Origin: Streptomyces canus
GTDB lineage: Bacteria; Actinomycetota; Actinomycetes; Streptomycetales; Streptomycetaceae
Assembly: GCF_041435015.1 (NCBI RefSeq)
Contig: NZ_CP107989.1
Coordinates: 7,192,001 to 7,256,000 of the forward strand
Direction: 5' to 3'
Length of the DNA: 64,000 bases
Position numbers and translations under genes: made by a program. The first letter of the stretch is position 1. Each line of letters opens with the position of its first letter. Positions 1 through 64,000 of this stretch are shown here, one piece after another. Below the pieces are notes generated by a model that had not been told where the DNA came from, made no database searches, and saw only the letters and a list, made by a program, of their open reading frames with translations.

Positions 1-32
1 GGCCGCCACCCGCCCGGTAACATGGTCGACAC

Positions 33-444
33 GGCAGACGAGCCGGGCGGACGGCCGCGTGAAGTCCCTCAGGGGTCTTCCCGAGGAACGTCCGGGCTCC
101 ACAGGGCAGGGTGATGGCTAACGGCCACCCGGGGTGACCCGCGGGAAAGTGCCACAGAAAACAAACCGCCGGGGACTTCGGTCCTCGGTAAGGGTGAAAC
201 GGCGGTGTAAGAGACCACCAGTGCCCAGGGCGACCTGAGCAGCTAGGTAAACCCCACCCGGAGCAAGGTCAAAAGGAGCGCGGTAACACGCACTCTGCGG
301 GGACGTTCGAGGGCTGCCCGCCCGAGTCCCCGGGTAGACCGCACGAGACCGGCGGCAACGCCGGTCCTAGATGGATGGCCGTCTCCCCGGCCGCCGCGAG
401 GCGGTTGGGTGACAGAACCCGGCGTACAGCCCGACTCGTCTGCC
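33..444 (+). ncRNA. rnpB: RNase P RNA, bacterial type A
   Basis: Catalytic RNA subunit of ribonuclease P, which removes 5' leaders from pre-tRNAs. The 5' segment GGCAGACGAG (33-42) is exactly complementary to CTCGTCTGCC (435-444) and forms helix P1, which sets both ends. Between them are the conserved blocks expected for this RNA: GAGGAACGTCCGGGCTCC at 80-97, CACAGAAAACAAACCGCC around 151, and the 3' block GGGTGACAGAACCCGGCGTACAGCCCGA before P1 closes. The length, about 412 nt, fits high-GC actinobacterial type A RNAs. The recognition is by primary motif and P1 pairing; the interior fold was not computed. Open reading frames across this stretch are artefacts. Confidence 0.95.
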
Positions 445-535
445 GCCACCTGCGGCTTTGCCTTTGGAAAGGGCCTCTGACCTGCGTCGGAAACCCTTTC
501 CGGTCTTTCGGGGGCTTGCTGCGTTACGCGGCGGA

Positions 536-589
536 AAGTCCCTCGGAAGTCCCTCGGAAGTCCCTCGGACAGGGCTGAAAGTCCCTGGG
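536..589. repeat. 11-bp tandem repeats, unit AAGTCCCTCGG
   Basis: Three perfect head-to-tail copies of AAGTCCCTCGG occupy 536-546, 547-557 and 558-568. A fourth, AAGTCCCTGGG, follows at 579-589. A closely similar string, AAGTCCCTCAGG, lies inside the RNase P RNA gene at 62-73, so the array may have arisen from rnpB sequence. Function unknown. Confidence 0.8.
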
Positions 590-620
590 CGGAGGGGCAC
601 CACGGGATGGTCTTGGACCA

Positions 621-640
621 GCGGGATTACGCGGGATTAC
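621..640. repeat. 10-bp tandem duplication GCGGGATTAC
   Basis: GCGGGATTAC occurs twice in perfect tandem (621-630 and 631-640) in the gene-free stretch downstream of rnpB. It looks like a simple slippage product. Confidence 0.75.
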
Positions 641-724
641 AGGGAATGGACAACCCTCGCCCGCCACTCATCCCTGGGCGCTCAAACCGCGGGTGGAGAG
701 GAGGAGGTGCGGGGGGTTGCGGCG

Positions 725-740
725 TCAACCCTGGGCTCGA
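725..740. promoter_or_regulatory. Candidate operator, TCAACCC-type dyad, upstream of the P450 at 850
   Basis: TCAACCCTGGGCTCGA matches the 16-bp imperfect dyad found four more times in the cluster (20105, 20159, 27303 on the other strand, 27347). It lies 110 bp upstream of the TTG start of the P450, a plausible promoter position. The cognate protein is unknown; the LuxR-family regulators of the cluster are the obvious candidates. Confidence 0.45.
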
Positions 741-849
741 TGACGGCGTGTGCGGCCGGACCTAGGCTGCATCCGTCGTTCAGCCGATGATCAGGGGTGC
801 ACGGGTGTCGGTGCCGGTCTGATGTCGGGTCCATAGAGGGGAACCTGTC

Positions 850-2055
850 TTGGAACCAGCCGCTGCACCTGTCGTCGACCTTCCCGCCATACCGTTGCCG
901 CAGCCGGACATCCTGCAAGCTCCTCCGCTGGCCGGGGAGTTGCGCGAGAAGTGCCCGTTCGCCAAGGTACGCACGCCCGCCGGCGACGAGGCCTGGCTGG
1001 TCACCGGGTACGAGGCCATCAGACAGGTCTACTCCGACGACCGCTTCGGTGTCTCGCACCGCGATCCCGAGCACGCTCCCCGGCTCGGCGCCTCCACCCT
1101 CATCGGCGGACCGGGCGGAAACTTCGACACGGAGCCCGAGGACCGCATGCGGCTTCGTGCGCGGCTCTCGCCCTTCTTCTCGCCCAAGAGCATGGAGGCC
1201 TTCCGGCCCCGTATGGACGCTCTCGTGGAGGAGGTCCTGGACGACATCGTCGCGCAGGGCCCGCCCGCCGATCTGCACAGCGAGCTCGCCGTCCGGCTGC
1301 CCGTCAATGTCATCTGCGAGCTGCTGGGTGTGCCGCGCGAGGGCCGTCTCCCGTTCCGTGAATGGACGCAGGGCATCGCCGGTGTACGGGACGAGGCGCT
1401 GTCCCGCGACTGCATGGCCAAGCTGATGAGCTACACCGGGGACCTGGTCGCGGAGAAGCGCCGCAACCCCGGCGATGACGTCCTCTCCAGCCTCTGCGCC
1501 GCCGAAGGCGGTGGCCTGGACGACCGCCATGTCTCCTTCCTGGCCGCGATGCTGCTCTTCGCCGGCCACGAGACCACCGTCGCCCGCCTCGACCTCGGGG
1601 TCCTGCTGATGCTCGCCCACCCCGAGCAGCGGGAGATCCTCGAAAGGAACCCGGACCGGATCGGCAGTGCTGTCGAGGAGATCCTGCGGTTGGTGGTGCA
1701 CGGCGGCGCCAAGGAGACCTTCCGGTACGCCCGGGAGGACGCCGAGTTCGACGGCGTCAAGATCAAGGCCGGTGAACTCCTCGTGCTCTACAGCGCGGCC
1801 GGGAACCGCGACACGTACGCATTCGCCGATCCCGAATCCTTCGATGTACAGCGCTCGCCGAAGCCGAACCTCACCCTCGGCTTCGGGCGCCACTACTGCC
1901 TGGGCGCGCCCCTGGTCCGCATGGAGCTCGCCGCCGTCTTCTCCCGCATCTTCGACAAGCTCCCGGGGCTGCGACTGACCAAGCCCATCGGAGCGTTGGG
2001 GGTCAACAGCGGCTCGCTGCACGGCGGGATCACGGAGCTGCCCGTCACCTGGTGA
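850..2055 (+). CDS. Cytochrome P450 (class I, ferredoxin-dependent)
   Basis: A 401-residue soluble P450 of usual bacterial length, predicted to hydroxylate the cluster's terpenoid. Visible motifs are the I-helix oxygen-binding AGHETT (about residues 238-243), the K-helix ExxR in EEILR (about 276), and the haem loop GFGRHYCLG with ligand Cys350. The Phe normally seven residues before the Cys is a Leu, a mild deviation. The start is TTG at 850, preceded by an AGAGGGGA ribosome site; no ATG or GTG fits better. The gene is monocistronic, separated by a strong hairpin from the converging operon whose last genes include ferredoxin FdxA, a possible electron donor. The family is certain; substrate and position of oxidation are unknown. 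Confidence 0.93.
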   Translation: MEPAAAPVVDLPAIPLPQPDILQAPPLAGELREKCPFAKVRTPAGDEAWLVTGYEAIRQVYSDDRFGVSHRDPEHAPRLGASTLIGGPGGNFDTEPEDRMRLRARLSPFFSPKSMEAFRPRMDALVEEVLDDIVAQGPPADLHSELAVRLPVNVICELLGVPREGRLPFREWTQGIAGVRDEALSRDCMAKLMSYTGDLVAEKRRNPGDDVLSSLCAAEGGGLDDRHVSFLAAMLLFAGHETTVARLDLGVLLMLAHPEQREILERNPDRIGSAVEEILRLVVHGGAKETFRYAREDAEFDGVKIKAGELLVLYSAAGNRDTYAFADPESFDVQRSPKPNLTLGFGRHYCLGAPLVRMELAAVFSRIFDKLPGLRLTKPIGALGVNSGSLHGGITELPVTW

Positions 2056-2073
2056 GGCCCACTGCTCGCTACG

Positions 2074-2108
2074 AGGCCGCCGCCGTCAGGAGATGACGGC
2101 GGCGGCCT
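2074..2108. terminator. Bidirectional hairpin terminator between converging transcripts
   Basis: AGGCCGCCGCCGTCA (2074-2088) is perfectly complementary to 2094-2108, giving a 15-bp GC-rich stem with a 5-nt loop (GGAGA). It sits just past the P450 stop and at the end of the leftward kor operon, so it can serve both. There is no U-tract, as is common in Streptomyces. Confidence 0.85.
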
Positions 2109-2180
2109 TCTGCGTGGCGGCGGCCAGTTCCCGGGCGCGGGTGCGGGCCCAGGTTTCCGCTTGCAGGACGTCCGGGAAGG

Positions 2181-2360
2181 TCAGCTGGGTTCCGGGGGTG
2201 GGCCGGCGAGGAAGGCGTCGACGCATTCCTCGTTGGCGGTGTTCAACACGGCGGGGGCGGTGGAGCAGCCGAGGATCACGATATCCCGGCGGCCTTGGGC
2301 CGCGTCGAAGACCGGATGCGGATCGGCGAGAGGGGCCGCGACGCCGGCGGTGCCCCTCAC
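2181..2360 (-). CDS. Small unknown protein, last gene of the kor/cys operon, possibly frameshifted
   Basis: A 59-residue reading frame whose GTG start overlaps the ferredoxin stop as GTGA, the same coupling used by korB and fdxA. Codon use looks coding (for example ADPHPVFDAAQGRRD and DIVILGCSTAPAVLN). It ends at a TGA at 2181 just after a C-rich run. In another frame, coding-like sequence continues (GTQLTFPDVLQ, then RARELAAATQKAAAVIS) to a stop at 2086-2088 inside the terminator stem, which would give about 90 residues. Either the gene is truly short, or a single-base indel in the C run has split it (mutation or assembly error). I do not recognise the family. Confidence 0.5.
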   Translation of the reverse strand: MRGTAGVAAPLADPHPVFDAAQGRRDIVILGCSTAPAVLNTANEECVDAFLAGPPPEPS

Positions 2361-2673
2361 GGTGTCCCGGCGGGCAGCGCCGCGACGATCGGGTGGTCGC
2401 GCTCGATCAGGCCGAACTTGGAGGCACCACCGGGCGAGCCGAGCTCGTCGAAGAACTCGACGTTCGCCTTGTAGTAGTCCTTCCACTCGTCCGGAGTGTC
2501 GTCCTCGTAGAAGATCGCCTCGACCGGGCAGACCGGCTCACAGGCACCACAGTCGACGCATTCGTCCGGGTGGATGTACAAGGACCGGGAGCCCTCGTAG
2601 ATGCAGTCGACCGGGCACTCCTCGATGCACGCCTTGTCCTTGACGTCGATGCAGGGCTGGGCGATCACATAGG

Positions 2674-2677
<4 letters not shown>
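2357..2677 (-). CDS. fdxA: 7Fe-8S ferredoxin FdxA
   Basis: A 106-residue low-potential ferredoxin. The N-terminal cysteines (Cys9, Cys17 and CPVDC at 21-25) form the [3Fe-4S] site pattern, and CVDCGACEPVC binds the [4Fe-4S] cluster. The C-terminal tail, with DEWKDYYKANVEFF, is typical of actinobacterial FdxA. The start is GTG at 2677 (AAGGAGA six bases upstream), overlapping the korB stop by 4 nt. Position directly after korA-korB indicates it accepts electrons from 2-oxoacid oxidation. It could then feed P450s or the iron-sulfur enzymes IspG and IspH of the same cluster; that last step is inference. Confidence 0.93.
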
Positions 2678-3745
<1,068 letters not shown>

Positions 3746-3756
<11 letters not shown>

Positions 3757-5665
3757 CGATGGCCTCCTGAATGCGCAGCGCGAGCTGCTCGGCCTTGAAC
3801 GGCATTCCATCGACCTGGGAGCAACTTTCCACGTCCATCAGGTACTTCGCCCTGAGGAGGGTGGCCAGTTGGCCCAGGTTCATCTCGGGAACGAGGACGC
3901 GCTCATAGGTGCCGAGAACTTCGCCGAGATTGCTTGGGAAGGGGTTGAGGTGGCGCAGGTGGGCCTGGGCGATGGGGTGGCTCTCGGCGCGCAGCCGGCG
4001 CACCGCGGCGGTGATCGGGCCGTAAGTGGAGCCCCAGCCCAGCACCAGGGTGCGGGCACTGTCCGGGTCGTCGACGGTGAGGTCGGGCACGGCGATGTTG
4101 TCGATCTTGGCCTGGCGGGTGCGGACCATGAAATCGTGGTTGGCCGGGTCGTACGAGATGTTCCCGGTGCCGTCCTGCTTCTCGATGCCGCCGATGCGGT
4201 GTTCAAGACCCGGCGTGCCGGGAATCGCCCACGGCCGGGCGAGAGTCTCCGGGTCGCGCTTGTAGGGCCAGAACACCTCGGTGCCATCGGCCTGTTGGTG
4301 GTTTGGTGCGGTGGCGAACCGGACCTGCAAGTCGGGCAAGCCGTGCACGGCCGGGATCCGCCAGGGCTCGGAGCCGTTGGCGAGATAGCCGTCGGAGAGC
4401 AGGAAGACCGGGGTGCGATACGTCAGTGCAATCCTTGCCGCCTCCAGGGCCGCATCGAAGCAGTCTGCGGGGGTCTGGGGGGCGACGATGGGCACCGGCG
4501 CCTCGCCGTTGCGGCCATACATCGCCTGCAACAGGTCGGCCTGCTCGGTCTTGGTGGGCAGCCCCGTCGAGGGACCGCCGCGCTGAATGTCCACGATCAA
4601 CAGCGGCAGTTCCAGCGAGACGGCCAGCCCGATGGTTTCCGACTTCAGTGCCACACCGGGCCCGGAGGTGGTGGTCACCGCCAGCGAGCCGCCGAAGGCC
4701 GCACCCAGCGCGGCGCCGATGCCGGCGATCTCGTCCTCGGCCTGGAAGGTACGCACTCCGAAGTTCTTGTGCCGGGAGAGTTCGTGGAGGATGTCGGAGG
4801 CCGGGGTGATGGGGTAGGAGCCCAGATACAGCGGCAGGTCGGCCTGGTGGGCGGCGGCGATCAAACCGTAGGACAGGGCCAGGTTCCCGGAGATGTTGCG
4901 GTAGGTGCCGGTGGGGAAGGCGGCGCCGGCGGGGGCGACTTGGTAGGAGACCGCGAAGTCCTCGGTGGTCTCCCCGAAGTTCCAGCCCGCATGGAGGGCC
5001 GCCAGATTCGCCCGCATGATCTCGGGCTTCCCGTCGAACTTTGCCTTCAAGAACCGCTCGGTGCCCTCGGTGGGCCGGTGGTACATCCACGACAGCAGGC
5101 CCAACGCGAACATGTTCTTCGACCGCTCAGCCTCCTTGCGGGACAGCTCGAAGTCCTTCAGTGCCTCCACCGTCAGCGTCGTCAGCGGCACTGGATGTAC
5201 GTGATAGGCCGCCAGCGAGCCGTCCTCCAGAGGCGAGACGTCGTAGCCGACCTTGGCCATCGCCCGCTTGGTGAACTCGTCGGTGTTGACGATGATCTCC
5301 GCGCCGCGCGGCACGTCCGCGATGTTCGCCTTCAAGGCGGCCGGGTTCATCGCCACCAGCACATCGGGCGCATCGCCCGGGGTGAGGATGTCGTGGTCGG
5401 CGAAGTGCAGCTGGAAGCTGGACACACCGGGCAGGGTGCCGGCGGGCGCCCGGATCTCGGCCGGGAAGTTCGGCAGCGTGGACAGGTCATTGCCGAACGA
5501 GGCGGTCTCCGAGGTGAACCGGTCACCCGTCAGCTGCATTCCGTCGCCCGAGTCACCCGCGAACCGGATGATCACCCGATCCAGCTGCCGCACCCGCTTG
5601 GCCTCGGGGATGTGCGCGGGGGTGGTCTCGATGGTCTGCTGGGGCCCGGTCTCACGGACCTGCAT
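3746..5665 (-). CDS. korA: 2-oxoacid (2-oxoglutarate):ferredoxin oxidoreductase, fused gamma-alpha subunit
   Basis: A 639-residue subunit with the gamma domain first (IIRFAGDSGDGMQLTGDRF, residues about 15-200). The alpha (pyrimidine-binding) part follows, with YPITPASDILHELS and TTSGPGVALKSE motifs, then the transketolase-C-like domain. Order and length match actinobacterial KorA. The start is ATG at 5665, with GGAGG seven bases upstream; it lies inside the 3' end of the upstream FAD gene (14-nt overlap), so translation is coupled. It works with KorB as a complex that makes reduced ferredoxin. Nothing is obviously missing. Confidence 0.93.
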
Positions 5666-8348
5666 GGGACACCTCCAGGACGGAACGCCGGCGATCGTCC
5701 AGCGGGCCGGGCCGCCGGTCCAGCCGGGCACTGAGGATGTCGGCTGCCTCACGCTGCCGACCGTCCGATATCAAGGCGTACAACAGGGTCTCCTCCACGA
5801 CCTCGTGCTGAGCGGCACTCCCGCCGACCGCCGAGAGCCGGGGCCGCAGTCGGCGCAGTGCGGCGACGGCCGCCGACCAGCGCTCCTCGACCACCGCGGT
5901 CAGCGCCTCGCACAGCGGTGCGATCACCTCCCGGAAGACGGGGGAGTCGTGCCCGTGCGCACGCCGGTGCAGCGCCCGCAGACGCCGTACATCAGAGGCG
6001 GCCGCCAGCGCCACCGCAGAGTGCAGGGCGGCGAAGGCGGTGGGCGGAGCCTCCAACCAGCCGACCGGCACCACGTCGAACAGCGCGTCCACGGGCAGCG
6101 GCCCCGGCCAGTGGTCCGCCATACGGCACCGCCACAGCAGCGAGGCCGAGTCCACCACGGCCCGGACCCCGGTCACCGCCGGAGGCGCCAGCTGCTGCTG
6201 GTAGCGGCGGAACACGGCGTCGCCGTCGGCCAGCATCAGCTCGTGCAGGGCGGCATGCCAGGCGAAGTGCGCCCGATGGTCCGAGCCGGCCCCTTGCTCG
6301 CCCAGCCAGCGGTCCAGCCAGGTCAGGCCACCCCGGTGCTGCCCGGTCTCGTAGAACACATGGGTCCTGGCATGCACCGCGTGCCCGGCCGCCGGTTCCG
6401 CGGCGAGCGCCCGGCAGGCCAGCGTCTCGGCCTCCTCCCAGCGCTCCTGCTCCTGGCGTACGAAGGCGAGTTGGCCGAGATACCACCAGTCCTCGCCGTA
6501 ACTCCCGGACAGACCCTCGACCAGCTGCCACGCCTGGCGGCCGCTGGTCACCCCGTCGAAGGAGATGGTGGGCACGGCGAGGGAGACGGCCAGCGCATCC
6601 CGCGGATGGGCCGCGACATGGCCGAGCAGCGCAGCGGCGCCCGCCGGTCCGCCGTGCCGGATCCGTTCGGTGACCGCCGCGACGAAGCGGCGCTCGCGTT
6701 CCGTCGCCCGGGTCGCGGCCCGCCCCGCGCGGTCCAGTGCGGCGCCCACCTCGACCTGCCCGCCGTGCTCATGCCCGAGAAGCGCCAGCACCGCATGGCC
6801 GAGCGCGAAACCGGGATCCGCGGTCAGCGCCTCGCGGAGCAGTGGAACAGAGCCGTGCTGTCCCTTCAGGATCCGGTCCAGCGCTTCCCCATAGCGGGCG
6901 GCCGCCTCCGGATTCGTAGTCAACCGGAGACCGAACCTGTCCCTGGACGGGCGGCGGTCCGCCGGCCCAGGGCCGGCGAGGAGGGAGACCACGGCCTCGG
7001 CAGTGCGGTCCGCCTGGACCCGGATCTCCGGGATGGCGGTGGACTCGAGGAGCTCACCGCGCCGCAGCGCCCCGATGGCCCACACCGCCGGAGTGCCGGC
7101 CGGTCCGGCCGCGGTCCGGAGCAGACCGTCCTCGCCGGTGTCGAGGCCGAGCCCGGTGGGGTGGACCCGGGCCAGCCCCGAGTCGAGCAGGCCGCGGATG
7201 AACGGGTCGTCGATCGCCGTCCAATCAGCCTGCGGGCCCGTGCAGTTGACCACGGCGCCGACCTGGAGCCGGGTGCCGTCGCTGAGCCCGACCCGTATCC
7301 CCTCCGCGGTGATCTCCGCGTCGGTCAGCTCGGCTGCCCGGACGCGCACCCGCCCGGACTCCCGGGCGGCGTGCAGGGCGCTCGCCGAGGCCGGTGGGAT
7401 GCGGTGCCGGTGCACCTCCCACAGCCGCAGGTCCTCGGCGAGGAAGCGGCTGCGGTCGGCGGTGGACAGCTGCTGCCACAGGGCGGCGGTGAGGTGCCGA
7501 ATGCTGTCGAAGGCCGGCCGCCAGTCCCCGGACTGGCGTCGGCCGCGAGCGAGATGGGTGAGGAACGTACGGCGCAGCTCCGGCAGCCCGCAGGCACCGG
7601 GGATCCGGGGCGCCGGGCAGGCGGCGGCCGAGGCGGTGGTGTGCGGCTGCGGCACCAGACCGTGCCGCGACACCGCGTGCACCACCCGGCCCGGCCGCTC
7701 CAGACCGATCGCCACATCGACCATGGTCAGTCCGGTCCCGACGAGCAGCACGTCCTGCTCGTCGGGTACGGAGTCGAGCGCGCCCGGGCCCCAGGGGGAG
7801 ACGATGAAACGGTGGGAGCCGACCATCGAAGCCGGGGCCCAGGTGCAGTCCGGGGCGAGGTTGCCGAGCGCGAGAACGGCGGAGTCGGCCTCGAGGGTCT
7901 GCCCGGAGGAGAGCTTCAACAGGAGTCGGCCGCCGCCGTGTTCGGCAGCGGTGACCCGTTCGTGCAAGCGGTGCAGCCGGGCAGGGCCGCCCGGCGCCGC
8001 CAACTCGTCCAGCACCTCGGACAGATACTCCCCGTACAGCGCGCGGGGCACGAACGCGGCCGGCGTCGCGGCGGGCAGCCGCCGGGTGACCCAGCGGACG
8101 AAGTGCTCGGGGTCCTCGACGAAGGCGCTCATCCGGGCAGCCGGCACATTGAGGACATGCCGGGGGTCGCTCGTGGCATAGGCGACGCCGCGGCCGGTGG
8201 CCTCGGCAGGGTCGACGCACCACACGTCCAGCGCGAGCCGGCACCGCCGGGCGTGCTGAAGGAGACGGGCCGCGGTGAGGGCGCCGGCGGCACCGGCACC
8301 GACGACGGCGACCTGGGCGGTCGCGCGCGGACGGGCTGGGCGGCTCAT
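5652..8348 (-). CDS. FAD/NAD(P)-binding protein fused to a C-terminal helical-repeat (TPR-like) domain
   Basis: An unusually large (898-residue) two-part protein. The N-terminal 460 residues are an FAD/NAD(P)-binding domain (VVGAGAAGALTAA near residue 14, LVGTGLTMVDVA in mid-domain, NCTG near the end), resembling the PF13454 type. From about 480 on, the sequence is alpha-helical, Ala/Leu/Arg-rich and repeat-like (for example EALTADPGFALGHAVLALLG, then HVFYETGQHRGGLTWLDRW), recalling TPR/TTC38-type folds. Its start overlaps the cysN stop as ATGA, and its 3' end overlaps korA, so it sits between sulfate activation and electron supply. It may act as a reductase, an oxidase or a scaffold; the reaction is unknown. 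The domain calls are by eye. Confidence 0.75.
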   Translation of the reverse strand: MSRPARPRATAQVAVVGAGAAGALTAARLLQHARRCRLALDVWCVDPAEATGRGVAYATSDPRHVLNVPAARMSAFVEDPEHFVRWVTRRLPAATPAAFVPRALYGEYLSEVLDELAAPGGPARLHRLHERVTAAEHGGGRLLLKLSSGQTLEADSAVLALGNLAPDCTWAPASMVGSHRFIVSPWGPGALDSVPDEQDVLLVGTGLTMVDVAIGLERPGRVVHAVSRHGLVPQPHTTASAAACPAPRIPGACGLPELRRTFLTHLARGRRQSGDWRPAFDSIRHLTAALWQQLSTADRSRFLAEDLRLWEVHRHRIPPASASALHAARESGRVRVRAAELTDAEITAEGIRVGLSDGTRLQVGAVVNCTGPQADWTAIDDPFIRGLLDSGLARVHPTGLGLDTGEDGLLRTAAGPAGTPAVWAIGALRRGELLESTAIPEIRVQADRTAEAVVSLLAGPGPADRRPSRDRFGLRLTTNPEAAARYGEALDRILKGQHGSVPLLREALTADPGFALGHAVLALLGHEHGGQVEVGAALDRAGRAATRATERERRFVAAVTERIRHGGPAGAAALLGHVAAHPRDALAVSLAVPTISFDGVTSGRQAWQLVEGLSGSYGEDWWYLGQLAFVRQEQERWEEAETLACRALAAEPAAGHAVHARTHVFYETGQHRGGLTWLDRWLGEQGAGSDHRAHFAWHAALHELMLADGDAVFRRYQQQLAPPAVTGVRAVVDSASLLWRCRMADHWPGPLPVDALFDVVPVGWLEAPPTAFAALHSAVALAAASDVRRLRALHRRAHGHDSPVFREVIAPLCEALTAVVEERWSAAVAALRRLRPRLSAVGGSAAQHEVVEETLLYALISDGRQREAADILSARLDRRPGPLDDRRRSVLEVSHAGP

Positions 8349-9610
8349 GGCTCGGTCCCTTCGGTCGTCGTACAGGCCGTGAGAGTGGCCCCGTCGTCCG
8401 GGGCGATGAGCAGGAAGGAACCCGTGTGCCGCGAAGCGGCATAGGGGTCGAGGGGCAGCGGCTGCGCGCTGCGCAGCACCACCGTTCCGAGGTCGTTGAC
8501 GTGCAGCGCCCCGGGTGCGCGGACCGGACCGCCGCCGCGACCTGGGTCGATCGCGTACGGGATGTCCTTGACGATCGCCTTGACGGTGCGGGTGGTGTGC
8601 TTGATCAGCACCCGGCTGCCGGGCGTGAGCGGTCGCTCGTGCAGATGGCAGACGGTGGCGGTGATGTCCTGGGTGAGGTGCGGGAGCCGGGAGGTGGGGG
8701 CGATCAAGTCGCCTCGGGAGACGTCGAGTTCATCGGCCAGGCGGAGGGCGACCGACTGCGGGGCGCGGGCCGCCGGCACGTCCTGACCGAGCGCGTCGAT
8801 GGCGGCGATTGTGGTGGTGTGCCCCGAGGGCAGCACGGTGACCTGTTCGCCGACTCGCAGGATGCCGGCGGCGATCCGGCCCGCGTAGCGGCGGACGCCC
8901 TCGTGCCGGATGACGTACTGGACGGGGAGACGGGCCGGGGCCGCGCCGAGATCCTCGTCGGCGGAGACCGCTTCGAGGTGCTCGAGGATGGTGGGGCCGC
9001 CGTACCAGTTCATGTGGGGGGAGGGCTCCACGACGTTGTCGCCGGCGAGCGCCGAGATCGGGATCGTGGTGATCTCGGGGACGCCCAACTCGCCGGCGTA
9101 CGCGGTGAATTCCTCTGCGATGGCGGCGAATACCTGCTCCTTGTACCCCACCAGGTCCATCTTGTTGACGGCGAGGGTGACGTGGGGGACGCGTAGGAGG
9201 GCGGCGACGGCGGCGTGGCGGCGGGTTTGTTCGACGACGCCGTTGCGGGCGTCGACCAGGACGAGGGCGAGGTCGGCGGTGGAGGCGCCTGTGACCATGT
9301 TGCGGGTGTACTGCACGTGGCCGGGGGTGTCGGCGAGGATGAAGCGGCGGCGGGTGGTGGCGAAGTAGCGGTAGGCCACATCGATGGTGATGCCCTGTTC
9401 GCGTTCGGCGCGCAGGCCGTCGGTGAGCAGCGCCAGGTCGGGGGCGTCCCCCATCGATGCGCGCCGCACCGCGTCGAGCTGGTCGCTGAGGATCGACTTC
9501 GAGTCGTAGAGCAGCCGGCCGACGAGGGTGGATTTGCCGTCGTCGACGGAGCCGGCGGTGGCGAAGCGCAGCAGGGTGGTGGCCGACCGGTGCTCTGTGG
9601 CAGTCGTCAT
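8345..9610 (-). CDS. cysN: Sulfate adenylyltransferase subunit 1 (GTPase)
   Basis: A 421-residue elongation-factor-like GTPase that drives ATP sulfurylase (sulfate + ATP to APS). Visible are the P-loop in AGSVDDGKSTLVGRLLYDSK (about 16-35), switch II DTPGHVQYTRNM and the NKMDLVGY base-recognition motif, followed by EF-Tu-like domain 2/3. The start is ATG at 9610, overlapping the cysD stop by one base (TGATG); longer forms run into cysD. It forms a heterodimer with CysD. It has no CysC extension, so APS kinase is the separate upstream gene. Confidence 0.95.
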   Translation of the reverse strand: MTTATEHRSATTLLRFATAGSVDDGKSTLVGRLLYDSKSILSDQLDAVRRASMGDAPDLALLTDGLRAEREQGITIDVAYRYFATTRRRFILADTPGHVQYTRNMVTGASTADLALVLVDARNGVVEQTRRHAAVAALLRVPHVTLAVNKMDLVGYKEQVFAAIAEEFTAYAGELGVPEITTIPISALAGDNVVEPSPHMNWYGGPTILEHLEAVSADEDLGAAPARLPVQYVIRHEGVRRYAGRIAAGILRVGEQVTVLPSGHTTTIAAIDALGQDVPAARAPQSVALRLADELDVSRGDLIAPTSRLPHLTQDITATVCHLHERPLTPGSRVLIKHTTRTVKAIVKDIPYAIDPGRGGGPVRAPGALHVNDLGTVVLRSAQPLPLDPYAASRHTGSFLLIAPDDGATLTACTTTEGTEP

Positions 9611-10530
9611 CAGAAGTACCCCTCGCGCTTGCGGTCTTCCATCGCGGCCTCGGAGAGTTTGTCGTCGGCGCGGGTTGCGCCGCGTTCGGTGAGCCGGGAG
9701 GCGGCGATCTCGGCGATCACGGCGTCCAGGGTGGTGGCGGTGGAGTCGACGGCGCCGGTGCAGGACATGTCGCCCACGGTGCGGTAGCGGACCTGGCGCA
9801 TCTCGACCGTCTCGTCGTCCTTGGGTCCGCCCCAGTCGCCGGCGGTCAGCCACATCCCGGACCGCTTGAACACCGGCCGCTGGTGGGCGAAGTAGATCTG
9901 CGGGAGTGGGATGTGTTCGCGGGCGATGTACTGCCACACGTCCAGCTCGGTCCAGTTGGACAGCGGGAAGACGCGGACGTGCTCGCCGGGAGCGTGACGG
10001 CCGTTGTAGAGCTGCCACAGCTCGGGGCGCTGGCGGCGCGGATCCCACTGGGAGAACTCATCACGCAGTGAGAAGACGCGTTCCTTGGCGCGGGCCTTCT
10101 CCTCGTCGCGGCGCCCGCCACCGAAGACAGCGTCGAACTTCTCTGAAGCGATCTTCTCGGTCAGGGGCAGGGTCTGCAGGGGGTTGCGGGTGCCGTCCGG
10201 GCGCTCGCGCAGCTTTCCGCTGTCGATGTAGTCCTGTACGGAGGCCACATGGAGGCGCAGCCCATGTGCGGCCACAATACGGTCGCGGTAGGCGATGACC
10301 TCGGGGAAATTGTGTCCGGTGTCCACATGTAGCAGCGTGAACGGCACCGGCGCCGGCGCGAACGCCTTCAGCGCCAGGCGCAGCATGACGATGGAGTCCT
10401 TGCCCCCGGAGAAGAGGATCACCGGCTTCTCGAACTCGCCCGCCACCTCACGGAAGATGTGCACCGCCTCGGACTCCAGCACGTCCAGATGCGTGAGCGC
10501 CGCCACCGGGACCGGCAGAGTCGTCGTCAT
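9610..10530 (-). CDS. cysD: Sulfate adenylyltransferase subunit 2
   Basis: A 306-residue ATP sulfurylase small subunit of the PP-loop family: SGGKDSIVMLRLA near residue 44 is the pyrophosphate loop. GGGRRDEEKARAKERVFS and the C-terminal end SEAAMEDRKREGYF are diagnostic for CysD. The start is ATG at 10530 within an ATGA overlap with cysC and behind GAGGGG; an upstream GTG at 10539 is possible. Makes APS with CysN. Lies in the order cysC-cysD-cysN without cysH or sulfite reductase, pointing to sulfonation rather than cysteine synthesis. Confidence 0.95.
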   Translation of the reverse strand: MTTTLPVPVAALTHLDVLESEAVHIFREVAGEFEKPVILFSGGKDSIVMLRLALKAFAPAPVPFTLLHVDTGHNFPEVIAYRDRIVAAHGLRLHVASVQDYIDSGKLRERPDGTRNPLQTLPLTEKIASEKFDAVFGGGRRDEEKARAKERVFSLRDEFSQWDPRRQRPELWQLYNGRHAPGEHVRVFPLSNWTELDVWQYIAREHIPLPQIYFAHQRPVFKRSGMWLTAGDWGGPKDDETVEMRQVRYRTVGDMSCTGAVDSTATTLDAVIAEIAASRLTERGATRADDKLSEAAMEDRKREGYF

Positions 10531-11138
10531 ACCGACCACCCCTCACTGTCCGCGTCCCAGCCCAACAGCCCCCGCGCCACAAGCAGTCGGTGTACGGCCG
10601 CCGCGCTCTCCTGGACCGTGCGACCCTGCGTCTCCAGCCGCAGATCCGGCTTGTCCGGTGCCTCGTACGGGTCGTCGACGCCGGTCAACCCCGATATCTC
10701 GCCGACCGCCTGCTTGGCGTACAGCCCCTTCACATCGCGTACGGAGCAGACCTCCACCGGCGTGGCGACATGCACCTCCACATAAGGGACGGCGCCCAGC
10801 TCGTGCCGCAGCCGCACCAGATCGCGGCTGTCCGCGTATGGAGCGATCACCGGGACCAGCGTGATGACGCCGTTGCGGGCCAGGACCTCCGCCACCATGC
10901 CGATCCGCTGCACATTGGTGTGCCGGTCCTCCCGGCTGAAACCGAGGCCGGCCGAGAGGAATCGGCGGATCTCGTCGCCGTCGAGCACCTCCACCCGATG
11001 GCCGTCAGCCCGCAGCCGGCCCGCCAGCTCAAGCGCGATGGTGGTCTTGCCGGAGCTGGGCAGCCCCGTCAGCCAGACGGTGGCGCCCGCGGCCGCCGGC
11101 GGTCTGTCCCACCCGGCGGCGAACGCATTGCTCTTCAC
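10527..11138 (-). CDS. cysC: Adenylylsulfate (APS) kinase
   Basis: A 203-residue kinase that phosphorylates APS at 3'-OH to make PAPS, the universal sulfonate donor. The P-loop GLPSSGKTTIALELA lies near residue 24. DGDEIRRFLSAGLGFSREDR and NVQRIGMVAEVLARNGV are the characteristic family blocks. The chosen start is GTG at 11138, next to a GGGGGG stretch, 29 bp after the sulfotransferase stop; longer in-frame starts lie inside that gene. It completes the PAPS-forming trio CysCDN and sits next to a sulfotransferase, its presumed consumer. Confidence 0.94.
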   Translation of the reverse strand: MKSNAFAAGWDRPPAAAGATVWLTGLPSSGKTTIALELAGRLRADGHRVEVLDGDEIRRFLSAGLGFSREDRHTNVQRIGMVAEVLARNGVITLVPVIAPYADSRDLVRLRHELGAVPYVEVHVATPVEVCSVRDVKGLYAKQAVGEISGLTGVDDPYEAPDKPDLRLETQGRTVQESAAAVHRLLVARGLLGWDADSEGWSV

Positions 11139-11167
11139 GCAGCCCCCCCACTCGGACAAGGCGCCGG

Positions 11168-12193
11168 TCAACCGGCCAGCCGGGACATGGCGTCCTGGCA
11201 GGCGGCCTCGAGTCGTTGACGCTGCTCGTCCGGGAGCGAACGCCACCCCGAGGGCCGGTCGGAGACCAGCCCGGCGGCCTTCCGCAGCCAGGACTCGGAG
11301 GCGTCCACCGGGCCGATGAAAGCGGCCAATTCGGTGAGGGTGCCCGCGGTGTCCTCGACCAGCCGGTCATAGCTGAACTGCAGCAGCCGCCCGGGCTCCA
11401 CCTCGCGCAGTCCTTCGAGCCCGGTGGTGATCTGGTCCGACCAGGCGTGCCCGAAGTCCTCCACCGGCAGCTCGACCGACTCGAAGGCGGACAGCTCGAA
11501 GGTGTCCGGCATCAGCGGCACCAGGTCCGCGGGGATCGACACCCCCGGCGGTACGTCCTCGACGTACGGGTTGACGCCCAGCTCCTGCTGGAGCCGCATC
11601 GACACCGCGCCGAGCCGGAACGCGCCGCTGCGGCTCATCGAGTACGCGCACTCGCGGCCGTCGCGGTAGAGATGCACGAACCGCGCGTCGGGGAACAGCC
11701 TGACGAGCTCCGGCACATGGCGCAGGGAGAATCCGGACCGCTCCGCCCACACCTTCGCGCCGAAGCGGTCCCGCAGCCAGCCGAAGAGCCGCCGGTGCTG
11801 CTCGGCGACCTCGGCCGTACCGAGGCTCCGTACGAACTCCTCGACCTCCGCATACAGGGCCTCGGGCCGGTCGGTGAGATGCGGCAGCGAGGTCACCAGG
11901 ATCGGCGGAATGCCGGTCGAGGCATTGAACGGGCGGCTGGGCGAGGCCTCGTACAGGAACTCCTCGACCGGCGCGCCCACTCGATATGCGGAGGTGACGA
12001 ACGGGTGCGGAGTGCTGAGCAGACTCCAGTACTCGGCGGCCGTCAGCTCACCGGCGGGGAAGGGACCGGTGAGGAGCAGCCCGAAGAACTCCGACAGGCT
12101 GAGTACCTCCGGGTTGAGCCGGAGCATCTCGGACAGCAGGGTCGATCCGCAGCGTCCGGTCGACACCACGAAGACGGGGGGCAACTGGCTCAC
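11168..12193 (-). CDS. PAPS-dependent sulfotransferase
   Basis: A 341-residue member of the sulfotransferase P-loop family. STGRCGSTLLSEML (residues 11-24) is the 5'-phosphosulfate-binding loop, and RFVHLYRDGRECAYSMSRS (about 169-188) is the 3'-phosphate-binding segment with its conserved Arg and Ser. It overlaps the UbiA gene's stop by ATGA and precedes cysC, cysD and cysN. The simplest reading is that it transfers sulfonate from PAPS to a hydroxyl of the cluster's terpenoid or meroterpenoid. Acceptor unknown; small-molecule rather than protein sulfonation is inferred only from context. Confidence 0.9.
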   Translation of the reverse strand: MSQLPPVFVVSTGRCGSTLLSEMLRLNPEVLSLSEFFGLLLTGPFPAGELTAAEYWSLLSTPHPFVTSAYRVGAPVEEFLYEASPSRPFNASTGIPPILVTSLPHLTDRPEALYAEVEEFVRSLGTAEVAEQHRRLFGWLRDRFGAKVWAERSGFSLRHVPELVRLFPDARFVHLYRDGRECAYSMSRSGAFRLGAVSMRLQQELGVNPYVEDVPPGVSIPADLVPLMPDTFELSAFESVELPVEDFGHAWSDQITTGLEGLREVEPGRLLQFSYDRLVEDTAGTLTELAAFIGPVDASESWLRKAAGLVSDRPSGWRSLPDEQRQRLEAACQDAMSRLAG

Positions 12194-13206
12194 GAGTACT
12201 CCCTGAGATTCATCGGTACGACGCTGGGACCGGCGTCGGCGGCTTGTCCGTGGAGGCCGAACTCATGGCGGGAACGCAAGGTCCGCTGGGCGGTCCAGGT
12301 GACCAGCAGGGCAGGCAGCACGGTGGCCGCGGCCGGCGGAACACCGGCACCCCAGGCGATCAGGGCGCCCGCCAGCACCACCCGTTCCAGGCAGATCACC
12401 TCGTGCATGCGCAGGGCGTACCGGCGGGAGGGAACCCCGGCCCGGAGCAGCAGCACCACCACCGTCCAGAAGGCGCCGACCGCCGCGATCAGCAGCATTA
12501 CCCAGCCGACGTTCACCGGCCGGTGCAGGAACAGCGGGGCGGTCGCGGCCAGTACGGTCCACACCGCCGCCAGTCCGGTGATCACCCGCACCGTGGTACG
12601 GACACCCTTGCGCACCGGCAGCGTCAGATAGCCGCCCTCTTTGTCGCCGTCCATGTCCCGCAGGGTGCCGACCAGGTTGGAGGCGCTGTCGTGGAAGCAG
12701 AACACGGCGGACACAGCGATCAGCTCAGGACCGATGTGTCCCCCTGCAAGCAGGACCCCGAACAGGAAGGCGAAGGAGGTGAGCGAGCCGCGCACCAGAT
12801 TGCCGCTGAGGCCGCGGGCCTTGAAGAACGCGTTGTACGACACCCCCACCACGGTCGCCAGGCCCACCAGGGCCACCGCATGCCAGTTGAGCAGCAGCGT
12901 CCACGCGGCGCCTGCGGCGATCAGGCCGATCATCGCGGCGAGTGCGGTGGAGGCGCGCAGCCGGCCCGAGGGGATCGGCCGCTGCGGCTTGGCGATCGCG
13001 TCCAGCTCACGGTCGAAGTAGTCGCCGCCGTACAGGCCGGCCAGCCAGCCGAGGGTCGGGATCGCCCAGGCCGCGAAGAGCCGGGAGCCACTGGTGGAGT
13101 CGGCGGCCAGGGCGGCACCGGCCAGGCCGACCAGGCCGACATAGCAGCTGGTGTACGGCCGCCAGGTTTCCACATGAGCGGAAAGGCTACGCATCAAACC
13201 GGTCAT
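12190..13206 (-). CDS. UbiA-family membrane prenyltransferase (or UbiA-type terpene cyclase)
   Basis: A 338-residue polytopic membrane protein with about eight hydrophobic segments. The first Asp-rich motif, GDYFDRELDAIAKPQRP (61-77), and the second, TLRDMDGDKEGG (181-192), are the Mg-diphosphate sites of the UbiA superfamily, closest in style to geranylgeranylglyceryl-phosphate synthases. First gene of the leftward operon; its start at 13206 faces the polyprenyl synthase gene across 292 bp. It probably moves the polyprenyl chain onto an acceptor or handles the diphosphate. Homologous UbiA-like cyclases also exist. From memory, phenalinolactone-type clusters also pair a UbiA protein with a GGPP synthase and an FAD epoxidase. 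Confidence 0.88.
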   Translation of the reverse strand: MTGLMRSLSAHVETWRPYTSCYVGLVGLAGAALAADSTSGSRLFAAWAIPTLGWLAGLYGGDYFDRELDAIAKPQRPIPSGRLRASTALAAMIGLIAAGAAWTLLLNWHAVALVGLATVVGVSYNAFFKARGLSGNLVRGSLTSFAFLFGVLLAGGHIGPELIAVSAVFCFHDSASNLVGTLRDMDGDKEGGYLTLPVRKGVRTTVRVITGLAAVWTVLAATAPLFLHRPVNVGWVMLLIAAVGAFWTVVVLLLRAGVPSRRYALRMHEVICLERVVLAGALIAWGAGVPPAAATVLPALLVTWTAQRTLRSRHEFGLHGQAADAGPSVVPMNLREYS

Positions 13207-13498
13207 GAACCTCGGGTCCTTTGGAATTCCGGAATATCCGCTTGGATGTCACGCTGACCGCCATCCTGGAGTTTCCGGTGGGATCCGGAAAGGCTTATGG
13301 GGGAGTGGATTCGGGTAGTCCGAGCGGGTGCGCCGAACGGGGAGTGCCCGATCGGTGCACGCTCTGAAGAGGGAAGATGACAGACCGTCGGGCTGCCCGA
13401 TCGGCTACCCCAAACGGAATTGACACCCACTCAAGCCCTCCCCCAGCATTTCTGGCGTGATGTCTAGCCGGTTTCCGTGCCGATCTGGATGGTGAGCC
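13207..13498. promoter_or_regulatory. Divergent promoter region of the two main terpenoid operons
   Basis: A 292-bp region between the UbiA gene (leftward) and the polyprenyl synthase (rightward). It contains two copies of TGCCCGATCGG (13345-13355 and 13394-13404); the second continues as CTACCCCA, exactly as a third copy at 26683-26701. A TTGACA -35-like hexamer lies at 13420-13425, facing the rightward operon, but no clear -10 follows. The region therefore probably controls both core operons together. Confidence 0.55.
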
Positions 13499-14545
13499 AT
13501 GAGCGCAGGAATTCAGACCGATGTAATAGATTTCCCCGCGGATTCCGCCTTCTCCGCGGAGCGGGCCGACGAGGAACCCGTTATGCGGGAGCTGTACGAC
13601 CGGCTCAGCACCCGGTGGGACGCCGAGGACAGCCTGCTCGGCGACATGTGCCGGCACGCCCAGGTCCCCATGGGCAAGCTGTTCCGCCCCGTACTGCTCC
13701 TGGAGTCGGCGCTGGCCGTCGGAGGTGACATCGCCCATGTGCTGCCCGCGGCGGTCGGCACCGAGAGCGGCCATGTCGCCAGCCTTGTCCACGACGACAT
13801 CATCGACAACGATCTGATGCGCCGCGGCAGACCGGCCGTGCACGCCAAGTTCGGCGCGGACAACGCCATCGTGGCCGGCGACGCCATGCTGTTCGACCTG
13901 TTCCGCTGCCTCGCCGAGTGCCGGCAGGCGGGCGCGCAGGACAGCCGGATCGTCAGCGCCCTCGAGGTGGTCGCCAAGGCAGGCCTCGAACTGTGTCGCG
14001 GCCAGAGCCTGGAGTACGAGATCACTCAGGGCTCGAGCCGCGATGTGGACCGCTACATCCTGATGATCAAGCTGAAGACCGGGGCGCTGTTCCGCGGCGC
14101 CTGCCAGGCCGGCGCGCTGCTCGGCGGCGGTGGCCGACAGGAGATCGAGGCGCTCGGGACGTACGGCGACGAGCTCGGCATCGCCTTCCAGATGTGCGAC
14201 GACCTCTTCGCGTACACCGGTGACGACGACACGGCGATCGGCAAGTCGCTGCTCAGCGACATCCGCAACAAGCGGATGACGCTGCCGGTGCTGCTCGCCT
14301 ACCAGCAGGCCGACCGGGACGGCGAGAGGTTGCTCGACGCGGCCTTCGACCCCGAGCTCGACCCGGCCGAGGCCCTCGCCATGGTGGGCACGGTCATCCG
14401 CCGGACCGAAGCGGTGGAGGCCTCCCGGGCCATGGCCCTGCGCCACGCGAGCGCCGCCGAGCGGGCCCTGGACGCACTGGTTCCGACGCCCAGCAGACAC
14501 CGGATGGCGCACCACGCCCGGATGGCGGTGAGCCGCCTCAGCTAG
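13499..14545 (+). CDS. Polyprenyl diphosphate synthase (GGPP synthase-like; product may be longer than C20)
   Basis: Trans-isoprenyl diphosphate synthase, 348 residues, which condenses IPP units onto allylic diphosphates. The first Asp-rich motif is HDDIID (D99, D100, D103). The second is DDLFA (D234, D235), where the usual third Asp is Ala238; the following GDDD may compensate. Ala94, five residues before the first motif, is small, and there is no two-residue insertion in the motif. In characterised enzymes a bulky residue there stops at C15-C20, so a C25 or longer product is possible. The start is ATG at 13499 after GGTGAG. First gene of the rightward operon and source of the terpene chain. 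Confidence 0.92.
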   Translation: MSAGIQTDVIDFPADSAFSAERADEEPVMRELYDRLSTRWDAEDSLLGDMCRHAQVPMGKLFRPVLLLESALAVGGDIAHVLPAAVGTESGHVASLVHDDIIDNDLMRRGRPAVHAKFGADNAIVAGDAMLFDLFRCLAECRQAGAQDSRIVSALEVVAKAGLELCRGQSLEYEITQGSSRDVDRYILMIKLKTGALFRGACQAGALLGGGGRQEIEALGTYGDELGIAFQMCDDLFAYTGDDDTAIGKSLLSDIRNKRMTLPVLLAYQQADRDGERLLDAAFDPELDPAEALAMVGTVIRRTEAVEASRAMALRHASAAERALDALVPTPSRHRMAHHARMAVSRLS

Positions 14546-14629
14546 CCCTCACTGCCCGGCCCGTCAGCAGCCATTGGTCAGCCGTCCGTCACCAGCCGCA
14601 AGCGTCAGTCAGAGAGGGGAGTACGTCCG

Positions 14630-15949
14630 GTGGCACAGCACTCCGAACCTGCCGAGGACACCGCCTACGATGTGGTGATCTGCGGTGCCGGCGTGGGCGG
14701 TCTGACCCTGGCCGCGGTGCTCGGCCGACAGGGGCGCCGAGTCCTGCTGGTCGAGAAGCAGCGCCGGTTCCGCATGATGCACAAGGGCGAGCTCATCCAG
14801 CCCAGCTCCCTCACCGTCCTCGACGAACTGGGGCTGCTGCCGCATCTGTACGCGGCCGGCGCGCTCAAGGTCAACGCCCTGGCCTGCCGCACCGCGGACG
14901 GCGCCGACCTGGTCACCCTCGACTACGGCCTGATCACCGGTGCGTACCGGCACGGCCTGGTGCAGAGCTACAAGGACATGCTCGACACCCTCGCGGACCG
15001 GCTCGGCCCGACCGTCACCTTCTGGCGGGGCACCCGCGTCGAGGATCTGATCCGGGACGACACCGGACGGATCACCGGGGTGTCGCTGAACCGCGAGGGC
15101 ACCCCCTGCCGGGTGGCGGCCGCGCTGACCGTCGCCTGCGACGGCCATGCCTCCAGGCTCCGGGACGCGGCCGGCATCCAGGTGGCCATGCACCGCTACG
15201 ACCATCAACTGGTCGGTTTCGAGATAGAGAAGACCCCGCCGCTCGGCCCCGACATGAACGCCCACCTCACCCGCCACGGACTACGGGCGCTCTTCGAACT
15301 CCCCGGCCACCGGGCCCGGTTGTACGTGCAGATCCCGGTCGGCTCCTTCCGCGAGGTGGGCCGTGCGGGAGTGGCCGGGTGGACCGAAGGCATCCTCCGT
15401 ACGATGCCGGCCTTCGACGCGATCGCCGAACCGCTGAAGGACTGCCTGGACACCGTCCAGGTGCTGTCCGCCTGGCGGTTCGTCGCCCCCTTTTGGTCAC
15501 GGCCGGGCTTCGCACTGCTCGGGGACGCGGCGCACTGCGTCCACCCCATGGTCGGGCAGGGCATGAACTCCGCGATCGGAGACGCCTGGTCGCTGGGGAG
15601 CGAGCTGGCCGAGGAGCCGGCCGGGGGGCGCCCCCTCGGGCCCGCCGAGGTCGATGACGCTCTGCGGCGCTACGAGGCCGTGCGGCGCCCCCGGCTCGAG
15701 TTCGTCTCCCGGCTCAGCCACAACCTGGCCACCCTGCTCACCACCACCTCGCGGACGGGGCGCCTGTTGCGGCCCTCGCTGCTGCGCCGCAACCAGTCCA
15801 ATGTCCGGCTGCGTCGGCACATCACCCAGAACGTCGCGGGACTGACGGCGCAGCCGTTCCGCGCCCGGGACTGGATCAGTGCGTCCGGTCTGCTGCCCCG
15901 TCCCTCCGGTAGGCCGCTTCCTGCTCGAGCCGAGGAGATCCACCCATGA
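14630..15949 (+). CDS. FAD-dependent monooxygenase, candidate polyprenyl epoxidase
   Basis: A 439-residue flavoprotein of the PHBH/squalene-epoxidase-like group. The FAD fingerprint [15 protein letters not shown] is near residue 19, and [16 protein letters not shown] (about 301-316) is the second FAD/ribityl motif. The GTG start at 14630 follows AGAGAGGGGA; the gene overlaps dxs by ATGA. Its place between the polyprenyl synthase and dxs fits a terminal-olefin epoxidase that arms the chain for cyclisation, as in phenalinolactone-type and indole-terpenoid pathways (recalled, not searched). Aromatic hydroxylation is the alternative. No transmembrane anchor is evident. Confidence 0.85.
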
Positions 15950-17820
15950 CCCCACCCACCGCAGTCAGCGCAGTGAACCTCCTGAGAACCGCCTCCGAAT
16001 CCCGCGCCCTGCGCGCCATGACAGCACCGCAACTCGCCGCACTCGCCCAGGAGATGCGGGACCTGATGCTGGACGTGGTGGCGCGCACCGGTGGCCATCT
16101 GGGCTCCAACCTCGGGGTGGTGGAACTCACCATCGCACTGCACCGCGTCTACACCTCACCGTACGACCGGCTGCTGTTCGACACCGGCCACCAGGTCTAC
16201 CCGCACAAACTGCTCACCGGCCGCTGGAACCGATTCGCGGAGCTCCGCAAGAGCGGTGGCCTCTCCGGCTATGCCAGCCAGGCCGAGTCCGAGCACGACG
16301 TGATCGAGAACTCGCACGCCTCCACCGTGCTGTCGTACGCCGACGGGCTGGCCAAGGCCTACCGGCTGACCGGGCAGGACGACCGCCAGGTGGTCGCGGT
16401 CATCGGGGACGGCGCGCTCACCGGCGGCATGGCCTGGGAGGCGCTCAACAACATCGCGGCCGCCAAGGACCGCCGGGTGACCGTAGTGCTCAACGACAAC
16501 GGCCGCTCCTACTCCCCGACCATCGGCGGCATCGCCGAGCACCTGGCGGCCAGCCGCGAGGGCACCGGCGAGCAGCCGCCCGGGGAGCTCTTCCGCTCGC
16601 TCGGCCTCGGCTATCTCGGACCGGTCGACGGACACGACATCACCGCGCTCGAAGCCGCCCTCACCGAGGCCAGGACGCTCGGCCCCACCGTGGTGCACGT
16701 GGTGACCCGCAAGGGCTTCGGCTATCCGCCGGCCGAGGCGGACGACGACGAGAAGTTCCACGCCCCGGGCCTCTTCGACCCGGCCACCGGCCGCAAGCGG
16801 CCTTCCACCGGTACCTCCTGGACCGGGGTGTTCGGCAAGGAGATGGTGCGCATCGGCGCCGAGCGGCCAGACGTGGTGGCCCTGACCGCGGCCATGATGG
16901 GCCCCACCGGCCTCGCCGGATTCTGCGACGCGTACCCCGAGCGCACCTTCGACGTCGGCATCGCAGAGCAGCACGCGATGGGCTCGGCCGCGGGACTCGC
17001 GCTCGGCGGGCTGCGACCGGTCCTCGCGGTGTACGCAACCTTCCTCAACCGGGCCTTCGACCAACTGCTGATGGACGCCGCGCTGCATCGGCTCGGCCTC
17101 ACCGTCGTACTCGACCGGGCCGGTGTCACCGGCGACGACGGGCCGAGCCACAACGGCATGTGGGACCTGTCGATCCTGCAGGTGGTGCCGGGTTTGCGGA
17201 TCGCCGCACCGCGCGACGCGGCCCGGCTGCGCTCGCTGCTCAGGGCCGGTATCGACATCCCGGACGGTCCGACCGTGGTGCGCTTTCCCAAGGGCGCGGT
17301 GCCCGAGGACCTCCCGGCGATCGGCCGGATCGGTGAGCTGGACGTACTCAGCGCCACCGGCGCGCAGGACGTCCTCGTCGTCGCCGTGGGCCCGCTGGCC
17401 CGGGCCGGCATCGAGACCGCCGCGCTGCTCAGGGCGCAGGGCTTGGGCGCCACCGTGGTGGATCCGCGCTGGGTCAAGCCACTGGACCCGGCACTGGCGG
17501 CGGTCGCACGGCGGCACCGGCTGGTGGTGGTCGCCGAGGACAGCTGCCGCAGTGGCGGCGTCGGAGACGCGGTGGCCCGCCTGCTGCGGGACGCCGATGT
17601 GGACACTCCGGTCCGCACCTTCGGGATCCCCGCCGCCTTCCTGGAGCACGCGGGCCGCGCCCAGATCCTCGATGAGATCGGGCTGACTTCACGTCATATG
17701 GCCCGCTGTGCCACGGAGTTCCTGGCCAGGCGCAGCCCGATGCGCTGGCCGCTGCCCGTCTCGCTGGGTGGCCCGCTTCCGTTGAGCTCCACGACGGCCA
17801 CCAGGGAGACCGCCTCATGA
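15946..17820 (+). CDS. dxs: 1-Deoxy-D-xylulose-5-phosphate synthase
   Basis: ThDP enzyme of 624 residues that makes DXP from pyruvate and glyceraldehyde 3-phosphate, the entry and control step of the MEP pathway. The ThDP motif is [16 protein letters not shown] (about 149-164). [12 protein letters not shown], the catalytic DVGIAEQHA block and [14 protein letters not shown] are all intact. It starts in an ATGA overlap with the epoxidase gene and ends in one with ispG. Streptomyces carry a housekeeping dxs elsewhere, so this is probably a cluster-dedicated copy that raises precursor flux (inference). Confidence 0.96.
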
Positions 17821-18953
17821 CCGACCTCGCCATGCCCGCCTTCCCGCCGCCCGCACTGGCGGCCCGTCGGTCCACCCGCCAGTTGAAGGTGGGGCCCGTC
17901 GGGGTGGGGAGCGCCCATCCGATCTCCGTGCAGTCCATGACCACCACACTCACCGCCGACGTCAACGCGACTTTGCAGCAGATCGCCCAACTCACTGCGG
18001 CGGGCTGCGACATCGTGCGCGTGGCCTGCCCGAGCGCGGACGACGCGGAGGCGTTGCCCGCCATCGCCGGAAAGTCGCAGATCCCGGTGATCGCCGACAT
18101 CCACTTCCAGCCGAAGTACGTCTTCGCGGCGATCGACGCGGGCTGCGCAGCGGTCCGTGTGAACCCGGGCAACATCCGCAAGTTCGACGACCAGGTCAAG
18201 GAGATCGCCAAGGCGGCCCGCGACCGGGGTACCCCGATCCGGATCGGGGTCAACGCCGGCTCCCTGGATGCGAGGCTGCTCAAGAAGTACGGCAAGGCCA
18301 CCCCGGAGGCGCTGGCCGAATCCGCGCTGTGGGAGGCCGGGCTCTTCGCCGAGCACGGCTTCCACGATCTGAAGATCTCCGTCAAGCACAACGACCCGGT
18401 CGTGATGATCAGGGCGTACGAGATCCTCGCCGAGCAGTGCGACTACCCGCTGCACCTCGGGGTCACCGAGGCCGGACCCGCCTTCCAGGGCACGATCAAG
18501 TCCGCCGTCGCGTTCGGCGCACTGCTGCGCCAGGGGATCGGCGACACCATCCGGGTCTCGCTCTCCGCCCCTCCGGTGGAGGAGGTCAAGGTCGGGGTGC
18601 AGATCCTGCAGTCGCTCGGGCTGCGGCCGCGCAAGCTGGAGATCGTCTCCTGTCCGTCCTGCGGCCGCGCCCAGGTCGACGTCTACAAGCTGGCGGAGCA
18701 GGTCACCGCGGCGCTCGAAGGCATGGAGATCCCGCTGCGGGTCGCGGTCATGGGCTGCGTGGTGAACGGGCCGGGCGAGGCGCGGGAGGCGGACCTCGGG
18801 GTGGCCTCCGGCAATGGCAAGGGCCAGATCTTCGTCCGCGGCGAGGTCGTCAAGACGGTGCCGGAGCGGCTGATCGTGGAGACCCTCATTGAGGAGGCAC
18901 TGCGACTGGCCGAGGAGTCAGGCGCCGCCGCGGGCACGGAGGAGCAGTCGTGA
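17817..18953 (+). CDS. ispG: 4-Hydroxy-3-methylbut-2-enyl-diphosphate synthase (HMBPP synthase)
   Basis: Iron-sulfur enzyme of 378 residues that reductively converts MEcPP to HMBPP. The N-terminal TIM barrel starts with [17 protein letters not shown]. The C-terminal [4Fe-4S] ligands are Cys in SCPSCGR and in [10 protein letters not shown], both intact. It needs two electrons from reduced ferredoxin or flavodoxin, of interest because the opposite operon encodes a ferredoxin-reducing KorAB and FdxA. Translationally coupled to dxs (ATGA) and ispH (GTGA). Confidence 0.96.
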
Positions 18954-19945
18954 CCGGCCGGCAGAGCGGACAGCAGCGGGGTCAGCGCAGCGGGCGGCGC
19001 GTCCTGCTGGCGAAGCCGCGCGGCTACTGCGCGGGTGTGGACCGCGCGGTGCGCACGGTCGAGCTGGCCCTGGAGCAGCACGGCGCCCCTGTCTACGTAC
19101 GCAAGCAGATCGTGCACAACATCCATGTGGTCAGGACCCTGGAGCGGCGCGGGGCCGTGTTCGTGGAGGAGACCGGCGAGGTGCCCGAGGGCGCCGTGGT
19201 GGTGTTCTCCGCGCACGGTGTCGCGCCCTCGGTGCACGAGGGCGCCGCGGCCCGCGGGCTGCACGCCATCGACGCGACCTGCCCGCTGGTGACCAAGGTG
19301 CACAACGAGGCCCGGCGGTTCGCCGCTGAGGACTACGACATTCTGCTGATCGGGCACGAGGGGCACGAGGAGGTCATCGGGACCGCGGGCGAGGCACCCG
19401 AGCACATCCAACTCGTCGACGGTCCCGAAGACATCGGACGAATCTCGGTGCGGGACCCGGAGCGGGTCGCCTGGCTGTCCCAGACCACTCTCTCGGTCTC
19501 CGAGACCCAGGAGACGGTGGCGGCGCTGCGCGACAGGTTCCCGGCGCTGGCCGGGCCGCCCTCGGACGACATCTGCTACGCGACCCAGAACCGGCAGACC
19601 TCGGTACGGCAGATCGCCGCCGAGGCGGAACTGGTCATCGTGGTGGGTTCGGCCAACTCCTCCAATTCCAAGCGGCTGGTGGAGGTGGCGCTGGAAGCCG
19701 GCGCCCGGGCGGCCCACCTGGTGGACTACGCGGCAGAGCTGGACCCCGACTGGCTGGAGAACGTGCACACCGTCGGGGTTACCAGTGGTGCCTCGGTGCC
19801 CGAGGTGCTCGTACAGGATCTGCTGGAGACACTGGCCGACCATGGTTTCGACGACCTGCTGGAAATCGAGTCCGTACCGGAGCGGATGCAATTCGCATTG
19901 CCCAGAGAAGTGCGGGCGGAACGGATGAGGATGACACCCGAGTAA
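18950..19945 (+). CDS. ispH: 4-Hydroxy-3-methylbut-2-enyl diphosphate reductase
   Basis: A 331-residue [4Fe-4S] enzyme converting HMBPP to IPP and DMAPP, the last MEP step. The three cluster ligands are in [24 protein letters not shown] and [12 protein letters not shown]. The catalytic Glu-containing QTTLSVSET and the [13 protein letters not shown] diphosphate site are also present. The GTG start at 18950 overlaps the ispG stop (GTGA). Last gene of the rightward operon. Like IspG it depends on low-potential electrons. Probably a second, pathway-dedicated copy. Confidence 0.96.
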
Positions 19946-20069
19946 CCCGAAAGGTAAGTTCGAGCCGATCAATGCGATGGGAGCGGCGCAATGGAATGGG
20001 TTACTCGCGAGTTGTGCAAACCTCCCTGGTGTTGTTCCGGATTTCGGCACATCTGCCGTCCGGTATGAA

Positions 20070-20083
20070 GCTTCAATTGAAGC
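20070..20083. repeat. Perfect 14-bp palindrome GCTTCAATTGAAGC
   Basis: GCTTCAATTGAAGC reads the same on both strands and is AT-rich for this genome. It lies about 125 bp past the ispH stop. It could be a protein-binding site or part of a terminator; no function can be assigned. Confidence 0.6.
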
Positions 20084-20098
20084 AGACCGGGCTTGTCC

Positions 20099-20126
20099 GG
20101 GGCGTCAACCCGAGGGTTGACGCCCC
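20099..20126. terminator. Strong inverted repeat containing the TCAACCC dyad, possible terminator
   Basis: GGGGCGTCAACCC and GGGTTGACGCCCC are exact inverted repeats (13 bp each) around a 2-nt centre, a 28-bp dyad. In RNA this gives a 12-bp stem with a CGAG loop, good for termination of ispH or of the facing luxR transcript. The inner 16 bp (20105-20120) is also the most symmetric copy of the cluster's TCAACCC motif, so it may instead, or also, bind a regulator. Confidence 0.6.
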
Positions 20127-20158
20127 GAAGTGCGGGGGCTGCCGGGTCGGTGACTCTG

Positions 20159-20174
20159 TCAACCCGGGGTTCGA
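20159..20174. promoter_or_regulatory. Candidate operator, TCAACCC-type dyad
   Basis: TCAACCCGGGGTTCGA. With one further base (20159-20175) it is the exact reverse complement of 27302-27318, upstream of the small membrane-protein gene: a 17-bp identity more than 7 kb apart. It sits downstream of the LuxR gene rather than in a clear promoter. Confidence 0.45.
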
Positions 20175-20258
20175 TGTGCCGTGGCCGGAAATGAAGTGGC
20201 TGAGATTTGTGGGCCGAAAGGCGGCGAGCCGGGGCCCGGGCGGCCGACGAAGAAGCGG

Positions 20259-20990
20259 CTACATTGCGGGCGTCAGCCGTGACTCCGCCAGCAGACCCCG
20301 CTGGAGGGCGAGGGACACGGCCTGGGTGCGGTTCGAGCAGTTGAGCTTGGCCAGCACGTTGGCCACATGGCGCTTGACTCCGTGCTCGGAGATGCCGATC
20401 CGTGGCGCGATCTGTTTGTTGCTGTACCCCTGGGAGAGCAGGGTCAGCACGTCCACCTCGCGCTGGGTGAGCAGCTGCCGGCTCTGGTGCGGGCCGTTGC
20501 GCAAGGCCCTGGGGCGCTGCAGCAGTTGGCCTGCGACGCGGACCGGGAGCATGACCTCCTCCTGGCGCTCCAGCCGTTCCAGGGCGCCACTCATGTGCTC
20601 TGTGGTGATGTCCTCGAGCAGAACCAGACCGTGCGCGAAGCGCTGCGAGTACTCGACGAAGGAGGGGTCGTCGAGGCTGTGCAGGATCAGTAGTGTGCGC
20701 ATGTGATCCTGGGCGGCCCGGACTTCGAGGGATCTGATCTCGTCGATTCCGATAGTGGAGGACATGGCCAGGATGCCGGCGCGACCGGGTCGCTGGCGTC
20801 GCTCCTCGAGGGCGGTGTCGAGACGTGGGGTGGTTTCGCAGCCGGTGACACTTGCCACCGTTTCGATGGAGCGGAACACAGCCACGAGTCCGAGCCGTAT
20901 GACTTCATTCGGCTCTATGAGTAGTATTGAGTTGCCGCCGGGACAGTAATCCCCGATGGAAGGCTGCTCGGCTTCGGCAATATTGGGCAT
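20259..20990 (-). CDS. Atypical LuxR-family response regulator lacking the phospho-acceptor Asp
   Basis: A 243-residue regulator with a receiver-like N-terminus and a C-terminal LuxR helix-turn-helix (LTQREVDVLTLLSQGYSNKQ, then HGVKRHVANVLAKLNCSNRT, about 170-225). The receiver half starts normally (ILLIEPNEVIRLGL), but the third strand reads GILAMSS where the phosphorylated Asp should be, so it is probably not controlled by phosphorylation. The start is ATG at 20990, ten bases after GGGGAG; an ATG at 20999 sits too close to that site. Transcribed alone, behind the terminator of the SDR operon. A likely pathway-specific activator of the terpenoid cluster, and candidate binder of the TCAACCC motif. 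Confidence 0.85.
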   Translation of the reverse strand: MPNIAEAEQPSIGDYCPGGNSILLIEPNEVIRLGLVAVFRSIETVASVTGCETTPRLDTALEERRQRPGRAGILAMSSTIGIDEIRSLEVRAAQDHMRTLLILHSLDDPSFVEYSQRFAHGLVLLEDITTEHMSGALERLERQEEVMLPVRVAGQLLQRPRALRNGPHQSRQLLTQREVDVLTLLSQGYSNKQIAPRIGISEHGVKRHVANVLAKLNCSNRTQAVSLALQRGLLAESRLTPAM

Positions 20991-21142
20991 ACCTGACATT
21001 CTCCCCGTTGTCCGTCAGTGATGCGGGCTCCCATCGCATGGCCGATTATGGCACTTCGTGCACCGATCCGGCCAGGAAATGTTTTTTTATTTGACTGTCG
21101 GACATTGTCCCCTCGTTGCCACTTGATTTGCCCCGGGTGCAC

Positions 21143-21187
21143 AAGAGCCCCCCGATTCCCGAATTTAGGGAATCATAGGGGGCTCTT
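21143..21187. terminator. Terminator hairpin after the SDR/P450/cyclase operon
   Basis: AAGAGCCCCC (21143-21152) pairs with GGGGGCTCTT (21178-21187). Inside it GATTCCC (21154-21160) pairs with GGGAATC (21168-21174), leaving a 7-nt loop and a small bulge. It lies 22 bp past the SDR stop on the leftward transcript and separates this operon from the luxR gene. Confidence 0.85.
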
Positions 21188-21208
21188 TGTCGTTGCTTGG
21201 GCTTACTC

Positions 21209-22015
21209 TTATCCGGCGTGGTCGGCGGCGGCCGTACGGGGCCGAGGGCCCTCGGCGCGGCGAGCCACCGCTCCCATCCGGCTGGTCACCCGCAGCGGCA
21301 GAAGCCGCAGCCCCACGCCGAGCACACTCCAGGGCCAGGCCGGCACACAGGCCCTGGCCGGCTCGCGCTCGATGGCGGCGGCCAGCCGGCGGCAGCCGGT
21401 CTCTGTGTCGACCACCAACCTCCGCTGGCCCTCATGGGTGTTGGACTCAGATCGGATGTATCCGGGCAGCATGGTGCTGACCTTCACCTGGGTTCCCATC
21501 ACATCCGCGCGGATGCCCTCGGCCAGCGTCAGCACCCCGGCCTTGCCTGCCGCGTACGCGGTGAGCGCGCCGGGGAAGCCCTTCAGCGCACTCATGGAGG
21601 AGATCACCACCAGATGGCCCGAATGCTGCTCCCGGAACACCTCCATGGCCGCCTCGCACTGGGCGAGGGCGGCGGTGAAATTGGTGTTCACCGCGCGAAG
21701 GTTTCGCTCGAAGCCACCCGTGCCCACCGGACTTCCCTCGCCCGTACCGGCGTTGACGACCACCCGGTCCAGCGAGCCGAGCTCCGCGCGGAAAGAGTGG
21801 AACACCTCGAACACCGCTGCGTGGTCGGTCACATCGAGCTCGCGCACGGCCACGGTGATCGAGGGATGCGCCGCGAGCAGCTCCTCTCGCAGCTCCTTCA
21901 GCCGGTCGCCGCGCCGCGCACACAGCGCGAGACGGCGGCCGCGCCGGGCGAACTCCCAGGCCATACCGCGACCGAGACCGCCGCTCGCGCCCGTGATCAG
22001 GATGTTCTTCCGCAT
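21209..22015 (-). CDS. Short-chain dehydrogenase/reductase
   Basis: A 268-residue classical SDR: TGASGGLGRGMA (8-19) for NAD(P) binding, NAGTG, catalytic Ser in VISSMSALKG and YAAGK (about 152-156). The C-terminal tail (RLLPLRVTSRMGAVARR) is basic and hydrophobic, as in membrane-associated SDRs. The start is ATG at 22015 behind a GAGGGAG site. Last gene of the leftward P450/cyclase operon, so it probably oxidises a P450-made alcohol to a ketone, or the reverse, on the terpenoid scaffold (inference). Confidence 0.9.
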   Translation of the reverse strand: MRKNILITGASGGLGRGMAWEFARRGRRLALCARRGDRLKELREELLAAHPSITVAVRELDVTDHAAVFEVFHSFRAELGSLDRVVVNAGTGEGSPVGTGGFERNLRAVNTNFTAALAQCEAAMEVFREQHSGHLVVISSMSALKGFPGALTAYAAGKAGVLTLAEGIRADVMGTQVKVSTMLPGYIRSESNTHEGQRRLVVDTETGCRRLAAAIEREPARACVPAWPWSVLGVGLRLLPLRVTSRMGAVARRAEGPRPRTAAADHAG

Positions 22016-22073
22016 GCCCCACTCCCTCTTCCGACTTCCGGCTCCTCGGCGTGCCAAGGCCGCGCGACAAGGC

Positions 22074-22268
22074 CTACTCGACCAGCCGGATCGCCGACGT
22101 CGGGCAGCCCGAGACGGCGCTCCGGACGACTGCTTGCCGCTCGGCGGACGGCTGGGGGCGGAGCACTTGGACCACGCCGTCCTCCTCGCTCTGGTCGAAG
22201 GTCTCGGGATCGGTCAGCACACACATGCCGCTGCCGCAGCACAGCTCGCGGTCAACCTCGATACGCAT
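22074..22268 (-). CDS. Ferredoxin, P450-partner type
   Basis: A 64-residue ferredoxin of the small [3Fe-4S]/[4Fe-4S] kind that accompanies Streptomyces P450s. Cysteines lie in ELCCGSGMC near the N-terminus and SGCPTSAIRL at the C-terminus. It directly follows a P450 gene (30-bp gap), as is usual for such pairs, and is the likely direct donor to the P450s of this operon. No ferredoxin reductase gene is present here; a genomic one, or KorAB, must reduce it. Confidence 0.92.
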   Translation of the reverse strand: MRIEVDRELCCGSGMCVLTDPETFDQSEEDGVVQVLRPQPSAERQAVVRSAVSGCPTSAIRLVE

Positions 22269-22298
22269 GACGCTCCTTCGCTGGGCCGGGCCCGATGG

Positions 22299-23597
22299 TC
22301 ACCACTCCACCGGGACTTCCTCGAATCCGACGACGATCAGCCCCTGCTTGACCCGGAGCTCCCGGCGGTCGATCGCCAGCCGCAGCGTGGGCAGCCGACG
22401 CGCCAACGTGCCGAGCACCACTTGCAGTTCGGCCCTGGCCAGCGGTTGGCCGAGGCAGAAATGGGGGCCGGCGCCGAACGAAAGGTGCTGGTTGTTGGTG
22501 CGCCGCAGATCCATCCGCTCCGGCTCGGGGAAGCGCCGTGGATCGCGGTTGGCGATCGCGGGGCTGACGATGACCGTGGAGCCCGCTCCGATCTCCGCGC
22601 CACCCACCGCGATGTCCTCGCTCACATAGCGCGGCACCCCGATGCTGGGATTGGTGTCGAAGCGCAGCACCTCGTCGACGGCGCTCGGCACGATCGACGG
22701 ATCGGCCACCACCGTCTCGAAGCGGCTGCGGTCGGCGAGCAGCATCGCCGTCATCTTCCCGATCATGTTGGCGGTGGTCTCGTGTCCTGCCACCAGGATC
22801 GCCATGGCCGTGACGATCAGCTCCACCATGTCGAGCCGGCCGTCCTCGCTGTCGGTGATGTTGATCAGCTCGCTGAGTAGATCGTCCCCGGGCTCGGCCC
22901 GTTTCGCCTCGATCAGCTTGGCCAGATAGATACCGAAGTCCTGCCGGGCCGCGTCCACTTCGGCCTTGCTGTGCCGGGTGAGCGTCAGGATCGCGTCCGA
23001 CCAGGTAGCGAACCGGTGCAGATCCTCGGTCGGCACTCCCAGCAGATCGCCGATCACCCGGACCGGCAGGATCGCGCCGATGTCCCGGGCGATGTCCGCC
23101 CGGGGGCCGGCCGCGACCATCTTGTCGACCAGTTCGTCCGCGAGCGCCTGGATCCGCGGCCGCATGCTCTCCACCCGCTTGATGGTGAAGGCCTTCGCCA
23201 TCAAGCGGCGCCAGCGCAGATGCCCTTCGCCCTCGAAGATCTTCAGCCCGCTGGTCGCCTGCCGGCTGAACACCCCGCCGTCCTCGCTCGCCCCGATCCG
23301 GGACTCGGCGTCGGCCGGTATCTGCCGGGTGAAGCGCGGATCCGCGAGCAGCGCCCTGGCCTCCTCGTAGCGGGTGACCAGATGCGCCTCGTCGCCGCTG
23401 GGCAGCCGCACGGCGACCACCGGGCACTGCTCCCGCACCTGCTCCCACTCCACCGGCGGATCCAGCGGAACGGCGCCGCTGAACGGGTAGTCGAGCAGGT
23501 CCCGCCCTGCCGCGGCAGGTTGGGTCCCGTGCATCACCGGGCACGTCTGCGCCGGGCCCGGCGCCGCTTCGGTCAGCGGCGGTTCGGTCGTGGTCAT
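22299..23597 (-). CDS. Cytochrome P450
   Basis: A 432-residue soluble P450 with I-helix LVAGHETTAN, K-helix DEVLR and the haem loop FGAGPHFCLGQPLAR, all canonical. The start at 23597 is preceded by GGGAG. Second of two adjacent P450s and next to the ferredoxin gene. Predicted late-stage oxygenation of the cyclised terpene. The region is unremarkable in base composition. Confidence 0.93.
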   Translation of the reverse strand: MTTTEPPLTEAAPGPAQTCPVMHGTQPAAAGRDLLDYPFSGAVPLDPPVEWEQVREQCPVVAVRLPSGDEAHLVTRYEEARALLADPRFTRQIPADAESRIGASEDGGVFSRQATSGLKIFEGEGHLRWRRLMAKAFTIKRVESMRPRIQALADELVDKMVAAGPRADIARDIGAILPVRVIGDLLGVPTEDLHRFATWSDAILTLTRHSKAEVDAARQDFGIYLAKLIEAKRAEPGDDLLSELINITDSEDGRLDMVELIVTAMAILVAGHETTANMIGKMTAMLLADRSRFETVVADPSIVPSAVDEVLRFDTNPSIGVPRYVSEDIAVGGAEIGAGSTVIVSPAIANRDPRRFPEPERMDLRRTNNQHLSFGAGPHFCLGQPLARAELQVVLGTLARRLPTLRLAIDRRELRVKQGLIVVGFEEVPVEW

Positions 23598-23637
23598 GCG
23601 AGGGCTCCCTTGTCGGTGATCATGGATCGGGTCGGCC

Positions 23638-24864
23638 TCACCAGGTGACCGGAAGGTCGATCAGGCCGCGCATGAACGCACCCTCGCGCCACCGCAGTTC
23701 CTCGTCGGGGACAGCGAGTTGCAGCCCCGGGAAGCGCCGCAGCAGGGTGCCAAGGGCCACCTGGAGCTCCATCCGGGCCAGCTGCGCCCCGATGCAGTAG
23801 TGCGGCCCGTGTCCGAAGGCCAGATGCGGGACGGCGGCCCGCTGGAAGTCGATCTCGTCGGCGCGGTCGAACACCGCGGCGTCCCGGTTGCCCGAGGTCT
23901 TGGCGAGGAGCACTGAGTCGCCCTTGCGGATCAGCACATTAGCCAGCGGCACGTCCTCGGCCGTCCACAGCGGCAGTCCGGCGAAGCCCAGCGGCAGATA
24001 GCGCAGCAGCTCCTCGATCGCCTCGGGCAGCCGCTCCGGGTGCGCCAGCAGCTCCTGCCACAGGTCGGGCCGGGTGAGCAGAGTGTAGGTGAAGTTGGTG
24101 ATCTGGTTCTGGGTGGACTCGTGGCCGGCCACGAACAGCAGCATCACTATGGAGTGCAGCTCGTCCATGCTGAGCCGGTCGCCCTCCTCCTGCACCTGGA
24201 TCAGCCGGCTGATGAGGTCGTCGTCGGGGGTGCGCCTGCGCTCCTGAAGTACCTCGGCCATATAGGCCTTGAACTCCGCGGTGGCGTGCGCGACCTCCTC
24301 GGGCGTGTGGTCGCTGATGGAGAGCATCGCGCGCACCCAGGAGTGCACCTTGCGCTGGTCCGGAGTGGGCACGCCGAGCAGCTGGGCGATGATGGTGATC
24401 GGCATCGGCAGACACAGCGCGGCGACCAGGTCCGCGGGGCCGCCGCTTGCCTCCATCGCATCCAGCAGCTCATCGGCGGTGGCCTGCACCCGGGGCCGCA
24501 GCTCCTCGATCCGGCGCACCGTGAAGGCCTTGGTGACCAGCCGTCGGATCTGGGTGTGCTCCGGTGGATCGGTCATCGGCAGGATCGCCGAGCGGGCCTT
24601 GCCGATGTCCTTGGTGGCGGCTGTGACCGCACGCCCTTCCATCGGAGCCCGCCGGAATCGGGAATCGGTCAGTACGGACTTGATGTCCTCGTACCGCGTT
24701 ACCAGCCAGGCGTCGCCGCCGTGCGGCATCCGGACCTTGCTCACCGGCTCGTCCACCCGCAACTTGGCGTAGCGCGGGTCGTGTTCGAGGCGCACATCCT
24801 GGGCGAAGGGGCAGACCGGCGGCTCCACCGTGTCGGAGCCGACCACTTCCGTTTCGTTGATCAT
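23638..24864 (-). CDS. Cytochrome P450
   Basis: A 408-residue P450. The I-helix reads FVAGHESTQN (Ser instead of the first Thr), the K-helix EELLR, and the haem loop FGHGPHYCIGAQLARMEL. The start is ATG at 24864 behind GGAAGG and overlapping the cyclase stop as ATGA; the longer upstream frame belongs to the cyclase strand and is rejected. Direct coupling to the cyclase gene suggests it acts early on the cyclised product. Confidence 0.93.
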   Translation of the reverse strand: MINETEVVGSDTVEPPVCPFAQDVRLEHDPRYAKLRVDEPVSKVRMPHGGDAWLVTRYEDIKSVLTDSRFRRAPMEGRAVTAATKDIGKARSAILPMTDPPEHTQIRRLVTKAFTVRRIEELRPRVQATADELLDAMEASGGPADLVAALCLPMPITIIAQLLGVPTPDQRKVHSWVRAMLSISDHTPEEVAHATAEFKAYMAEVLQERRRTPDDDLISRLIQVQEEGDRLSMDELHSIVMLLFVAGHESTQNQITNFTYTLLTRPDLWQELLAHPERLPEAIEELLRYLPLGFAGLPLWTAEDVPLANVLIRKGDSVLLAKTSGNRDAAVFDRADEIDFQRAAVPHLAFGHGPHYCIGAQLARMELQVALGTLLRRFPGLQLAVPDEELRWREGAFMRGLIDLPVTW

Positions 24865-26540
24865 GTCAATGCCTTCCAGTACCGGCCCAGTGCCTGCAGG
24901 GCGTACCCGCTGGCGAGGAGATCGTCGGAATACCACAGATCGAGGAAGTACACGCCGAGCAGCGTCGGCTCCCACAGCGCTTCGGAGGTCTGCTCGTGCA
25001 GCAGCCGGCGCACCCCGCCCTGGACGGCCTCCTCCCGCGGGTCGGCGCCCGCGCCGAGCAGACCCATCACGGCCCAGGCGGTCTCCTCCACCGAGGAGGG
25101 CGCGCCCTCGCCGTCACCCCAACCACCGTCCGGCTGCTGGGTGCGCAACAGCCAGGTGCGGGCCCGGCGCGCCGTGTCGCTGCCACCCAGCCCCAAACCG
25201 CCCAGCGCGTCCAGGACTTGACCGGTGCCGGCGGTGCTGCCGCGATACCAGAGGCAGGGCAGCGAGCCGTCCGGACGCTGGGTCTTGGCGAACCAGCGCA
25301 CCGCCTTCGCCAGCGGAGGGGCGTCCGCGCCGAGCCCGCCGGCCAGCCGCAGCGCCGCCACCGCGTGGGAGGTGATCACCGCGCAGGGGGCGTCGAGGGC
25401 GACATGGTTGTCGCGGCAGAAGCAGCTCCAGGAGCCGTCCCTGTTCTGCATGGCCAGCAGCCAGTCGAGGCCCGCCCTGACCCGTGGATCGGTGGGCCCG
25501 CAGCCCGCGCCGGCCAGCGCCAGCAGCGCATCTGCCGTGTCGTCGCAGTTCGGCCAGCCCGACTCCACCGACCAGGCCCAGCCGCCCGGGGGGCAGCCGG
25601 TCGCCATGAAGCCGGCGTCCCACTGGCAGGTCCGAATCCAGTCGATCGTCGAACTCAGCCGCGGATCGTCGGCGAATCCGCACTCCTGCAGACCGGCCGC
25701 GAGGAAGGTGGTGACCGAGAACTCCAGGTCGCGATTGACCGCCCAGGAGCCGTCCGGCCGCGCCGTCAGCCGCAGATAGCCCGCCATCCGCTCGACCAGA
25801 TCGGGGCGCACCCCCGCGCGGGCGAAGGCGAAGCACACCATGGAGACGAGCAGCGGCGACTCCTGCATGCCGCCTTCCTTGCCCTGGCTGAGCAGCAGCT
25901 CGTCGAAGTACGCGTACGCGCGCGGCTCGGCGAGCCGGGACACCGCCCGCAGGATCCGCCCCTGCGGCCAGGTGTGCCGCTGCATCACCGCCCAGGACAG
26001 GGTGACCGGCACGACGAACGACACCTTCTGGCGCAGCTTCCGGGGGAGCAGCGCCACCGCGGCCGGCATCCGGCGGATCCGCCGCTCGTCGTACAGGCCG
26101 GCCAGGGCCAGGAACTGCAGGCAGAGCACATGCAGGGCGCAGCGGTCGGGGTCGGCGACTGCGGCCATCCCGCCGCGGCTCTCGATCCAGTCGAGCCCGC
26201 GCCGCACATCCTGCCGTGATTCCTCGGCGGCGAGCAGCCGCAGCGCGGCCACCGCGAACGCGGAGGCCGGCAGTGTGGCCGGGGTGCCGGGGCCGTCGCC
26301 CCAGCCACCGGTGGGGAGTTGGTTCGCGCGGAGCCAGTCGAGCGCGCTGCGGATCAGCTCGGCCGAGCCCTCCGGGTCGGCGAAGTGCAGGGCGACCGCC
26401 GAGGTGGCGGTGGAGATGGCGGCGGAGGGCAGGTGGTCCTGCCAGGAGCCGTCCGGGCGGCGCACGGCGAACAGTTGCTGGGCGGCCGAGTCGATGGCCC
26501 TCCGCACCTGGGCAGGCGGCCGTGCTCCTGATGCGATCAC
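24861..26540 (-). CDS. Squalene-hopene-cyclase-like (class II) terpene cyclase with altered DxDD motif
   Basis: A 559-residue alpha/alpha-barrel protein with many QW-type repeats (RPDGSWQDH, LPTGGWGDG, QNRDGSWSC, QRPDGSLPC, QQPDGGWGDG), as in class II cyclases. The acid motif region GWAWSVESGWPNCDDTADAL aligns with SHC's, but reads N331-C-D333-D334: the first Asp of DxDD is Asn, while the middle Asp, the proton donor in SHC, is kept. Such a site may prefer an easily protonated epoxide, which fits the FAD epoxidase in the partner operon (inference). The start is GTG at 26540, with GGAG nine bases upstream. About 60-80 residues shorter than true SHC. Confidence 0.82.
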   Translation of the reverse strand: MIASGARPPAQVRRAIDSAAQQLFAVRRPDGSWQDHLPSAAISTATSAVALHFADPEGSAELIRSALDWLRANQLPTGGWGDGPGTPATLPASAFAVAALRLLAAEESRQDVRRGLDWIESRGGMAAVADPDRCALHVLCLQFLALAGLYDERRIRRMPAAVALLPRKLRQKVSFVVPVTLSWAVMQRHTWPQGRILRAVSRLAEPRAYAYFDELLLSQGKEGGMQESPLLVSMVCFAFARAGVRPDLVERMAGYLRLTARPDGSWAVNRDLEFSVTTFLAAGLQECGFADDPRLSSTIDWIRTCQWDAGFMATGCPPGGWAWSVESGWPNCDDTADALLALAGAGCGPTDPRVRAGLDWLLAMQNRDGSWSCFCRDNHVALDAPCAVITSHAVAALRLAGGLGADAPPLAKAVRWFAKTQRPDGSLPCLWYRGSTAGTGQVLDALGGLGLGGSDTARRARTWLLRTQQPDGGWGDGEGAPSSVEETAWAVMGLLGAGADPREEAVQGGVRRLLHEQTSEALWEPTLLGVYFLDLWYSDDLLASGYALQALGRYWKALT

Positions 26541-26682
26541 GTTCACTCCGGGTACGGGGTAGGGAAAGGCCTGCAAGGACGGGACTCTTCGGGGGCCGGG
26601 AAGGGGAGGGACGGGCAGGGTCCCCCGACGATCGCAGGGCGGTGGCGGTGGCGTCGACAGCGTTCGGACAGTCCGGTCGGGG

Positions 26683-26701
26683 TGCCCCGATCGGCTACCC
26701 C
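26683..26701. promoter_or_regulatory. Third copy of the TGCCCGATCGG-CTACCCCA motif
   Basis: TGCCCCGATCGGCTACCCC matches 13394-13411 apart from one inserted C. It overlaps the last codons of the small membrane-protein gene and lies about 145 bp upstream of the cyclase start, where a promoter for the cyclase/P450 transcript could be. It contains the 8-bp palindrome CCGATCGG. Confidence 0.35.
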
Positions 26702-27240
26702 ACCAGACGGCTGGGTGCCTTCTGGAGGACACCGTGCGCGGCCTCGGCCTCGCGCGCCACTCGTCTGCCGCCGAAATAGATGACGCCGACCCGGGCCAGC
26801 ATCGTGGCGATGTTCAGGAAGATGAACGCGGCCCGCATGGCGTCCGGGCTGATGGCGTTCTCGTGCATCCAGGTGCCGAGCGCCCTGCCGAACCAGTGCG
26901 TGGATCCGTACGAGAACGACAGCTTGGCCACGGTGATGGCCACCCAGGCGGCAACGAAGGCCACTCCGGTACGGGAGAAAGCCCGTTGCCTTACGGCGTC
27001 GTACTCGAATCGCATGAACGAGGAGGCGGCGAGTCCGAGAAGCGCGCCGAGCAGGACCGCGCCTCCTTCGAGGAGCAATCCGTTCTCGGAGGTGTCCATT
27101 CCGCGGAAGAAGACAGGGACCAGTACGAGGGCACTGACCAGGGGACGGAGGATTCTGAACGCACCGACTTTGCGCCGCCCGATATCGCTTTCCAAAGCAA
27201 TGGCAAAGACGATGAGGTTGAGCCAATACGCACTGTTCAC
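26695..27240 (-). CDS. Small polytopic membrane protein of unknown function
   Basis: A 181-residue protein with about five hydrophobic helices (starting at about 5, 29, 54, 88 and 130) and conserved-looking charged turns: ESDIGRRKVGAFRILRP, SSFMRFEYD and GSTHWFGR. The start is GTG at 27240 with GGAGG five bases upstream; the longer frame lacks a ribosome site. Two TCAACCC-type motifs precede it. It might be a small integral-membrane terpene cyclase like those recalled from phenalinolactone or indole-sesquiterpenoid clusters. It might instead be one of the small membrane proteins often found beside Streptomyces sensor-kinase/regulator pairs, which is what lies upstream. Sequence alone does not decide. 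Confidence 0.7.
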   Translation of the reverse strand: MNSAYWLNLIVFAIALESDIGRRKVGAFRILRPLVSALVLVPVFFRGMDTSENGLLLEGGAVLLGALLGLAASSFMRFEYDAVRQRAFSRTGVAFVAAWVAITVAKLSFSYGSTHWFGRALGTWMHENAISPDAMRAAFIFLNIATMLARVGVIYFGGRRVAREAEAAHGVLQKAPSRLVG

Positions 27241-27302
27241 TGGTCCTCCGGCCAACGGAAACAATTCCGATTTCAGGCTAGGGACGGCACCGACAGATGT
27301 AA

Positions 27303-27318
27303 TCGAACCCCGGGTTGA
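27303..27318. promoter_or_regulatory. Candidate operator, TCAACCC-type dyad (reverse orientation)
   Basis: TCGAACCCCGGGTTGA is the reverse complement of 20159-20174. It lies 63 bp upstream of the membrane-protein start and 29 bp from another copy, an arrangement typical of an activator or repressor site. Confidence 0.5.
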
Positions 27319-27346
27319 TCTCTGCCGTAGGCATTGTTGTGACGAT

Positions 27347-27362
27347 TCAACCCTGGGGTGGA
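27347..27362. promoter_or_regulatory. Candidate operator, TCAACCC-type dyad
   Basis: TCAACCCTGGGGTGGA, the second copy in the 183-bp gap between the response-regulator gene and the membrane-protein gene. Its right half is weaker than that of the other copies. Confidence 0.45.
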
Positions 27363-27423
27363 GCAGGGTGGAGGGCCCTTGGGCGGAGCCTCGTGGAGGG
27401 CGCGACACATGACGCCCAGCAGG

Positions 27424-28110
27424 TCATGAATCGCCGATTGAGGCCAGCCCGTTGCGGTAGGCATAGCGCACCGCCTGTGCACGGTCGCGCACCTGGGCCT
27501 TGGCGAAGATTCGGTTGATGTGCGTCTTCACGGTCGCCTCGCTGACCTGCAGCAGCTCCATCATCTCCCGGTTGGATCGGCCGGCGGCGATCAGGCGCAG
27601 CACATCGCACTCACGAGGCGTCAGCCCGTCCGGTATGTCCTGCTCGGCGGTCGCCGGTGCCGCCTCGCCGGTGTCGAGCGCGTGCTGTGCGCCCCGGGAC
27701 ACCAGGCCACGGCCTTCGGCGGCCGCCACCAGCGCCTCGCAGATCTCCTGCCGGCCCGCGTCCTTGGTGAGAAAGCCCAGCGCTCCGGCCCGGAAGGCCT
27801 CGGTGACCTCAGCGTCGTCGACATAGGTGGTCAGCACCACGAAGCGGATGCCCGGGTCCACGGCCCTGATCCGGCGAATCGCGCCGACCCCCGACAGCAG
27901 CGGCATCCGCAGATCGATGAGGACCACGTCGGGCCGGGCGTCCAGAACCACGGACACCGCCTCCTCGCCGTCGGCGGCCTGCCCCACGACGACGATGTCG
28001 GGCTGAAGTCCGAGCAGGACGGCAAGGCCGTCCCGTACCACGGGATGGTCGTCCGCGACGACCACGCGAACGGGCGATCTGCGCCGACGGGACGGGTCGG
28101 TCGTGGTCAT
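27424..28110 (-). CDS. NarL/FixJ-type response regulator
   Basis: A 228-residue regulator with a normal receiver (acidic pocket VADDH near 18-22, phospho-acceptor Asp66 in LIDLRMP, Lys in LTKDAG) and a LuxR helix-turn-helix (LTPRECDVLRLIAAGRSNRE, then SEATVKTHINRIFAK). The start is ATG at 28110, overlapping the sensor-kinase stop (ATGA). The pair presumably senses an unknown signal and controls this cluster. Unlike the regulator at 20259 it keeps all phosphorylation residues. Confidence 0.93.
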   Translation of the reverse strand: MTTTDPSRRRRSPVRVVVADDHPVVRDGLAVLLGLQPDIVVVGQAADGEEAVSVVLDARPDVVLIDLRMPLLSGVGAIRRIRAVDPGIRFVVLTTYVDDAEVTEAFRAGALGFLTKDAGRQEICEALVAAAEGRGLVSRGAQHALDTGEAAPATAEQDIPDGLTPRECDVLRLIAAGRSNREMMELLQVSEATVKTHINRIFAKAQVRDRAQAVRYAYRNGLASIGDS

Positions 28111-29285
28111 AGCGGAATCCTCAGGTGTACGCGCCAACTGTCTTTGTGCGGACCCGCGTCGAGCAGGCCGCCGACCACCTCGGCCCGTTCACGCATCCCC
28201 GCCAGACCGTACCCCGTGCCGCACTCCGCCAACCCGGCGACGCCTTGGTCGCCGCCCGCCGGGGCGCCGACCGGCTCCGGCACCCGATTGACGACCGTCA
28301 GCTCCACCTCGCCCGGCCGGTACCGCAGTTCGGTCTCCACCCGGCTGCCCGGAGCGTGCTTGCGGACATTGGTGAGCGCTTCCTGAGCGGTGCGGTAGAG
28401 CGTCATCGTGATGTCGGCCGGCAGCTCTACGGGGTCGCCGACGGCACGGAACTCGGCCGCCGCACCGTCCTGTTCGCGGTAGACGCCGAGGATGCCGACC
28501 AGCATCTGCTCCAGCGGCAGGGTCTCGCCGCGCAGCGCGAGGATGGCGCGCCGGGTCTCCACGATGCCCTCGTTGGTGAGCTGTTCGGCGCGGCCGACCC
28601 AGGGCCGGATCCGGTCGGCGCCCGCGCCGTCCTCCACCAGGGCGTCGATCGCCTTCAACTGGACGGAGAGCGCGGCGAGTGAATGGGCCAGGATGTCGTG
28701 GATCTCCCGCGCTATCCGGGTGCGCTCCGCGAGGGTGGCGGCCCTGGCGTGCTCCTGGGCGGCGTACTCGGCATTGCTGAGCAGGAGTTCGGACTGCTCG
28801 GCGCGCTGCACGTACTGCCAGCGGAGGGTGCCGAGCAGTGCGCAGGCGAACAGCAGCAGCAGGTGCGGTACGGCGAAATTCCAACCGGCGGCCAGATGTC
28901 CCGCCAGGACGCCCGCCGTGCAGGCGACGCCCAGGGCGAACATGCGACGGTGTGCGAGCCGTGCGCCGGCGTCGGTGAGGGCGACGGCGGGGAAGGCGAT
29001 GGCGCCGCTGTGCGGGCTGAGGCCGGCGAGGACTCCGCCGGGGACTCCGATGAGCACCCAGGCGATGATGACGGCGTACCGGGGGAGCCAGTCGGAGGCG
29101 AGCCAGAGCGGCCAGCCGGCGGTGGCCAGGGACAGCGTGATGCCGACCGCGAGGCCCTGGCCCTGCCAGCCCGGCCGGGGGTCGACCCGGGCGATGTTGA
29201 CGATGAGCACGATGAGTCCGAGCAGTCGGACGGTACGCAGCGGCCAGCTGAGCTGCTGTTGGAAGGGCGCGCCCAGAATGATCAC
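28107..29285 (-). CDS. Sensor histidine kinase (NarL-system type)
   Basis: A 392-residue membrane kinase with five to six N-terminal transmembrane helices (to about 155), then a HisKA_3 dimerisation domain with the phospho-His196 in IAREIHDILAHSLAAL. The C-terminal HATPase has TAQEALTNVRKHAPGS and GYGLAGMRERA. The GTG start at 29285 overlaps the ispE stop (GTGA), tying it to isoprenoid supply. There is no large extracellular sensor domain, so it probably senses within the membrane or through a partner. Pairs with the regulator immediately downstream. Confidence 0.92.
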   Translation of the reverse strand: MIILGAPFQQQLSWPLRTVRLLGLIVLIVNIARVDPRPGWQGQGLAVGITLSLATAGWPLWLASDWLPRYAVIIAWVLIGVPGGVLAGLSPHSGAIAFPAVALTDAGARLAHRRMFALGVACTAGVLAGHLAAGWNFAVPHLLLLFACALLGTLRWQYVQRAEQSELLLSNAEYAAQEHARAATLAERTRIAREIHDILAHSLAALSVQLKAIDALVEDGAGADRIRPWVGRAEQLTNEGIVETRRAILALRGETLPLEQMLVGILGVYREQDGAAAEFRAVGDPVELPADITMTLYRTAQEALTNVRKHAPGSRVETELRYRPGEVELTVVNRVPEPVGAPAGGDQGVAGLAECGTGYGLAGMRERAEVVGGLLDAGPHKDSWRVHLRIPL

Positions 29286-30265
29286 GCCCGGTCGGCCTCC
29301 GGCCCGGGTGCGGTTGCCGGCTTCGGCGCGTACCGTACGAGCGGCCCCTCTCCGGAGGAGGTCGCCGCTGCTGCCGAGGTGCAGGTGCCGGAGGCCGACA
29401 GGCCCTCCGCCACCAGGGCGGCGCTCCGGGCGTCCGGCACCAGGAAGACACAGGTGGGGCCGGAGCCGGAGACGAACCCGGTCAGGGCGCCCAGCGTGCG
29501 GCCGACCCGAAGCGTGTCATGGAGCTTCGGCCGCAGTGAAAGAGCCGCCGGCTGAAGGTCGTTCGCGTGGCCCTCACCAGGTGGCGCGGACGTGTACTCG
29601 TCGAGGGCCCGGGCGAGTGCCGGCGCATCCCCCGCCGCCAAGGCCTTGAGGACCGGCGGGAAAGGAAGCGGATCGGGTATTCGGGCCGCGCCCCGCAGCC
29701 GGTCGCACTCCCGGTACACCGCCGAGGTCGAGAGTCCGCCCGCCGCGACCGCCACCACCCAGTGCAGGGGGCCGCCGAGCGGCAGCGCGGCGAGCCGCTC
29801 GCCGCGACCCAGCCCCAGCGCGGCCCCACCCGTCAGACAGAACGGTACGTCGCTGCCCAAGTCTGCGCCGATGCCGAGAAGTTCGGGAAGGGCGAGGTCG
29901 GCCTCCCACAGTCGGGCACAGCCGAGCAGCGCTGCCGCCGCGTCGGCGCTGCCGCCCGCCATGCCACCGGCCACAGGGATGCCCTTGGCGATGTGCACGG
30001 CCACCGAGGGCCGGACGCCGAGCCGTTCGGCCAGCGCCGTGGTCGCCCGCGCCGCCAGATTGCCGCCGTCCGTCGGCACCAGGTCCGAGTCCGGGCCGGA
30101 GACGGTGATCCGCAAGGCGTCCGCCGCGGTGACCGTCACCTCGTCGTAGAGACCGACTGTGAGGAAGACGGTGGCCAGTTCATGGAAGCCGGCCGGCTCG
30201 GGACCACCGACCGACAACTGGACGTTGATCTTGGCGGGTACCTGGATGGTGACGCCAGGAATCAC
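29282..30265 (-). CDS. ispE: 4-Diphosphocytidyl-2-C-methyl-D-erythritol kinase
   Basis: A 327-residue GHMP kinase of the MEP pathway. The substrate motif VPAKINVQLSVGG is at the N-terminus. The ATP loop IPVAGGMAGGSADAAAALL lies near 97-115, and GSGPTCVFLV is the C-terminal GHMP motif. The start is GTG at 30265, after a loosely spaced AAGGGAA. It heads the leftward operon with the two-component genes. Housekeeping ispE in Streptomyces normally sits near ksgA, so this may be a dedicated copy (inference). It marks the right edge of the terpenoid cluster as I draw it. Confidence 0.93.
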   Translation of the reverse strand: MIPGVTIQVPAKINVQLSVGGPEPAGFHELATVFLTVGLYDEVTVTAADALRITVSGPDSDLVPTDGGNLAARATTALAERLGVRPSVAVHIAKGIPVAGGMAGGSADAAAALLGCARLWEADLALPELLGIGADLGSDVPFCLTGGAALGLGRGERLAALPLGGPLHWVVAVAAGGLSTSAVYRECDRLRGAARIPDPLPFPPVLKALAAGDAPALARALDEYTSAPPGEGHANDLQPAALSLRPKLHDTLRVGRTLGALTGFVSGSGPTCVFLVPDARSAALVAEGLSASGTCTSAAAATSSGEGPLVRYAPKPATAPGPEADRA

Positions 30266-30521
30266 GGGTGGGCGTTCCCTTCTGCGGGGGCGGCGGACCG
30301 ATTCGCGTTCGCGCTGGTGTTCCGGGGCAGCGTACTGGCCGACCCCGATGTGCGGGGGCTGTTCCCCGGGGCCGAAGGCCACCGACTACCTTGCGTACCC
30401 CTCAGCCCCCCCGGCACGCGGCACGACCAGCTGTACTCCTCGGGGTCCCAACGGATCAGGGCGTCGCGGTGCTGTTGCTCGGACAGTTGGGGAGCAGTGA
30501 ATTAGCGAATCCGCAGCTTCC

Positions 30522-33500
30522 TCAGCGACGGCTACGAGCAGTAGCGGTCGGTTGTACGGCACTTCTGTCGGTCTGCGGGGCGCCGGTTCGACGCGATGGT
30601 TCGGCGGTGGCTGCGAGCAGGGCGGCGTCGTCGTCGACCCGGTCGGGGGTGTTCAGCAGTTCCAGGGCCCGTTCGGTGATCCGCTGGGGGTCGGAGCGGG
30701 CGGCGGCAGGCAGCGCGTCGCAGGTCCGGCGCAGGGCCGCCAGGCCGTCGTCCAGGGACAGCGCCCGGTTCTCCACCAGGCCGTCGGTGTAGAGCAGCAG
30801 GCTGGTGCCGGGCGGGAACGCCACCTCGCGGTCGACCGGGGTGCTGCCCAGACCCAGCGGCAGCGCCGGGGGCAGCTCCAGATAGGCGGTGTCGGCGGCT
30901 ACCAGCAGGGGCGGCAGGTGCCCGCTGGCGGCGTAGCGCAGGCGGTGACGGTGGGGGTCGTAGACCGCGTACAGGCAGGTGGCGAAGCGCTCGGTGGCGA
31001 GGGACTGCAGGTAGGCGTCCAGCCTGGTCAGCACCTGGGCCGGGCCGGCGCCCTCCAGGGCGAGGCTGTGCAGGGCGGAGCGGAGTTGGCCCATCAGAGT
31101 GGCGGCTTCCACGTCGTGGCCCATGACGTCGCCGATGGCCAGCCCCACGGCGCCGTCGGGCAGGGCGAGAACGTCGTACCAGTCGCCGCCGACCTCGGCG
31201 CCGCGGTTGCTGGCCCGATAGTGGGTGGCCAGGCGCACTCCGGGCAGCTGGGGCAGGCGGTGGGGCAGCAGGGCGCGCTGCAGGGTCAGGGCGAGGCGGC
31301 GCTCGTTGTGGTACCGGGTGGCGTTGTCGTAGGCCAGGGCCAGGCGGTGGGCGAGGTTCTCCAGATACTTGTGTTCGACCGCGGAATAGCCGCCGGTGTG
31401 CCGGACCAGTACCAGGGCCCCCAGCGTCTGGTCGTGGGCGTGCAGCGGCAGGGCCAGCACGGTGGCGGGCGCCGGGTGCGGGCCGACCGGGGCTGGGGCG
31501 GTGCCGTTGATCGCGCCGGTGGCGGCGGTGGCCAGGGCCTCGCGGGCAAGAAGGGGGGTGCCGGCGATGTATGGCGGGGGCGACTGCGCCGGGGCGGGTG
31601 TCGCAGGGGTGAGGTGGATGCTGATCTGGTCGGCGAAGTCGGGCAGCAGGACCTGACCGGCAGTCTGCAGTATCTGGTCCGGGTCGAGGGTGGCGGACAG
31701 CCGCAGGCCCGCGTCGGCCAGGGAGGCCAGCACGGCCAGCTGGTTGCGGGTCTCGGTCAGGGCCTGTTCGCGCAGCCGGGACAGTTCCAGCCCGGTGCGG
31801 ACACGCGCCAGCAGCTGGCGCGCGGAGAAGGGTTTGGCCAGGTAGTCGTCGGCGCCGGCGTGCCGACCCTGCATGGATTCCTCCTCGCCGGCGCGGGCGG
31901 TGAGCAAGACGATGGGCAGGCGGGCGGTGCGCGGGTCGGCGCGCAGCGCCCGGACCAGCTCGAAGCCGTCCATGTGGGGCATCATCACGTCGCTGAGCAC
32001 CAGCTCCACCGGCTGCGCCAGGGCCATCTCCAGGGCGGCCCGGCCGTCGGCGGCGAGCAGCACGTCGTAGTCGGGCTGCAGGAGCTGGGTGAGGTAGGCG
32101 CGCATGTCGGCGTTGTCGTCGACGACCAGCAGGCGGGCCCGGTGGGGGCGGTCGGATTCGTGCGGGCTGGGGCCGTGGGGGGCGTCGTGGGTCGCGGGGG
32201 CGTGCGGGGTGGGTGCCGCGGCGGGGACGGGGGCGGCCGCCAGCCAGCCCAGCGCCTCGTCCACGTAGGCCGCCGTGCGGCCGGGCCGGCCGCCTCCGCC
32301 TTCCCTGGGGATCTCCCCGGGGGATCCGGCGGCGGCCTCGGGCGGGGCCGGGCGGGGCCGCTGGGCGGTGCCGAAGGGGAGGTCCACGGTGAGGGTGGTG
32401 CCCTGGCCGAGGCGGCTGTCCACGCCGACGGTGCCGCCGTGCGCTTCCACCAGATCCTTGACCAGCACCAGGCCGAGGCCGCTGCCCTCGTGGGAGCGGG
32501 AGCGGGCGCCGCGGACCCTGTGGAAGCGCTCGAACAGGCGCGGCAGCTCGTCCGCGGGGATGCCGGTGCCGGTGTCGGTCACGGTGAGCCTGGCCCGGTC
32601 GCCGGCCGCGGCCACCCGCACCTGGGCGCCGCCGGTGAAGGTGAACTTCAGGGCGTTGCTGAGCAGGTTGAGGATGATCTTCTCCCACATCTCCCGGTCC
32701 AGGGGCACCGGCTTGGGCAGCGGCGGGCAGTCCACCTCCAGCGTCAGCCCTGCCGCCTCGAAGGCGGACCGGAACACCCCGGCCAGCTCGGCCGTGGCAC
32801 CGGCGAGGTCGACCGGTTCGAGGGCGGGGTGCGTCTGCCCGGCCTCGGCACGGGCGACGTCCAGGAGGGTGTTGACCTGCTTCAGCAGGCGCAGGGCGCC
32901 GCGCTCGGCCAGCTCCAGCTGCTCGCGCCGCTCGGGCCGGTCCTCGTCGGCCAGGGCCTGCTGGAGCGGGCCCAGGAGCAGGGTGAGCGGGGTGCGGAAC
33001 TCGTGGCTGACGTTGGCGAAGAAGGTGGTCTTGGCCCGGTCGAGCTCGGCCAGCGCCTCTGCCCGCCTGCGCTGCTCTTCGTGCGCGAGCGCGGCCGACA
33101 GCGCCCCGGCCACAGCCGAGGCGAGCACCTCCAGGAAGTCGTAGTAGGCCCCGGCCGGGGGGAAGCAGGGGTTGACGCCCACCACCAGCACGCCCTCCAC
33201 CCGGCCCGCGCTGTGCAGCGGAAGGGCCAGCGCCTGCTCGACCGGGAGGCGGGAGGCCGCGGCGTGCTGCCCGGCCATGCTGCCGCCGGTGAACGCGGCG
33301 GCCGGCAGCGTGGCCGGGGCACCGTCGGCGACCACCTGCGCCAGCCGGGCCGCCGCCTCCGGCCCGTCGGCGGCATGCAGCGAGACGGTCTCGGGCGCGG
33401 ACCGGAGCCCCGTGGAGGCCGCCGGCCGCTGCATCCCTGGCTCGGAAGCCAGGTACAGGACCAGAAACGGGATCTCGTCGGGGTAGGAGCCCGCCACCTC

Positions 33501-34085
33501 GGCGACCACGCGGGCGACCTCGCCCGGAGTGGGCAGCCCGGCCGTGCGCGTGCCGGTCTCGCTCAGCAGGCGCAGTCGGCGCTCGCCCAGTACCCGGCCG
33601 GTGGTCTCGGTGAGGATCTGCAGCACGCCGCCGGCGGTGCCGTCATCCAGCAGCACGGGCTGGAAGGCGGAGTCGAAGTAGCACTGCTCCAAAAAGCCGT
33701 GGCGCTCCATGATGAGCAGCTCATCCGGGACCAGCAGAGGCTTGCGGGTGTCGGTCACATAGTGGAAGTGGGAGCTCACGGGGTGGGCCCAGACCTCGGG
33801 GAACACGTCCTTATAGGGCCTGCCGAGCGCCCAGGGGTGTTTGGCGCCGACAATGGGTGTGGAGCCCAAGTTGTACAGCGTGGCGAATTCCGCCCCCCAG
33901 TACAGAGCCATCCCATGGTCAGAGGTGAGCATGAGGCGCAGGGTGTCCACCAGGGGCCCCGGCCAGGAGACGGGGGGCCCGAGCGGCGTCGCCGCCCAGT
34001 CGATCCCTGACAGCAGCTCGCCGAACGCGCCGCCCTCGGCGAACACCCGGGCCGCCGCGGTGCGCGGGTCATCGCGCCGGGTCAT
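30522..34085 (-). CDS. Multidomain signalling protein: PAS, GAF, histidine kinase, receiver, GAF, PP2C phosphatase
   Basis: A 1187-residue soluble hybrid. In order: a PAS-like region (about 20-165), GAF (about 185-335), and HisKA with phospho-His361 in ANVSHEFRTPLT. Next come the HATPase (NLLSNALKFT, DTGTGIP, GSGLGLVLVK, to about 570), a Pro/Ala-rich linker, and a receiver with Asp699 in LSDVMMPHMDG. A second GAF (about 785-920) and a SpoIIE/RsbU-type phosphatase (GGDWYD at 967-972, GDVMGHDVEAA, DDDAALLAA at the end) complete it. All three catalytic modules keep their key residues, linking His-Asp phosphorelay to Ser/Thr dephosphorylation of anti-sigma antagonists (family role). The start is ATG at 34085 behind AGGAGGAAG. 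Stress or sporulation signalling is likely. Confidence 0.9.
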   Translation of the reverse strand: MTRRDDPRTAAARVFAEGGAFGELLSGIDWAATPLGPPVSWPGPLVDTLRLMLTSDHGMALYWGAEFATLYNLGSTPIVGAKHPWALGRPYKDVFPEVWAHPVSSHFHYVTDTRKPLLVPDELLIMERHGFLEQCYFDSAFQPVLLDDGTAGGVLQILTETTGRVLGERRLRLLSETGTRTAGLPTPGEVARVVAEVAGSYPDEIPFLVLYLASEPGMQRPAASTGLRSAPETVSLHAADGPEAAARLAQVVADGAPATLPAAAFTGGSMAGQHAAASRLPVEQALALPLHSAGRVEGVLVVGVNPCFPPAGAYYDFLEVLASAVAGALSAALAHEEQRRRAEALAELDRAKTTFFANVSHEFRTPLTLLLGPLQQALADEDRPERREQLELAERGALRLLKQVNTLLDVARAEAGQTHPALEPVDLAGATAELAGVFRSAFEAAGLTLEVDCPPLPKPVPLDREMWEKIILNLLSNALKFTFTGGAQVRVAAAGDRARLTVTDTGTGIPADELPRLFERFHRVRGARSRSHEGSGLGLVLVKDLVEAHGGTVGVDSRLGQGTTLTVDLPFGTAQRPRPAPPEAAAGSPGEIPREGGGGRPGRTAAYVDEALGWLAAAPVPAAAPTPHAPATHDAPHGPSPHESDRPHRARLLVVDDNADMRAYLTQLLQPDYDVLLAADGRAALEMALAQPVELVLSDVMMPHMDGFELVRALRADPRTARLPIVLLTARAGEEESMQGRHAGADDYLAKPFSARQLLARVRTGLELSRLREQALTETRNQLAVLASLADAGLRLSATLDPDQILQTAGQVLLPDFADQISIHLTPATPAPAQSPPPYIAGTPLLAREALATAATGAINGTAPAPVGPHPAPATVLALPLHAHDQTLGALVLVRHTGGYSAVEHKYLENLAHRLALAYDNATRYHNERRLALTLQRALLPHRLPQLPGVRLATHYRASNRGAEVGGDWYDVLALPDGAVGLAIGDVMGHDVEAATLMGQLRSALHSLALEGAGPAQVLTRLDAYLQSLATERFATCLYAVYDPHRHRLRYAASGHLPPLLVAADTAYLELPPALPLGLGSTPVDREVAFPPGTSLLLYTDGLVENRALSLDDGLAALRRTCDALPAAARSDPQRITERALELLNTPDRVDDDAALLAATAEPSRRTGAPQTDRSAVQPTATARSRR

Positions 34086-34637
34086 CGAGAAATCTTCCTC
34101 CTGGCGCCTGCGTGATCCGCCCGCGCCTCCCAAGGCTGCCGACGGCCACGCGCTGCGGACCTCCCAGGCAGATCGGACGCCGGATCCGACGGTTCTGACG
34201 ATACTTCTGCCTGAATTTCCTATATGGACCAATTAACGCCCATTTGATCAGAAGTGTACGCCTGCAACCGCACGCCGACGGCGATGATCGTCGACTCATG
34301 GTCCCTGCGGTCGGCCGACACGTCGGCGCCGACGGGCAAGGCCGGGACCGCGCGAAGAAGGCGGCGGGCCGCAAAGGGCACTGCCGGAGCGCCGGCAGTG
34401 GACCGAGGTGGTCGGTGATCCGGTCTGCGGCCGACGTGCTCGAGTGAAGCTACTCAAGATTCGACCTGACTTCGTCATCGGCTGCGGCGGCAGGACCCCT
34501 CCTTGCCGGACGTCCAAGGTGTTCGATTTGCGGTGAGTTCACCACGATCAGGTGAATCCATCCGGTTTGAGGAAACCGTTCGGGGCCAGTGCAAGTCACA
34601 CACCTTGCACTGCACGACATATGCCCCAGGGGGGACC
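34086..34637. other. 552-bp divergent intergenic region
   Basis: No convincing gene. The left part (34195-34260) is markedly AT-rich and holds an inverted repeat, ACTTCTG (34203-34209) with CAGAAGT (34249-34255), likely spanning the signalling gene's promoter. A hairpin with 9-bp arms and a 4-nt loop lies at 34379-34400 (CACTGCCGG and CCGGCAGTG). The rest presumably carries the promoter for the secreted-protein gene at 34638. Confidence 0.5.
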
Positions 34638-35255
34638 ATGAGCCAGCAGCAGTACCCGCCGCAGCCGCCCGGAGGGGGTGGCCTCCAACAGCCTTTCGGA
34701 CAGCCACCGTTCGGGCCTCCGCCGAAGAAGAAGGCCAGCACGGGGAAGGTCATCGGCCTGGGCTGTCTCGGTCTCGTCGGTCTCTTCGTTCTGGTCGCCC
34801 TCATCGGCGCCGTCGCGGGCGGCGGTTCCGGCTCGAACGACTCCAAGGGCGCCGACACCACCAAGGCCAGCGGCTCCACGTCGAAGGGTGACAAGGCGGC
34901 CGACGGCTCCGGGGGCAGTCACAAGAAGGTCGACAGCGAGCCGGCGGCCGACAAGAAGGTCGTCGTCTTCAAGGTGTGGGGCACCGCACCCGCCGGCGCC
35001 CTCGGACCGCTCAACATCACCTACGGGTCCGACTCCGACAACCGCGACGGCGCATTCAAGAACGGCGAGTTCGAGGCCACCTTGCCTCTGAACGACGACG
35101 CCCTGTATTACCACGTCACCGCGCAGCTCCAGGGGTCCGGGGACATCCACTGCTCCATCACGGTCGGCGGGAAGACGAAGAAGGCCCACGCGGCGGGCGA
35201 CTACAACATCTGTATGGCCCAGCTCAGTTCGGGACTGCTGGGAGGGTGGCACTGA
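34638..35255 (+). CDS. Membrane-anchored secreted protein, MmpS-like
   Basis: A 205-residue protein with a proline/glutamine/glycine-rich cytoplasmic N-terminus (about 1-35), one transmembrane helix (IGLGCLGLVGLFVLVALIGA, about 44-63), and a Ser/Gly/Lys-rich linker. A C-terminal beta-type domain follows (VVFKVWGTAPAG, LNITYGSDSDN, GDIHCSITVGGK). The layout recalls actinobacterial MmpS/immunoglobulin-like transport accessory domains. The start is ATG at 34638, three bases after AGGGGGG; an upstream in-frame ATG at 34503 lacks a site. Two Cys in the last domain may form a disulfide. Function unknown. Confidence 0.8.
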   Translation: MSQQQYPPQPPGGGGLQQPFGQPPFGPPPKKKASTGKVIGLGCLGLVGLFVLVALIGAVAGGGSGSNDSKGADTTKASGSTSKGDKAADGSGGSHKKVDSEPAADKKVVVFKVWGTAPAGALGPLNITYGSDSDNRDGAFKNGEFEATLPLNDDALYYHVTAQLQGSGDIHCSITVGGKTKKAHAAGDYNICMAQLSSGLLGGWH

Positions 35256-35257
35256 CG

Positions 35258-35848
35258 ATGGTCGACAGCACTCCGCAACCGCCCGCCACTCCGCCGCCGC
35301 CCGCCACTCCGCCCCCGCCCGCCTTCCCGCCGCCCGAGGTGCTGACTCCGCCGAGGAGGCACCGCACCAGCGCGATCGTCATCGGCGCGGCCGCCGCCGT
35401 GATCGCCGCAATCGTCACCACAGGCGTTGTCGTCGGGCAGTCCACGAACGACGACGACAAGCCGGCCGGTGTCGCGGCATCGAGCGTCCCGGACGCGGAC
35501 GCCGTCAGCCCCGTCAGGGATCCGGACCCGGAACCGACGTACGCCGAGGTCGACGCCGACAGCTTCTCGATAGACCTGCGCACCACCGCGCGGCAGTGCT
35601 TCGGATCAGCGGGCTGCAACGTGACCGTGGCACCGGAGCTCACCTACCTGGGCAGCAGTGGGGACCTCGACCCGGACGCCGTCTACGAGATCACCTACGA
35701 GATCCACGGCGACGAGTCCGGGCCGGTCATCCAGACCGCCGAGCTGACGAACCAGACCAGCCTCAGCTACAGACCGTCTCTGATCAGCACCGCTTCGGCG
35801 AGCAGCACAGAGCTCTCCGTGGAGATCACCGACATCCAGCAGGGCTGA
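35258..35848 (+). CDS. Proline-rich membrane-anchored secreted protein
   Basis: A 196-residue protein with proline repeats (TPQPPATPPPPATPPPP) at the N-terminus, one transmembrane helix (AIVIGAAAAVIAAIVTTGVVV, about 39-60) and an acidic linker. An extracellular domain follows with a Cys pair (RQCFGSAGCNVT) and beta-strand pattern (YEITYEIHGDESGPV). It follows the MmpS-like gene by 2 bp and shares its architecture, so the two likely form an operon and perhaps a complex. No family recognised. Confidence 0.8.
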   Translation: MVDSTPQPPATPPPPATPPPPAFPPPEVLTPPRRHRTSAIVIGAAAAVIAAIVTTGVVVGQSTNDDDKPAGVAASSVPDADAVSPVRDPDPEPTYAEVDADSFSIDLRTTARQCFGSAGCNVTVAPELTYLGSSGDLDPDAVYEITYEIHGDESGPVIQTAELTNQTSLSYRPSLISTASASSTELSVEITDIQQG

Positions 35849-35861
35849 GGCGATACAGGTA

Positions 35862-38468
35862 TCAGTTCAAGGTGAGTTCCAGGACCGTCACCGACAGCGG
35901 TGGCAGCGTGCTCGTGAACGTCGCCGCCGCGCCGGTCACCGTGCGGGAAGTGGGCACGAGGGTGTCGGGCTCGGTCAGGGTGTTCGTCGCCGTTGGTGAC
36001 GGTCCCGTCAGGACCGTGGCCGTGGCGGTCTTCCTGACCCCCTTCGCCAAGCCCCGCAGCTCCACCGGCACCTCCACCTTCTCCGTTCCGTAGTTCACCA
36101 CCGCCAGGTACAGCCGCTTCCCGGAGCGCGTCGCCACCGTCGCCAGGCCCGGCAACGCGCGTGCCGTGGCCGGCAGGACCGTGTCTCCCAGCCTGCTCGT
36201 CAGCATCTGCTGGGCCCAGTAGCTGGGGGAGACGTAGCTCGTGAGGTTGTCGTAGGCGATCAGGTTCGTCGCCCAGACGTTGTTCTTCACGTGGGAGAAC
36301 AAGGGCGCGTAGCACTCCATCAGGACCTGGTCGGAGTTGCGGATCAGGCCGGCCAGCCAAGACGCGTCGCCCAGAGCGGCGTTGAGGTCGGGGGTGGGGC
36401 GGCCCTCCTGGGCGGCCCACTCGCCTACGAAGACCTTCGTCGAGGCGCGGTCCCTGTTGTCGTACTTGTGGGTGGCTGCCTGGGCTGCGGACGGGGCCAG
36501 GTAATAGTGCTCGTCTATCAGGTCCGGGGTGCGGCTCGTCACCGTTGTCGTCGCGATCAGCTTCAGGTGGGGGTACTTCGCCTTGATCGCGTCGTAGAAG
36601 TCCGCGAAGCGGGAGTCGTACGAGCCCGATCCGTCGAACCAGTCCTCGTTGCCGATCTCCACGTACTCCAGCGGGAACGGCTTCGGGTGGCCGTCGGCCG
36701 CACGCCGGGCGCCCCACTTGCTGGTGACCGGACCCGTCACGTACTCGATCTCGTCCAGGGCGTCCTGGATGAACGGCTTGAGCGCGTCGCCCGTGACGTG
36801 TTCGCCCCTCAGGGTGTAACCGGCGAAGACGGCCAGGACCGGTTGGGCCTTCATGTCCTCTACCCAGTGCAGGTATTCCATGAGGCCCAGTCCGTCCGTG
36901 GACCAGTAGCCCCACGCGTCGTCCATGTGGCCGGGGCGCTCCCAGACCGGGCCGATCGTGTTCTTCCAGTTGAAGCGGGTCGCGATCGTGTTGCCCTCCA
37001 GGAAGTTGCCGCCGGGGAAGCGCAGGAACTTCGGCTTCAGGGCGACCAGCTTCTCCATCAGGTCGATGCGCAGGCCGTTGGGGCGGCTGTTGTAGGTCGG
37101 CGGGAAGAGGGAGACGTGCTGGAGCCACAGCGTCTCGCCCGCGGCGGTCGGGTCGGCCGTGGTGACGGTCAGTCTTGCGTCGCCCGTGACCGGGGCGCCC
37201 GCACCCGTGCGCAGGGTCAGTTCGAAGGGGCGGTCGGGGAAGGTCGTACCGATGTGCGCGATCCTCGCGGAGGCGTACACCGTTCCCCCGTCCGCCGACT
37301 CGATCGACACCGTGAGCGGGCCTATGCGGCGTGAGGCCTTCGCGAACAGGCGGGCCGTGTAAGTGGTTCGGGGGCGGACGGGGATGCCCCAGAAGCCGTC
37401 GTTCGCCACACCGGCTCGGATGCCGGCCCCTGTACCGCTCGGCAGCACCACCTTGAGGGAGCGGTTCAGCGCCTCGTTCAACGGCGTGGCCGTGTCCAGC
37501 GTCAACGTCGTGCCGCCCACCGCGGACCAGTGGACCGGTGACGTGTCGCTGGCCATCATCGAGCGGTTCTGCACCAACTCGGCGTAGATGCCGCCCTCGC
37601 CGGAGTGGTTGATGTCCTCGAACATCAGGCCCGGGAGGATGGGGGAGACCGCGTGAGCAGGATGTGCTACGTCCACGCTCAGCAGCGGTGTCGTCGACTC
37701 CACCGGCACTCCTGCCAACGTCGCCACCTGGTCCGAGGTGAGGGCAGTCGGGAACAGCTGTACGTCGTCGATCAGGCCGTGCCACTGGTCGACCTGTCCG
37801 CCGCCGTACAGCGCGCGGCCGATGGCGGTGGCGCCGGTGCCGGCCCAACCTGCCGTGTAGGCGGTCTCGCCTTCGAGCACGCCGTTGACGTACAGGCGGG
37901 TGACGCCTTCCGCGGCGTCGCTGACGCCGACCAGGTGGGTCCAGGTGCCTGCGGTCGGGGCGGAGGCGGCGGCCGCGACGGCGGCTCCCTGGGTGGCGTC
38001 GGACGCGAGCCGGGCGAAGGCGAACGTGCCGGTGTCGTCTCGTAGACCCAGGTAGAAGGCGCTGACCGCCGTGCCGTCGATGCTGACTGCGGTCTGGTAG
38101 CCGCCCAGCTGGGCGAGGTTGACCCAGGCGGCCACCGAGAATGCCTTCGAGGTGTCGACGACCGGTCCGGACGCGGTGGCGTTGCCGCCCGCCGTGAGGC
38201 TCAGGCTGTGGGTGCCGACCTTGCCGGTGTCCCAGCCGGCCGCGCCCTGGAGCGTGGCGGTGTGGGCGTTGCCGGACGCGTCGGCGGCGGTGGTGCCGGA
38301 GCCTTCGTCGAAGCTCCAGTGCGCGGCCGCGGCGGGGAGGGCGACGGGAGCGGCCACGGCTGCGGGAGCGGCGGCAGCGGGAACGGAACCGGCGAAGGTC
38401 CCGGCCAGGGACGTGACACCGATGGCGGTCAGGACGGTCCTGCGGGACGGTCCGGCTTCTGAGGGCAT
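35862..38468 (-). CDS. Secreted alpha-L-arabinofuranosidase, GH51 with N-terminal LamG domain
   Basis: An 868-residue exoenzyme with a twin-arginine-like signal peptide (PSRRTVLTAIGVTSLAGTF, cleaved about residue 34). A LamG/concanavalin-like carbohydrate-binding domain (about 45-255) precedes the GH51 catalytic domain. The acid/base Glu is in EYVEIGNEDWF and the nucleophile Glu in KVFVGEWAAQEG. It releases L-arabinose from arabinan or arabinoxylan side chains. Downstream of the GH54 gene on the same strand but separated by a strong hairpin. The LamG addition suggests polymer binding. Confidence 0.92.
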   Translation of the reverse strand: MPSEAGPSRRTVLTAIGVTSLAGTFAGSVPAAAAPAAVAAPVALPAAAAHWSFDEGSGTTAADASGNAHTATLQGAAGWDTGKVGTHSLSLTAGGNATASGPVVDTSKAFSVAAWVNLAQLGGYQTAVSIDGTAVSAFYLGLRDDTGTFAFARLASDATQGAAVAAAASAPTAGTWTHLVGVSDAAEGVTRLYVNGVLEGETAYTAGWAGTGATAIGRALYGGGQVDQWHGLIDDVQLFPTALTSDQVATLAGVPVESTTPLLSVDVAHPAHAVSPILPGLMFEDINHSGEGGIYAELVQNRSMMASDTSPVHWSAVGGTTLTLDTATPLNEALNRSLKVVLPSGTGAGIRAGVANDGFWGIPVRPRTTYTARLFAKASRRIGPLTVSIESADGGTVYASARIAHIGTTFPDRPFELTLRTGAGAPVTGDARLTVTTADPTAAGETLWLQHVSLFPPTYNSRPNGLRIDLMEKLVALKPKFLRFPGGNFLEGNTIATRFNWKNTIGPVWERPGHMDDAWGYWSTDGLGLMEYLHWVEDMKAQPVLAVFAGYTLRGEHVTGDALKPFIQDALDEIEYVTGPVTSKWGARRAADGHPKPFPLEYVEIGNEDWFDGSGSYDSRFADFYDAIKAKYPHLKLIATTTVTSRTPDLIDEHYYLAPSAAQAATHKYDNRDRASTKVFVGEWAAQEGRPTPDLNAALGDASWLAGLIRNSDQVLMECYAPLFSHVKNNVWATNLIAYDNLTSYVSPSYWAQQMLTSRLGDTVLPATARALPGLATVATRSGKRLYLAVVNYGTEKVEVPVELRGLAKGVRKTATATVLTGPSPTATNTLTEPDTLVPTSRTVTGAAATFTSTLPPLSVTVLELTLN

Positions 38469-38522
38469 GCGCAGTTCCTTCGTGTCAGATGTAACCAGGT
38501 GAACCCAGATGAACCGATGAAG

Positions 38523-38560
38523 CGCGGGCCCGTCGGCGGGGAGGGGCCGACGGGCCCGCG
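38523..38560. terminator. Hairpin terminator after the GH54 gene
   Basis: CGCGGGCCCGTCGGC (38523-38537) is exactly complementary to 38546-38560: a 15-bp stem with an 8-nt loop, placed 19 bp past the GH54 stop on the leftward transcript. It should reduce read-through into the GH51 gene. Confidence 0.85.
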
Positions 38561-38578
38561 ATGGCCCCGACCGTCAGG

Positions 38579-40150
38579 TCACGGCGCGATGTTCCACTGC
38601 TGGCACGCGTTGTCGAGCTGCTGCCACTGGCGGACCGCCGTGCCGTTGGCCGTTCCGCAGTTCGCCACGTCCAGCGTCATGCCGGTGTTGACGTTGGAGA
38701 TCGTGTAGTGACTGCCGACCTTCGTGACGTCCCACTGCTGGCAGGTGTTGCCGAGCGAGGCCCACAGCTGGACGGCCGTGCCGTTGCTCTGCGCGCAGTT
38801 CTTGTCGTCCAGGACCGTGCCGCTGTTGACGTTGCTGATCGTGTAGTGGCCGTTGCCCGCACTGGCGAACTTCCACTGCTGGCAGGTGTTGCCGAGTGAG
38901 GCCCAGATGTCGATCGACGTCCCGTTGCCGGTGCCGCAGTTGACCGCGTCCAGGACCTTGCCGGAGTTGGCGTTGGTCAGGCGGTAGGCGGTGCCGGTGA
39001 CCGGGAAGTTCGCGGCGGGGGTGGTGTAGCCGACGGAGGTGATGTTGGCCTGTACGGCGTTGTCGGCGGCGTCGGTCGGGTAGCCCGAGGTCATGACGCC
39101 CTCGAAGAAGGAGCCGTCCGAGCCGTTGCTGTTGTCACCGCCGGTGCCGAGGACGATGGCGCCCTCCAAGTGCATCGGGGTGTATCCGCCGAGGTTGGGT
39201 AGCGCGCCGTTGTACCAGGTGGTCAGTGAGCCCGATTGTGCGTTGCCGCCCTTGATCGCGTAGGTGGTCGTGCCGTTGTTCTTCTCCAAGGCGGTGACGT
39301 ACTCGCTGGAGTTGCCCTTGTTGTTGGTGTTCGAGCCGTTGCCGCCGGCGAACAGGCCGTTCTCCAGGTCGGCCTGGACCCAAGGGCCCGAGCCGGAGCA
39401 AGGGGCGAACCAGCACTCCGTACCGAAGTTGATCGCGTCCATGTGACCGTTGCCGGTGTCGTTGCCTGACGTCTCGGCGTTGCCGTAGTCGAAGCAGCAG
39501 CGGTTGTTCACGTGGTGGCCGCTGGTCACCATGTACGCGCCCTCGGGGGAGCTGCCGGTGGCGATGCCCGTGGTGCTGTTGTCGCGGTAGCCGACGCCGG
39601 CGGAGACGAAGATGCCGTACGCCTTGTGGCCGCCGACCGTGACCGGAAGGGCGTCGGCGATCGCGCCGACGTCCTGGCCGCCGTTGCCGCCGGGCCCCTC
39701 GATGGTCAGGTCGTTGTGGTGCGTGCTCTGGTCGTAGATCTTGGTGATGGTGCAGGTCGTCCCGGAGCAGAAGGAGTCCTGGGCCGCCGCGTTGGCGTAG
39801 CCGCCGGCGCTGAGGACGCCGATGTTGGTGGTCGCGCCGTCCGAAGCGCGCTTGACCTGGTAGAGGGAGCCGCTGTAGGAGGCGTAGAGCGCCCGCGTGG
39901 TGCTGTGTGCCGCGGCGCACGGTGTCCCCGCGGAGGCGTAGATGTCGCAGGGCAGGGACGTTGCGGCCGCTGCCGTGCCCGCGGTGCCGACGACTCCGGC
40001 CAGGATGCCCCCGACGAGCGTGAGGACCGCGCCCAGTGTCAGCAGGAGCCCTCTCAGGCGCGGGCCTCGCAGCCGACTTCGCACCGGGCTTCCCACTCGA
40101 TTGCTCACTCGGCCTGTCACTCGACTCACTCGACGCACTCGACCTGTCAC
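38579..40150 (-). CDS. Secreted alpha-L-arabinofuranosidase B (GH54) with ricin-type CBM13
   Basis: A 523-residue secreted enzyme. A long basic N-region and hydrophobic core (LLLTLGAVLTLVGGILAGVV) end at an AAAA-type cleavage site. The ArabFuran catalytic domain follows (LPCDIYASAGTPCAAAHSTT, GHHVNNRCCFDYGN, ECWFAPC; about 65-385), then a beta-trefoil lectin with three QxW repeats (NTCQQWKF, NTCQQWDV, NACQQWNI). The catalytic type is mainly known from fungi and is scattered in actinomycetes. The start GTG at 40150 follows AGAGG; an ATG at 40228 lies inside the LacI operator and is rejected. A matching operator upstream implies arabinose control. Confidence 0.9.
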   Translation of the reverse strand: MTGRVRRVSRVTGRVSNRVGSPVRSRLRGPRLRGLLLTLGAVLTLVGGILAGVVGTAGTAAAATSLPCDIYASAGTPCAAAHSTTRALYASYSGSLYQVKRASDGATTNIGVLSAGGYANAAAQDSFCSGTTCTITKIYDQSTHHNDLTIEGPGGNGGQDVGAIADALPVTVGGHKAYGIFVSAGVGYRDNSTTGIATGSSPEGAYMVTSGHHVNNRCCFDYGNAETSGNDTGNGHMDAINFGTECWFAPCSGSGPWVQADLENGLFAGGNGSNTNNKGNSSEYVTALEKNNGTTTYAIKGGNAQSGSLTTWYNGALPNLGGYTPMHLEGAIVLGTGGDNSNGSDGSFFEGVMTSGYPTDAADNAVQANITSVGYTTPAANFPVTGTAYRLTNANSGKVLDAVNCGTGNGTSIDIWASLGNTCQQWKFASAGNGHYTISNVNSGTVLDDKNCAQSNGTAVQLWASLGNTCQQWDVTKVGSHYTISNVNTGMTLDVANCGTANGTAVRQWQQLDNACQQWNIAP

Positions 40151-40213
40151 GGTGAACCTCTTCCGTCGTGGCTTCTTCTCTCGTCCGGCGCCATGTGCTC
40201 CGGGAGACAGAAA

Positions 40214-40227
40214 TGTGGGCGCTAACA
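40214..40227. promoter_or_regulatory. LacI-type operator upstream of GH54
   Basis: TGTGGGCGCTAACA, a dyad centred on GCGC, flanked by AAA/TTT so that 40211-40230 reads as an inverted repeat with two mismatches. It differs by one base from the site at 40660 and resembles the TGTTAGCGCTAACA consensus of Streptomyces LacI regulators. Confidence 0.75.
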
Positions 40228-40262
40228 TTTCGGGCCCTCATCGGCGCACGTGCGAGCCGTAC

Positions 40263-40304
40263 GGGAGGGCGAGGGAGGGGGGTAGGGGAGGGGGAGGGGG
40301 AGGG
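40263..40304 (+). other. G-rich run with quadruplex potential
   Basis: At least seven runs of three or more G, separated by one to three bases, on the plus strand (template side for the leftward GH54 gene). It lies just upstream of the GH54 operator. Meets the usual G-quadruplex pattern; no experimental implication can be drawn. Confidence 0.6.
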
Positions 40305-40659
40305 CCGGACTGGGCGATCCGCGGATCGAGCAGTGTCGTGGGGAGTGTCACTGCTGGTCAGGGCGGTGGATCGGTCCGGGGTGGGGGACTTGTGGGGGTG
40401 CCGTTCGCACGCGTTCGGCGAGCTGGACGGCCGCTCTTGTGGCACCGTCTTTTTACGGCCCGATGAATACCGGGTCAACACGGTCGAACAGTCAAGAGTG
40501 CGGAAACAAAAGCTGTGCCGTCTGTTTACCCGGGTGCGCGGCGATGCCGGAAGGGACGTTCGGCCGACCAGTACTGCCAGGTCAAACGGCTCTTTGCCTG
40601 CGCGTCGAAGTCCGGAAAACCCGTGATCGAGGGGCCCGGGCTGCCTTGTCCCCGAAGAA

Positions 40660-40673
40660 TGTGTGCGCTAACA
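40660..40673. promoter_or_regulatory. LacI-type operator upstream of the lacI-type gene
   Basis: TGTGTGCGCTAACA, identical to the GH54 operator except for one base, 79 bp before the regulator's start. Suggests autoregulation. Confidence 0.75.
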
Positions 40674-40751
40674 ATTCGCTCAACAGCGTGCCGCTCCCAC
40701 CGGAGAAGCAGCTGATCGACTACAACACGACGGTGTGTGAGGAGGCGGGAC

Positions 40752-41801
40752 ATGGAGGGCGATCGCGCACCGGTGATGGCGGACGTGGCCCGCATCGCGG
40801 GAGTCTCGCACCAGACCGTCTCCCGGGTCCTCAACGACCACCCCAACGTCCGGCCCCGCACCCGGGAACGCGTGCTCGCCGCCGTCCGTGAACTCGGCTA
40901 CCGCCCCAACGCCGCCGCCCGCACCCTGGCGACCCGCCGCACCCGCACCCTGGGTGTGATCAGCTTCAACACCACGCTGTACGGCCCCGCTTGCATGCTC
41001 TACGGCATCGAGCAGGCGGCCAGGGAGCACGAGTACTTCGTCACCGTGGCGGCGGTCGGCTCACTCGACCGGTATTCGGTGCTGGACGCCGTGGACCGGC
41101 TGCGCGACCAGAACGTGGCGGGGATCGTCGTCATCGCGCCCCAGACCGCCGCGGTGGGCGCACTGGCCAACGTGCCGACGGACGTACCCCTGGTCGCGGT
41201 CGGCTGCGGCACCCACACCGCGCTGGTCTCGGTCGCCGTGGACAACGAGGCGGGTGCCGAACTGGCCACCTCCTACCTGCTCGACCTCGGCCATCGCACC
41301 GTGCACCATCTGGTCGGGCCGCGTTCCTGGCTCGACGCGCAGGAACGCGAGGCCGGCTGGCGCGCCGCGCTGGAGAAGCGGGGGGCTCCCGTGCCCGAAC
41401 CGCTGGCCGGCGCCGACTGGACGGCTCGTACCGGATACGAGCACGGCCGTCGGATCGCCGCCGACCCCGAGGTCACCGCGGTGTTCTGCGCCAACGACCA
41501 CCTGGCCCTCGGCCTGCTGCGGGCCCTGCAGCAAGCAGGACGCCGGGTGCCGGAGGACATCAGCGTCGTGGGTTTCGACGACATGCCGGAGACCGAGTAC
41601 TTCGGCCCGTCACTGACCACCGTCCGCCAGGACTTCGACGAACTCGGCCGCCGTGCCCTGCGGGCGCTGATCGAGCTCGTCGGCGATCCGGACGCCGGGA
41701 TCCCGGCATCCGGCGAGAGGCCCCACATCGTCATCCCGCCCAGCCTCGTCGTGCGGACCTCGGCGACCCGCCCGCGACCCCGAACGGAAAGTCCGACATG
41801 A
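40752..41801 (+). CDS. LacI-family transcriptional regulator of arabinose genes
   Basis: A 349-residue repressor. The LacI helix-turn-helix (MADVARIAGVSHQTVSRVLN, about 9-28) is followed by hinge YRPNAAARTLATRRT and a periplasmic-binding-protein-like sensor domain (LGVISFNTTLYGPA to SVVGFDDMPETEYF). The start ATG at 40752 follows AGGAGG by six bases; the upstream GTG at 40737 is rejected. It lies between the arabinofuranosidases and the sugar transporter, with matching operators on both sides of the divergent region. It likely represses in the absence of L-arabinose or an oligosaccharide. Confidence 0.92.
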   Translation: MEGDRAPVMADVARIAGVSHQTVSRVLNDHPNVRPRTRERVLAAVRELGYRPNAAARTLATRRTRTLGVISFNTTLYGPACMLYGIEQAAREHEYFVTVAAVGSLDRYSVLDAVDRLRDQNVAGIVVIAPQTAAVGALANVPTDVPLVAVGCGTHTALVSVAVDNEAGAELATSYLLDLGHRTVHHLVGPRSWLDAQEREAGWRAALEKRGAPVPEPLAGADWTARTGYEHGRRIAADPEVTAVFCANDHLALGLLRALQQAGRRVPEDISVVGFDDMPETEYFGPSLTTVRQDFDELGRRALRALIELVGDPDAGIPASGERPHIVIPPSLVVRTSATRPRPRTESPT

Positions 41802-42198
41802 CCCGTCCCTGCTAGCGCTTCGGCGCCAACTCCCTCATCAGCAAGTCATGTTGTGAGCAGTGTGCCGTTCGGGCAGCCGCCGCGCCGACCATGAGCGATC
41901 GGCCGTGACGCCCCCGACGTACGACGGCTCCACTCCCGCCCACCGCTTCGAGCGGTCGGCCCCTCCCCGGTCCTGAGACCTCGTCAGGCATCCCGCGCCC
42001 TCGCCGCGCTCACCCCGATGAGCCCCCCGCCCGGCGACGCCGACGCCCTACGCCACGTACCGCTTCCAAGTGGCCCCACACCTGCACCGCCTCCCCGGCA
42101 GCGGCATGCCCGTGAACAGGTGTGCGTTCCCAGCGTTCCAGCGTTCCCACCCATCCCGAGACACCAGACAGACACGCCAAGAAGGGCGCTGATCACCC
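41802..42198. other. 397-bp intergenic region upstream of the sugar transporter
   Basis: No gene supported. A degenerate operator half, TGCTAGCGCTTCGG, lies at 41810-41823 directly after the regulator stop. A short near-repeat of CAGCGTTCC occurs at 42131-42147. The transporter promoter must lie here; no clear -35/-10 pair was picked out. Confidence 0.45.
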
Positions 42199-43341
42199 AT
42201 GCTCCGTACCAGAAGGTCCCGCACCGCAGCCACCGCGACCGCCGTGCTCCTCTCGCTCGCCGCCGCGGGCTGCTCCAAGAGCGCGGGCGGCTCCGACGCG
42301 TCCAGCTCGGCCGGTACCAAGGCCGCCGCCCCGGTCACGCTGGCCGGCTCGGTCACCTTCAACCAGACGAACCTCGCCAAGCTCGACGCGGCGCTGAAGT
42401 CCGCGCTGGCCGGCAAGGACCTGTCCAAGGTCGACATCGCGATGGTCGTGAACGTGGCCGCCGACTACTGGAAGGCCGGTCAGGTCGGCTTCCTCAAGGG
42501 CTGCTCCGACCTCGGCATCGCGAAGAGCAAGTGCACCTACTTCGCCCCGCCCGGCGGCAAGCTGACCGAGCAGAACTCGGAGCTGGAGACCCTGCGTTCG
42601 CAGGGAGTCACCGGCTACTCGATCTCGGCGATCGACCCGACGTCGGCCGCCGGAACCATCCACACCGACGTCCAGAAGGGCATCGGCGTCCTGGCGATCG
42701 ACTCGCCGCTGCCGGGCACCGACGCCGCCTCGCTCTACCTGGGCACCCCGAACTACACCGCCGGCTTCCAGGCGGGCACCGCGATGAAGCAGGTGCTCGC
42801 CGGCAAGGGCAAGGTGGCCATTCTGGTCGGCTCCCTCACCGCCTCCAACGCCACCCAGCGGATCGCCGGCTTCGAGGCCGCGCTCAAGGGCACCGAGATC
42901 ACGGTCGCCCAGAAGGTCAACGACAACCTCCAGGCCAGTACGGCGACTTCGGACGCGGAGACCATCCTCGCGAACAACCCGGACGTCAACGGCCTGTACG
43001 GCGTCTACTCCTACGACGGTCCCGCGCTGGCGCAGGCGGTGACCTCGGCCGGAAAGACCTCGTCCGTGCACATCGTCTCCGACGACTCCGACGCCCAGAC
43101 GCTGAAGTTCATCAAGTCCGGCGTGATCTCCGGGACCGTCGTGCAGATGCCGTACCAGCAGGGCTACACCGGGGCGTACATCCTGGCCGCGGAGAAGGTG
43201 CTGGGCAAGGACAAGACGATGGCGCTCGTCAAGCCGTACCTGGAGAAGGACGGTTCGACCCTGAGTTCCGGCGTGGGCCTGGTCACCAAGTCCGACCTGA
43301 GCGCGTACCAGTCCCTCGAGTCGCAGCTCGGGATCGGCTGA
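42199..43341 (+). CDS. Sugar ABC transporter substrate-binding lipoprotein
   Basis: A 380-residue lipoprotein with a signal peptide ending in lipobox LAAAGC (lipidated Cys25) and a type-I periplasmic-binding fold (VDIAMVVNVAADYWKAG, LAIDSPLPGTDA, GKVAILVGSLTASNATQR). Preceded by GAAGGGCG. First gene of a three-gene CUT2-type (ribose/arabinose/xylose) importer, placed between the LacI regulator and araBAD, so L-arabinose is the likely ligand (context). Confidence 0.93.
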   Translation: MLRTRRSRTAATATAVLLSLAAAGCSKSAGGSDASSSAGTKAAAPVTLAGSVTFNQTNLAKLDAALKSALAGKDLSKVDIAMVVNVAADYWKAGQVGFLKGCSDLGIAKSKCTYFAPPGGKLTEQNSELETLRSQGVTGYSISAIDPTSAAGTIHTDVQKGIGVLAIDSPLPGTDAASLYLGTPNYTAGFQAGTAMKQVLAGKGKVAILVGSLTASNATQRIAGFEAALKGTEITVAQKVNDNLQASTATSDAETILANNPDVNGLYGVYSYDGPALAQAVTSAGKTSSVHIVSDDSDAQTLKFIKSGVISGTVVQMPYQQGYTGAYILAAEKVLGKDKTMALVKPYLEKDGSTLSSGVGLVTKSDLSAYQSLESQLGIG

Positions 43342-43343
43342 GC

Positions 43344-44948
43344 ATGACGGCCACGAAGAACGTCCCGGACAACGCCCCGGACCGCGCGGTCACCGCGCGG
43401 CTGCGGGGGGTGCACAAGTCCTACGGACCGGTGCGCGTCCTCGACCTGCCCGAACTCGACCTCTACGCCGGCCAGGTGATCGGCGTGGTGGGCGAGAACG
43501 GCGCCGGGAAGTCCACGCTGATGGGCACGCTGGCCGGATCGGTACACCGGGACGGCGGCGAGATCCTGATCGGCGGGGAGTCCCTCGCCGCCGGGTCCAC
43601 CGAGGCCGCGGGCCGGCTCGGCATCGCCATGGTCTCCCAGGAGTTCCCGCTGGTCGGACAGCTCTCGGTGGCCGAGAACCTGCTCCTCGGCCGCCGCCCG
43701 CGCGAGTCGAAGCGACGGTTGCTGGTGGACCGTGCGGCGCAGCGGGCCGAGGCGAAGGCGATGCTCGCGGAGATCGGCCTGTCCGCCGAGACGATCCCGG
43801 TGAACCGGGAGGTCCGCACCCTGCCGGTGCCGACCCGCCAGATGATCGAGATCGCCAAGGCCTGGGGCCGCGAACCCAAGCTGCTGATCCTGGACGAGCC
43901 GACCTCCTCACTGGGGCCGGTCGAGGCCCGGATGGTGCTGGGCCTGGCCCGCCAACTCGCCGACCGCGGCGGCACCGTGCTGTTCATCGGACACCGCCTC
44001 GACGAGGTGCGCGAGATCAGCGACCGGGTCCTGGTCCTGCGCAACGGCAGGCTGGTCGCCGACCTCGAACCGGCCGAGGCCGGCGAGGAACGGCTGATCC
44101 GGGAGATGGTCGGCGGCGAGGTCGCACAGGGCGAACCGAAGGCACCGCCCGCGACGAGCCCCGTCCTGCTCCAGGCCGAGGGCCTGACCGCGGACGGCCT
44201 CGGACCGGTCGACCTGGACGTGCGCGAGGGCGAGATCCTGGGCGTGGCCGGGCTGATGGGCTCGGGCCGCAGCCGACTGGTCCACACGATCGCCGGGGCG
44301 CAGCCCTCGACCGGCGGCCGGATGCTGCTGGGCGGCACGCCCTACCGGCCACGGGGCGCGGGTGACGGCGTGGCGGCCGGGATCGCGCTGATCCCCGAAG
44401 ACCGCAAGGAGCAGTCGCTCGTCCTGTTCGCGTCGATCCGGGCGAACGTCGTCGTCTCGGTGCTCAAGCGGATCAGCACCCGGGGTCTGCTCGCACCGGG
44501 CCGGGAACGCGCCGAGGCACGGAAGATCACCGAGAACGTCAATGTGCGGATGCAGTCGGTGGAGCAGCCGATCGGCTCGCTGTCCGGCGGCAACCAGCAA
44601 CGCGCCATCTTCGGCCGGGCGTTCGCCGCCGAACCGCGCCTGCTGCTGCTCGACGAGCCGACCCGTGGCGTGGACGTGGGCGCGAAGGCGGAGATCTACA
44701 AGCTGATCGACCAGGCGGCGGAGCAGGGCATGGGGATCGTGGTCGCCTCCTCCGAACTGGAGGAGCTGCTGTGGATCTGCCATCGCATCGCGGTGATGAA
44801 CCACGGGCGGGTGGTCACGGTCATCGACCGGGCCGACGCCACCAAGGAGCGGATCATGACGGCCGCGGCCGGCACCTCCTCGCTCGATGAGCACCGACCG
44901 GCGAATTCCCTCGACGAGCACCAAGTGACGAACGGAGCCACAGCATGA
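43344..44948 (+). CDS. Sugar ABC transporter ATPase, two fused nucleotide-binding domains
   Basis: A 534-residue CUT2-type tandem ATPase. The first domain has Walker A GENGAGKSTLMGTL (about 47-60) and Walker B LLILDEPTSS. The second has the degenerate Walker A GLMGSGRSRLVHTI usual in this family, signature LSGGNQQRAIFGRA and LLLLDEPTRGVDVG. The start is ATG at 43344, 3 bp after the binding-protein stop; a longer in-frame extension back to 42018 runs through the binding-protein gene in the wrong frame. Couples ATP hydrolysis to sugar import with the permease next door. Confidence 0.94.
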   Translation: MTATKNVPDNAPDRAVTARLRGVHKSYGPVRVLDLPELDLYAGQVIGVVGENGAGKSTLMGTLAGSVHRDGGEILIGGESLAAGSTEAAGRLGIAMVSQEFPLVGQLSVAENLLLGRRPRESKRRLLVDRAAQRAEAKAMLAEIGLSAETIPVNREVRTLPVPTRQMIEIAKAWGREPKLLILDEPTSSLGPVEARMVLGLARQLADRGGTVLFIGHRLDEVREISDRVLVLRNGRLVADLEPAEAGEERLIREMVGGEVAQGEPKAPPATSPVLLQAEGLTADGLGPVDLDVREGEILGVAGLMGSGRSRLVHTIAGAQPSTGGRMLLGGTPYRPRGAGDGVAAGIALIPEDRKEQSLVLFASIRANVVVSVLKRISTRGLLAPGRERAEARKITENVNVRMQSVEQPIGSLSGGNQQRAIFGRAFAAEPRLLLLDEPTRGVDVGAKAEIYKLIDQAAEQGMGIVVASSELEELLWICHRIAVMNHGRVVTVIDRADATKERIMTAAAGTSSLDEHRPANSLDEHQVTNGATA

Positions 44949-45964
44949 GCGCGCAGAGCACGCTCGCCCCGAACGAGGTCGCGCCGCGCTCCCGTTCGGC
45001 CGCATCGACCCTCGCCCGCAGACTCGCCGCCTCCCCGGAGGCCGGCGTGATCATCGCCTGCGTGGTGGTGTTCGTGGCGATCGCCGCCAACGCGGAGACG
45101 TACACGGCGGTGGGCAACCTCCAGGTGATGGGCCGCGACCTCTCGCAGGTCGGGATCCTCGCGATCGGTGAGGCGCTGGTCATCCTGACCGGTGGCATCG
45201 ACCTGTCGGTGGGCGCGCTGGCCGGTCTGGCCGGCATCCTGGCCGGCTGGATGAACGTCAACGAGGGCCTGCCCGCCCCCCTCGCGATCCTGCTCACGCT
45301 GGTGATCACCGCCGCCGTCGGTCTCTGGCACGGCGTCATGGTCACCCGCCTCAACGTGCCGCCCTTCGTGATCACTCTGGTCACCTACACCGTCGCGCAG
45401 GGCACGGCGCTCGCGATCACCAGCGGCTCGCCCATCAACAACCTCGACCCGATGTTCAGCAACCTGAGCCAGTACTACCTCGGCGAAGTACCGGTCCCCG
45501 CCCTGTTCTTCGTCGGTGCGGCGGCCGTCGCCTGGTTCGTGCTGGAGCGCACCTACGTGGGCCGCCAGATCTACGCGGTCGGCGGCAACAAGGAGGCCGC
45601 CCGGCTGGCCGGCATCCCGACCGCCCGCCGGATCACCTCCACCTACGTCGCCAGCGCGGCCCTCGCCGGCCTGGTCGGCATCCTGGTGATCGGCCGTATG
45701 AACGTGGCCGACCCCTCGGTCGGCGCGGGCTGGGAACTGACCGCGATCGCCGCCGCGGTGGTCGGCGGGATGTCACTCTCGGGCGGTGAGGGCCGTATCG
45801 CGGGGATCGCGGCGGGCGCGATCCTGCTGGAGTTCATCACCAACGGTCTGCTCGCCCTCAAGGTCAGCCCCTACGACCAGCAGGTCGTCCAGGGAGCGGT
45901 CCTCGGCGTCGCGATCCTGCTCGACCGGGCGCGCGCTCGTTACTTCGGCAGGAGTCGGAGTTAG
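44945..45964 (+). CDS. Sugar ABC transporter permease (RbsC/AraH type)
   Basis: A 339-residue membrane protein with eight to ten hydrophobic helices and the family segment ILTGGIDLSVGALAGLAGIL. VGGNKEAARLAGIPTARR is the cytoplasmic coupling loop. Its start overlaps the ATPase stop (ATGA). Forms the homodimeric channel of the arabinose-type importer. Confidence 0.94.
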   Translation: MSAQSTLAPNEVAPRSRSAASTLARRLAASPEAGVIIACVVVFVAIAANAETYTAVGNLQVMGRDLSQVGILAIGEALVILTGGIDLSVGALAGLAGILAGWMNVNEGLPAPLAILLTLVITAAVGLWHGVMVTRLNVPPFVITLVTYTVAQGTALAITSGSPINNLDPMFSNLSQYYLGEVPVPALFFVGAAAVAWFVLERTYVGRQIYAVGGNKEAARLAGIPTARRITSTYVASAALAGLVGILVIGRMNVADPSVGAGWELTAIAAAVVGGMSLSGGEGRIAGIAAGAILLEFITNGLLALKVSPYDQQVVQGAVLGVAILLDRARARYFGRSRS

Positions 45965-46017
45965 TACGTCGGCGGGTGACGTCGCCGACCCTTCGCTCGC
46001 ATTTCTTCGAACGTAGA

Positions 46018-46029
46018 TCGATATATCGA
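46018..46029. promoter_or_regulatory. Perfect 12-bp palindrome TCGATATATCGA before araB
   Basis: TCGATATATCGA, AT-rich in a GC-rich genome, 27 bp upstream of the ribulokinase start. It is unlike the GCGC-centred LacI operators of the same locus, so a second regulator may act here. Confidence 0.5.
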
Positions 46030-46055
46030 ACACCTCAGTGTGGAGGAGGCCGCCG

Positions 46056-47735
46056 GTGAACGCTGGACAAGAGACAGCCACGAACCCCGAACCCTGCGTC
46101 GTAGGAGTCGACTTCGGGACGCTGTCCGGACGGGCCGTGGTGGTCCGCGTGCGGGACGGCGCGGAGTTGGGGACGGCCGAGCACGCGTACCGGCACGCGG
46201 TCCTGGACCGGGAACTGCCGGACGGTACGGGACTGCCCCCGGACTGGGCCCTCCAGGTCCCGTCGGACTACGTCGACGTGCTCCGCCACGCGGTGCCGGC
46301 AGCGCTGGCGGCGGCCGGTGTGCGCCCTGGACAAGTGATCGGCATCGGCACGGACTTCACCGCCTGCACGGTGCTGCCGGTGCTCGTCGACGGCACACCT
46401 CTGTGCGAGCTGCCCGAGTACGCCTCCCGCCCGCACTCCTACGTCAAGCTCTGGCGCCACCACGCCGCCCAGGCCCAGGCCGACCGGATCACCGCGCTGG
46501 CCGCCGAACGGAAGGAGACGTGGCTGCCGCGGTACGGCGGGAAGATCTCCTCCGAGTGGGAGTTCGCCAAGGCCCTCCAGGTGCTGGAGGAGGACGCGGA
46601 GATCTACGACCGCACCGAGCGGTGGGTGGAGGCCGCGGACTGGATCGTGTGGCGGCTGTGCGGCACGTACGTCCGCAACGCCTGCACCGCCGGTTACAAG
46701 GGCCAGCTCCAGGAAGGCGCCTACCCCTCCCGTGCCTACCTGGAGGCGCTCAACCCCGGCTTCGCCGACTTCGTGACGGAGAAACTGGAGCAGCCGATCG
46801 GCCAACTCGGCGGTTTGGCAGGTGGGTTGACGGCCGAGGCGGCGGCCTGGACCGGACTGCCCGAGGGCATCGCGGTCTGCGTGGGCAACGTCGACGCCCA
46901 TGTGACGGCACCCGCGGCGGGCGCGGTGGAGCCGGGGCAGATGGTGGCCATCATGGGCACCTCGACCTGCCATGTGATGAGCTCCGACCGCAACGAGACG
47001 GTGCCCGGCATGTGCGGTGTGGTCGACGGCGGCATCCTGCCGGGCCTGTGGGGTTACGAGGCCGGACAGAGCGGTGTCGGCGACATCTTCGGCTGGTTCG
47101 TCCGCACCGGATTCCCCGCCGCGTACGCCGAACAGGCCGCCGCCCTCGGCCGCGACGCGCACGAACACCTGACGGCTCTCGCGGCCGGGCAACGGGTGGG
47201 CGAACACGGGCTGATCGCGCTGGACTGGCACAGCGGCAACCGTTCCGTCCTGGTCGACCACGACCTCAGCGGTGTGATGGTCGGCCTGACACTGGCGACC
47301 CGGCCCGAGGACGTCTACCGCGCGCTGCTGGAGGCCACCGCCTTCGGTACCCGGACGATCATCGAGGCGTTCGAGACGTCCGGGGTGCCGGTCGGCGAGC
47401 TGATCATCGCGGGCGGTCTGACGAAGAACGCGCTGCTGATGCAGATCTACGCCGACGTCACCCGCCGCCCCCTCGGCGTCATCGGCTCCGCACAGGGCCC
47501 CGCCCTCGGTGCGGCGATGCACGCCGCGGTGGCGGCCGGGGCGTACTCCGACATCCAGGCCGCCGCCCGGTCCATGGGCAAGGCCGACCGGGGCGTCTAC
47601 CAGCCGGACCCGGAACGCGCCGCGGCCTACGACCGCCTCTACGCCGAATACCGGCTCCTGCACGACTACTTCGGCCGCGGTGCCAATGAGGTCATGCACC
47701 GGCTACGGCGTCTGCGCGCCGAGGTTTCCGCCTGA
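46056..47735 (+). CDS. araB: Ribulokinase
   Basis: A 559-residue FGGY-family kinase that phosphorylates L-ribulose to L-ribulose 5-phosphate. The N-terminal phosphate loop is VVGVDFGTLSGRAVVV. The substrate region GIGTDFTACTVLPV and the C-terminal GGLTKNALLMQIYADVT ATP block are present. The start is GTG at 46056 after GGAGGAGG; the in-frame GTG at 46038 lies upstream of that site. Second step of L-arabinose breakdown, first gene of araB-araA-araD. Confidence 0.95.
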   Translation: MNAGQETATNPEPCVVGVDFGTLSGRAVVVRVRDGAELGTAEHAYRHAVLDRELPDGTGLPPDWALQVPSDYVDVLRHAVPAALAAAGVRPGQVIGIGTDFTACTVLPVLVDGTPLCELPEYASRPHSYVKLWRHHAAQAQADRITALAAERKETWLPRYGGKISSEWEFAKALQVLEEDAEIYDRTERWVEAADWIVWRLCGTYVRNACTAGYKGQLQEGAYPSRAYLEALNPGFADFVTEKLEQPIGQLGGLAGGLTAEAAAWTGLPEGIAVCVGNVDAHVTAPAAGAVEPGQMVAIMGTSTCHVMSSDRNETVPGMCGVVDGGILPGLWGYEAGQSGVGDIFGWFVRTGFPAAYAEQAAALGRDAHEHLTALAAGQRVGEHGLIALDWHSGNRSVLVDHDLSGVMVGLTLATRPEDVYRALLEATAFGTRTIIEAFETSGVPVGELIIAGGLTKNALLMQIYADVTRRPLGVIGSAQGPALGAAMHAAVAAGAYSDIQAAARSMGKADRGVYQPDPERAAAYDRLYAEYRLLHDYFGRGANEVMHRLRRLRAEVSA

Positions 47736-47757
47736 ATGGCCCCAACTCCCTTCCCCC

Positions 47758-47781
47758 GTAGTCCCCTTCGTAGTCCCCTTC
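47758..47781. repeat. 12-bp tandem repeat GTAGTCCCCTTC before araA
   Basis: Two perfect copies (47758-47769 and 47770-47781) directly upstream of the araA ribosome-binding site in the 62-bp araB-araA gap. May be a slippage product; any effect on araA expression is unknown. Confidence 0.7.
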
Positions 47782-47797
47782 GAAAGGAACCTCCGTC

Positions 47798-49315
47798 ATG
47801 ACCGCTTCCGAAATACCGTCCGCCGGCCAGGAGATCTGGTTTCTCACCGGCAGCCAGGGCCTGTACGGCGAGGAGACCCTGAACCAGGTCGCCCACCAGG
47901 CCCGGAAGATCGCCGAACGACTCGACGCGGCCGAGCCGATCCCCCTGCGGATCGTGTGGAAGCCGGTGCTCACCGACGCCGATTCGATCCGGCGGCTGTG
48001 CCAGGAGGCCTCCTCCTCGGACAGCTGCGTGGGGGTGATCGTGTGGATGCACACCTTCTCCCCGGCGAAGATGTGGATCGCGGGCCTGAGCGCGCTGGAC
48101 CGCCCCGTGCTGCATCTGCACACCCAGTACAACCTGTCGCTGCCCTGGTCGAGCATCGACATGGACTTCATGAACCTCAACCAGGCCGCCCACGGCGACC
48201 GCGAGTTCGCCCACATCGAGTCCCGGCTCGGCATCGACCGCAAGATCGTCGCCGGGCACGCGACCGACCCCCGCGTGATCCGGCGGATCGCCGCCTGGAC
48301 GAGAGCCGCCGCGGGCCGCCAGGCGGCGCGCACCCTGCGCCTGGCGCGCTTCGGCGACAACATGCGCGACGTCGCCGTCACCGAGGGCGACAAGGTCGAG
48401 GCCCAGCTGCGCTTCGGCTTCTCCGTGAACACCTACGCCGTCAACGACCTGGTCGCCGTCGTCGACGCCGTCGAGGACAAGGCGGCCGCCGAACTCGCCG
48501 CCGAATACGTCGAGTCGTACGACGTCGTCCCCGCCCTGCGCCCCGGCGGCATCCGCCACGACTCGCTCCTCTACGCAGCCCGCCAGGAACTCGGCCTGCG
48601 CACCTTCCTCACCGAGGGCGGCTTCACCGCCTTCACCACCAACTTCGAGGACCTCGGCGGCCTGCGCCAGCTGCCCGGCCTGGCCGTCCAGCGCCTGATG
48701 GCCGACGGCTACGGCTTCGGGGGCGAGGGCGACTGGAAGACCTCCGCCCTGCTGCGCACGATGAAGGTCATGGGCCAGGGACGGCCCGGCGGCACCACCT
48801 TCATGGAGGACTACACCTACCACCTCGGCCCCGGCGTCCCGCGCATCCTCGGCGCCCACATGCTGGAGGTCTGCCCCTCGGTGGCCGCCGCCCGCCCCCG
48901 CTGCGAGATCCACCCGCTGTCCATAGGTGGCCGCGAGGACCCGGTCCGCCTGGTCTTCGACGCGGCCGAGGGCCCCGCCGTGGTCGTGGGCCTGTGCGAC
49001 CTGGGTGACCGCTTCCGGCTCACCGCCAACGAGGTCGACGTCGTCGGCCCCAGCGAGCCTCTGCCCCACCTCCCCGTGGCCCGGGCGGTGTGGAAGCCGC
49101 GCCCCTCACTCGCGGAGTCGGCCGAGAGCTGGCTGCTGGCCGGCGCCCCGCACCACACCGTGCTCAGCTCGGCCGTCGACCCCGAGACGCTGAACGACTA
49201 CGCGGCCATGACGGGGGTCGAACTGCTCACCATCGACGAGCACACCACCACCGACCAGTTCGCCAAGGAAATCCGTTGGAACGCCGCCTACCACCGCCTC
49301 GCCCAGGCCCTGTGA
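47798..49315 (+). CDS. araA: L-arabinose isomerase
   Basis: A 505-residue isomerase converting L-arabinose to L-ribulose. [19 protein letters not shown] is the N-terminal signature. The metal and catalytic residues lie in [20 protein letters not shown] and FMEDYTYHL segments, with a C-terminal [19 protein letters not shown] helix. Normal full length. Starts ATG at 47798 after AAAGGAA. First catabolic step after import. Confidence 0.96.
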
Positions 49316-49355
49316 CCATGACCGACGGCCGCGTCGAAGTCGAAGGAGACGAGCG

Positions 49356-50084
49356 ATGACCGTACGAGTCCGCGACGGCCTGCGAGAGGAGGTCCTGAGG
49401 GCGAACCTCGCCATCCCTCAAGTAGGCCTGGCGACCCTGACCTGGGGCAACGTGAGCGGAGTCGACCGCGACGCGGGGGTGTTCGTCATCAAGCCGTCGG
49501 GCGTGCCCTACGAGGATCTCGCTCTGGACCACCTGGTGACGGTCCGTCTGTCCGACGGCGCGGTCGTAGAGGGCGACCTGCGCCCCTCCACCGACACCGA
49601 GACCCACCGCTGCCTCTACCGCGCCTTCCCCTCCATCGGCGGCGTCACCCACACCCACTCCACCCACGCGGTCGCCTTCGCGCAGGCCCGCCGCGACATC
49701 CCGGTCCTCGGCACGACCCACGCCGACACCTTCAACGGCCCCATCCCCGTCACTCGTGACCTCACCCCCGAGGAGTGCGCCAAGGACTACGAGTACAACA
49801 CCGGCGTCGTCATCGTGGACCTGCTGGGGGAGGAGGACCAGAAAGCCGTCGAGGTCCCCGCGGCCCTCGTGGCGAACCACGGCCCCTTCACCTGGGGCAC
49901 CACCGCCCGCAAGTCCCTGGAACACGCGATCATCTGCGAGGCGGTCGCCGACATCGCCCTCCACACCCTGTCCCTGTCCCCGGCCGCCCCACCACCACGT
50001 CATCTACTGGAACGCCACTACACCCGCAAGCACGGGCCCGACGCGTACTACGGCAACCCGGAGGTGACCACGTCCTCCGGCTGA
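49356..50084 (+). CDS. araD: L-ribulose-5-phosphate 4-epimerase
   Basis: A 242-residue class II aldolase-family epimerase giving D-xylulose 5-phosphate. The N-terminal TWGNVSGVDRDAGVFVIKPSG is the phosphate/substrate block (its key residues Gly-Asn, Lys, Pro-Ser-Gly are intact). Zn ligands lie in THTHSTHAVAFAQ and in the last His of ALVANHGPFTWG. Starts after GGAGACG, 40 bp past araA. Completes the pathway into pentose phosphate metabolism. Confidence 0.95.
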   Translation: MTVRVRDGLREEVLRANLAIPQVGLATLTWGNVSGVDRDAGVFVIKPSGVPYEDLALDHLVTVRLSDGAVVEGDLRPSTDTETHRCLYRAFPSIGGVTHTHSTHAVAFAQARRDIPVLGTTHADTFNGPIPVTRDLTPEECAKDYEYNTGVVIVDLLGEEDQKAVEVPAALVANHGPFTWGTTARKSLEHAIICEAVADIALHTLSLSPAAPPPRHLLERHYTRKHGPDAYYGNPEVTTSSG

Positions 50085-50109
50085 TCGGGGCGATCGGGGC
50101 GATCGGGCT
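50083..50109. repeat. 9-bp tandem repeat GATCGGGGC, three copies
   Basis: GATCGGGGC occurs at 50083-50091 and 50092-50100 and as GATCGGGCT at 50101-50109, in the short gap between the converging araD and CdaR-type genes. Confidence 0.7.
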
Positions 50110-50115
50110 GGAGAC

Positions 50116-51318
50116 TCACTCGCGCCCGTCGCCGGCCCCCGTCCCTCCGCCCAACCGATCGGCCAGACAGGCCAGATACAACGCCATCGTGGTCCGGTGG
50201 TCCCGCAGTGGCCGGCCGGTCGTCTGCTCGATCTTGTTCATCCGGTAGACGACGGTGTTGCGGTGGATGTGCAGGGCCTCGGAGGCGCGTACGAGGTTGA
50301 ATCCGCTCTCGCACCACGCCGTGATGGTGTCGCGCAGGACCGGCCAGTCCGGCTGGCCCCGCAGGCTCGTGGTGGTGCGTTCGATCAGGCGGTTGCGGGC
50401 CGACTGGGACACCGCCGTGAGGGCCTGGTGGACGCGCAGGTCGGTGATCAGGTGGACGGGGGAGTCGCTCGCCACGCGCGCCCCGAGGCGGAGCGCGTCG
50501 CAGGCGTCCTGGTAGGAATCGTGCAGTCCGCTCACGGAGGCGGCCGGTTCGCCGATGCCGGCCCGGGCGACGAGACCGTCCTGCGCGGCGATGACGTCGG
50601 TGGTCCGCCGGCAGTCGTCCAGCAGGGAGGTCACCGGGCGCCGTTCCGGGAGTCTGCGCAGTACGCCGATCCAGCCCGGAGCCGTGGAGGCGATGATGTC
50701 CTGGGGGTCGGCGAAGACCTCGCGGACCGTGCGCAGCAGTTCCGAGCGGACCAGCGCCATGTCTTTGGTGGGCACCCCTTGGCGTCGGGCGCCCGTGTCG
50801 GGGACCCGTACCTCGATGGCGACCGCGACCCGTCGCAGCCGTAGGTCGAAGCCCAGCTCGGCGGCCCGGAACAGCAGGAAGTCGCCCTCCACGACCTGCG
50901 GGTCGTACGACGCGACGTCGGCCAGCAGCTTCTCCGCCGCCCGCTCGGCGAGCAGGCGGGAGCGCAGCATCACGGACTCTCTGAGCAGGATCTCCGTCTG
51001 GCGTTTGACGAGCAGCCCGAACCGGCGCACCTGCGCGGGCGTTCCGGTGATCCCGACCGTGCCCACGGCCTTTCCGTTCGCGACCAGGGGCAGGGTGACT
51101 CCCGGGCGTACTCCGCGCAGTTGCTGTGCCTGCGACGCGTTGTGCGTGGCGGGTTCCTGGGTGCGGACGACCTCGACGGACGCCTCGTGGAAGCTGCCCA
51201 CCCGGCTGCTGTCGCCGCTGCCGATGACCAGACCGCCCGCGTCGGTGATCAGCACGTTGAAGCCGATGACGGCGGTGGTGTCGGAGGCGATCTCCTGCGC
51301 GAGTGACGGGCTCAGCAT
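50116..51318 (-). CDS. CdaR/PucR-family transcriptional regulator
   Basis: A 400-residue regulator with an N-terminal sugar-diacid-recognition-like domain (LAQEIASDTTAVIGFNVLIT to VGTVGITGTPAQVRRFGLLV) and a GGDEF-like middle. The C-terminal PucR-type helix-turn-helix is RDTITAWCESGFNLVRASEA, then LHIHRNTVVYRMNKIE. The start ATG at 51318 begins the conserved domain; longer frames run into the promoter. Divergent from the amino-acid-type ABC operon at 51559, which it probably controls. The effector is unknown. Confidence 0.9.
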   Translation of the reverse strand: MLSPSLAQEIASDTTAVIGFNVLITDAGGLVIGSGDSSRVGSFHEASVEVVRTQEPATHNASQAQQLRGVRPGVTLPLVANGKAVGTVGITGTPAQVRRFGLLVKRQTEILLRESVMLRSRLLAERAAEKLLADVASYDPQVVEGDFLLFRAAELGFDLRLRRVAVAIEVRVPDTGARRQGVPTKDMALVRSELLRTVREVFADPQDIIASTAPGWIGVLRRLPERRPVTSLLDDCRRTTDVIAAQDGLVARAGIGEPAASVSGLHDSYQDACDALRLGARVASDSPVHLITDLRVHQALTAVSQSARNRLIERTTTSLRGQPDWPVLRDTITAWCESGFNLVRASEALHIHRNTVVYRMNKIEQTTGRPLRDHRTTMALYLACLADRLGGGTGAGDGRE

Positions 51319-51558
51319 GAGCGGTTCTCCCGTCGACGGCGGGCCCGGGTGGACGCACCGTACAGCGGATCGATCGAATTCGGCCACAAGTCTGTACGGA
51401 GTACACGGTGACGTAACCGAGGCCGGTTCGTAGCGTATGGCCCCAATCGCATCCGTAATCACCTCCCCGATCCATCCCCCTCACATCCCCGCCGGGGGCA
51501 CAGCGCGGTGAGTCGGCGGGCTCCCCTCTGCATCCTTCAGCATCGTTACGGAAGGCCC
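51319..51558. promoter_or_regulatory. Divergent control region of the CdaR-type gene and the ABC operon
   Basis: A 240-bp region between the two divergent starts, containing CGATCGAATTCGG and GTACGGAGTACAC near-palindromes. No confident promoter hexamers. Confidence 0.35.
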
Positions 51559-52497
51559 ATGCCGATGATCCGTATGCGTCCGCTTGCCGTCGCTCTGTCC
51601 GCCACCCTCCTGCTCCTCGGGACCGCCGCCTGCGGTTCCGGTGACGACGACGGCCCCAAGAACGTGTCGGCGAAGACCGCCGCGCTGGGCACCCTCACCC
51701 CCGGCGTCATCAAGGTGGCCGTGGAGCCGTACGCCCCCTACACCAGCGTCCAGGGCGGCAAGATCGTCGGCCTGGACGGCGACATCCTCACCTACGTGGC
51801 CAAGAAGCTCGGCCTGGAGGTCAAACCGCAGGTGACGGACTTCGCCGGCATGCTCGCCGGGGTGCAGTCCCGCCGCGTGGACATCACCGTCGGCGGTGTC
51901 GCCTGGTCCGCTGACCGGCAGAAGCAGGGGCTGTTCACCGACCCGCCCTACTACTCGCCCCCGGCGATGGCCGTCCGCAACGGCAAGACGTACAAGACCG
52001 TCGACGACCTCGAGAATCTGAGCCTCGGCACCGTCGAGGGCTATGTCTGGGTCAAGTCGATCCAGTCCGTTCCCGGCGCCAAGCTGCACGCCTACCCCGA
52101 CGCCAACGGCGTCTTCGACGACCTCGGCGCGGGCCGCGTCGACGTCGGCTTCCTCGACCCGCTCCTCATCATCGCGGCGCAGAAGGAACGTCCGGAGCTG
52201 AAGATCAGCACCCAGTACCTGACCCCGCCGACCGCCGCCGAGGTCAAGGCGAAGCCCGCCTACGCCTACTTCCAGCCGTACCAGACCGGCTTCTACCTGC
52301 CCAAGAAGGCCACCAAGCTGGAGCAGGCGATCTCCGCGCAGATCGACGCCATGTACACGAACGGCGAGATGGCCAAGCTCGTCGAGAAGTACGGCGGCGA
52401 CCCCGAGCAGTTCCTGAAGCCGGCCGCCGACGTCGCCACCGCGCGCCGGGGCGTGGACCGGCCGCAGGACTGGAACCCGCCCACCATCGCGAAGTGA
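51559..52497 (+). CDS. ABC transporter substrate-binding lipoprotein, amino-acid (type 3) family
   Basis: A 312-residue lipoprotein with signal peptide and lipobox GTAAC (Cys about 25). The type-II binding fold starts at LTPGVIKVAVEPYAPYTS and contains DITVGGVAWSADRQKQGLF. The start ATG at 51559 sits three bases from GGAAGG; a second ATG at 51565 is possible. First of four coupled genes. Binds a polar amino acid or related amine (family level); the flavoprotein at the end hints at a D-amino acid or opine-like ligand. Confidence 0.92.
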   Translation: MPMIRMRPLAVALSATLLLLGTAACGSGDDDGPKNVSAKTAALGTLTPGVIKVAVEPYAPYTSVQGGKIVGLDGDILTYVAKKLGLEVKPQVTDFAGMLAGVQSRRVDITVGGVAWSADRQKQGLFTDPPYYSPPAMAVRNGKTYKTVDDLENLSLGTVEGYVWVKSIQSVPGAKLHAYPDANGVFDDLGAGRVDVGFLDPLLIIAAQKERPELKISTQYLTPPTAAEVKAKPAYAYFQPYQTGFYLPKKATKLEQAISAQIDAMYTNGEMAKLVEKYGGDPEQFLKPAADVATARRGVDRPQDWNPPTIAK

Positions 52498-52506
52498 GGG
52501 GACGAC

Positions 52507-53256
52507 ATGTCCGGCCTTTTTCAGGTTCCCTGGTCCGACTACCGGCCCGACCTCGTCGACGCCCTGTGGCGCACCGTCTCCTACACGGTCGTGAGCTTCG
52601 CCGGCGCGGTCCTGCTCGGTCTCGCGGTGGCGCTGCTCCGGCTCAGCAGAGCGTGGCCCGCGCGTGCCGTCGCCGCCGTCTACACCGAGGTGTTCAAGAA
52701 CGTCCCCCTCCTCGCCATCATCTTCCTCACCTACTTCGGCCTGGCCTCGGCGGGCATCCGGCTGGACGTCTTCACCGCCGGCTGCCTCAGCCTCGTCGTC
52801 TTCTACGCCGCCTACCTGTCCGAGATCTTCCGCTCCGCGATCAGCGGGGTGCACGCCGGACAGACGGAGGCCGGGGAGGCGCTGGGCCTGGGCCGGGCGG
52901 GAATCTTCGGGCACATCGTGCTGCCGCAGGCCGTACGGCAGGCGCTGCCCGGCACCAACACCATGCTCGTCGACCTGCTGAAGTCCACCTCGCTGCTGGT
53001 CACCGTCTCCGCCGCCGAGCTGATGTCCGAGGGGCGGCTCATCACCTCGGCCACCTTCCGGGCCCTGGAGGTGTACCTGGTCATCTCGGCCATCTACTTC
53101 GCCCTGTGCTACCCGCTCTCCCAACTGCTGCTGCTCCTGGAACGCAAGGTACGGGCGGGCATCCCCCTCTCCCCGTGGCGACGACGGCGACTGAAGGCGG
53201 CACGCGCCCTGCTCGCCCCGGCCGTGGAGGCCGACATGAAGGCAGGTGCCGTATGA
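52507..53256 (+). CDS. Amino-acid-type ABC transporter permease (HisM family)
   Basis: A 249-residue membrane protein with about five helices and the EAA coupling loop EAGEALGLGRAGIFGHIVLP. PLLAIIFLTYFGLASAG is the conserved third-helix block. GAGGGGA precedes its start. Overlaps the ATPase gene by ATGA. No second permease, so a homodimer is expected. Confidence 0.93.
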   Translation: MSGLFQVPWSDYRPDLVDALWRTVSYTVVSFAGAVLLGLAVALLRLSRAWPARAVAAVYTEVFKNVPLLAIIFLTYFGLASAGIRLDVFTAGCLSLVVFYAAYLSEIFRSAISGVHAGQTEAGEALGLGRAGIFGHIVLPQAVRQALPGTNTMLVDLLKSTSLLVTVSAAELMSEGRLITSATFRALEVYLVISAIYFALCYPLSQLLLLLERKVRAGIPLSPWRRRRLKAARALLAPAVEADMKAGAV

Positions 53257-54047
53257 CCGAGTCGGTCACCACCCCGCAGACCACGCCTGGGACACCGACA
53301 GAGGCCGTCGTACGGATCAACGGCCTGAGCAAGTCCTTCGACGGCCGCCTCGTCCTCGACCAGGTGGACCTGGAGGTCGACCGCGGCCGGATCGTCAGCG
53401 TCATCGGACAGAGCGGGGGCGGCAAGACGACCCTGATGCGCTGCGTCAACCTCCTGGAACGGCCCGACCGCGGCACGATCGAGGTCGCCGGAGAGCTGGT
53501 GCACAGCGACGGCCGCACGGTCTGCCGCGACCTGCCACGCCTGCGCCGTACCGTCGGCATGGTCTTCCAGCGGTTCAACCTCTTCCCGCATCTGACCGCC
53601 GTGGAGAACGTCGTCCTGGCCCAGCGCAAGGCGGGTATCCCGGAGCAGGAGGCGCTGGAGCGTGCCGTCACGCTGCTGCGCCGGGTCGGCGTCGCGCACC
53701 GTGCCCTCGGCCGGCCCGAGCAGCTGTCCGGCGGCGAACAGCAACGCGTCGCCATCGCGAGGGCCCTCGCCCTCAAGCCCGAGCTGCTGCTCTTCGACGA
53801 GCCCACGTCCTCCCTGGACCCCGAGGCGACCCGGGAGGTACTGAGCGTGATGCGAGAACTCGCCGCGGACGGGATGACGATGCTGCTGGTCACCCACGAA
53901 CTGCCCTTCGCCCGCGAGGTGTCCGACCACGTCGTCTTCGTCGACGGCGGCCGGATCGTGGAGGAGGGCAGGCCCGAGGACGTGCTCGACAGCCCCTCCC
54001 AGGCCCGCACCCGGGAGTTCCTCGCGTCGTACGGAACCGCGTCATGA
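53253..54047 (+). CDS. Amino-acid-type ABC transporter ATPase
   Basis: A 264-residue ATPase: Walker A IGQSGGGKTTLMRC, Q-loop VFQRFNLFPHLT, signature LSGGEQQRVAIARA, Walker B LLLFDEPTSSLD, switch His in LLVTHE. Close to GlnQ/HisP-type proteins. Coupled by ATGA to the permease before it and the flavoprotein after it. Confidence 0.94.
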   Translation: MTESVTTPQTTPGTPTEAVVRINGLSKSFDGRLVLDQVDLEVDRGRIVSVIGQSGGGKTTLMRCVNLLERPDRGTIEVAGELVHSDGRTVCRDLPRLRRTVGMVFQRFNLFPHLTAVENVVLAQRKAGIPEQEALERAVTLLRRVGVAHRALGRPEQLSGGEQQRVAIARALALKPELLLFDEPTSSLDPEATREVLSVMRELAADGMTMLLVTHELPFAREVSDHVVFVDGGRIVEEGRPEDVLDSPSQARTREFLASYGTAS

Positions 54048-55333
54048 CCGGTACGCCGGCTCTCACCGGCGACGGACCCGTGGTGGTCGTCGGGGGCGGT
54101 GTCGTAGGACTGTGCACCGCGTACTACCTGGCGGCGGCCGGGCTTCCGGTGGAGGTCGTCGAGCGGCGCGGGCTGGGCTCGGGGGTGTCCCGGGGCAACG
54201 CGGGCTGGGTCTGCCTCAGCCACTCGACGCCCGTGCCGTCCCCAGGAGTGCTGCGCTACGCCCTGCGCTCCCTGGGCCGTCCGGACTCGCCGCTCTATGT
54301 GCGGCCCCTTCCCGACCCGGCGTTCCTGCGCTGGCTGTGGCGGTTCTGGCGCAGCAGCGCACCGGCCGCCTTCCGGCGGGGCTACGCGGCGATCGCCGAC
54401 CTGAACCACGACACCTTCGACCTCTTCGACGGGCTGCGCGAGGCCGGGGTGGCCACCACCCTGACCCGGCCCGGCATGGTGCACGCGTTCCTGTCGGCGG
54501 CCGAGGCCCGTCATCACCTCGCGATCCAGCGGGAGATGGCGGAGGGCCACTATCCGATGCCCGACGACATCACCACGGGCGACGAGGCCCGGCTGCTGGA
54601 CGGCGCGCTCTCGTCCAAGGTGCGCGCGGCCTACCTCGTCGAGGGCGAGGGCGTGGTCGATCCGGAGGGGTTCGCCCGCGGGCTCGGCGAGGCGCTCGCC
54701 GCCGCGGGGGTGAAGGTCCACGAGAACGCGGAGGTCACCGGATTCCGGTCCGGGACGGGGCGGGTGACCGCACTGAGGACCGACCGGGGCGAGATCCCCT
54801 GTTCGGCCGTCGTCGTCGCGGCCGGAATGCGGTCCCCGGCGCTGCTGCGCGCGCTCGGACACCGGCTGCCGCTCCAGGCCGGCAAGGGCTACAGCTTCGC
54901 GGTGGACCTGGACCCGGCACCCCGGCACACCCTGTACTTCGGCGAGCGCAGGGCCGTCGCCTCACCGATCGGCACCACCACCCGGATCGGCGGCACGATG
55001 GAGCTGAGCGGCAACAACAACCGTCTCGACTGGCGCCGGATCGTCGCGGTGGCGCTCGCCAGCCGCCACTACCTGGGCCGCTGGTTCGACGACCCCGACG
55101 ACCTGGTGAGCCTGATCCGCGACCCCTGGGTCGGCGGCCGGCCCTTCCTCCCGGACGGCCTCCCGGTGATCGACCGGCTGCCGGGCCTGGAGAACGCCTT
55201 CGCGGCCACCGGCCACGGCATGCTCGGCGTCACCCTGGGCCCGGCCACCGGCCACCGGCTCGCCGAGTACATCCGTACCGGCCGCCGCCCCGAGGTCCTC
55301 GCCCCGTTCGGCTTCGACCGGCTGCGCGGCTGA
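54044..55333 (+). CDS. FAD-dependent oxidoreductase (DadA/D-amino-acid dehydrogenase family)
   Basis: A 429-residue DAO-fold flavoprotein. The FAD fingerprint is VVVVGGGVVGLCTAYYLA (about 13-30). GSGVSRGNAGWVCLSHSTPV is the DadA-like second block, and GHGMLGVTLGPATGHRLAE is the C-terminal FAD contact. Coupled to the ABC importer, so it probably oxidises the imported amine or D-amino acid, passing electrons to quinone or oxygen. The substrate is not readable from sequence. Confidence 0.9.
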   Translation: MTGTPALTGDGPVVVVGGGVVGLCTAYYLAAAGLPVEVVERRGLGSGVSRGNAGWVCLSHSTPVPSPGVLRYALRSLGRPDSPLYVRPLPDPAFLRWLWRFWRSSAPAAFRRGYAAIADLNHDTFDLFDGLREAGVATTLTRPGMVHAFLSAAEARHHLAIQREMAEGHYPMPDDITTGDEARLLDGALSSKVRAAYLVEGEGVVDPEGFARGLGEALAAAGVKVHENAEVTGFRSGTGRVTALRTDRGEIPCSAVVVAAGMRSPALLRALGHRLPLQAGKGYSFAVDLDPAPRHTLYFGERRAVASPIGTTTRIGGTMELSGNNNRLDWRRIVAVALASRHYLGRWFDDPDDLVSLIRDPWVGGRPFLPDGLPVIDRLPGLENAFAATGHGMLGVTLGPATGHRLAEYIRTGRRPEVLAPFGFDRLRG

Positions 55334-55355
55334 GGAGGCACGGCGGCCGGAGCTC

Positions 55356-56477
55356 TCACGCCACGATCGCCATCCCGCGATCCGTGGCGTTGAGCCGCCT
55401 CCCCCCGTCCGCCGTGCACGTCACGACGTCCGCGACCCGTACGCCGAAGCGGCCCGGCAGCCGCACCCCGGGGCCCATCGAGAAGCACATGCCGGGAACG
55501 AGGAAGGTCTCCTCGTTCCCGGTGAGGTACGGCGGCTCGTGTGCGGTGACTCCGATGCCGTGTCCGGTGCGTTCGGCGGCGTAGTCGGCGTACCCCGCGT
55601 CCTCGATCCACCGGCGTGCCCCGCGGTCGATCTCCTGGCAGGTCGCTCCGGGGCCGATCGCCTCGAAGGCCGCCTGCTGGGCCGTACGGACGAGGTCGTG
55701 GACCGTGCGTTCCTCCTCCGTCGGTTCGCCCACGTGGACCGTGCGGGTCAGGTGTGAGGCGTAGCCGTCCTTCAGGCCGCCGAAGTCCAGGATCACCATG
55801 TCGCCCTTCTTCAGCGTTCGTTCGCCCGTCCGGTGGTGCGGGTCCGCGCTGTTCCGGCCGGAGGCCACGACCGTGACGACCTGGCTGTGGCCCTGTTCGT
55901 GGAGCAGGCGGGCCAGGTCGGCGGCCACTTCGGACTCGCGGCGGCCGGTGAATCGTACGGAGAGGATCTCCTCGTACACCACGTCCGCCGCCGCTGCCGC
56001 CGACGCGAGGCGGGTCACCTCGTGGTCGTCCTTCACGGCGCGCAGTAGCGGGAGTACGACGGTCAGGGGGCGGTAGGTGGTGAGGGGGAGGGCTTCCTGG
56101 AGGCCCAGCAGGTGCAGGGCCCAGGTGGTGTCGGCGACGCCGTAGCGGCCGTTGGGGAGCAGGAGGCCGGTGGCTGCGGAGTAGGGGTCCTGGCCGTCGC
56201 GCCAGTCGGAGATGCGGACGGCGTCCGCGCCGGGTGCTGCCTCCGCGTCGGGGCGTTCGAGGGACGGGACCAGCAGACGGGGTTCGGATCCGGGGGTCAG
56301 GACGAGGAGGGTGAGGCGTTCCGTCGTCGCGGTGGGGCGGTAGCCGCAGAGCCACGTCAGGTCGGGGCCGGGGGTGATGAGCAGTCCGGACAGGCGGGTC
56401 TCGGCCGCGTCCCTGGCCGCCCTGGTCATACGGGTCGCGTAGTCCTCTTCCGTGAAGGGGGCGGGGGTGTCGTCCAT
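55356..56477 (-). CDS. M24 pita-bread-fold protein with degenerate metal site (creatinase-like or pseudo-peptidase)
   Basis: A 373-residue Xaa-Pro-dipeptidase homologue with creatinase N-domain (about 15-145) and pita-bread C-domain. Of the five M24 metal ligands only two remain: Asp231 in ILDFGG and His306 in RTGHGIG. The second Asp is His242 (GYASHLTRT), the first Glu is Gly335 (FSMGPGV) and the last Glu is Ala349 (VRVADVV). It cannot bind the usual dimetal centre. The fold also hosts metal-free creatinase, so a different amidinohydrolase-like reaction or a binding role is possible. It converges with the flavoprotein gene of the transport operon. Confidence 0.88.
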   Translation of the reverse strand: MDDTPAPFTEEDYATRMTRAARDAAETRLSGLLITPGPDLTWLCGYRPTATTERLTLLVLTPGSEPRLLVPSLERPDAEAAPGADAVRISDWRDGQDPYSAATGLLLPNGRYGVADTTWALHLLGLQEALPLTTYRPLTVVLPLLRAVKDDHEVTRLASAAAAADVVYEEILSVRFTGRRESEVAADLARLLHEQGHSQVVTVVASGRNSADPHHRTGERTLKKGDMVILDFGGLKDGYASHLTRTVHVGEPTEEERTVHDLVRTAQQAAFEAIGPGATCQEIDRGARRWIEDAGYADYAAERTGHGIGVTAHEPPYLTGNEETFLVPGMCFSMGPGVRLPGRFGVRVADVVTCTADGGRRLNATDRGMAIVA

Positions 56478-56567
56478 GGGGCTCCTCCGACCGCTGCCGT
56501 CGTCCGGTTCATCGTCCGAGGAGTGAGGTGCGGGGTGCCCGGGGGCGTAGGCCGACCGGGTGAGGGT

Positions 56568-56912
56568 TCAGGCCGCCCCGGGGCCGAGTGAACGCTCCGT
56601 CACCCGGGCCAGATGGTGGTGGAGGACCTCGCGGGTGTCCGGGGTCAGCGTGCGCAGCGCCACCAATGCGGTGATCACCACGTCGCACAGCTCACCCTGC
56701 ACGTCCTCCCAGGTGTGGCTGACACCCTTGCGAGGGTTCTGGCCGATCGCCCCGATGACGGCCTCGGAGACCTCGCCGACCTCCTCGGAGAGCTTCAGCA
56801 TGCGCAGGAGGAGGCCTTCGCGGCCGCTCACCGGCTGATCCGTCTCCAGCCAGGCCCACAGGGCGTCGACGGACTTCCAGAGGTCCGGAGAGGGCATGCC
56901 GTGATCACTCAT
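56568..56912 (-). CDS. MazG-like nucleotide pyrophosphohydrolase
   Basis: A 114-residue all-alpha NTP-PPase-like protein. KLSEEVGEVSEAVIG carries the EEVGEV Mg-binding helix and GELCDVVITALVAL the second acidic helix. Typical of single-domain MazG-like housekeeping proteins that hydrolyse unusual nucleotides. No operon partner is obvious. Confidence 0.85.
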   Translation of the reverse strand: MSDHGMPSPDLWKSVDALWAWLETDQPVSGREGLLLRMLKLSEEVGEVSEAVIGAIGQNPRKGVSHTWEDVQGELCDVVITALVALRTLTPDTREVLHHHLARVTERSLGPGAA

Positions 56913-56948
56913 GCGGAGCAGCTTCCCACGGCGCGGGGTCCCGCTCGG

Positions 56949-57524
56949 CTACTCCCCGAACAACGCCTCCTCCTCGTCGAACAGCGCCGTCTGGGCGTCA
57001 TCGCCCCCGCTCTCCTTCTCCCGCAGTCGCAGACCCCGCGCCCCCACCACCGCCGCGGTCACCAGCCCCGTCGCCGCGAGGGCCACCGGCACCATCCATC
57101 CCCGGTTGACCGTGTGGCCGAGGGCGTGGTCCAGGGAGATCCGGCCCGGCCCCGTCACCGCCAGGCCCGCCGCCGTGAGACCCAGCGTGGCCGCGTACTC
57201 GTAGCCGCCGCCCGCGTTGAAGAAGCCGTTGGGGGCGTGTACCGCGGACGCGCCGGCCATCGCGCCGGCCGCCGCCGCGCCCGCCGCCGGGGTCGCCAGG
57301 CCCAGTGCCAGCAGGGTGCCGCCGCCCGCCTCGGCCAGCCCCGCCGCCGTGGCGCTCGCCCGGCCCGGTGTGTAGCCGACGGACTCCATGAACTGGCCGG
57401 TCCCCTCGATGCCGCCCCCGCCGAACCAGCCGAGCAGTTTCTGCGCGCCGTGGGCGGCCAGCACACCCCCGGTTCCCAGCCGGAGGAGCAGCAGGCCCAG
57501 ATCACGTCGGTCGTATGCGGTCAC
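56949..57524 (-). CDS. DoxX-family membrane protein
   Basis: A 191-residue membrane protein with four or more hydrophobic helices, starting GLLLLRLGTGGVLAAHGAQK, the typical DoxX first helix, followed by GWFGGGGIEGT. The chosen start is GTG at 57524, just after GGGAG; the ORF can be extended 19 residues upstream, less plausibly. Role in the family is loosely redox- or stress-related; not known here. Confidence 0.85.
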   Translation of the reverse strand: MTAYDRRDLGLLLLRLGTGGVLAAHGAQKLLGWFGGGGIEGTGQFMESVGYTPGRASATAAGLAEAGGGTLLALGLATPAAGAAAAGAMAGASAVHAPNGFFNAGGGYEYAATLGLTAAGLAVTGPGRISLDHALGHTVNRGWMVPVALAATGLVTAAVVGARGLRLREKESGGDDAQTALFDEEEALFGE

Positions 57525-57656
57525 GATGACTCCCAGCGCAAGAAGTGGAACGAGACCCCCCTCGCGTTTCCACCGTCGCACCGCTCACACCTGTCCGGAA
57601 TGCTCGAGCGGCCGTTCGGGTGGCGGCCCCGGGGGCGCGGTGTGAGTCTGGCTGGC

Positions 57657-57983
57657 ATGACGATTCAGACCGCCAGACTCAGCGACCCGGCCGTCCGCGC
57701 CTTCGTCTCCGCCGTCAACGCCCATGACCGCGAGGCCTTCCTGTCCCTGCTCGCGCCCGGCGCGACCATGGCGGACGACGGCAGCGACCGTGACCTCGAC
57801 GAGTGGATCGACCGGGAGATCTTCTCCTCCCACGGCCACCTCGACGTCGACAAGGAGTCCAACGGCGGCCGTTCCCTCCTCGCCCACTACAGCAACGACA
57901 CCTGGGGCGAGATGCGCACCCGCTGGGACTTCACGGTCGCGGAGGACGGCAGGATCTCCCGCTTCGAGACCGGCCAGGCCTGA
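57657..57983 (+). CDS. SnoaL-like / NTF2-fold protein
   Basis: A 108-residue small alpha+beta protein (VRAFVSAVNAHDREAFLSLL, then MRTRWDFTVAEDGRISRFE), the pattern of SnoaL-like polyketide-cyclase/NTF2-fold proteins. The start is ATG at 57657 without a good ribosome site. Function unknown. Confidence 0.75.
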   Translation: MTIQTARLSDPAVRAFVSAVNAHDREAFLSLLAPGATMADDGSDRDLDEWIDREIFSSHGHLDVDKESNGGRSLLAHYSNDTWGEMRTRWDFTVAEDGRISRFETGQA

Positions 57984-58048
57984 AACCCCGAGAACCCCCT
58001 TGCCGGACCCCTTGCCCTGAAGCGCACTTCAACTCCTAGCGTTCAGGC

Positions 58049-59029
58049 ATGGAGATCACACGCACTCTCGGTCGCTCCGGCATCGAGGTCAGCGCTCTCG
58101 GCTTCGGCTGCTGGGCGATCGGCGGCGAATGGCAGGACGCGGACGGCCGGCCCCTCGGCTGGGGCAAGGTCGACGACGAGGAGTCCGTACGGGCGGTGCA
58201 CCGCGCCCTCGACCTCGGCATCACCTTCTTCGACACCGCGGACACCTACGGCGCCGGACACAGTGAACGGGTGCTCGGACGGGCGCTGGGCAAGCGCCGG
58301 GACGACGTCATCGTCGCCACCAAGTGGGGCAACGTCTTCGACGAGGAGACCCGCACCCGCACCGGCGTCGACGACACCCCGGCCCACGCCCGCCGCGCCC
58401 TCACGGCGTCCCTCGACCGGCTCGCCACCGACCATGTCGACCTGTACCAGCTGCACCTGAACGACCTGGACCCCGAGCGCGCGGCCGAACTCCGGGACCT
58501 GTGCGAGGAGTTCGTGGGTGAAGGGCTGATCCGCGCCTACGCGTGGAGCACCGACGACCCGGCCCGCGCCGCGGTGTTCGCGCAGGGGGAGCACTGTACG
58601 GCCGTGCAGCACGCGCTCAACGTGTTGCAGGGCACGCCCGAAATGCTCTCCCTGTGCGAGAAGTTGGGCCTGGCCAGCATCAACCGCAGTCCCCTCGCGA
58701 TGGGGTTGCTGGCCGGCAAGCGCCAAGGGCCCAAGGACGCCGGCGACATCCGCAGCAAGCCCCCGGCCTGGCTCCAGGGCTTCGGCGACGGTACGTCCGC
58801 CGATCCGGCGTGGCTGTCCCGCATCGACGCGCTGCGGGAGATCCTCACCAGCGAGGGCCGCACCCTGGCTCAGGGCGCCCTGGCCTGGCTGTGGGCCCGG
58901 AGCCCGCGCACGATCCCGATCCCCGGCTTCCGGTCGGTGGCCCAGGCGGAACAGAACGCGGGGGCGATGGAGAAGGGGCCGCTCACCGCGGGGCAGCTGA
59001 CCGAGGTCGACAGCCTTCTGGGACGGTGA
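58049..59029 (+). CDS. Aldo/keto reductase
   Basis: A 326-residue NADPH-dependent reductase. GRSGIEVSALGFGCWAIGG at the N-terminus, the catalytic Asp-Tyr in FFDTADTYGAGHSE (with Lys in VATKWGN and His in YQLHLND), and IPIPGFRSVAQAEQNAGA for NADP binding. Substrate unknown. Confidence 0.93.
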   Translation: MEITRTLGRSGIEVSALGFGCWAIGGEWQDADGRPLGWGKVDDEESVRAVHRALDLGITFFDTADTYGAGHSERVLGRALGKRRDDVIVATKWGNVFDEETRTRTGVDDTPAHARRALTASLDRLATDHVDLYQLHLNDLDPERAAELRDLCEEFVGEGLIRAYAWSTDDPARAAVFAQGEHCTAVQHALNVLQGTPEMLSLCEKLGLASINRSPLAMGLLAGKRQGPKDAGDIRSKPPAWLQGFGDGTSADPAWLSRIDALREILTSEGRTLAQGALAWLWARSPRTIPIPGFRSVAQAEQNAGAMEKGPLTAGQLTEVDSLLGR

Positions 59030-59051
59030 GCGGCCCCGCCTCGAACGGCTC

Positions 59052-59741
59052 CTACCTCTGAGTCAACGACTGTTCGGTCAACGTGAGTTGCCCGGCCTTG
59101 ATGGTCGCGAGGCGGGGTGCCCGACGAGCGATCGACGAGTCATGGGTGACCAGGACGAACGTCAGCCCGTACTCGTGCCACAGCCCCTCCAGCAACGCCA
59201 TGATCTCGTCGCGCATCGACTCGTCGAGGTTGCCGGTGGGCTCGTCGGCGAGCAGCACCTTCGGCTTCTTGACCAGTGCACGCGCGATGGCCACCCGCTG
59301 CTGCTGGCCGCCGGACAACTCGGAGGGCGCGTGGGTGAGCCGCTCACCCAGCCCCACCGAGCGGAGCGCCTCCGCCGCCCGCTCACGCCGTTCCGCCGGC
59401 TTCACTCCCAGCGGGACCAGCGCCGTCTCGACGTTCTCCTGAGCGGTCAGGGTCGGGATGAGGTTGAACGACTGGAAGATGATGCCGATCTTCTCGGCCC
59501 GCAGCCGGGTCAGCCTGGCCTCGCTGACCTTCGCCAGATCGACGCCGTCCAGTTCGACGCTGCCCTCGGTCGGGCGGTCCAGGCCGCCGATCATCTGCAA
59601 CAGCGTGGACTTGCCGCCACCGGTGGGGCCCTGGATGACCAACTGGTCGCCGTCCTCGATGGTGAGGTCGACGCCCCGCAGCGCCTCCACCGTCTCCTTG
59701 CCGCGCGAGTAGCGCTTGGTGACGCCGGTGAGTCTGTACAT
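59052..59741 (-). CDS. ABC transporter ATPase (MacB/LolD type)
   Basis: A 229-residue ATPase: Walker A GPTGGGKSTLLQMI, FQSFNLIPTLTAQEN Q-loop, LSGGQQQRVAIARAL signature, VLLADEPTGNLD Walker B, VTHDSSIARRA. Paired with the FtsX-like permease encoded just upstream on this transcript, as in MacB-type or antibiotic-peptide resistance exporters. The converging aldo/keto reductase gene ends 22 bp away. Confidence 0.94.
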   Translation of the reverse strand: MYRLTGVTKRYSRGKETVEALRGVDLTIEDGDQLVIQGPTGGGKSTLLQMIGGLDRPTEGSVELDGVDLAKVSEARLTRLRAEKIGIIFQSFNLIPTLTAQENVETALVPLGVKPAERRERAAEALRSVGLGERLTHAPSELSGGQQQRVAIARALVKKPKVLLADEPTGNLDESMRDEIMALLEGLWHEYGLTFVLVTHDSSIARRAPRLATIKAGQLTLTEQSLTQR

Positions 59742-59817
59742 GAGAACTCCGTAGAGAAGAAGAAGTGGGGAAGGCGACAGCGGACGGCGCTCGGGTCGCG
59801 CAGGCCGACGGTTTCGT

Positions 59818-61290
59818 CTACGACACGCTGCGCAGCGCGTCCGCGGGCCGCATCCGCGAGGCCCGCCACCCGCCCATCGCCCCGGCGATCAGCCCGCCGG
59901 TCACCGCGAGGCCCACCGCGAGCGCGATGGTGGTCATCGATACGGGCGCGGAGAGCGCGATCTCCATGGTGTTCCGGGTGGCCTGCTGTCCGGGGCCGCC
60001 GCCGCCCGGGCCGCCGCCCATGCCGCCACCGCCGCCGGTGCTGCCGAGCTGCGCGGTCAGCTTGGGGCTGATCGCGGTCACCGTGTACGCGGCCGCGAGG
60101 CCGAGGCCGATGCCGAGGGCGCCGCCGAGCAGGCCGTTCACGATCGACTCGCCGACGACCTGCCGGGTGACCCGGCGGCTCGGCCAGCCGAGCGCCTTCA
60201 GGGTGCCGAACTCGCGCACCCGGCGGGAGACCGCCGAGGAGGTCAGCAGCGCGGCGACCAGGAAGGCGGCGACGAGCACGGCGATGGACAGCCACTTGCC
60301 CACGCTGGTCGCGAGGTTGGAGGCGGTGGACAGGGACCCGGAGACGGTCTCCGCGAGATCGGCGGAGGTCGTGACGGTCGTACCGGAGATGTTCTTCTGG
60401 ATCGCCGACTTGACCGAGTCGATCTGCTGGGAGTCGGTCGCCTTGACGTAGATCGTGGTGACCTGGTTCTTGGCGTCGGCCAGCGTCTGCGCCTGCTTCA
60501 GCGGCAGGTAGACGTCGGTGGTGGACTCACTGCTGTCCGGCGTCGCGATGCCGATGATCGTGTACTTGGTGCCGGAGATCTTCAAAGTCTTGCCGACCTT
60601 GAGGGAGTTCTCCTTGGCGTACGCCTTGCTGACGACGGCGACCTTCGCGTCGGTCTGCGCGGCGGTGAAGGTCTTGCCGATGGTGATCTTGGAGCCGGCC
60701 AGCGGGCCGAGCGTCTGGTCGGTGACGTCCACGCCGGCGACGGAGTAGGAGTTCACGTCGAAGTTGGCGCCGCCGCCCTGGACCTGGGGCGCGGCGGTGC
60801 TGGTGCCGCCGGAGCCGCCGCCCGGACCGCCCTGGCCGCCGTTCCCGGTGTTACCACCGGAACTCTGCGCCTTGCCCTGGGTGAAGGAGCCGTCGACCTT
60901 GGTGACGTTCAGGGTCAGCGCGCCCACCGCGCTCGCCACGCCACTCTGCCGGGAGACCTTGGTGACCACGCTCGACGCCAGGGCCTGACCGCCCTGGGTC
61001 ATCACGCGGTCGGAGCTCTGTGTGTCGTCACTGTCGTTGGAGTTGGCGTCGAACCGGAAGTTCGGTCTGCCCGAACTTCCGGACGTCGGGGCCGACCTCG
61101 CCTTGGTGACGGTCATGTCGGTGCCGAGCCCGTAGAGCGACTTCAGGACCTTGTCCTGAGCCTGTGTCATGCCGGCCGACACCGAGTTGACGGTGATGAC
61201 CAGCGCGATACCGAGCGCCAGACCCAGAGCGATGACCAGGGCCGCCTTCTTGCGCCGGCCCAGCTCGCGCTTGAGATAGATGCCAAACAT
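59818..61290 (-). CDS. FtsX/MacB-family ABC permease
   Basis: A 490-residue permease with one N-terminal helix (KKAALVIALGLALGIALVIT) and a large extracytoplasmic domain containing a low-complexity Gly/Ser region (residues about 140-170). Three C-terminal helices end in GGLIAGAMGGWRASRMRPAD. The start ATG at 61290 follows GAGGAA; a longer frame to 61737 crosses the promoter. Works with the ATPase at 59052, 76 bp downstream, to transport or sense envelope molecules (family knowledge). 21-bp direct repeats lie in its promoter. Confidence 0.92.
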   Translation of the reverse strand: MFGIYLKRELGRRKKAALVIALGLALGIALVITVNSVSAGMTQAQDKVLKSLYGLGTDMTVTKARSAPTSGSSGRPNFRFDANSNDSDDTQSSDRVMTQGGQALASSVVTKVSRQSGVASAVGALTLNVTKVDGSFTQGKAQSSGGNTGNGGQGGPGGGSGGTSTAAPQVQGGGANFDVNSYSVAGVDVTDQTLGPLAGSKITIGKTFTAAQTDAKVAVVSKAYAKENSLKVGKTLKISGTKYTIIGIATPDSSESTTDVYLPLKQAQTLADAKNQVTTIYVKATDSQQIDSVKSAIQKNISGTTVTTSADLAETVSGSLSTASNLATSVGKWLSIAVLVAAFLVAALLTSSAVSRRVREFGTLKALGWPSRRVTRQVVGESIVNGLLGGALGIGLGLAAAYTVTAISPKLTAQLGSTGGGGGMGGGPGGGGPGQQATRNTMEIALSAPVSMTTIALAVGLAVTGGLIAGAMGGWRASRMRPADALRSVS

Positions 61291-61633
61291 CCCGTTCCTC
61301 GAGGTTCTTGGCGCCCGCTGTGGGCGCGCCCTCAAGGTAGGGACGCAGCATTGCGGGGCCGTGAGGAAGGGATATGTGCCGGCTGAGAAGGGATGTGCGC
61401 GAGCTGAGAATGTGCGCGGCGGCCGTCCACGGACCGGTGCGTACCTCGCGGTCCCACGCGAGATCCACCCCCACCCGGTCCATGGATGGCCGCCGCGCTC
61501 CCCCCTCGGATGCGGTCGGCGGAACGCCACCCCCCAAGTGTGAAGCTCTTGTGGAGGGCGTGTGATGAGCATAAGCCGCCAACCGGCCGCAGTGGGGGTG
61601 GAAGCAGATATTCCGCTTGGGGAGATCGGCTGC
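61291..61633. promoter_or_regulatory. 343-bp region upstream of the FtsX/ABC genes
   Basis: No gene supported. Contains the 21-bp direct repeats at 61366-61407 with a partial third. The right half is GC-rich and featureless to my reading; it also follows the SDR stop at 61634. Confidence 0.55.
61366..61419. repeat. 21-bp direct repeats, candidate regulator site
   Basis: Unit 61366-61386 is repeated with a few mismatches at 61387-61407, and its start recurs at 61408-61419. Both begin GAAGGGAT and end GCTGA. The 21-bp spacing, two helical turns, and the position 76-130 bp upstream of the FtsX start fit tandem binding of a response regulator. Confidence 0.6.
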
Positions 61634-62392
61634 TCAGCCGCGCCCCACATACGGCATCGCCGTCGCCAGTACGGTCGCGAACTGCACGTTCGCCCCCAGC
61701 GGCAGCTCCGCCATGTGCCGCACCGTGCGCGCCACATCCGCCACGTCCATCACGGGTTCCGGCGCGACCTCCCCGTTGGCCTGCAACGCCCCGGTCCCCA
61801 TCCGCGCGGTCATGTCGGTAGCCGCGTTCCCGATGTCGATCTGCCCCACCGCGATGCCGTACGGCCGCCCGTCCAGCGACAGCGACTTGGTGAGGCCGGT
61901 GAGGGCGTGTTTGGTCGCGGTGTAGGCGACGGAGTGCGGCCGGGGTGTGTGCGCCGAGATCGAGCCGTTGTTGATGATCCGTCCGCCCTGCGGGTCCTGC
62001 TCCTTCATCTGCCGGTACGCCGCCTGCGCGCACAGGAACGCCCCGTTGAGGTTGGTGTCCACCACATGCCGCCAGGCGTCGTACGGCAGCTCCTCCACCG
62101 GCACCCCGCCGGGACCGAACGTCCCCGCGTTGTTGAACAGCAGATCCACCCGCCCGAACCGCTCCACGGCGGCGGCGAACAGCGCGGCCACGTCCTCGGG
62201 CCGCGAGACGTCCGTCCGTACGGCGAGACAGGCGCCCTCGGGCACGAGTGCCGCCGTCTCCTCCAGGGTCTCGGTCCGCCGCCCCGCCAGCGCCACCGAC
62301 CAGCCCGTACGCAGCAGTTCCACGGCGACCGCACGCCCGATCCCGGAGCCCGCTCCGGTCACCACGGCGGTCTTCACGTTCTTGGTGTCCAT
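61634..62392 (-). CDS. Short-chain dehydrogenase/reductase
   Basis: A 252-residue classical [27 protein letters not shown], catalytic Ser in [10 protein letters not shown] and YTATK. Separate from the terpenoid cluster. Sits 28 bp downstream of the Gfo/Idh/MocA gene stop region on the same strand, with no specific substrate hint. Confidence 0.92.
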
Positions 62393-62420
62393 GCATCCGC
62401 AGCGTAGGTGAGGCAGGGGC

Positions 62421-63431
62421 TCACGCCGGCGTGAGGAGCTCTCCCGGGTAGCGCACGCCGATCCGGTCCCGTACCGCGTCGAGCGTCCGCATCACCGCGA
62501 GGGTGCCCTCCAGCGGCACCAGCGGCGACTGGCTCTCCCCGCCCCGCAGCGCCCGCATGACCTCGCGGGCCTCGTGCTTGAGGCTGTTGCGCGGCCCGTC
62601 GGCCGGGTCGGCGACGAACTCCTCCGGGTCACGTCCGTCGCGGTGCAGAACGAAACGGTCCGGGTGGAAGAAGCCGTTCGGGATGTCGATCCGGCCCAGC
62701 GAGCCGGTGACCGACGCGATCGTGGCGGTGCCGCCGGTCAGGGAGCAGTGCAGGGAGGCGAGCGCCCCGCTGTCCCAGGACAGCAGCGCGCCCGTCTGGA
62801 GGTCCACGCCCTCCTCGGAGAGCACGGCCTTCGCCGTGACGTCCGAGGGCTCCCCGAGCAGCAGATGCGCGAACGACACCGGGTACACCCCGAGGTCGAG
62901 GAGCGCGCCCCCGCCCTGCGCCGGGTCCCGCAGCCGGTGCGCGGGCGGGAAGGGCCCGGCGAGCCCGAAGTCGGCCTGCACCGTGCGGATCTCACCGATC
63001 GCGCCGTCGTCGACGAGGGCCTTGAGCCGCCGGATCAGCGGGTTGCAGTACATCCACATGGCCTCCATGAGGAAGCGGTCGTGCTCCTTCGCGAGCGCGA
63101 CCAGCTCCTCGGCCTCCCGCGCGTTCAGCGTGAACGCCTTCTCGCACAGCACGTTGCGGCCGGCGGTCAGGCACAGCCCGGCGGCCGCGCGGTGCGCCGC
63201 GTGCGGGGTGGCGACGTACACGACATCGATGTCCGCGTCCTCGGCCAGGGCGCCCCAGTCGCCGTACGCCCGCTCGATCCCGAACCGCTCCGCGAACACC
63301 TTCGCCGAGGCCTCGGACCGCGAAGCCACCGCGACCACCTCCGCGTCCGGCAGATCGACCAGGTCCGCGGTGAACGCGGCCGCGATCCCGCCCGTCGCCA
63401 GAATCCCCCAGCGCACGCTCTGCTCCGTCAT
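62421..63431 (-). CDS. Gfo/Idh/MocA-family oxidoreductase
   Basis: A 336-residue NAD(P)-dependent oxidoreductase. [19 protein letters not shown] is the Rossmann start, and [15 protein letters not shown] carries the EK catalytic Lys of the family. [20 protein letters not shown] is the conserved C-domain motif. The start is ATG at 63431; longer frames extend into the upstream region without a site. Substrate is likely a sugar or cyclitol derivative, unknown. Confidence 0.92.
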
Positions 63432-63549
63432 CCCGGCTCCACCCTCGCTCACGTGACCCTCGCCACTCTGTACGAGCTGAGAGCATAGGTGGCCGGGGGG
63501 GCCGGGCGTTGCCCCCGGGACAGCGCAGCACTCGGAGAGGGAGGGGCAC

Positions 63550-64000
63550 ATGCCCGAGCAGGGGCCACCGACACCGCACCTGGAGCAGCGGGCGGCCGCG
63601 GCGGGCAAGGAACCACCCACGGTCGCCGTCCGCCGCACCGGCCTGCTCGTCACCCTGCTCCTCGGCGGACTCACCGCCACGCCACCGCTGGCGATGGACA
63701 TGTACCTCCCCTCGCTGCCGGAGGTCACCGACGCCCTGCACGCGCCCGCCGCCACCGTCCAGCTCACCCTCACCGCCTGTCTGCTCGGCATGGCCCTCGG
63801 CCAGCTCGTGGTCGGCCCGATGAGCGACCGCTGGGGCCGCAGGCGCCCGCTGCTCGCCGGTCTCGCCGTGTACGTCGTCGCCACCGCGCTGTGTGCCGTC
63901 GCGCCGACGGTGGAGTTCCTGGTCGGCTTCCGGCTGGCGCAGGGTCTCGCGGGCGCGGCGGGCATAGTGATCGCCCGGGCCGTGGTCCGGGACCTGTACG
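63550..64000 (+). CDS. Bcr/CflA-type multidrug MFS transporter (truncated by window end)
   Basis: The first 150 codons of a drug/H+ antiporter. The N-terminus has AMDMYLPSLPEVTDAL, the Bcr/CflA first-helix motif, and motif A GPMSDRWGRRRPLL, with the family's R in FRLAQGLAGAAG. The start ATG at 63550 follows GAGAGGGAGGGG. The gene continues past base 64000. Confidence 0.9.
   Translation, partial: MPEQGPPTPHLEQRAAAAGKEPPTVAVRRTGLLVTLLLGGLTATPPLAMDMYLPSLPEVTDALHAPAATVQLTLTACLLGMALGQLVVGPMSDRWGRRRPLLAGLAVYVVATALCAVAPTVEFLVGFRLAQGLAGAAGIVIARAVVRDLY

Follow-up and report, generated by a model that had tools for sequence, protein, structure and literature searches.

Clusters of the tiancilactone and phenalinolactone type share four genes with the locus described here, encoding a prenyl synthase, a UbiA protein, a squalene-hopene-cyclase (SHC)-like class II cyclase and an FAD epoxidase. 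Dedicated MEP genes are also present in the phenalinolactone cluster, as in our locus, and a 2024 study reportedly (by its title) orders the phenalinolactone steps as prenylation, epoxidation and cyclization. The producer of tiancilactone is Streptomyces sp. CB03234 (PMC10301674, PMC11069151). In the adipostatin (adp) cluster of Streptomyces davaonensis, a sulfotransferase, an APS kinase, CysD and CysN are reported in that order, and the sulfotransferase with its PAPS cassette is presented as an experimentally shown sulfation unit (PMC12135136). The clusters for sulfomenaquinone (Mycobacterium tuberculosis, Stf3) and notonesomycin are likewise described as pairing a sulfotransferase with a PAPS operon; the former product is an isoprenoid quinone, so sulfation of a prenylated compound alongside PAPS genes has precedent (PMC7081687).

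The locus analyzed here has genes of both kinds. Judged by its genes, it is likely a self-supplied biosynthetic cluster whose product would be a polycyclic terpenoid carrying sulfate, and most probably a meroterpenoid.

Gene content and layout

The cluster occupies positions 850-30382 (about 30 kb) of the window, the whole 64,000-nucleotide stretch of Streptomyces canus DNA that was analyzed, and its called genes lie in about three tight runs. Families were assigned with Pfam and NCBIfam, applying the NCBIfam equivalog cut-offs (Table 1).

Table 1. Genes of the cluster, with window positions and the family matches on which the assignments rest
Feature	Position	Strand	Family evidence
Cytochrome P450 (a), pentalenolactone-synthase-like	850..2055	+	PF00067; NF045816 below cut-off
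Ferredoxin, FdxA type (last gene of nine-gene run)	2357..2677	-	NF045480 FdxA_Actino over cut-off
KorB, 2-oxoacid:ferredoxin oxidoreductase beta	2674..3810	-	PF02775; TIGR02177 242.4 bits, cut-off 261.9
KorA, 2-oxoacid:acceptor oxidoreductase alpha	3746..5752	-	TIGR03710 over cut-off
FAD/NAD(P)-binding protein	5652..8348	-	PF13454; no Pfam match after residue about 230
CysN, sulfate adenylyltransferase GTPase subunit	8345..9610	-	TIGR02034 over cut-off; GTP-binding motif
CysD, sulfate adenylyltransferase small subunit	9610..10539	-	TIGR02039 over cut-off
CysC, APS kinase (PAPS formation)	10527..11246	-	TIGR00455 over cut-off; P-loop
Sulfotransferase	11168..12193	-	PF13469
UbiA-family membrane prenyltransferase or cyclase	12190..13206	-	PF01040
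trans-Polyprenyl diphosphate synthase (C20 or longer)	13499..14545	+	PF00348, 7e-57
FAD-dependent epoxidase-like monooxygenase	14630..15949	+	PF01494 1.5e-37; PF08491 squalene epoxidase 2e-9
Dxs	15946..17820	+	TIGR00204 over cut-off
IspG	17817..18953	+	NF001540 over cut-off
IspH	18950..19945	+	NF002189 over cut-off
LuxR-type regulator	20259..20999	-	PF00196
Short-chain dehydrogenase (SDR)	21209..22057	-	PF00106
Small single-cluster ferredoxin	22074..22268	-	PF13370
Cytochrome P450 (b)	22299..23597	-	PF00067
Cytochrome P450 (c)	23638..24975	-	PF00067
SHC-like class II terpene cyclase, NCDD motif	24861..26732	-	PF13243/PF13249
Small membrane protein	26695..27408	-	PF07301 in three homologues
Response regulator	27424..28137	-	PF00072/PF00196
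Sensor histidine kinase	28107..29285	-	PF07730
IspE	29282..30382	-	NF002870 and TIGR00154 over cut-off

All genes named in the first-pass annotation were recovered, namely the three P450s, the polyprenyl synthase, the epoxidase-like enzyme, UbiA, the cyclase, the SDR, two ferredoxins and the sulfotransferase, together with the four MEP and three cys genes, each of which passed at least one equivalog cut-off. For the kor genes, KorA was confirmed, but KorB stayed below its cut-off. The region also held up, but IspE carries its end from 30265 to about 30382. KOR, FdxA, the FAD/NAD(P)-binding protein and the regulators are additions to the earlier gene list.

In one of the runs, nine genes overlap or abut their neighbours, in the order UbiA, sulfotransferase, cysC, cysD, cysN, FAD/NAD(P)-binding protein, korA, korB and fdxA. 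Taken as gene order, this run ties sulfation to the terpenoid core. We infer a CysN start at 9610 (the mechanical ORF reaches 10048), and KorA probably starts near 5665. The small single-cluster ferredoxin is a probable P450 partner.

The FAD/NAD(P)-binding protein is assigned no step in the pathway proposed below, which is a point against that pathway. Of 295 Streptomyces genomes, 40 have a homologue, the source genome being one of them; a fixed partnership with cys or kor genes was considered and rejected, since CysN or KorA adjoined the homologue in none of 11 non-own loci, and neither cys nor kor was seen beside it in three wider regions. The small membrane protein belongs to a small family (17 proteins among the matches listed, own included), three members of which match PF07301 (DUF1453). 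We saw no support for regarding it as a Pyr4-like membrane cyclase.

The terpenoid core and its conservation

Complete in 52 of the 80 UbiA loci fetched, the four-gene core is, by gene content, a widespread actinobacterial family; an epoxidase homologue is found in 59 of these loci. The window UbiA protein has the Asp-rich motifs GDYFDRELD and RDMDGDKEGG. Both prenyl-diphosphate motifs recur across the compared loci, with Asp residues invariant in 38 aligned sequences. If the UbiA protein instead cyclised a terpene itself, like its counterparts in platencin or lydicene biosynthesis, the product would be a pure terpenoid to which no acceptor is attached. We consider this unlikely, because the SHC-like protein already provides a cyclase and because prenylation reportedly comes first in the phenalinolactone order. 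In favour of such a role, UbiA-type diterpene cyclases are on record (PMC10301674), and the two Asp motifs would serve either activity. We retain prenyl transfer as the preferred function of the window protein.

The predicted model of the window cyclase (pLDDT 93.1) has a squalene-hopene-cyclase fold, its best Foldseek match being squalene-hopene cyclase 3sqc (E 1.7e-24, TM-score 0.83 on query length). Its NCDD aligns with DVDD of squalene-hopene cyclase, so that Asn replaces the first Asp and the second and third are kept. This substitution in the DXDD motif weighs against our reading; a strict DXDD was present in 3 of 70 cyclase loci, the motif being unreadable in two (L071 and L096).

In the prenyl synthase, ESGHVASLVH directly precedes DDIID, placing a Gly eight residues ahead of DDxxD. 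The same Gly is found in a Kibdelosporangium persicum locus (L058), whereas the synthase of the tiancilactone strain (EYLHVATLIH-DD) differs at this position. K. persicum produces the C35 persicamidines; that L058 is the persicamidine locus, and that the Gly position determines chain length, are guesses. Tentatively, the product might be a sulfated cyclic terpenoid larger than C20 (a sester- or sesquarterpenoid), its rings formed when a class II enzyme of the NXDD type acts on an epoxide, though we regard this as doubtful.

A corresponding gene set was found in Actinoplanes sp. KI2 (L023, L166, L167), comprising sulfotransferase-UbiA, prenyl synthase-epoxidase-Dxs-IspG-IspH, SHC-P450-ferredoxin-SDR, and response regulator-histidine kinase. 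Identities to the window proteins are 87% for IspG, 77% for SHC, 76% for P450 (b), 73% for the sulfotransferase, 68% for the SDR, 63% for the response regulator, 61% for the small ferredoxin, 49% for the histidine kinase and 47% for the small membrane protein, which lies beside SHC there too. The KI2 cluster differs from the window in having one P450 rather than three, and a methyltransferase and a glycosyltransferase gene as neighbours. No match to cysC/D/N, KOR or IspE was seen in the 32 kb fetched of this locus. We know of no product of the KI2 cluster.

The block from 671 to 30432 also occurs in Streptomyces jeddahensis G25 (L021, L161, L169), at 97.2-98.6% identity over large pieces. The flanks are 80-86% identical, and flanks and a housekeeping locus together 80-91%. 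For 17 genes compared, DNA identity was 96.9-99.3% (98.8% for P450 (a)). Because identity in the block far exceeds that of flanks and housekeeping locus, the block is, by this comparison, mobile and moved as one unit. From the S. jeddahensis contig a stretch of 7,154 bp (window positions 3300-10453) is missing. Of cysD this leaves the first 86 bp; cysN, korA and the FAD/NAD(P)-binding protein gene are absent altogether, and the korB ORF is short of its upstream 511 bp. Searching other genomes for the full gene set, as had been suggested, yielded a single further cluster, this almost identical one; among the loci searched, the core is accompanied by cys genes only in the window and, partly deleted, in S. 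jeddahensis.

Retention of the block in S. jeddahensis and the matching set in KI2 indicate that the proximity of these genes is more than chance. They also bear on whether two independent clusters with different products lie side by side, one with UbiA, epoxidase, MEP and sulfation genes (850-19945) and one with SHC, P450 and SDR genes (21209-30382). A LuxR gene does separate the halves, and ispE is found only at the distal end. In KI2, however, the small membrane protein gene comes immediately after IspH, with SHC, P450 (b), ferredoxin and SDR next in line; SHC, UbiA, epoxidase and prenyl synthase keep company in the 52 complete loci, and S. jeddahensis shares the whole block. Two adjacent clusters are therefore very improbable, and we rule them out on the KI2 gene order and the co-transferred block.

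Predicted sulfation genes and proposed ferredoxin-dependent supply

Both PAPS-binding motifs of the sulfotransferase are intact. Among PDB entries it is weakly similar to protein-tyrosine sulfotransferase 2 (residues 146-190, E 0.0008). A separate assimilation operon of the genome contains sulfite reductase, CysH, CysC, CysD and CysN. The cluster copy has neither CysH nor sulfite reductase, and therefore fits PAPS supply. No ATP sulfurylase of the PF01747 type was found in the whole genome, as expected for the CysD/CysN type.

A sulfotransferase lies in the same locus as the core in 13 of the 80 loci. These enzymes fall into two separate groups in a quick tree, in which long branches call for caution; the window enzyme forms its own branch and is 41-45% identical to the sulfotransferases of six Streptomyces loci with the adp order (6 of 19 non-own sulfotransferase loci). 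The cys and kor genes accompany UbiA in only one of the 80 loci, the matching S. jeddahensis cluster (L021), and KI2 has the sulfotransferase without them, which speaks against the sulfated reading.

The cys/kor run could be a chance insertion or serve sulfate assimilation, with an unsulfated terpenoid as product and a sulfotransferase that has its role elsewhere or primes an intermediate for elimination. The KI2 cluster without cys and kor, and the S. jeddahensis contig lacking cysN, korA, nearly all of cysD and part of korB, are compatible with this. However, the sulfotransferase is flanked by UbiA and cysC in the window and again adjoins UbiA in KI2, the run has the gene order of the characterised adp cassette, and CysH and sulfite reductase, absent from the cluster copy, are present in the separate operon. 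We consider an unsulfated product improbable. It also seemed unlikely that cys and kor are a feature of the locus independent of the terpene genes, as they form one run with UbiA inside the transferred block. The sulfated polycyclic terpenoid predicted earlier gains support from the sulfotransferase-cysC-cysD-cysN run, the PAPS-binding motifs and the KI2 arrangement.

KorA alone is not a cluster marker, since at least 193 of 199 Streptomyces genomes, among the matches listed, have one at E 1e-100 or better. We compared 17 KOR regions (16 non-own, from 9 genomes, those with more than one copy being preferred where possible; many are housekeeping copies). KOR lay beside IspG, IspH and Dxs in only one of the 16 non-own regions (L209), an observation against our reading, and we rejected a general partnership between KOR and MEP genes. 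KOR-FdxA adjoins IspG/Dxs/IspH also at a second terpene locus of the genome analyzed here; such neighbourhoods were seen three times in all, in the window, L209 and L109. The genome has four IspG copies, the cluster gene being one of them. These neighbourhoods are suggestive of a KOR-MEP link, and a role of KOR in MEP supply is more probable than one in sulfation.

Proposed pathway and relation to known systems

What was observed is the set of genes, their order, their motifs and their joint transfer; the reactions, acceptor, chain length and sulfation site are predicted from the enzyme families. Dxs, IspE, IspG and IspH would raise isoprenoid supply, and KOR with FdxA would probably provide low-potential electrons for the Fe-S enzymes IspG and IspH. 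The prenyl synthase would make a prenyl diphosphate of C20 or longer, which UbiA may couple to a small acceptor. The FAD enzyme is predicted to form an epoxide at the terminal alkene; an Asp of NCDD in the class II cyclase would then protonate it, closing the rings and leaving a hydroxyl. Oxidation of the skeleton could involve the three P450s with ferredoxin, and the SDR. CysD/CysN and CysC would generate PAPS, with which the sulfotransferase may O-sulfate a hydroxyl, a reading based on the demonstrated sulfation unit of adipostatin.

A locus of the tiancilactone producer CB03234 (L048) has the same four-gene core, bearing out the resemblance to phenalinolactone-type clusters noted in the first-pass annotation. 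Its cyclase reads NFLD at the position of the window's NCDD, and the two enzymes fall into separate clades. L048 also carries TauD and FAA-hydrolase genes, neither of which is among the window genes scanned with Pfam, and no match to sulfotransferase, cys or kor was seen in it. As for the adp cassette, its gene order is that of the window, but it decorates a type III polyketide rather than a terpenoid core (the T3PKS was confirmed by Pfam in L148). The sulfomenaquinone and notonesomycin clusters were compared by description, not sequence, and what is described there (PMC7081687) includes no class II cyclase or epoxidase. Searches of the open-access literature brought up no matching characterised actinomycete cluster with a sulfated cyclic terpenoid as its product, in line with the earlier statement that none is known to combine all these modules.

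If our reading is right, the block is a ready-made, naturally mobile pathway that brings along its own isoprenoid precursors, its activated sulfate and, probably, its low-potential electrons. More doubtfully, as part of the tentative reading with a product beyond C20, no earlier cyclised-terpenoid pathway may have had both a PAPS cassette and a ferredoxin-reducing enzyme for the MEP Fe-S steps to itself, although sulfomenaquinone already joins an isoprenoid to PAPS genes. Since sulfotransferases of two different groups adjoin one terpenoid core, sulfated members may be a recurrent, overlooked branch of the family. Core and sulfation cassette are each of an already-known kind; among the loci searched, their combination is seen only here and in the S. 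jeddahensis copy.

Gene content, layout and probable transfer

Gene calling by codon-position G+C, with families assigned by Pfam and NCBIfam scans, recovered between 850 and 30382 all of the genes that the first-pass annotation had named. Judged by their coordinates, these genes group into about three tight runs. The spacing in the first run suggests that one transcript apparently joins the sulfation genes and the KOR genes (korA, korB) to UbiA.

Features of the cluster and its right flank (window coordinates)
Feature	Coordinates	Strand	Content
Run 1	13206 to 2357	minus	UbiA, sulfotransferase, cysC, cysD, cysN, FAD/NAD(P)-binding protein, korA, korB, fdxA
Run 2	13499 to 19945	plus	prenyl synthase, epoxidase, dxs, ispG, ispH
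Run 3	30382 to 21209	minus	ispE, sensor kinase, response regulator, small membrane protein, SHC-like cyclase, P450, P450, ferredoxin, SDR
LuxR gene	20259-20999		outside the three runs
P450	850-2055		outside the three runs
FAD/NAD(P)-binding protein	5652-8348		between cysN and korA
Small membrane protein	26695-27408		
Right flank	30522-34232 and 35862-40228		hybrid histidine kinase with SpoIIE phosphatase domain; arabinofuranosidase genes

The FAD/NAD(P)-binding protein is free of Pfam matches after residue ~230 of 898. The small membrane protein belongs to a family of 17 listed proteins (itself included) in a set of 5.8 billion, and its homologue in Actinoplanes sp. KI2 likewise adjoins the cyclase.

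Within the 10.68 Mb genome, window 671-30432 matches Streptomyces jeddahensis G25 at 97.2-98.6% identity over large pieces, and the 17 genes compared are 96.9-99.3% identical. Outside this block identity falls to 85.8% at 11-598 and 80.3-80.4% further left; matches resume at 58064 and 62441 with 83.4-84.5%, and in the housekeeping sulfate locus six genes share 86.5-90.8%. Since identity is higher inside the block than outside, the whole cluster was probably transferred together in recent time, its edges lying close to 671 and 30432. Both genomes have it at the same site, as their left flanks are collinear. By blastn, neither right-flank stretch matched the S. jeddahensis contig.

The S. jeddahensis copy lacks window 3300-10453 (7,154 bp) at a blunt join (12751/12752 of its locus L021, window 3299/10454). 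The two ends of the gap fall inside cysD and korB, of which the first 86 bp and the last 626 bp, respectively, remain; the sulfotransferase and cysC are still in place, and the gap is either a deletion or a misassembly.

The terpenoid core and its cyclase

The four-gene core is a widespread family. A UbiA-alignment scan of contigs from 84,980 species, one genome each, gave 104 matched stretches and 84 relatives, of which 80 loci were kept, bounded at 10 kb per side or the contig end. By tblastn (E 1e-15), prenyl synthase was present in 71/80, SHC-like (squalene-hopene-type) cyclase in 70/80, epoxidase in 59/80 and all four core genes in 52/80.

One of these loci, L048, comes from Streptomyces sp. 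CB03234, which produces tiancilactones (PMC10301674, in excerpt) from the precursor GGPP (PMC11069151, in excerpt); from strain and gene content, rather than a published coordinate, we take it as the tiancilactone cluster. Another, L067, on a contig labelled Candidatus Melainabacteria, has prenyl synthase, UbiA, SHC, epoxidase and P450 matches; its cyclase clusters with Nocardia, and it is possibly a mis-binned MAG contig. Tiancilactones were reportedly discovered, going by a study title, through mining of atypical type II diterpene synthases.

In the window cyclase, NCDD aligns opposite DVDD of squalene-hopene cyclase, retaining the last two of the three Asp residues of DXDD. Over the 70 cyclase loci this region is variable (NFLD in L048, VTLES, MALET, ESED, NSGN and others); strict DXDD occurs in three (L022, L026, L099), and the region was unaligned in two (L071, L096). 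With such variation, the identity of the residue that donates the proton to the substrate comes into question for much of the family. In a tree of 69 cyclases, the window and Actinoplanes KI2 proteins pair (100/100) inside a 19-row clade (100/100), which neighbours the seven-row clade of L048. The structure model (pLDDT 93.1) best matches squalene-hopene cyclase 3sqc, with a TM-score of 0.83 on the query. Taken together, the alignment, tree and model match predict that the protein works as a class II-type cyclase.

Sulfation genes and proposed electron supply

The window sulfotransferase carries both PAPS-binding motifs, and cysC, cysD and cysN come next in its run. Elsewhere the genome has an operon of its own for sulfate assimilation, in which CysC, CysD and CysN are accompanied by sulfite reductase and CysH; the cluster's sulfate genes come without these two, consistent with PAPS supply.

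Relatives of the sulfotransferase (E 1e-15) were found in 42/295 Streptomyces genomes, S. canus included. CysC and CysD accompany it in 6 of the 19 loci given from other Streptomyces genomes, with CysN next; no further window gene matched in these regions of ~10 to 20 kb. The only one of the six tested, L148, carries a type III PKS.

Sulfotransferase genes also occur in 13/80 UbiA loci. Two (S. jeddahensis and Actinoplanes KI2) belong to the window lineage, and the remaining 11, from Streptomyces and Streptantibioticus, to a different sulfotransferase group (L038, L050, L051, L064, L070, L071, L080, L084, L086, L089, L096). No cys match was found in these 11 fetched loci, and the cyclase motif MALET is present in eight. 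Two separate groups beside the core mean that a sulfotransferase was probably joined to it at least twice, on a quick tree that carried a long-branch warning. The diverged Actinoplanes KI2 cluster has sulfotransferase, core, Dxs, IspG, IspH, small membrane protein, P450, ferredoxin, SDR and a two-component pair; cys, kor and IspE were not found in the 32 kb fetched.

The S. canus genome carries four IspG copies. KOR is coupled with MEP genes in three places: the window, a second terpene locus of the same genome (L109) and a KOR region of another Streptomyces (L209). Because IspG and IspH require reduced ferredoxin or flavodoxin, the simplest reading is that KOR-FdxA would be their electron source. 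Counting against this role, 15 of the 16 KOR regions fetched from other genomes, many of them housekeeping copies, held no MEP gene. At 266-12256 of L109 (C1:2170000-2187000) lie TauD, class I terpene synthase, P450, IspH, Dxs, IspG, KorA, KorB and FdxA; MEP-KOR-ferredoxin is a recurring set.

Proposed pathway and known systems

What the analysis establishes is the gene content and order, the motifs and the co-transfer; as the best reading of them, the MEP genes would supply precursors with electrons from KOR-FdxA, a prenyl diphosphate would be formed, and UbiA would transfer the prenyl group to an acceptor. The later steps would be epoxidation, a class II cyclisation that leaves a hydroxyl, P450/SDR oxidation and finally PAPS-dependent sulfation. 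For phenalinolactone, the early steps are said, in a study title, to be prenylation, epoxidation and cyclization.

Ahead of DDxxD, the prenyl synthase reads ESGHVASLVH in the window, ECGHVASLVH in Kibdelosporangium persicum locus L058 and EYLHVATLIH in the tiancilactone strain. K. persicum produces the C35 persicamidines (PMC10107436, in excerpt), and we can only guess that L058 or L036, its other UbiA locus, is the persicamidine cluster. SHC-like genes lie on both contigs, and L058 has P450 matches and, by eye, a glycosyltransferase-like gene.

The combination of core and sulfation was not found in the published literature searched for it, and cys or kor genes occurred in none of the 80 UbiA loci except that of S. 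jeddahensis. Each part is of an already known kind. The arrangement in the six Streptomyces sulfotransferase-CysC-CysD-CysN loci equals that of the adipostatin adp operon, for which sulfotransferase activity was demonstrated and whose PAPS cassette improves sulfation (PMC12135136, in excerpt); a PAPS operon with a sulfotransferase is likewise described for notonesomycin and for the sulfomenaquinone cluster cited alongside it (PMC7081687, in excerpt).
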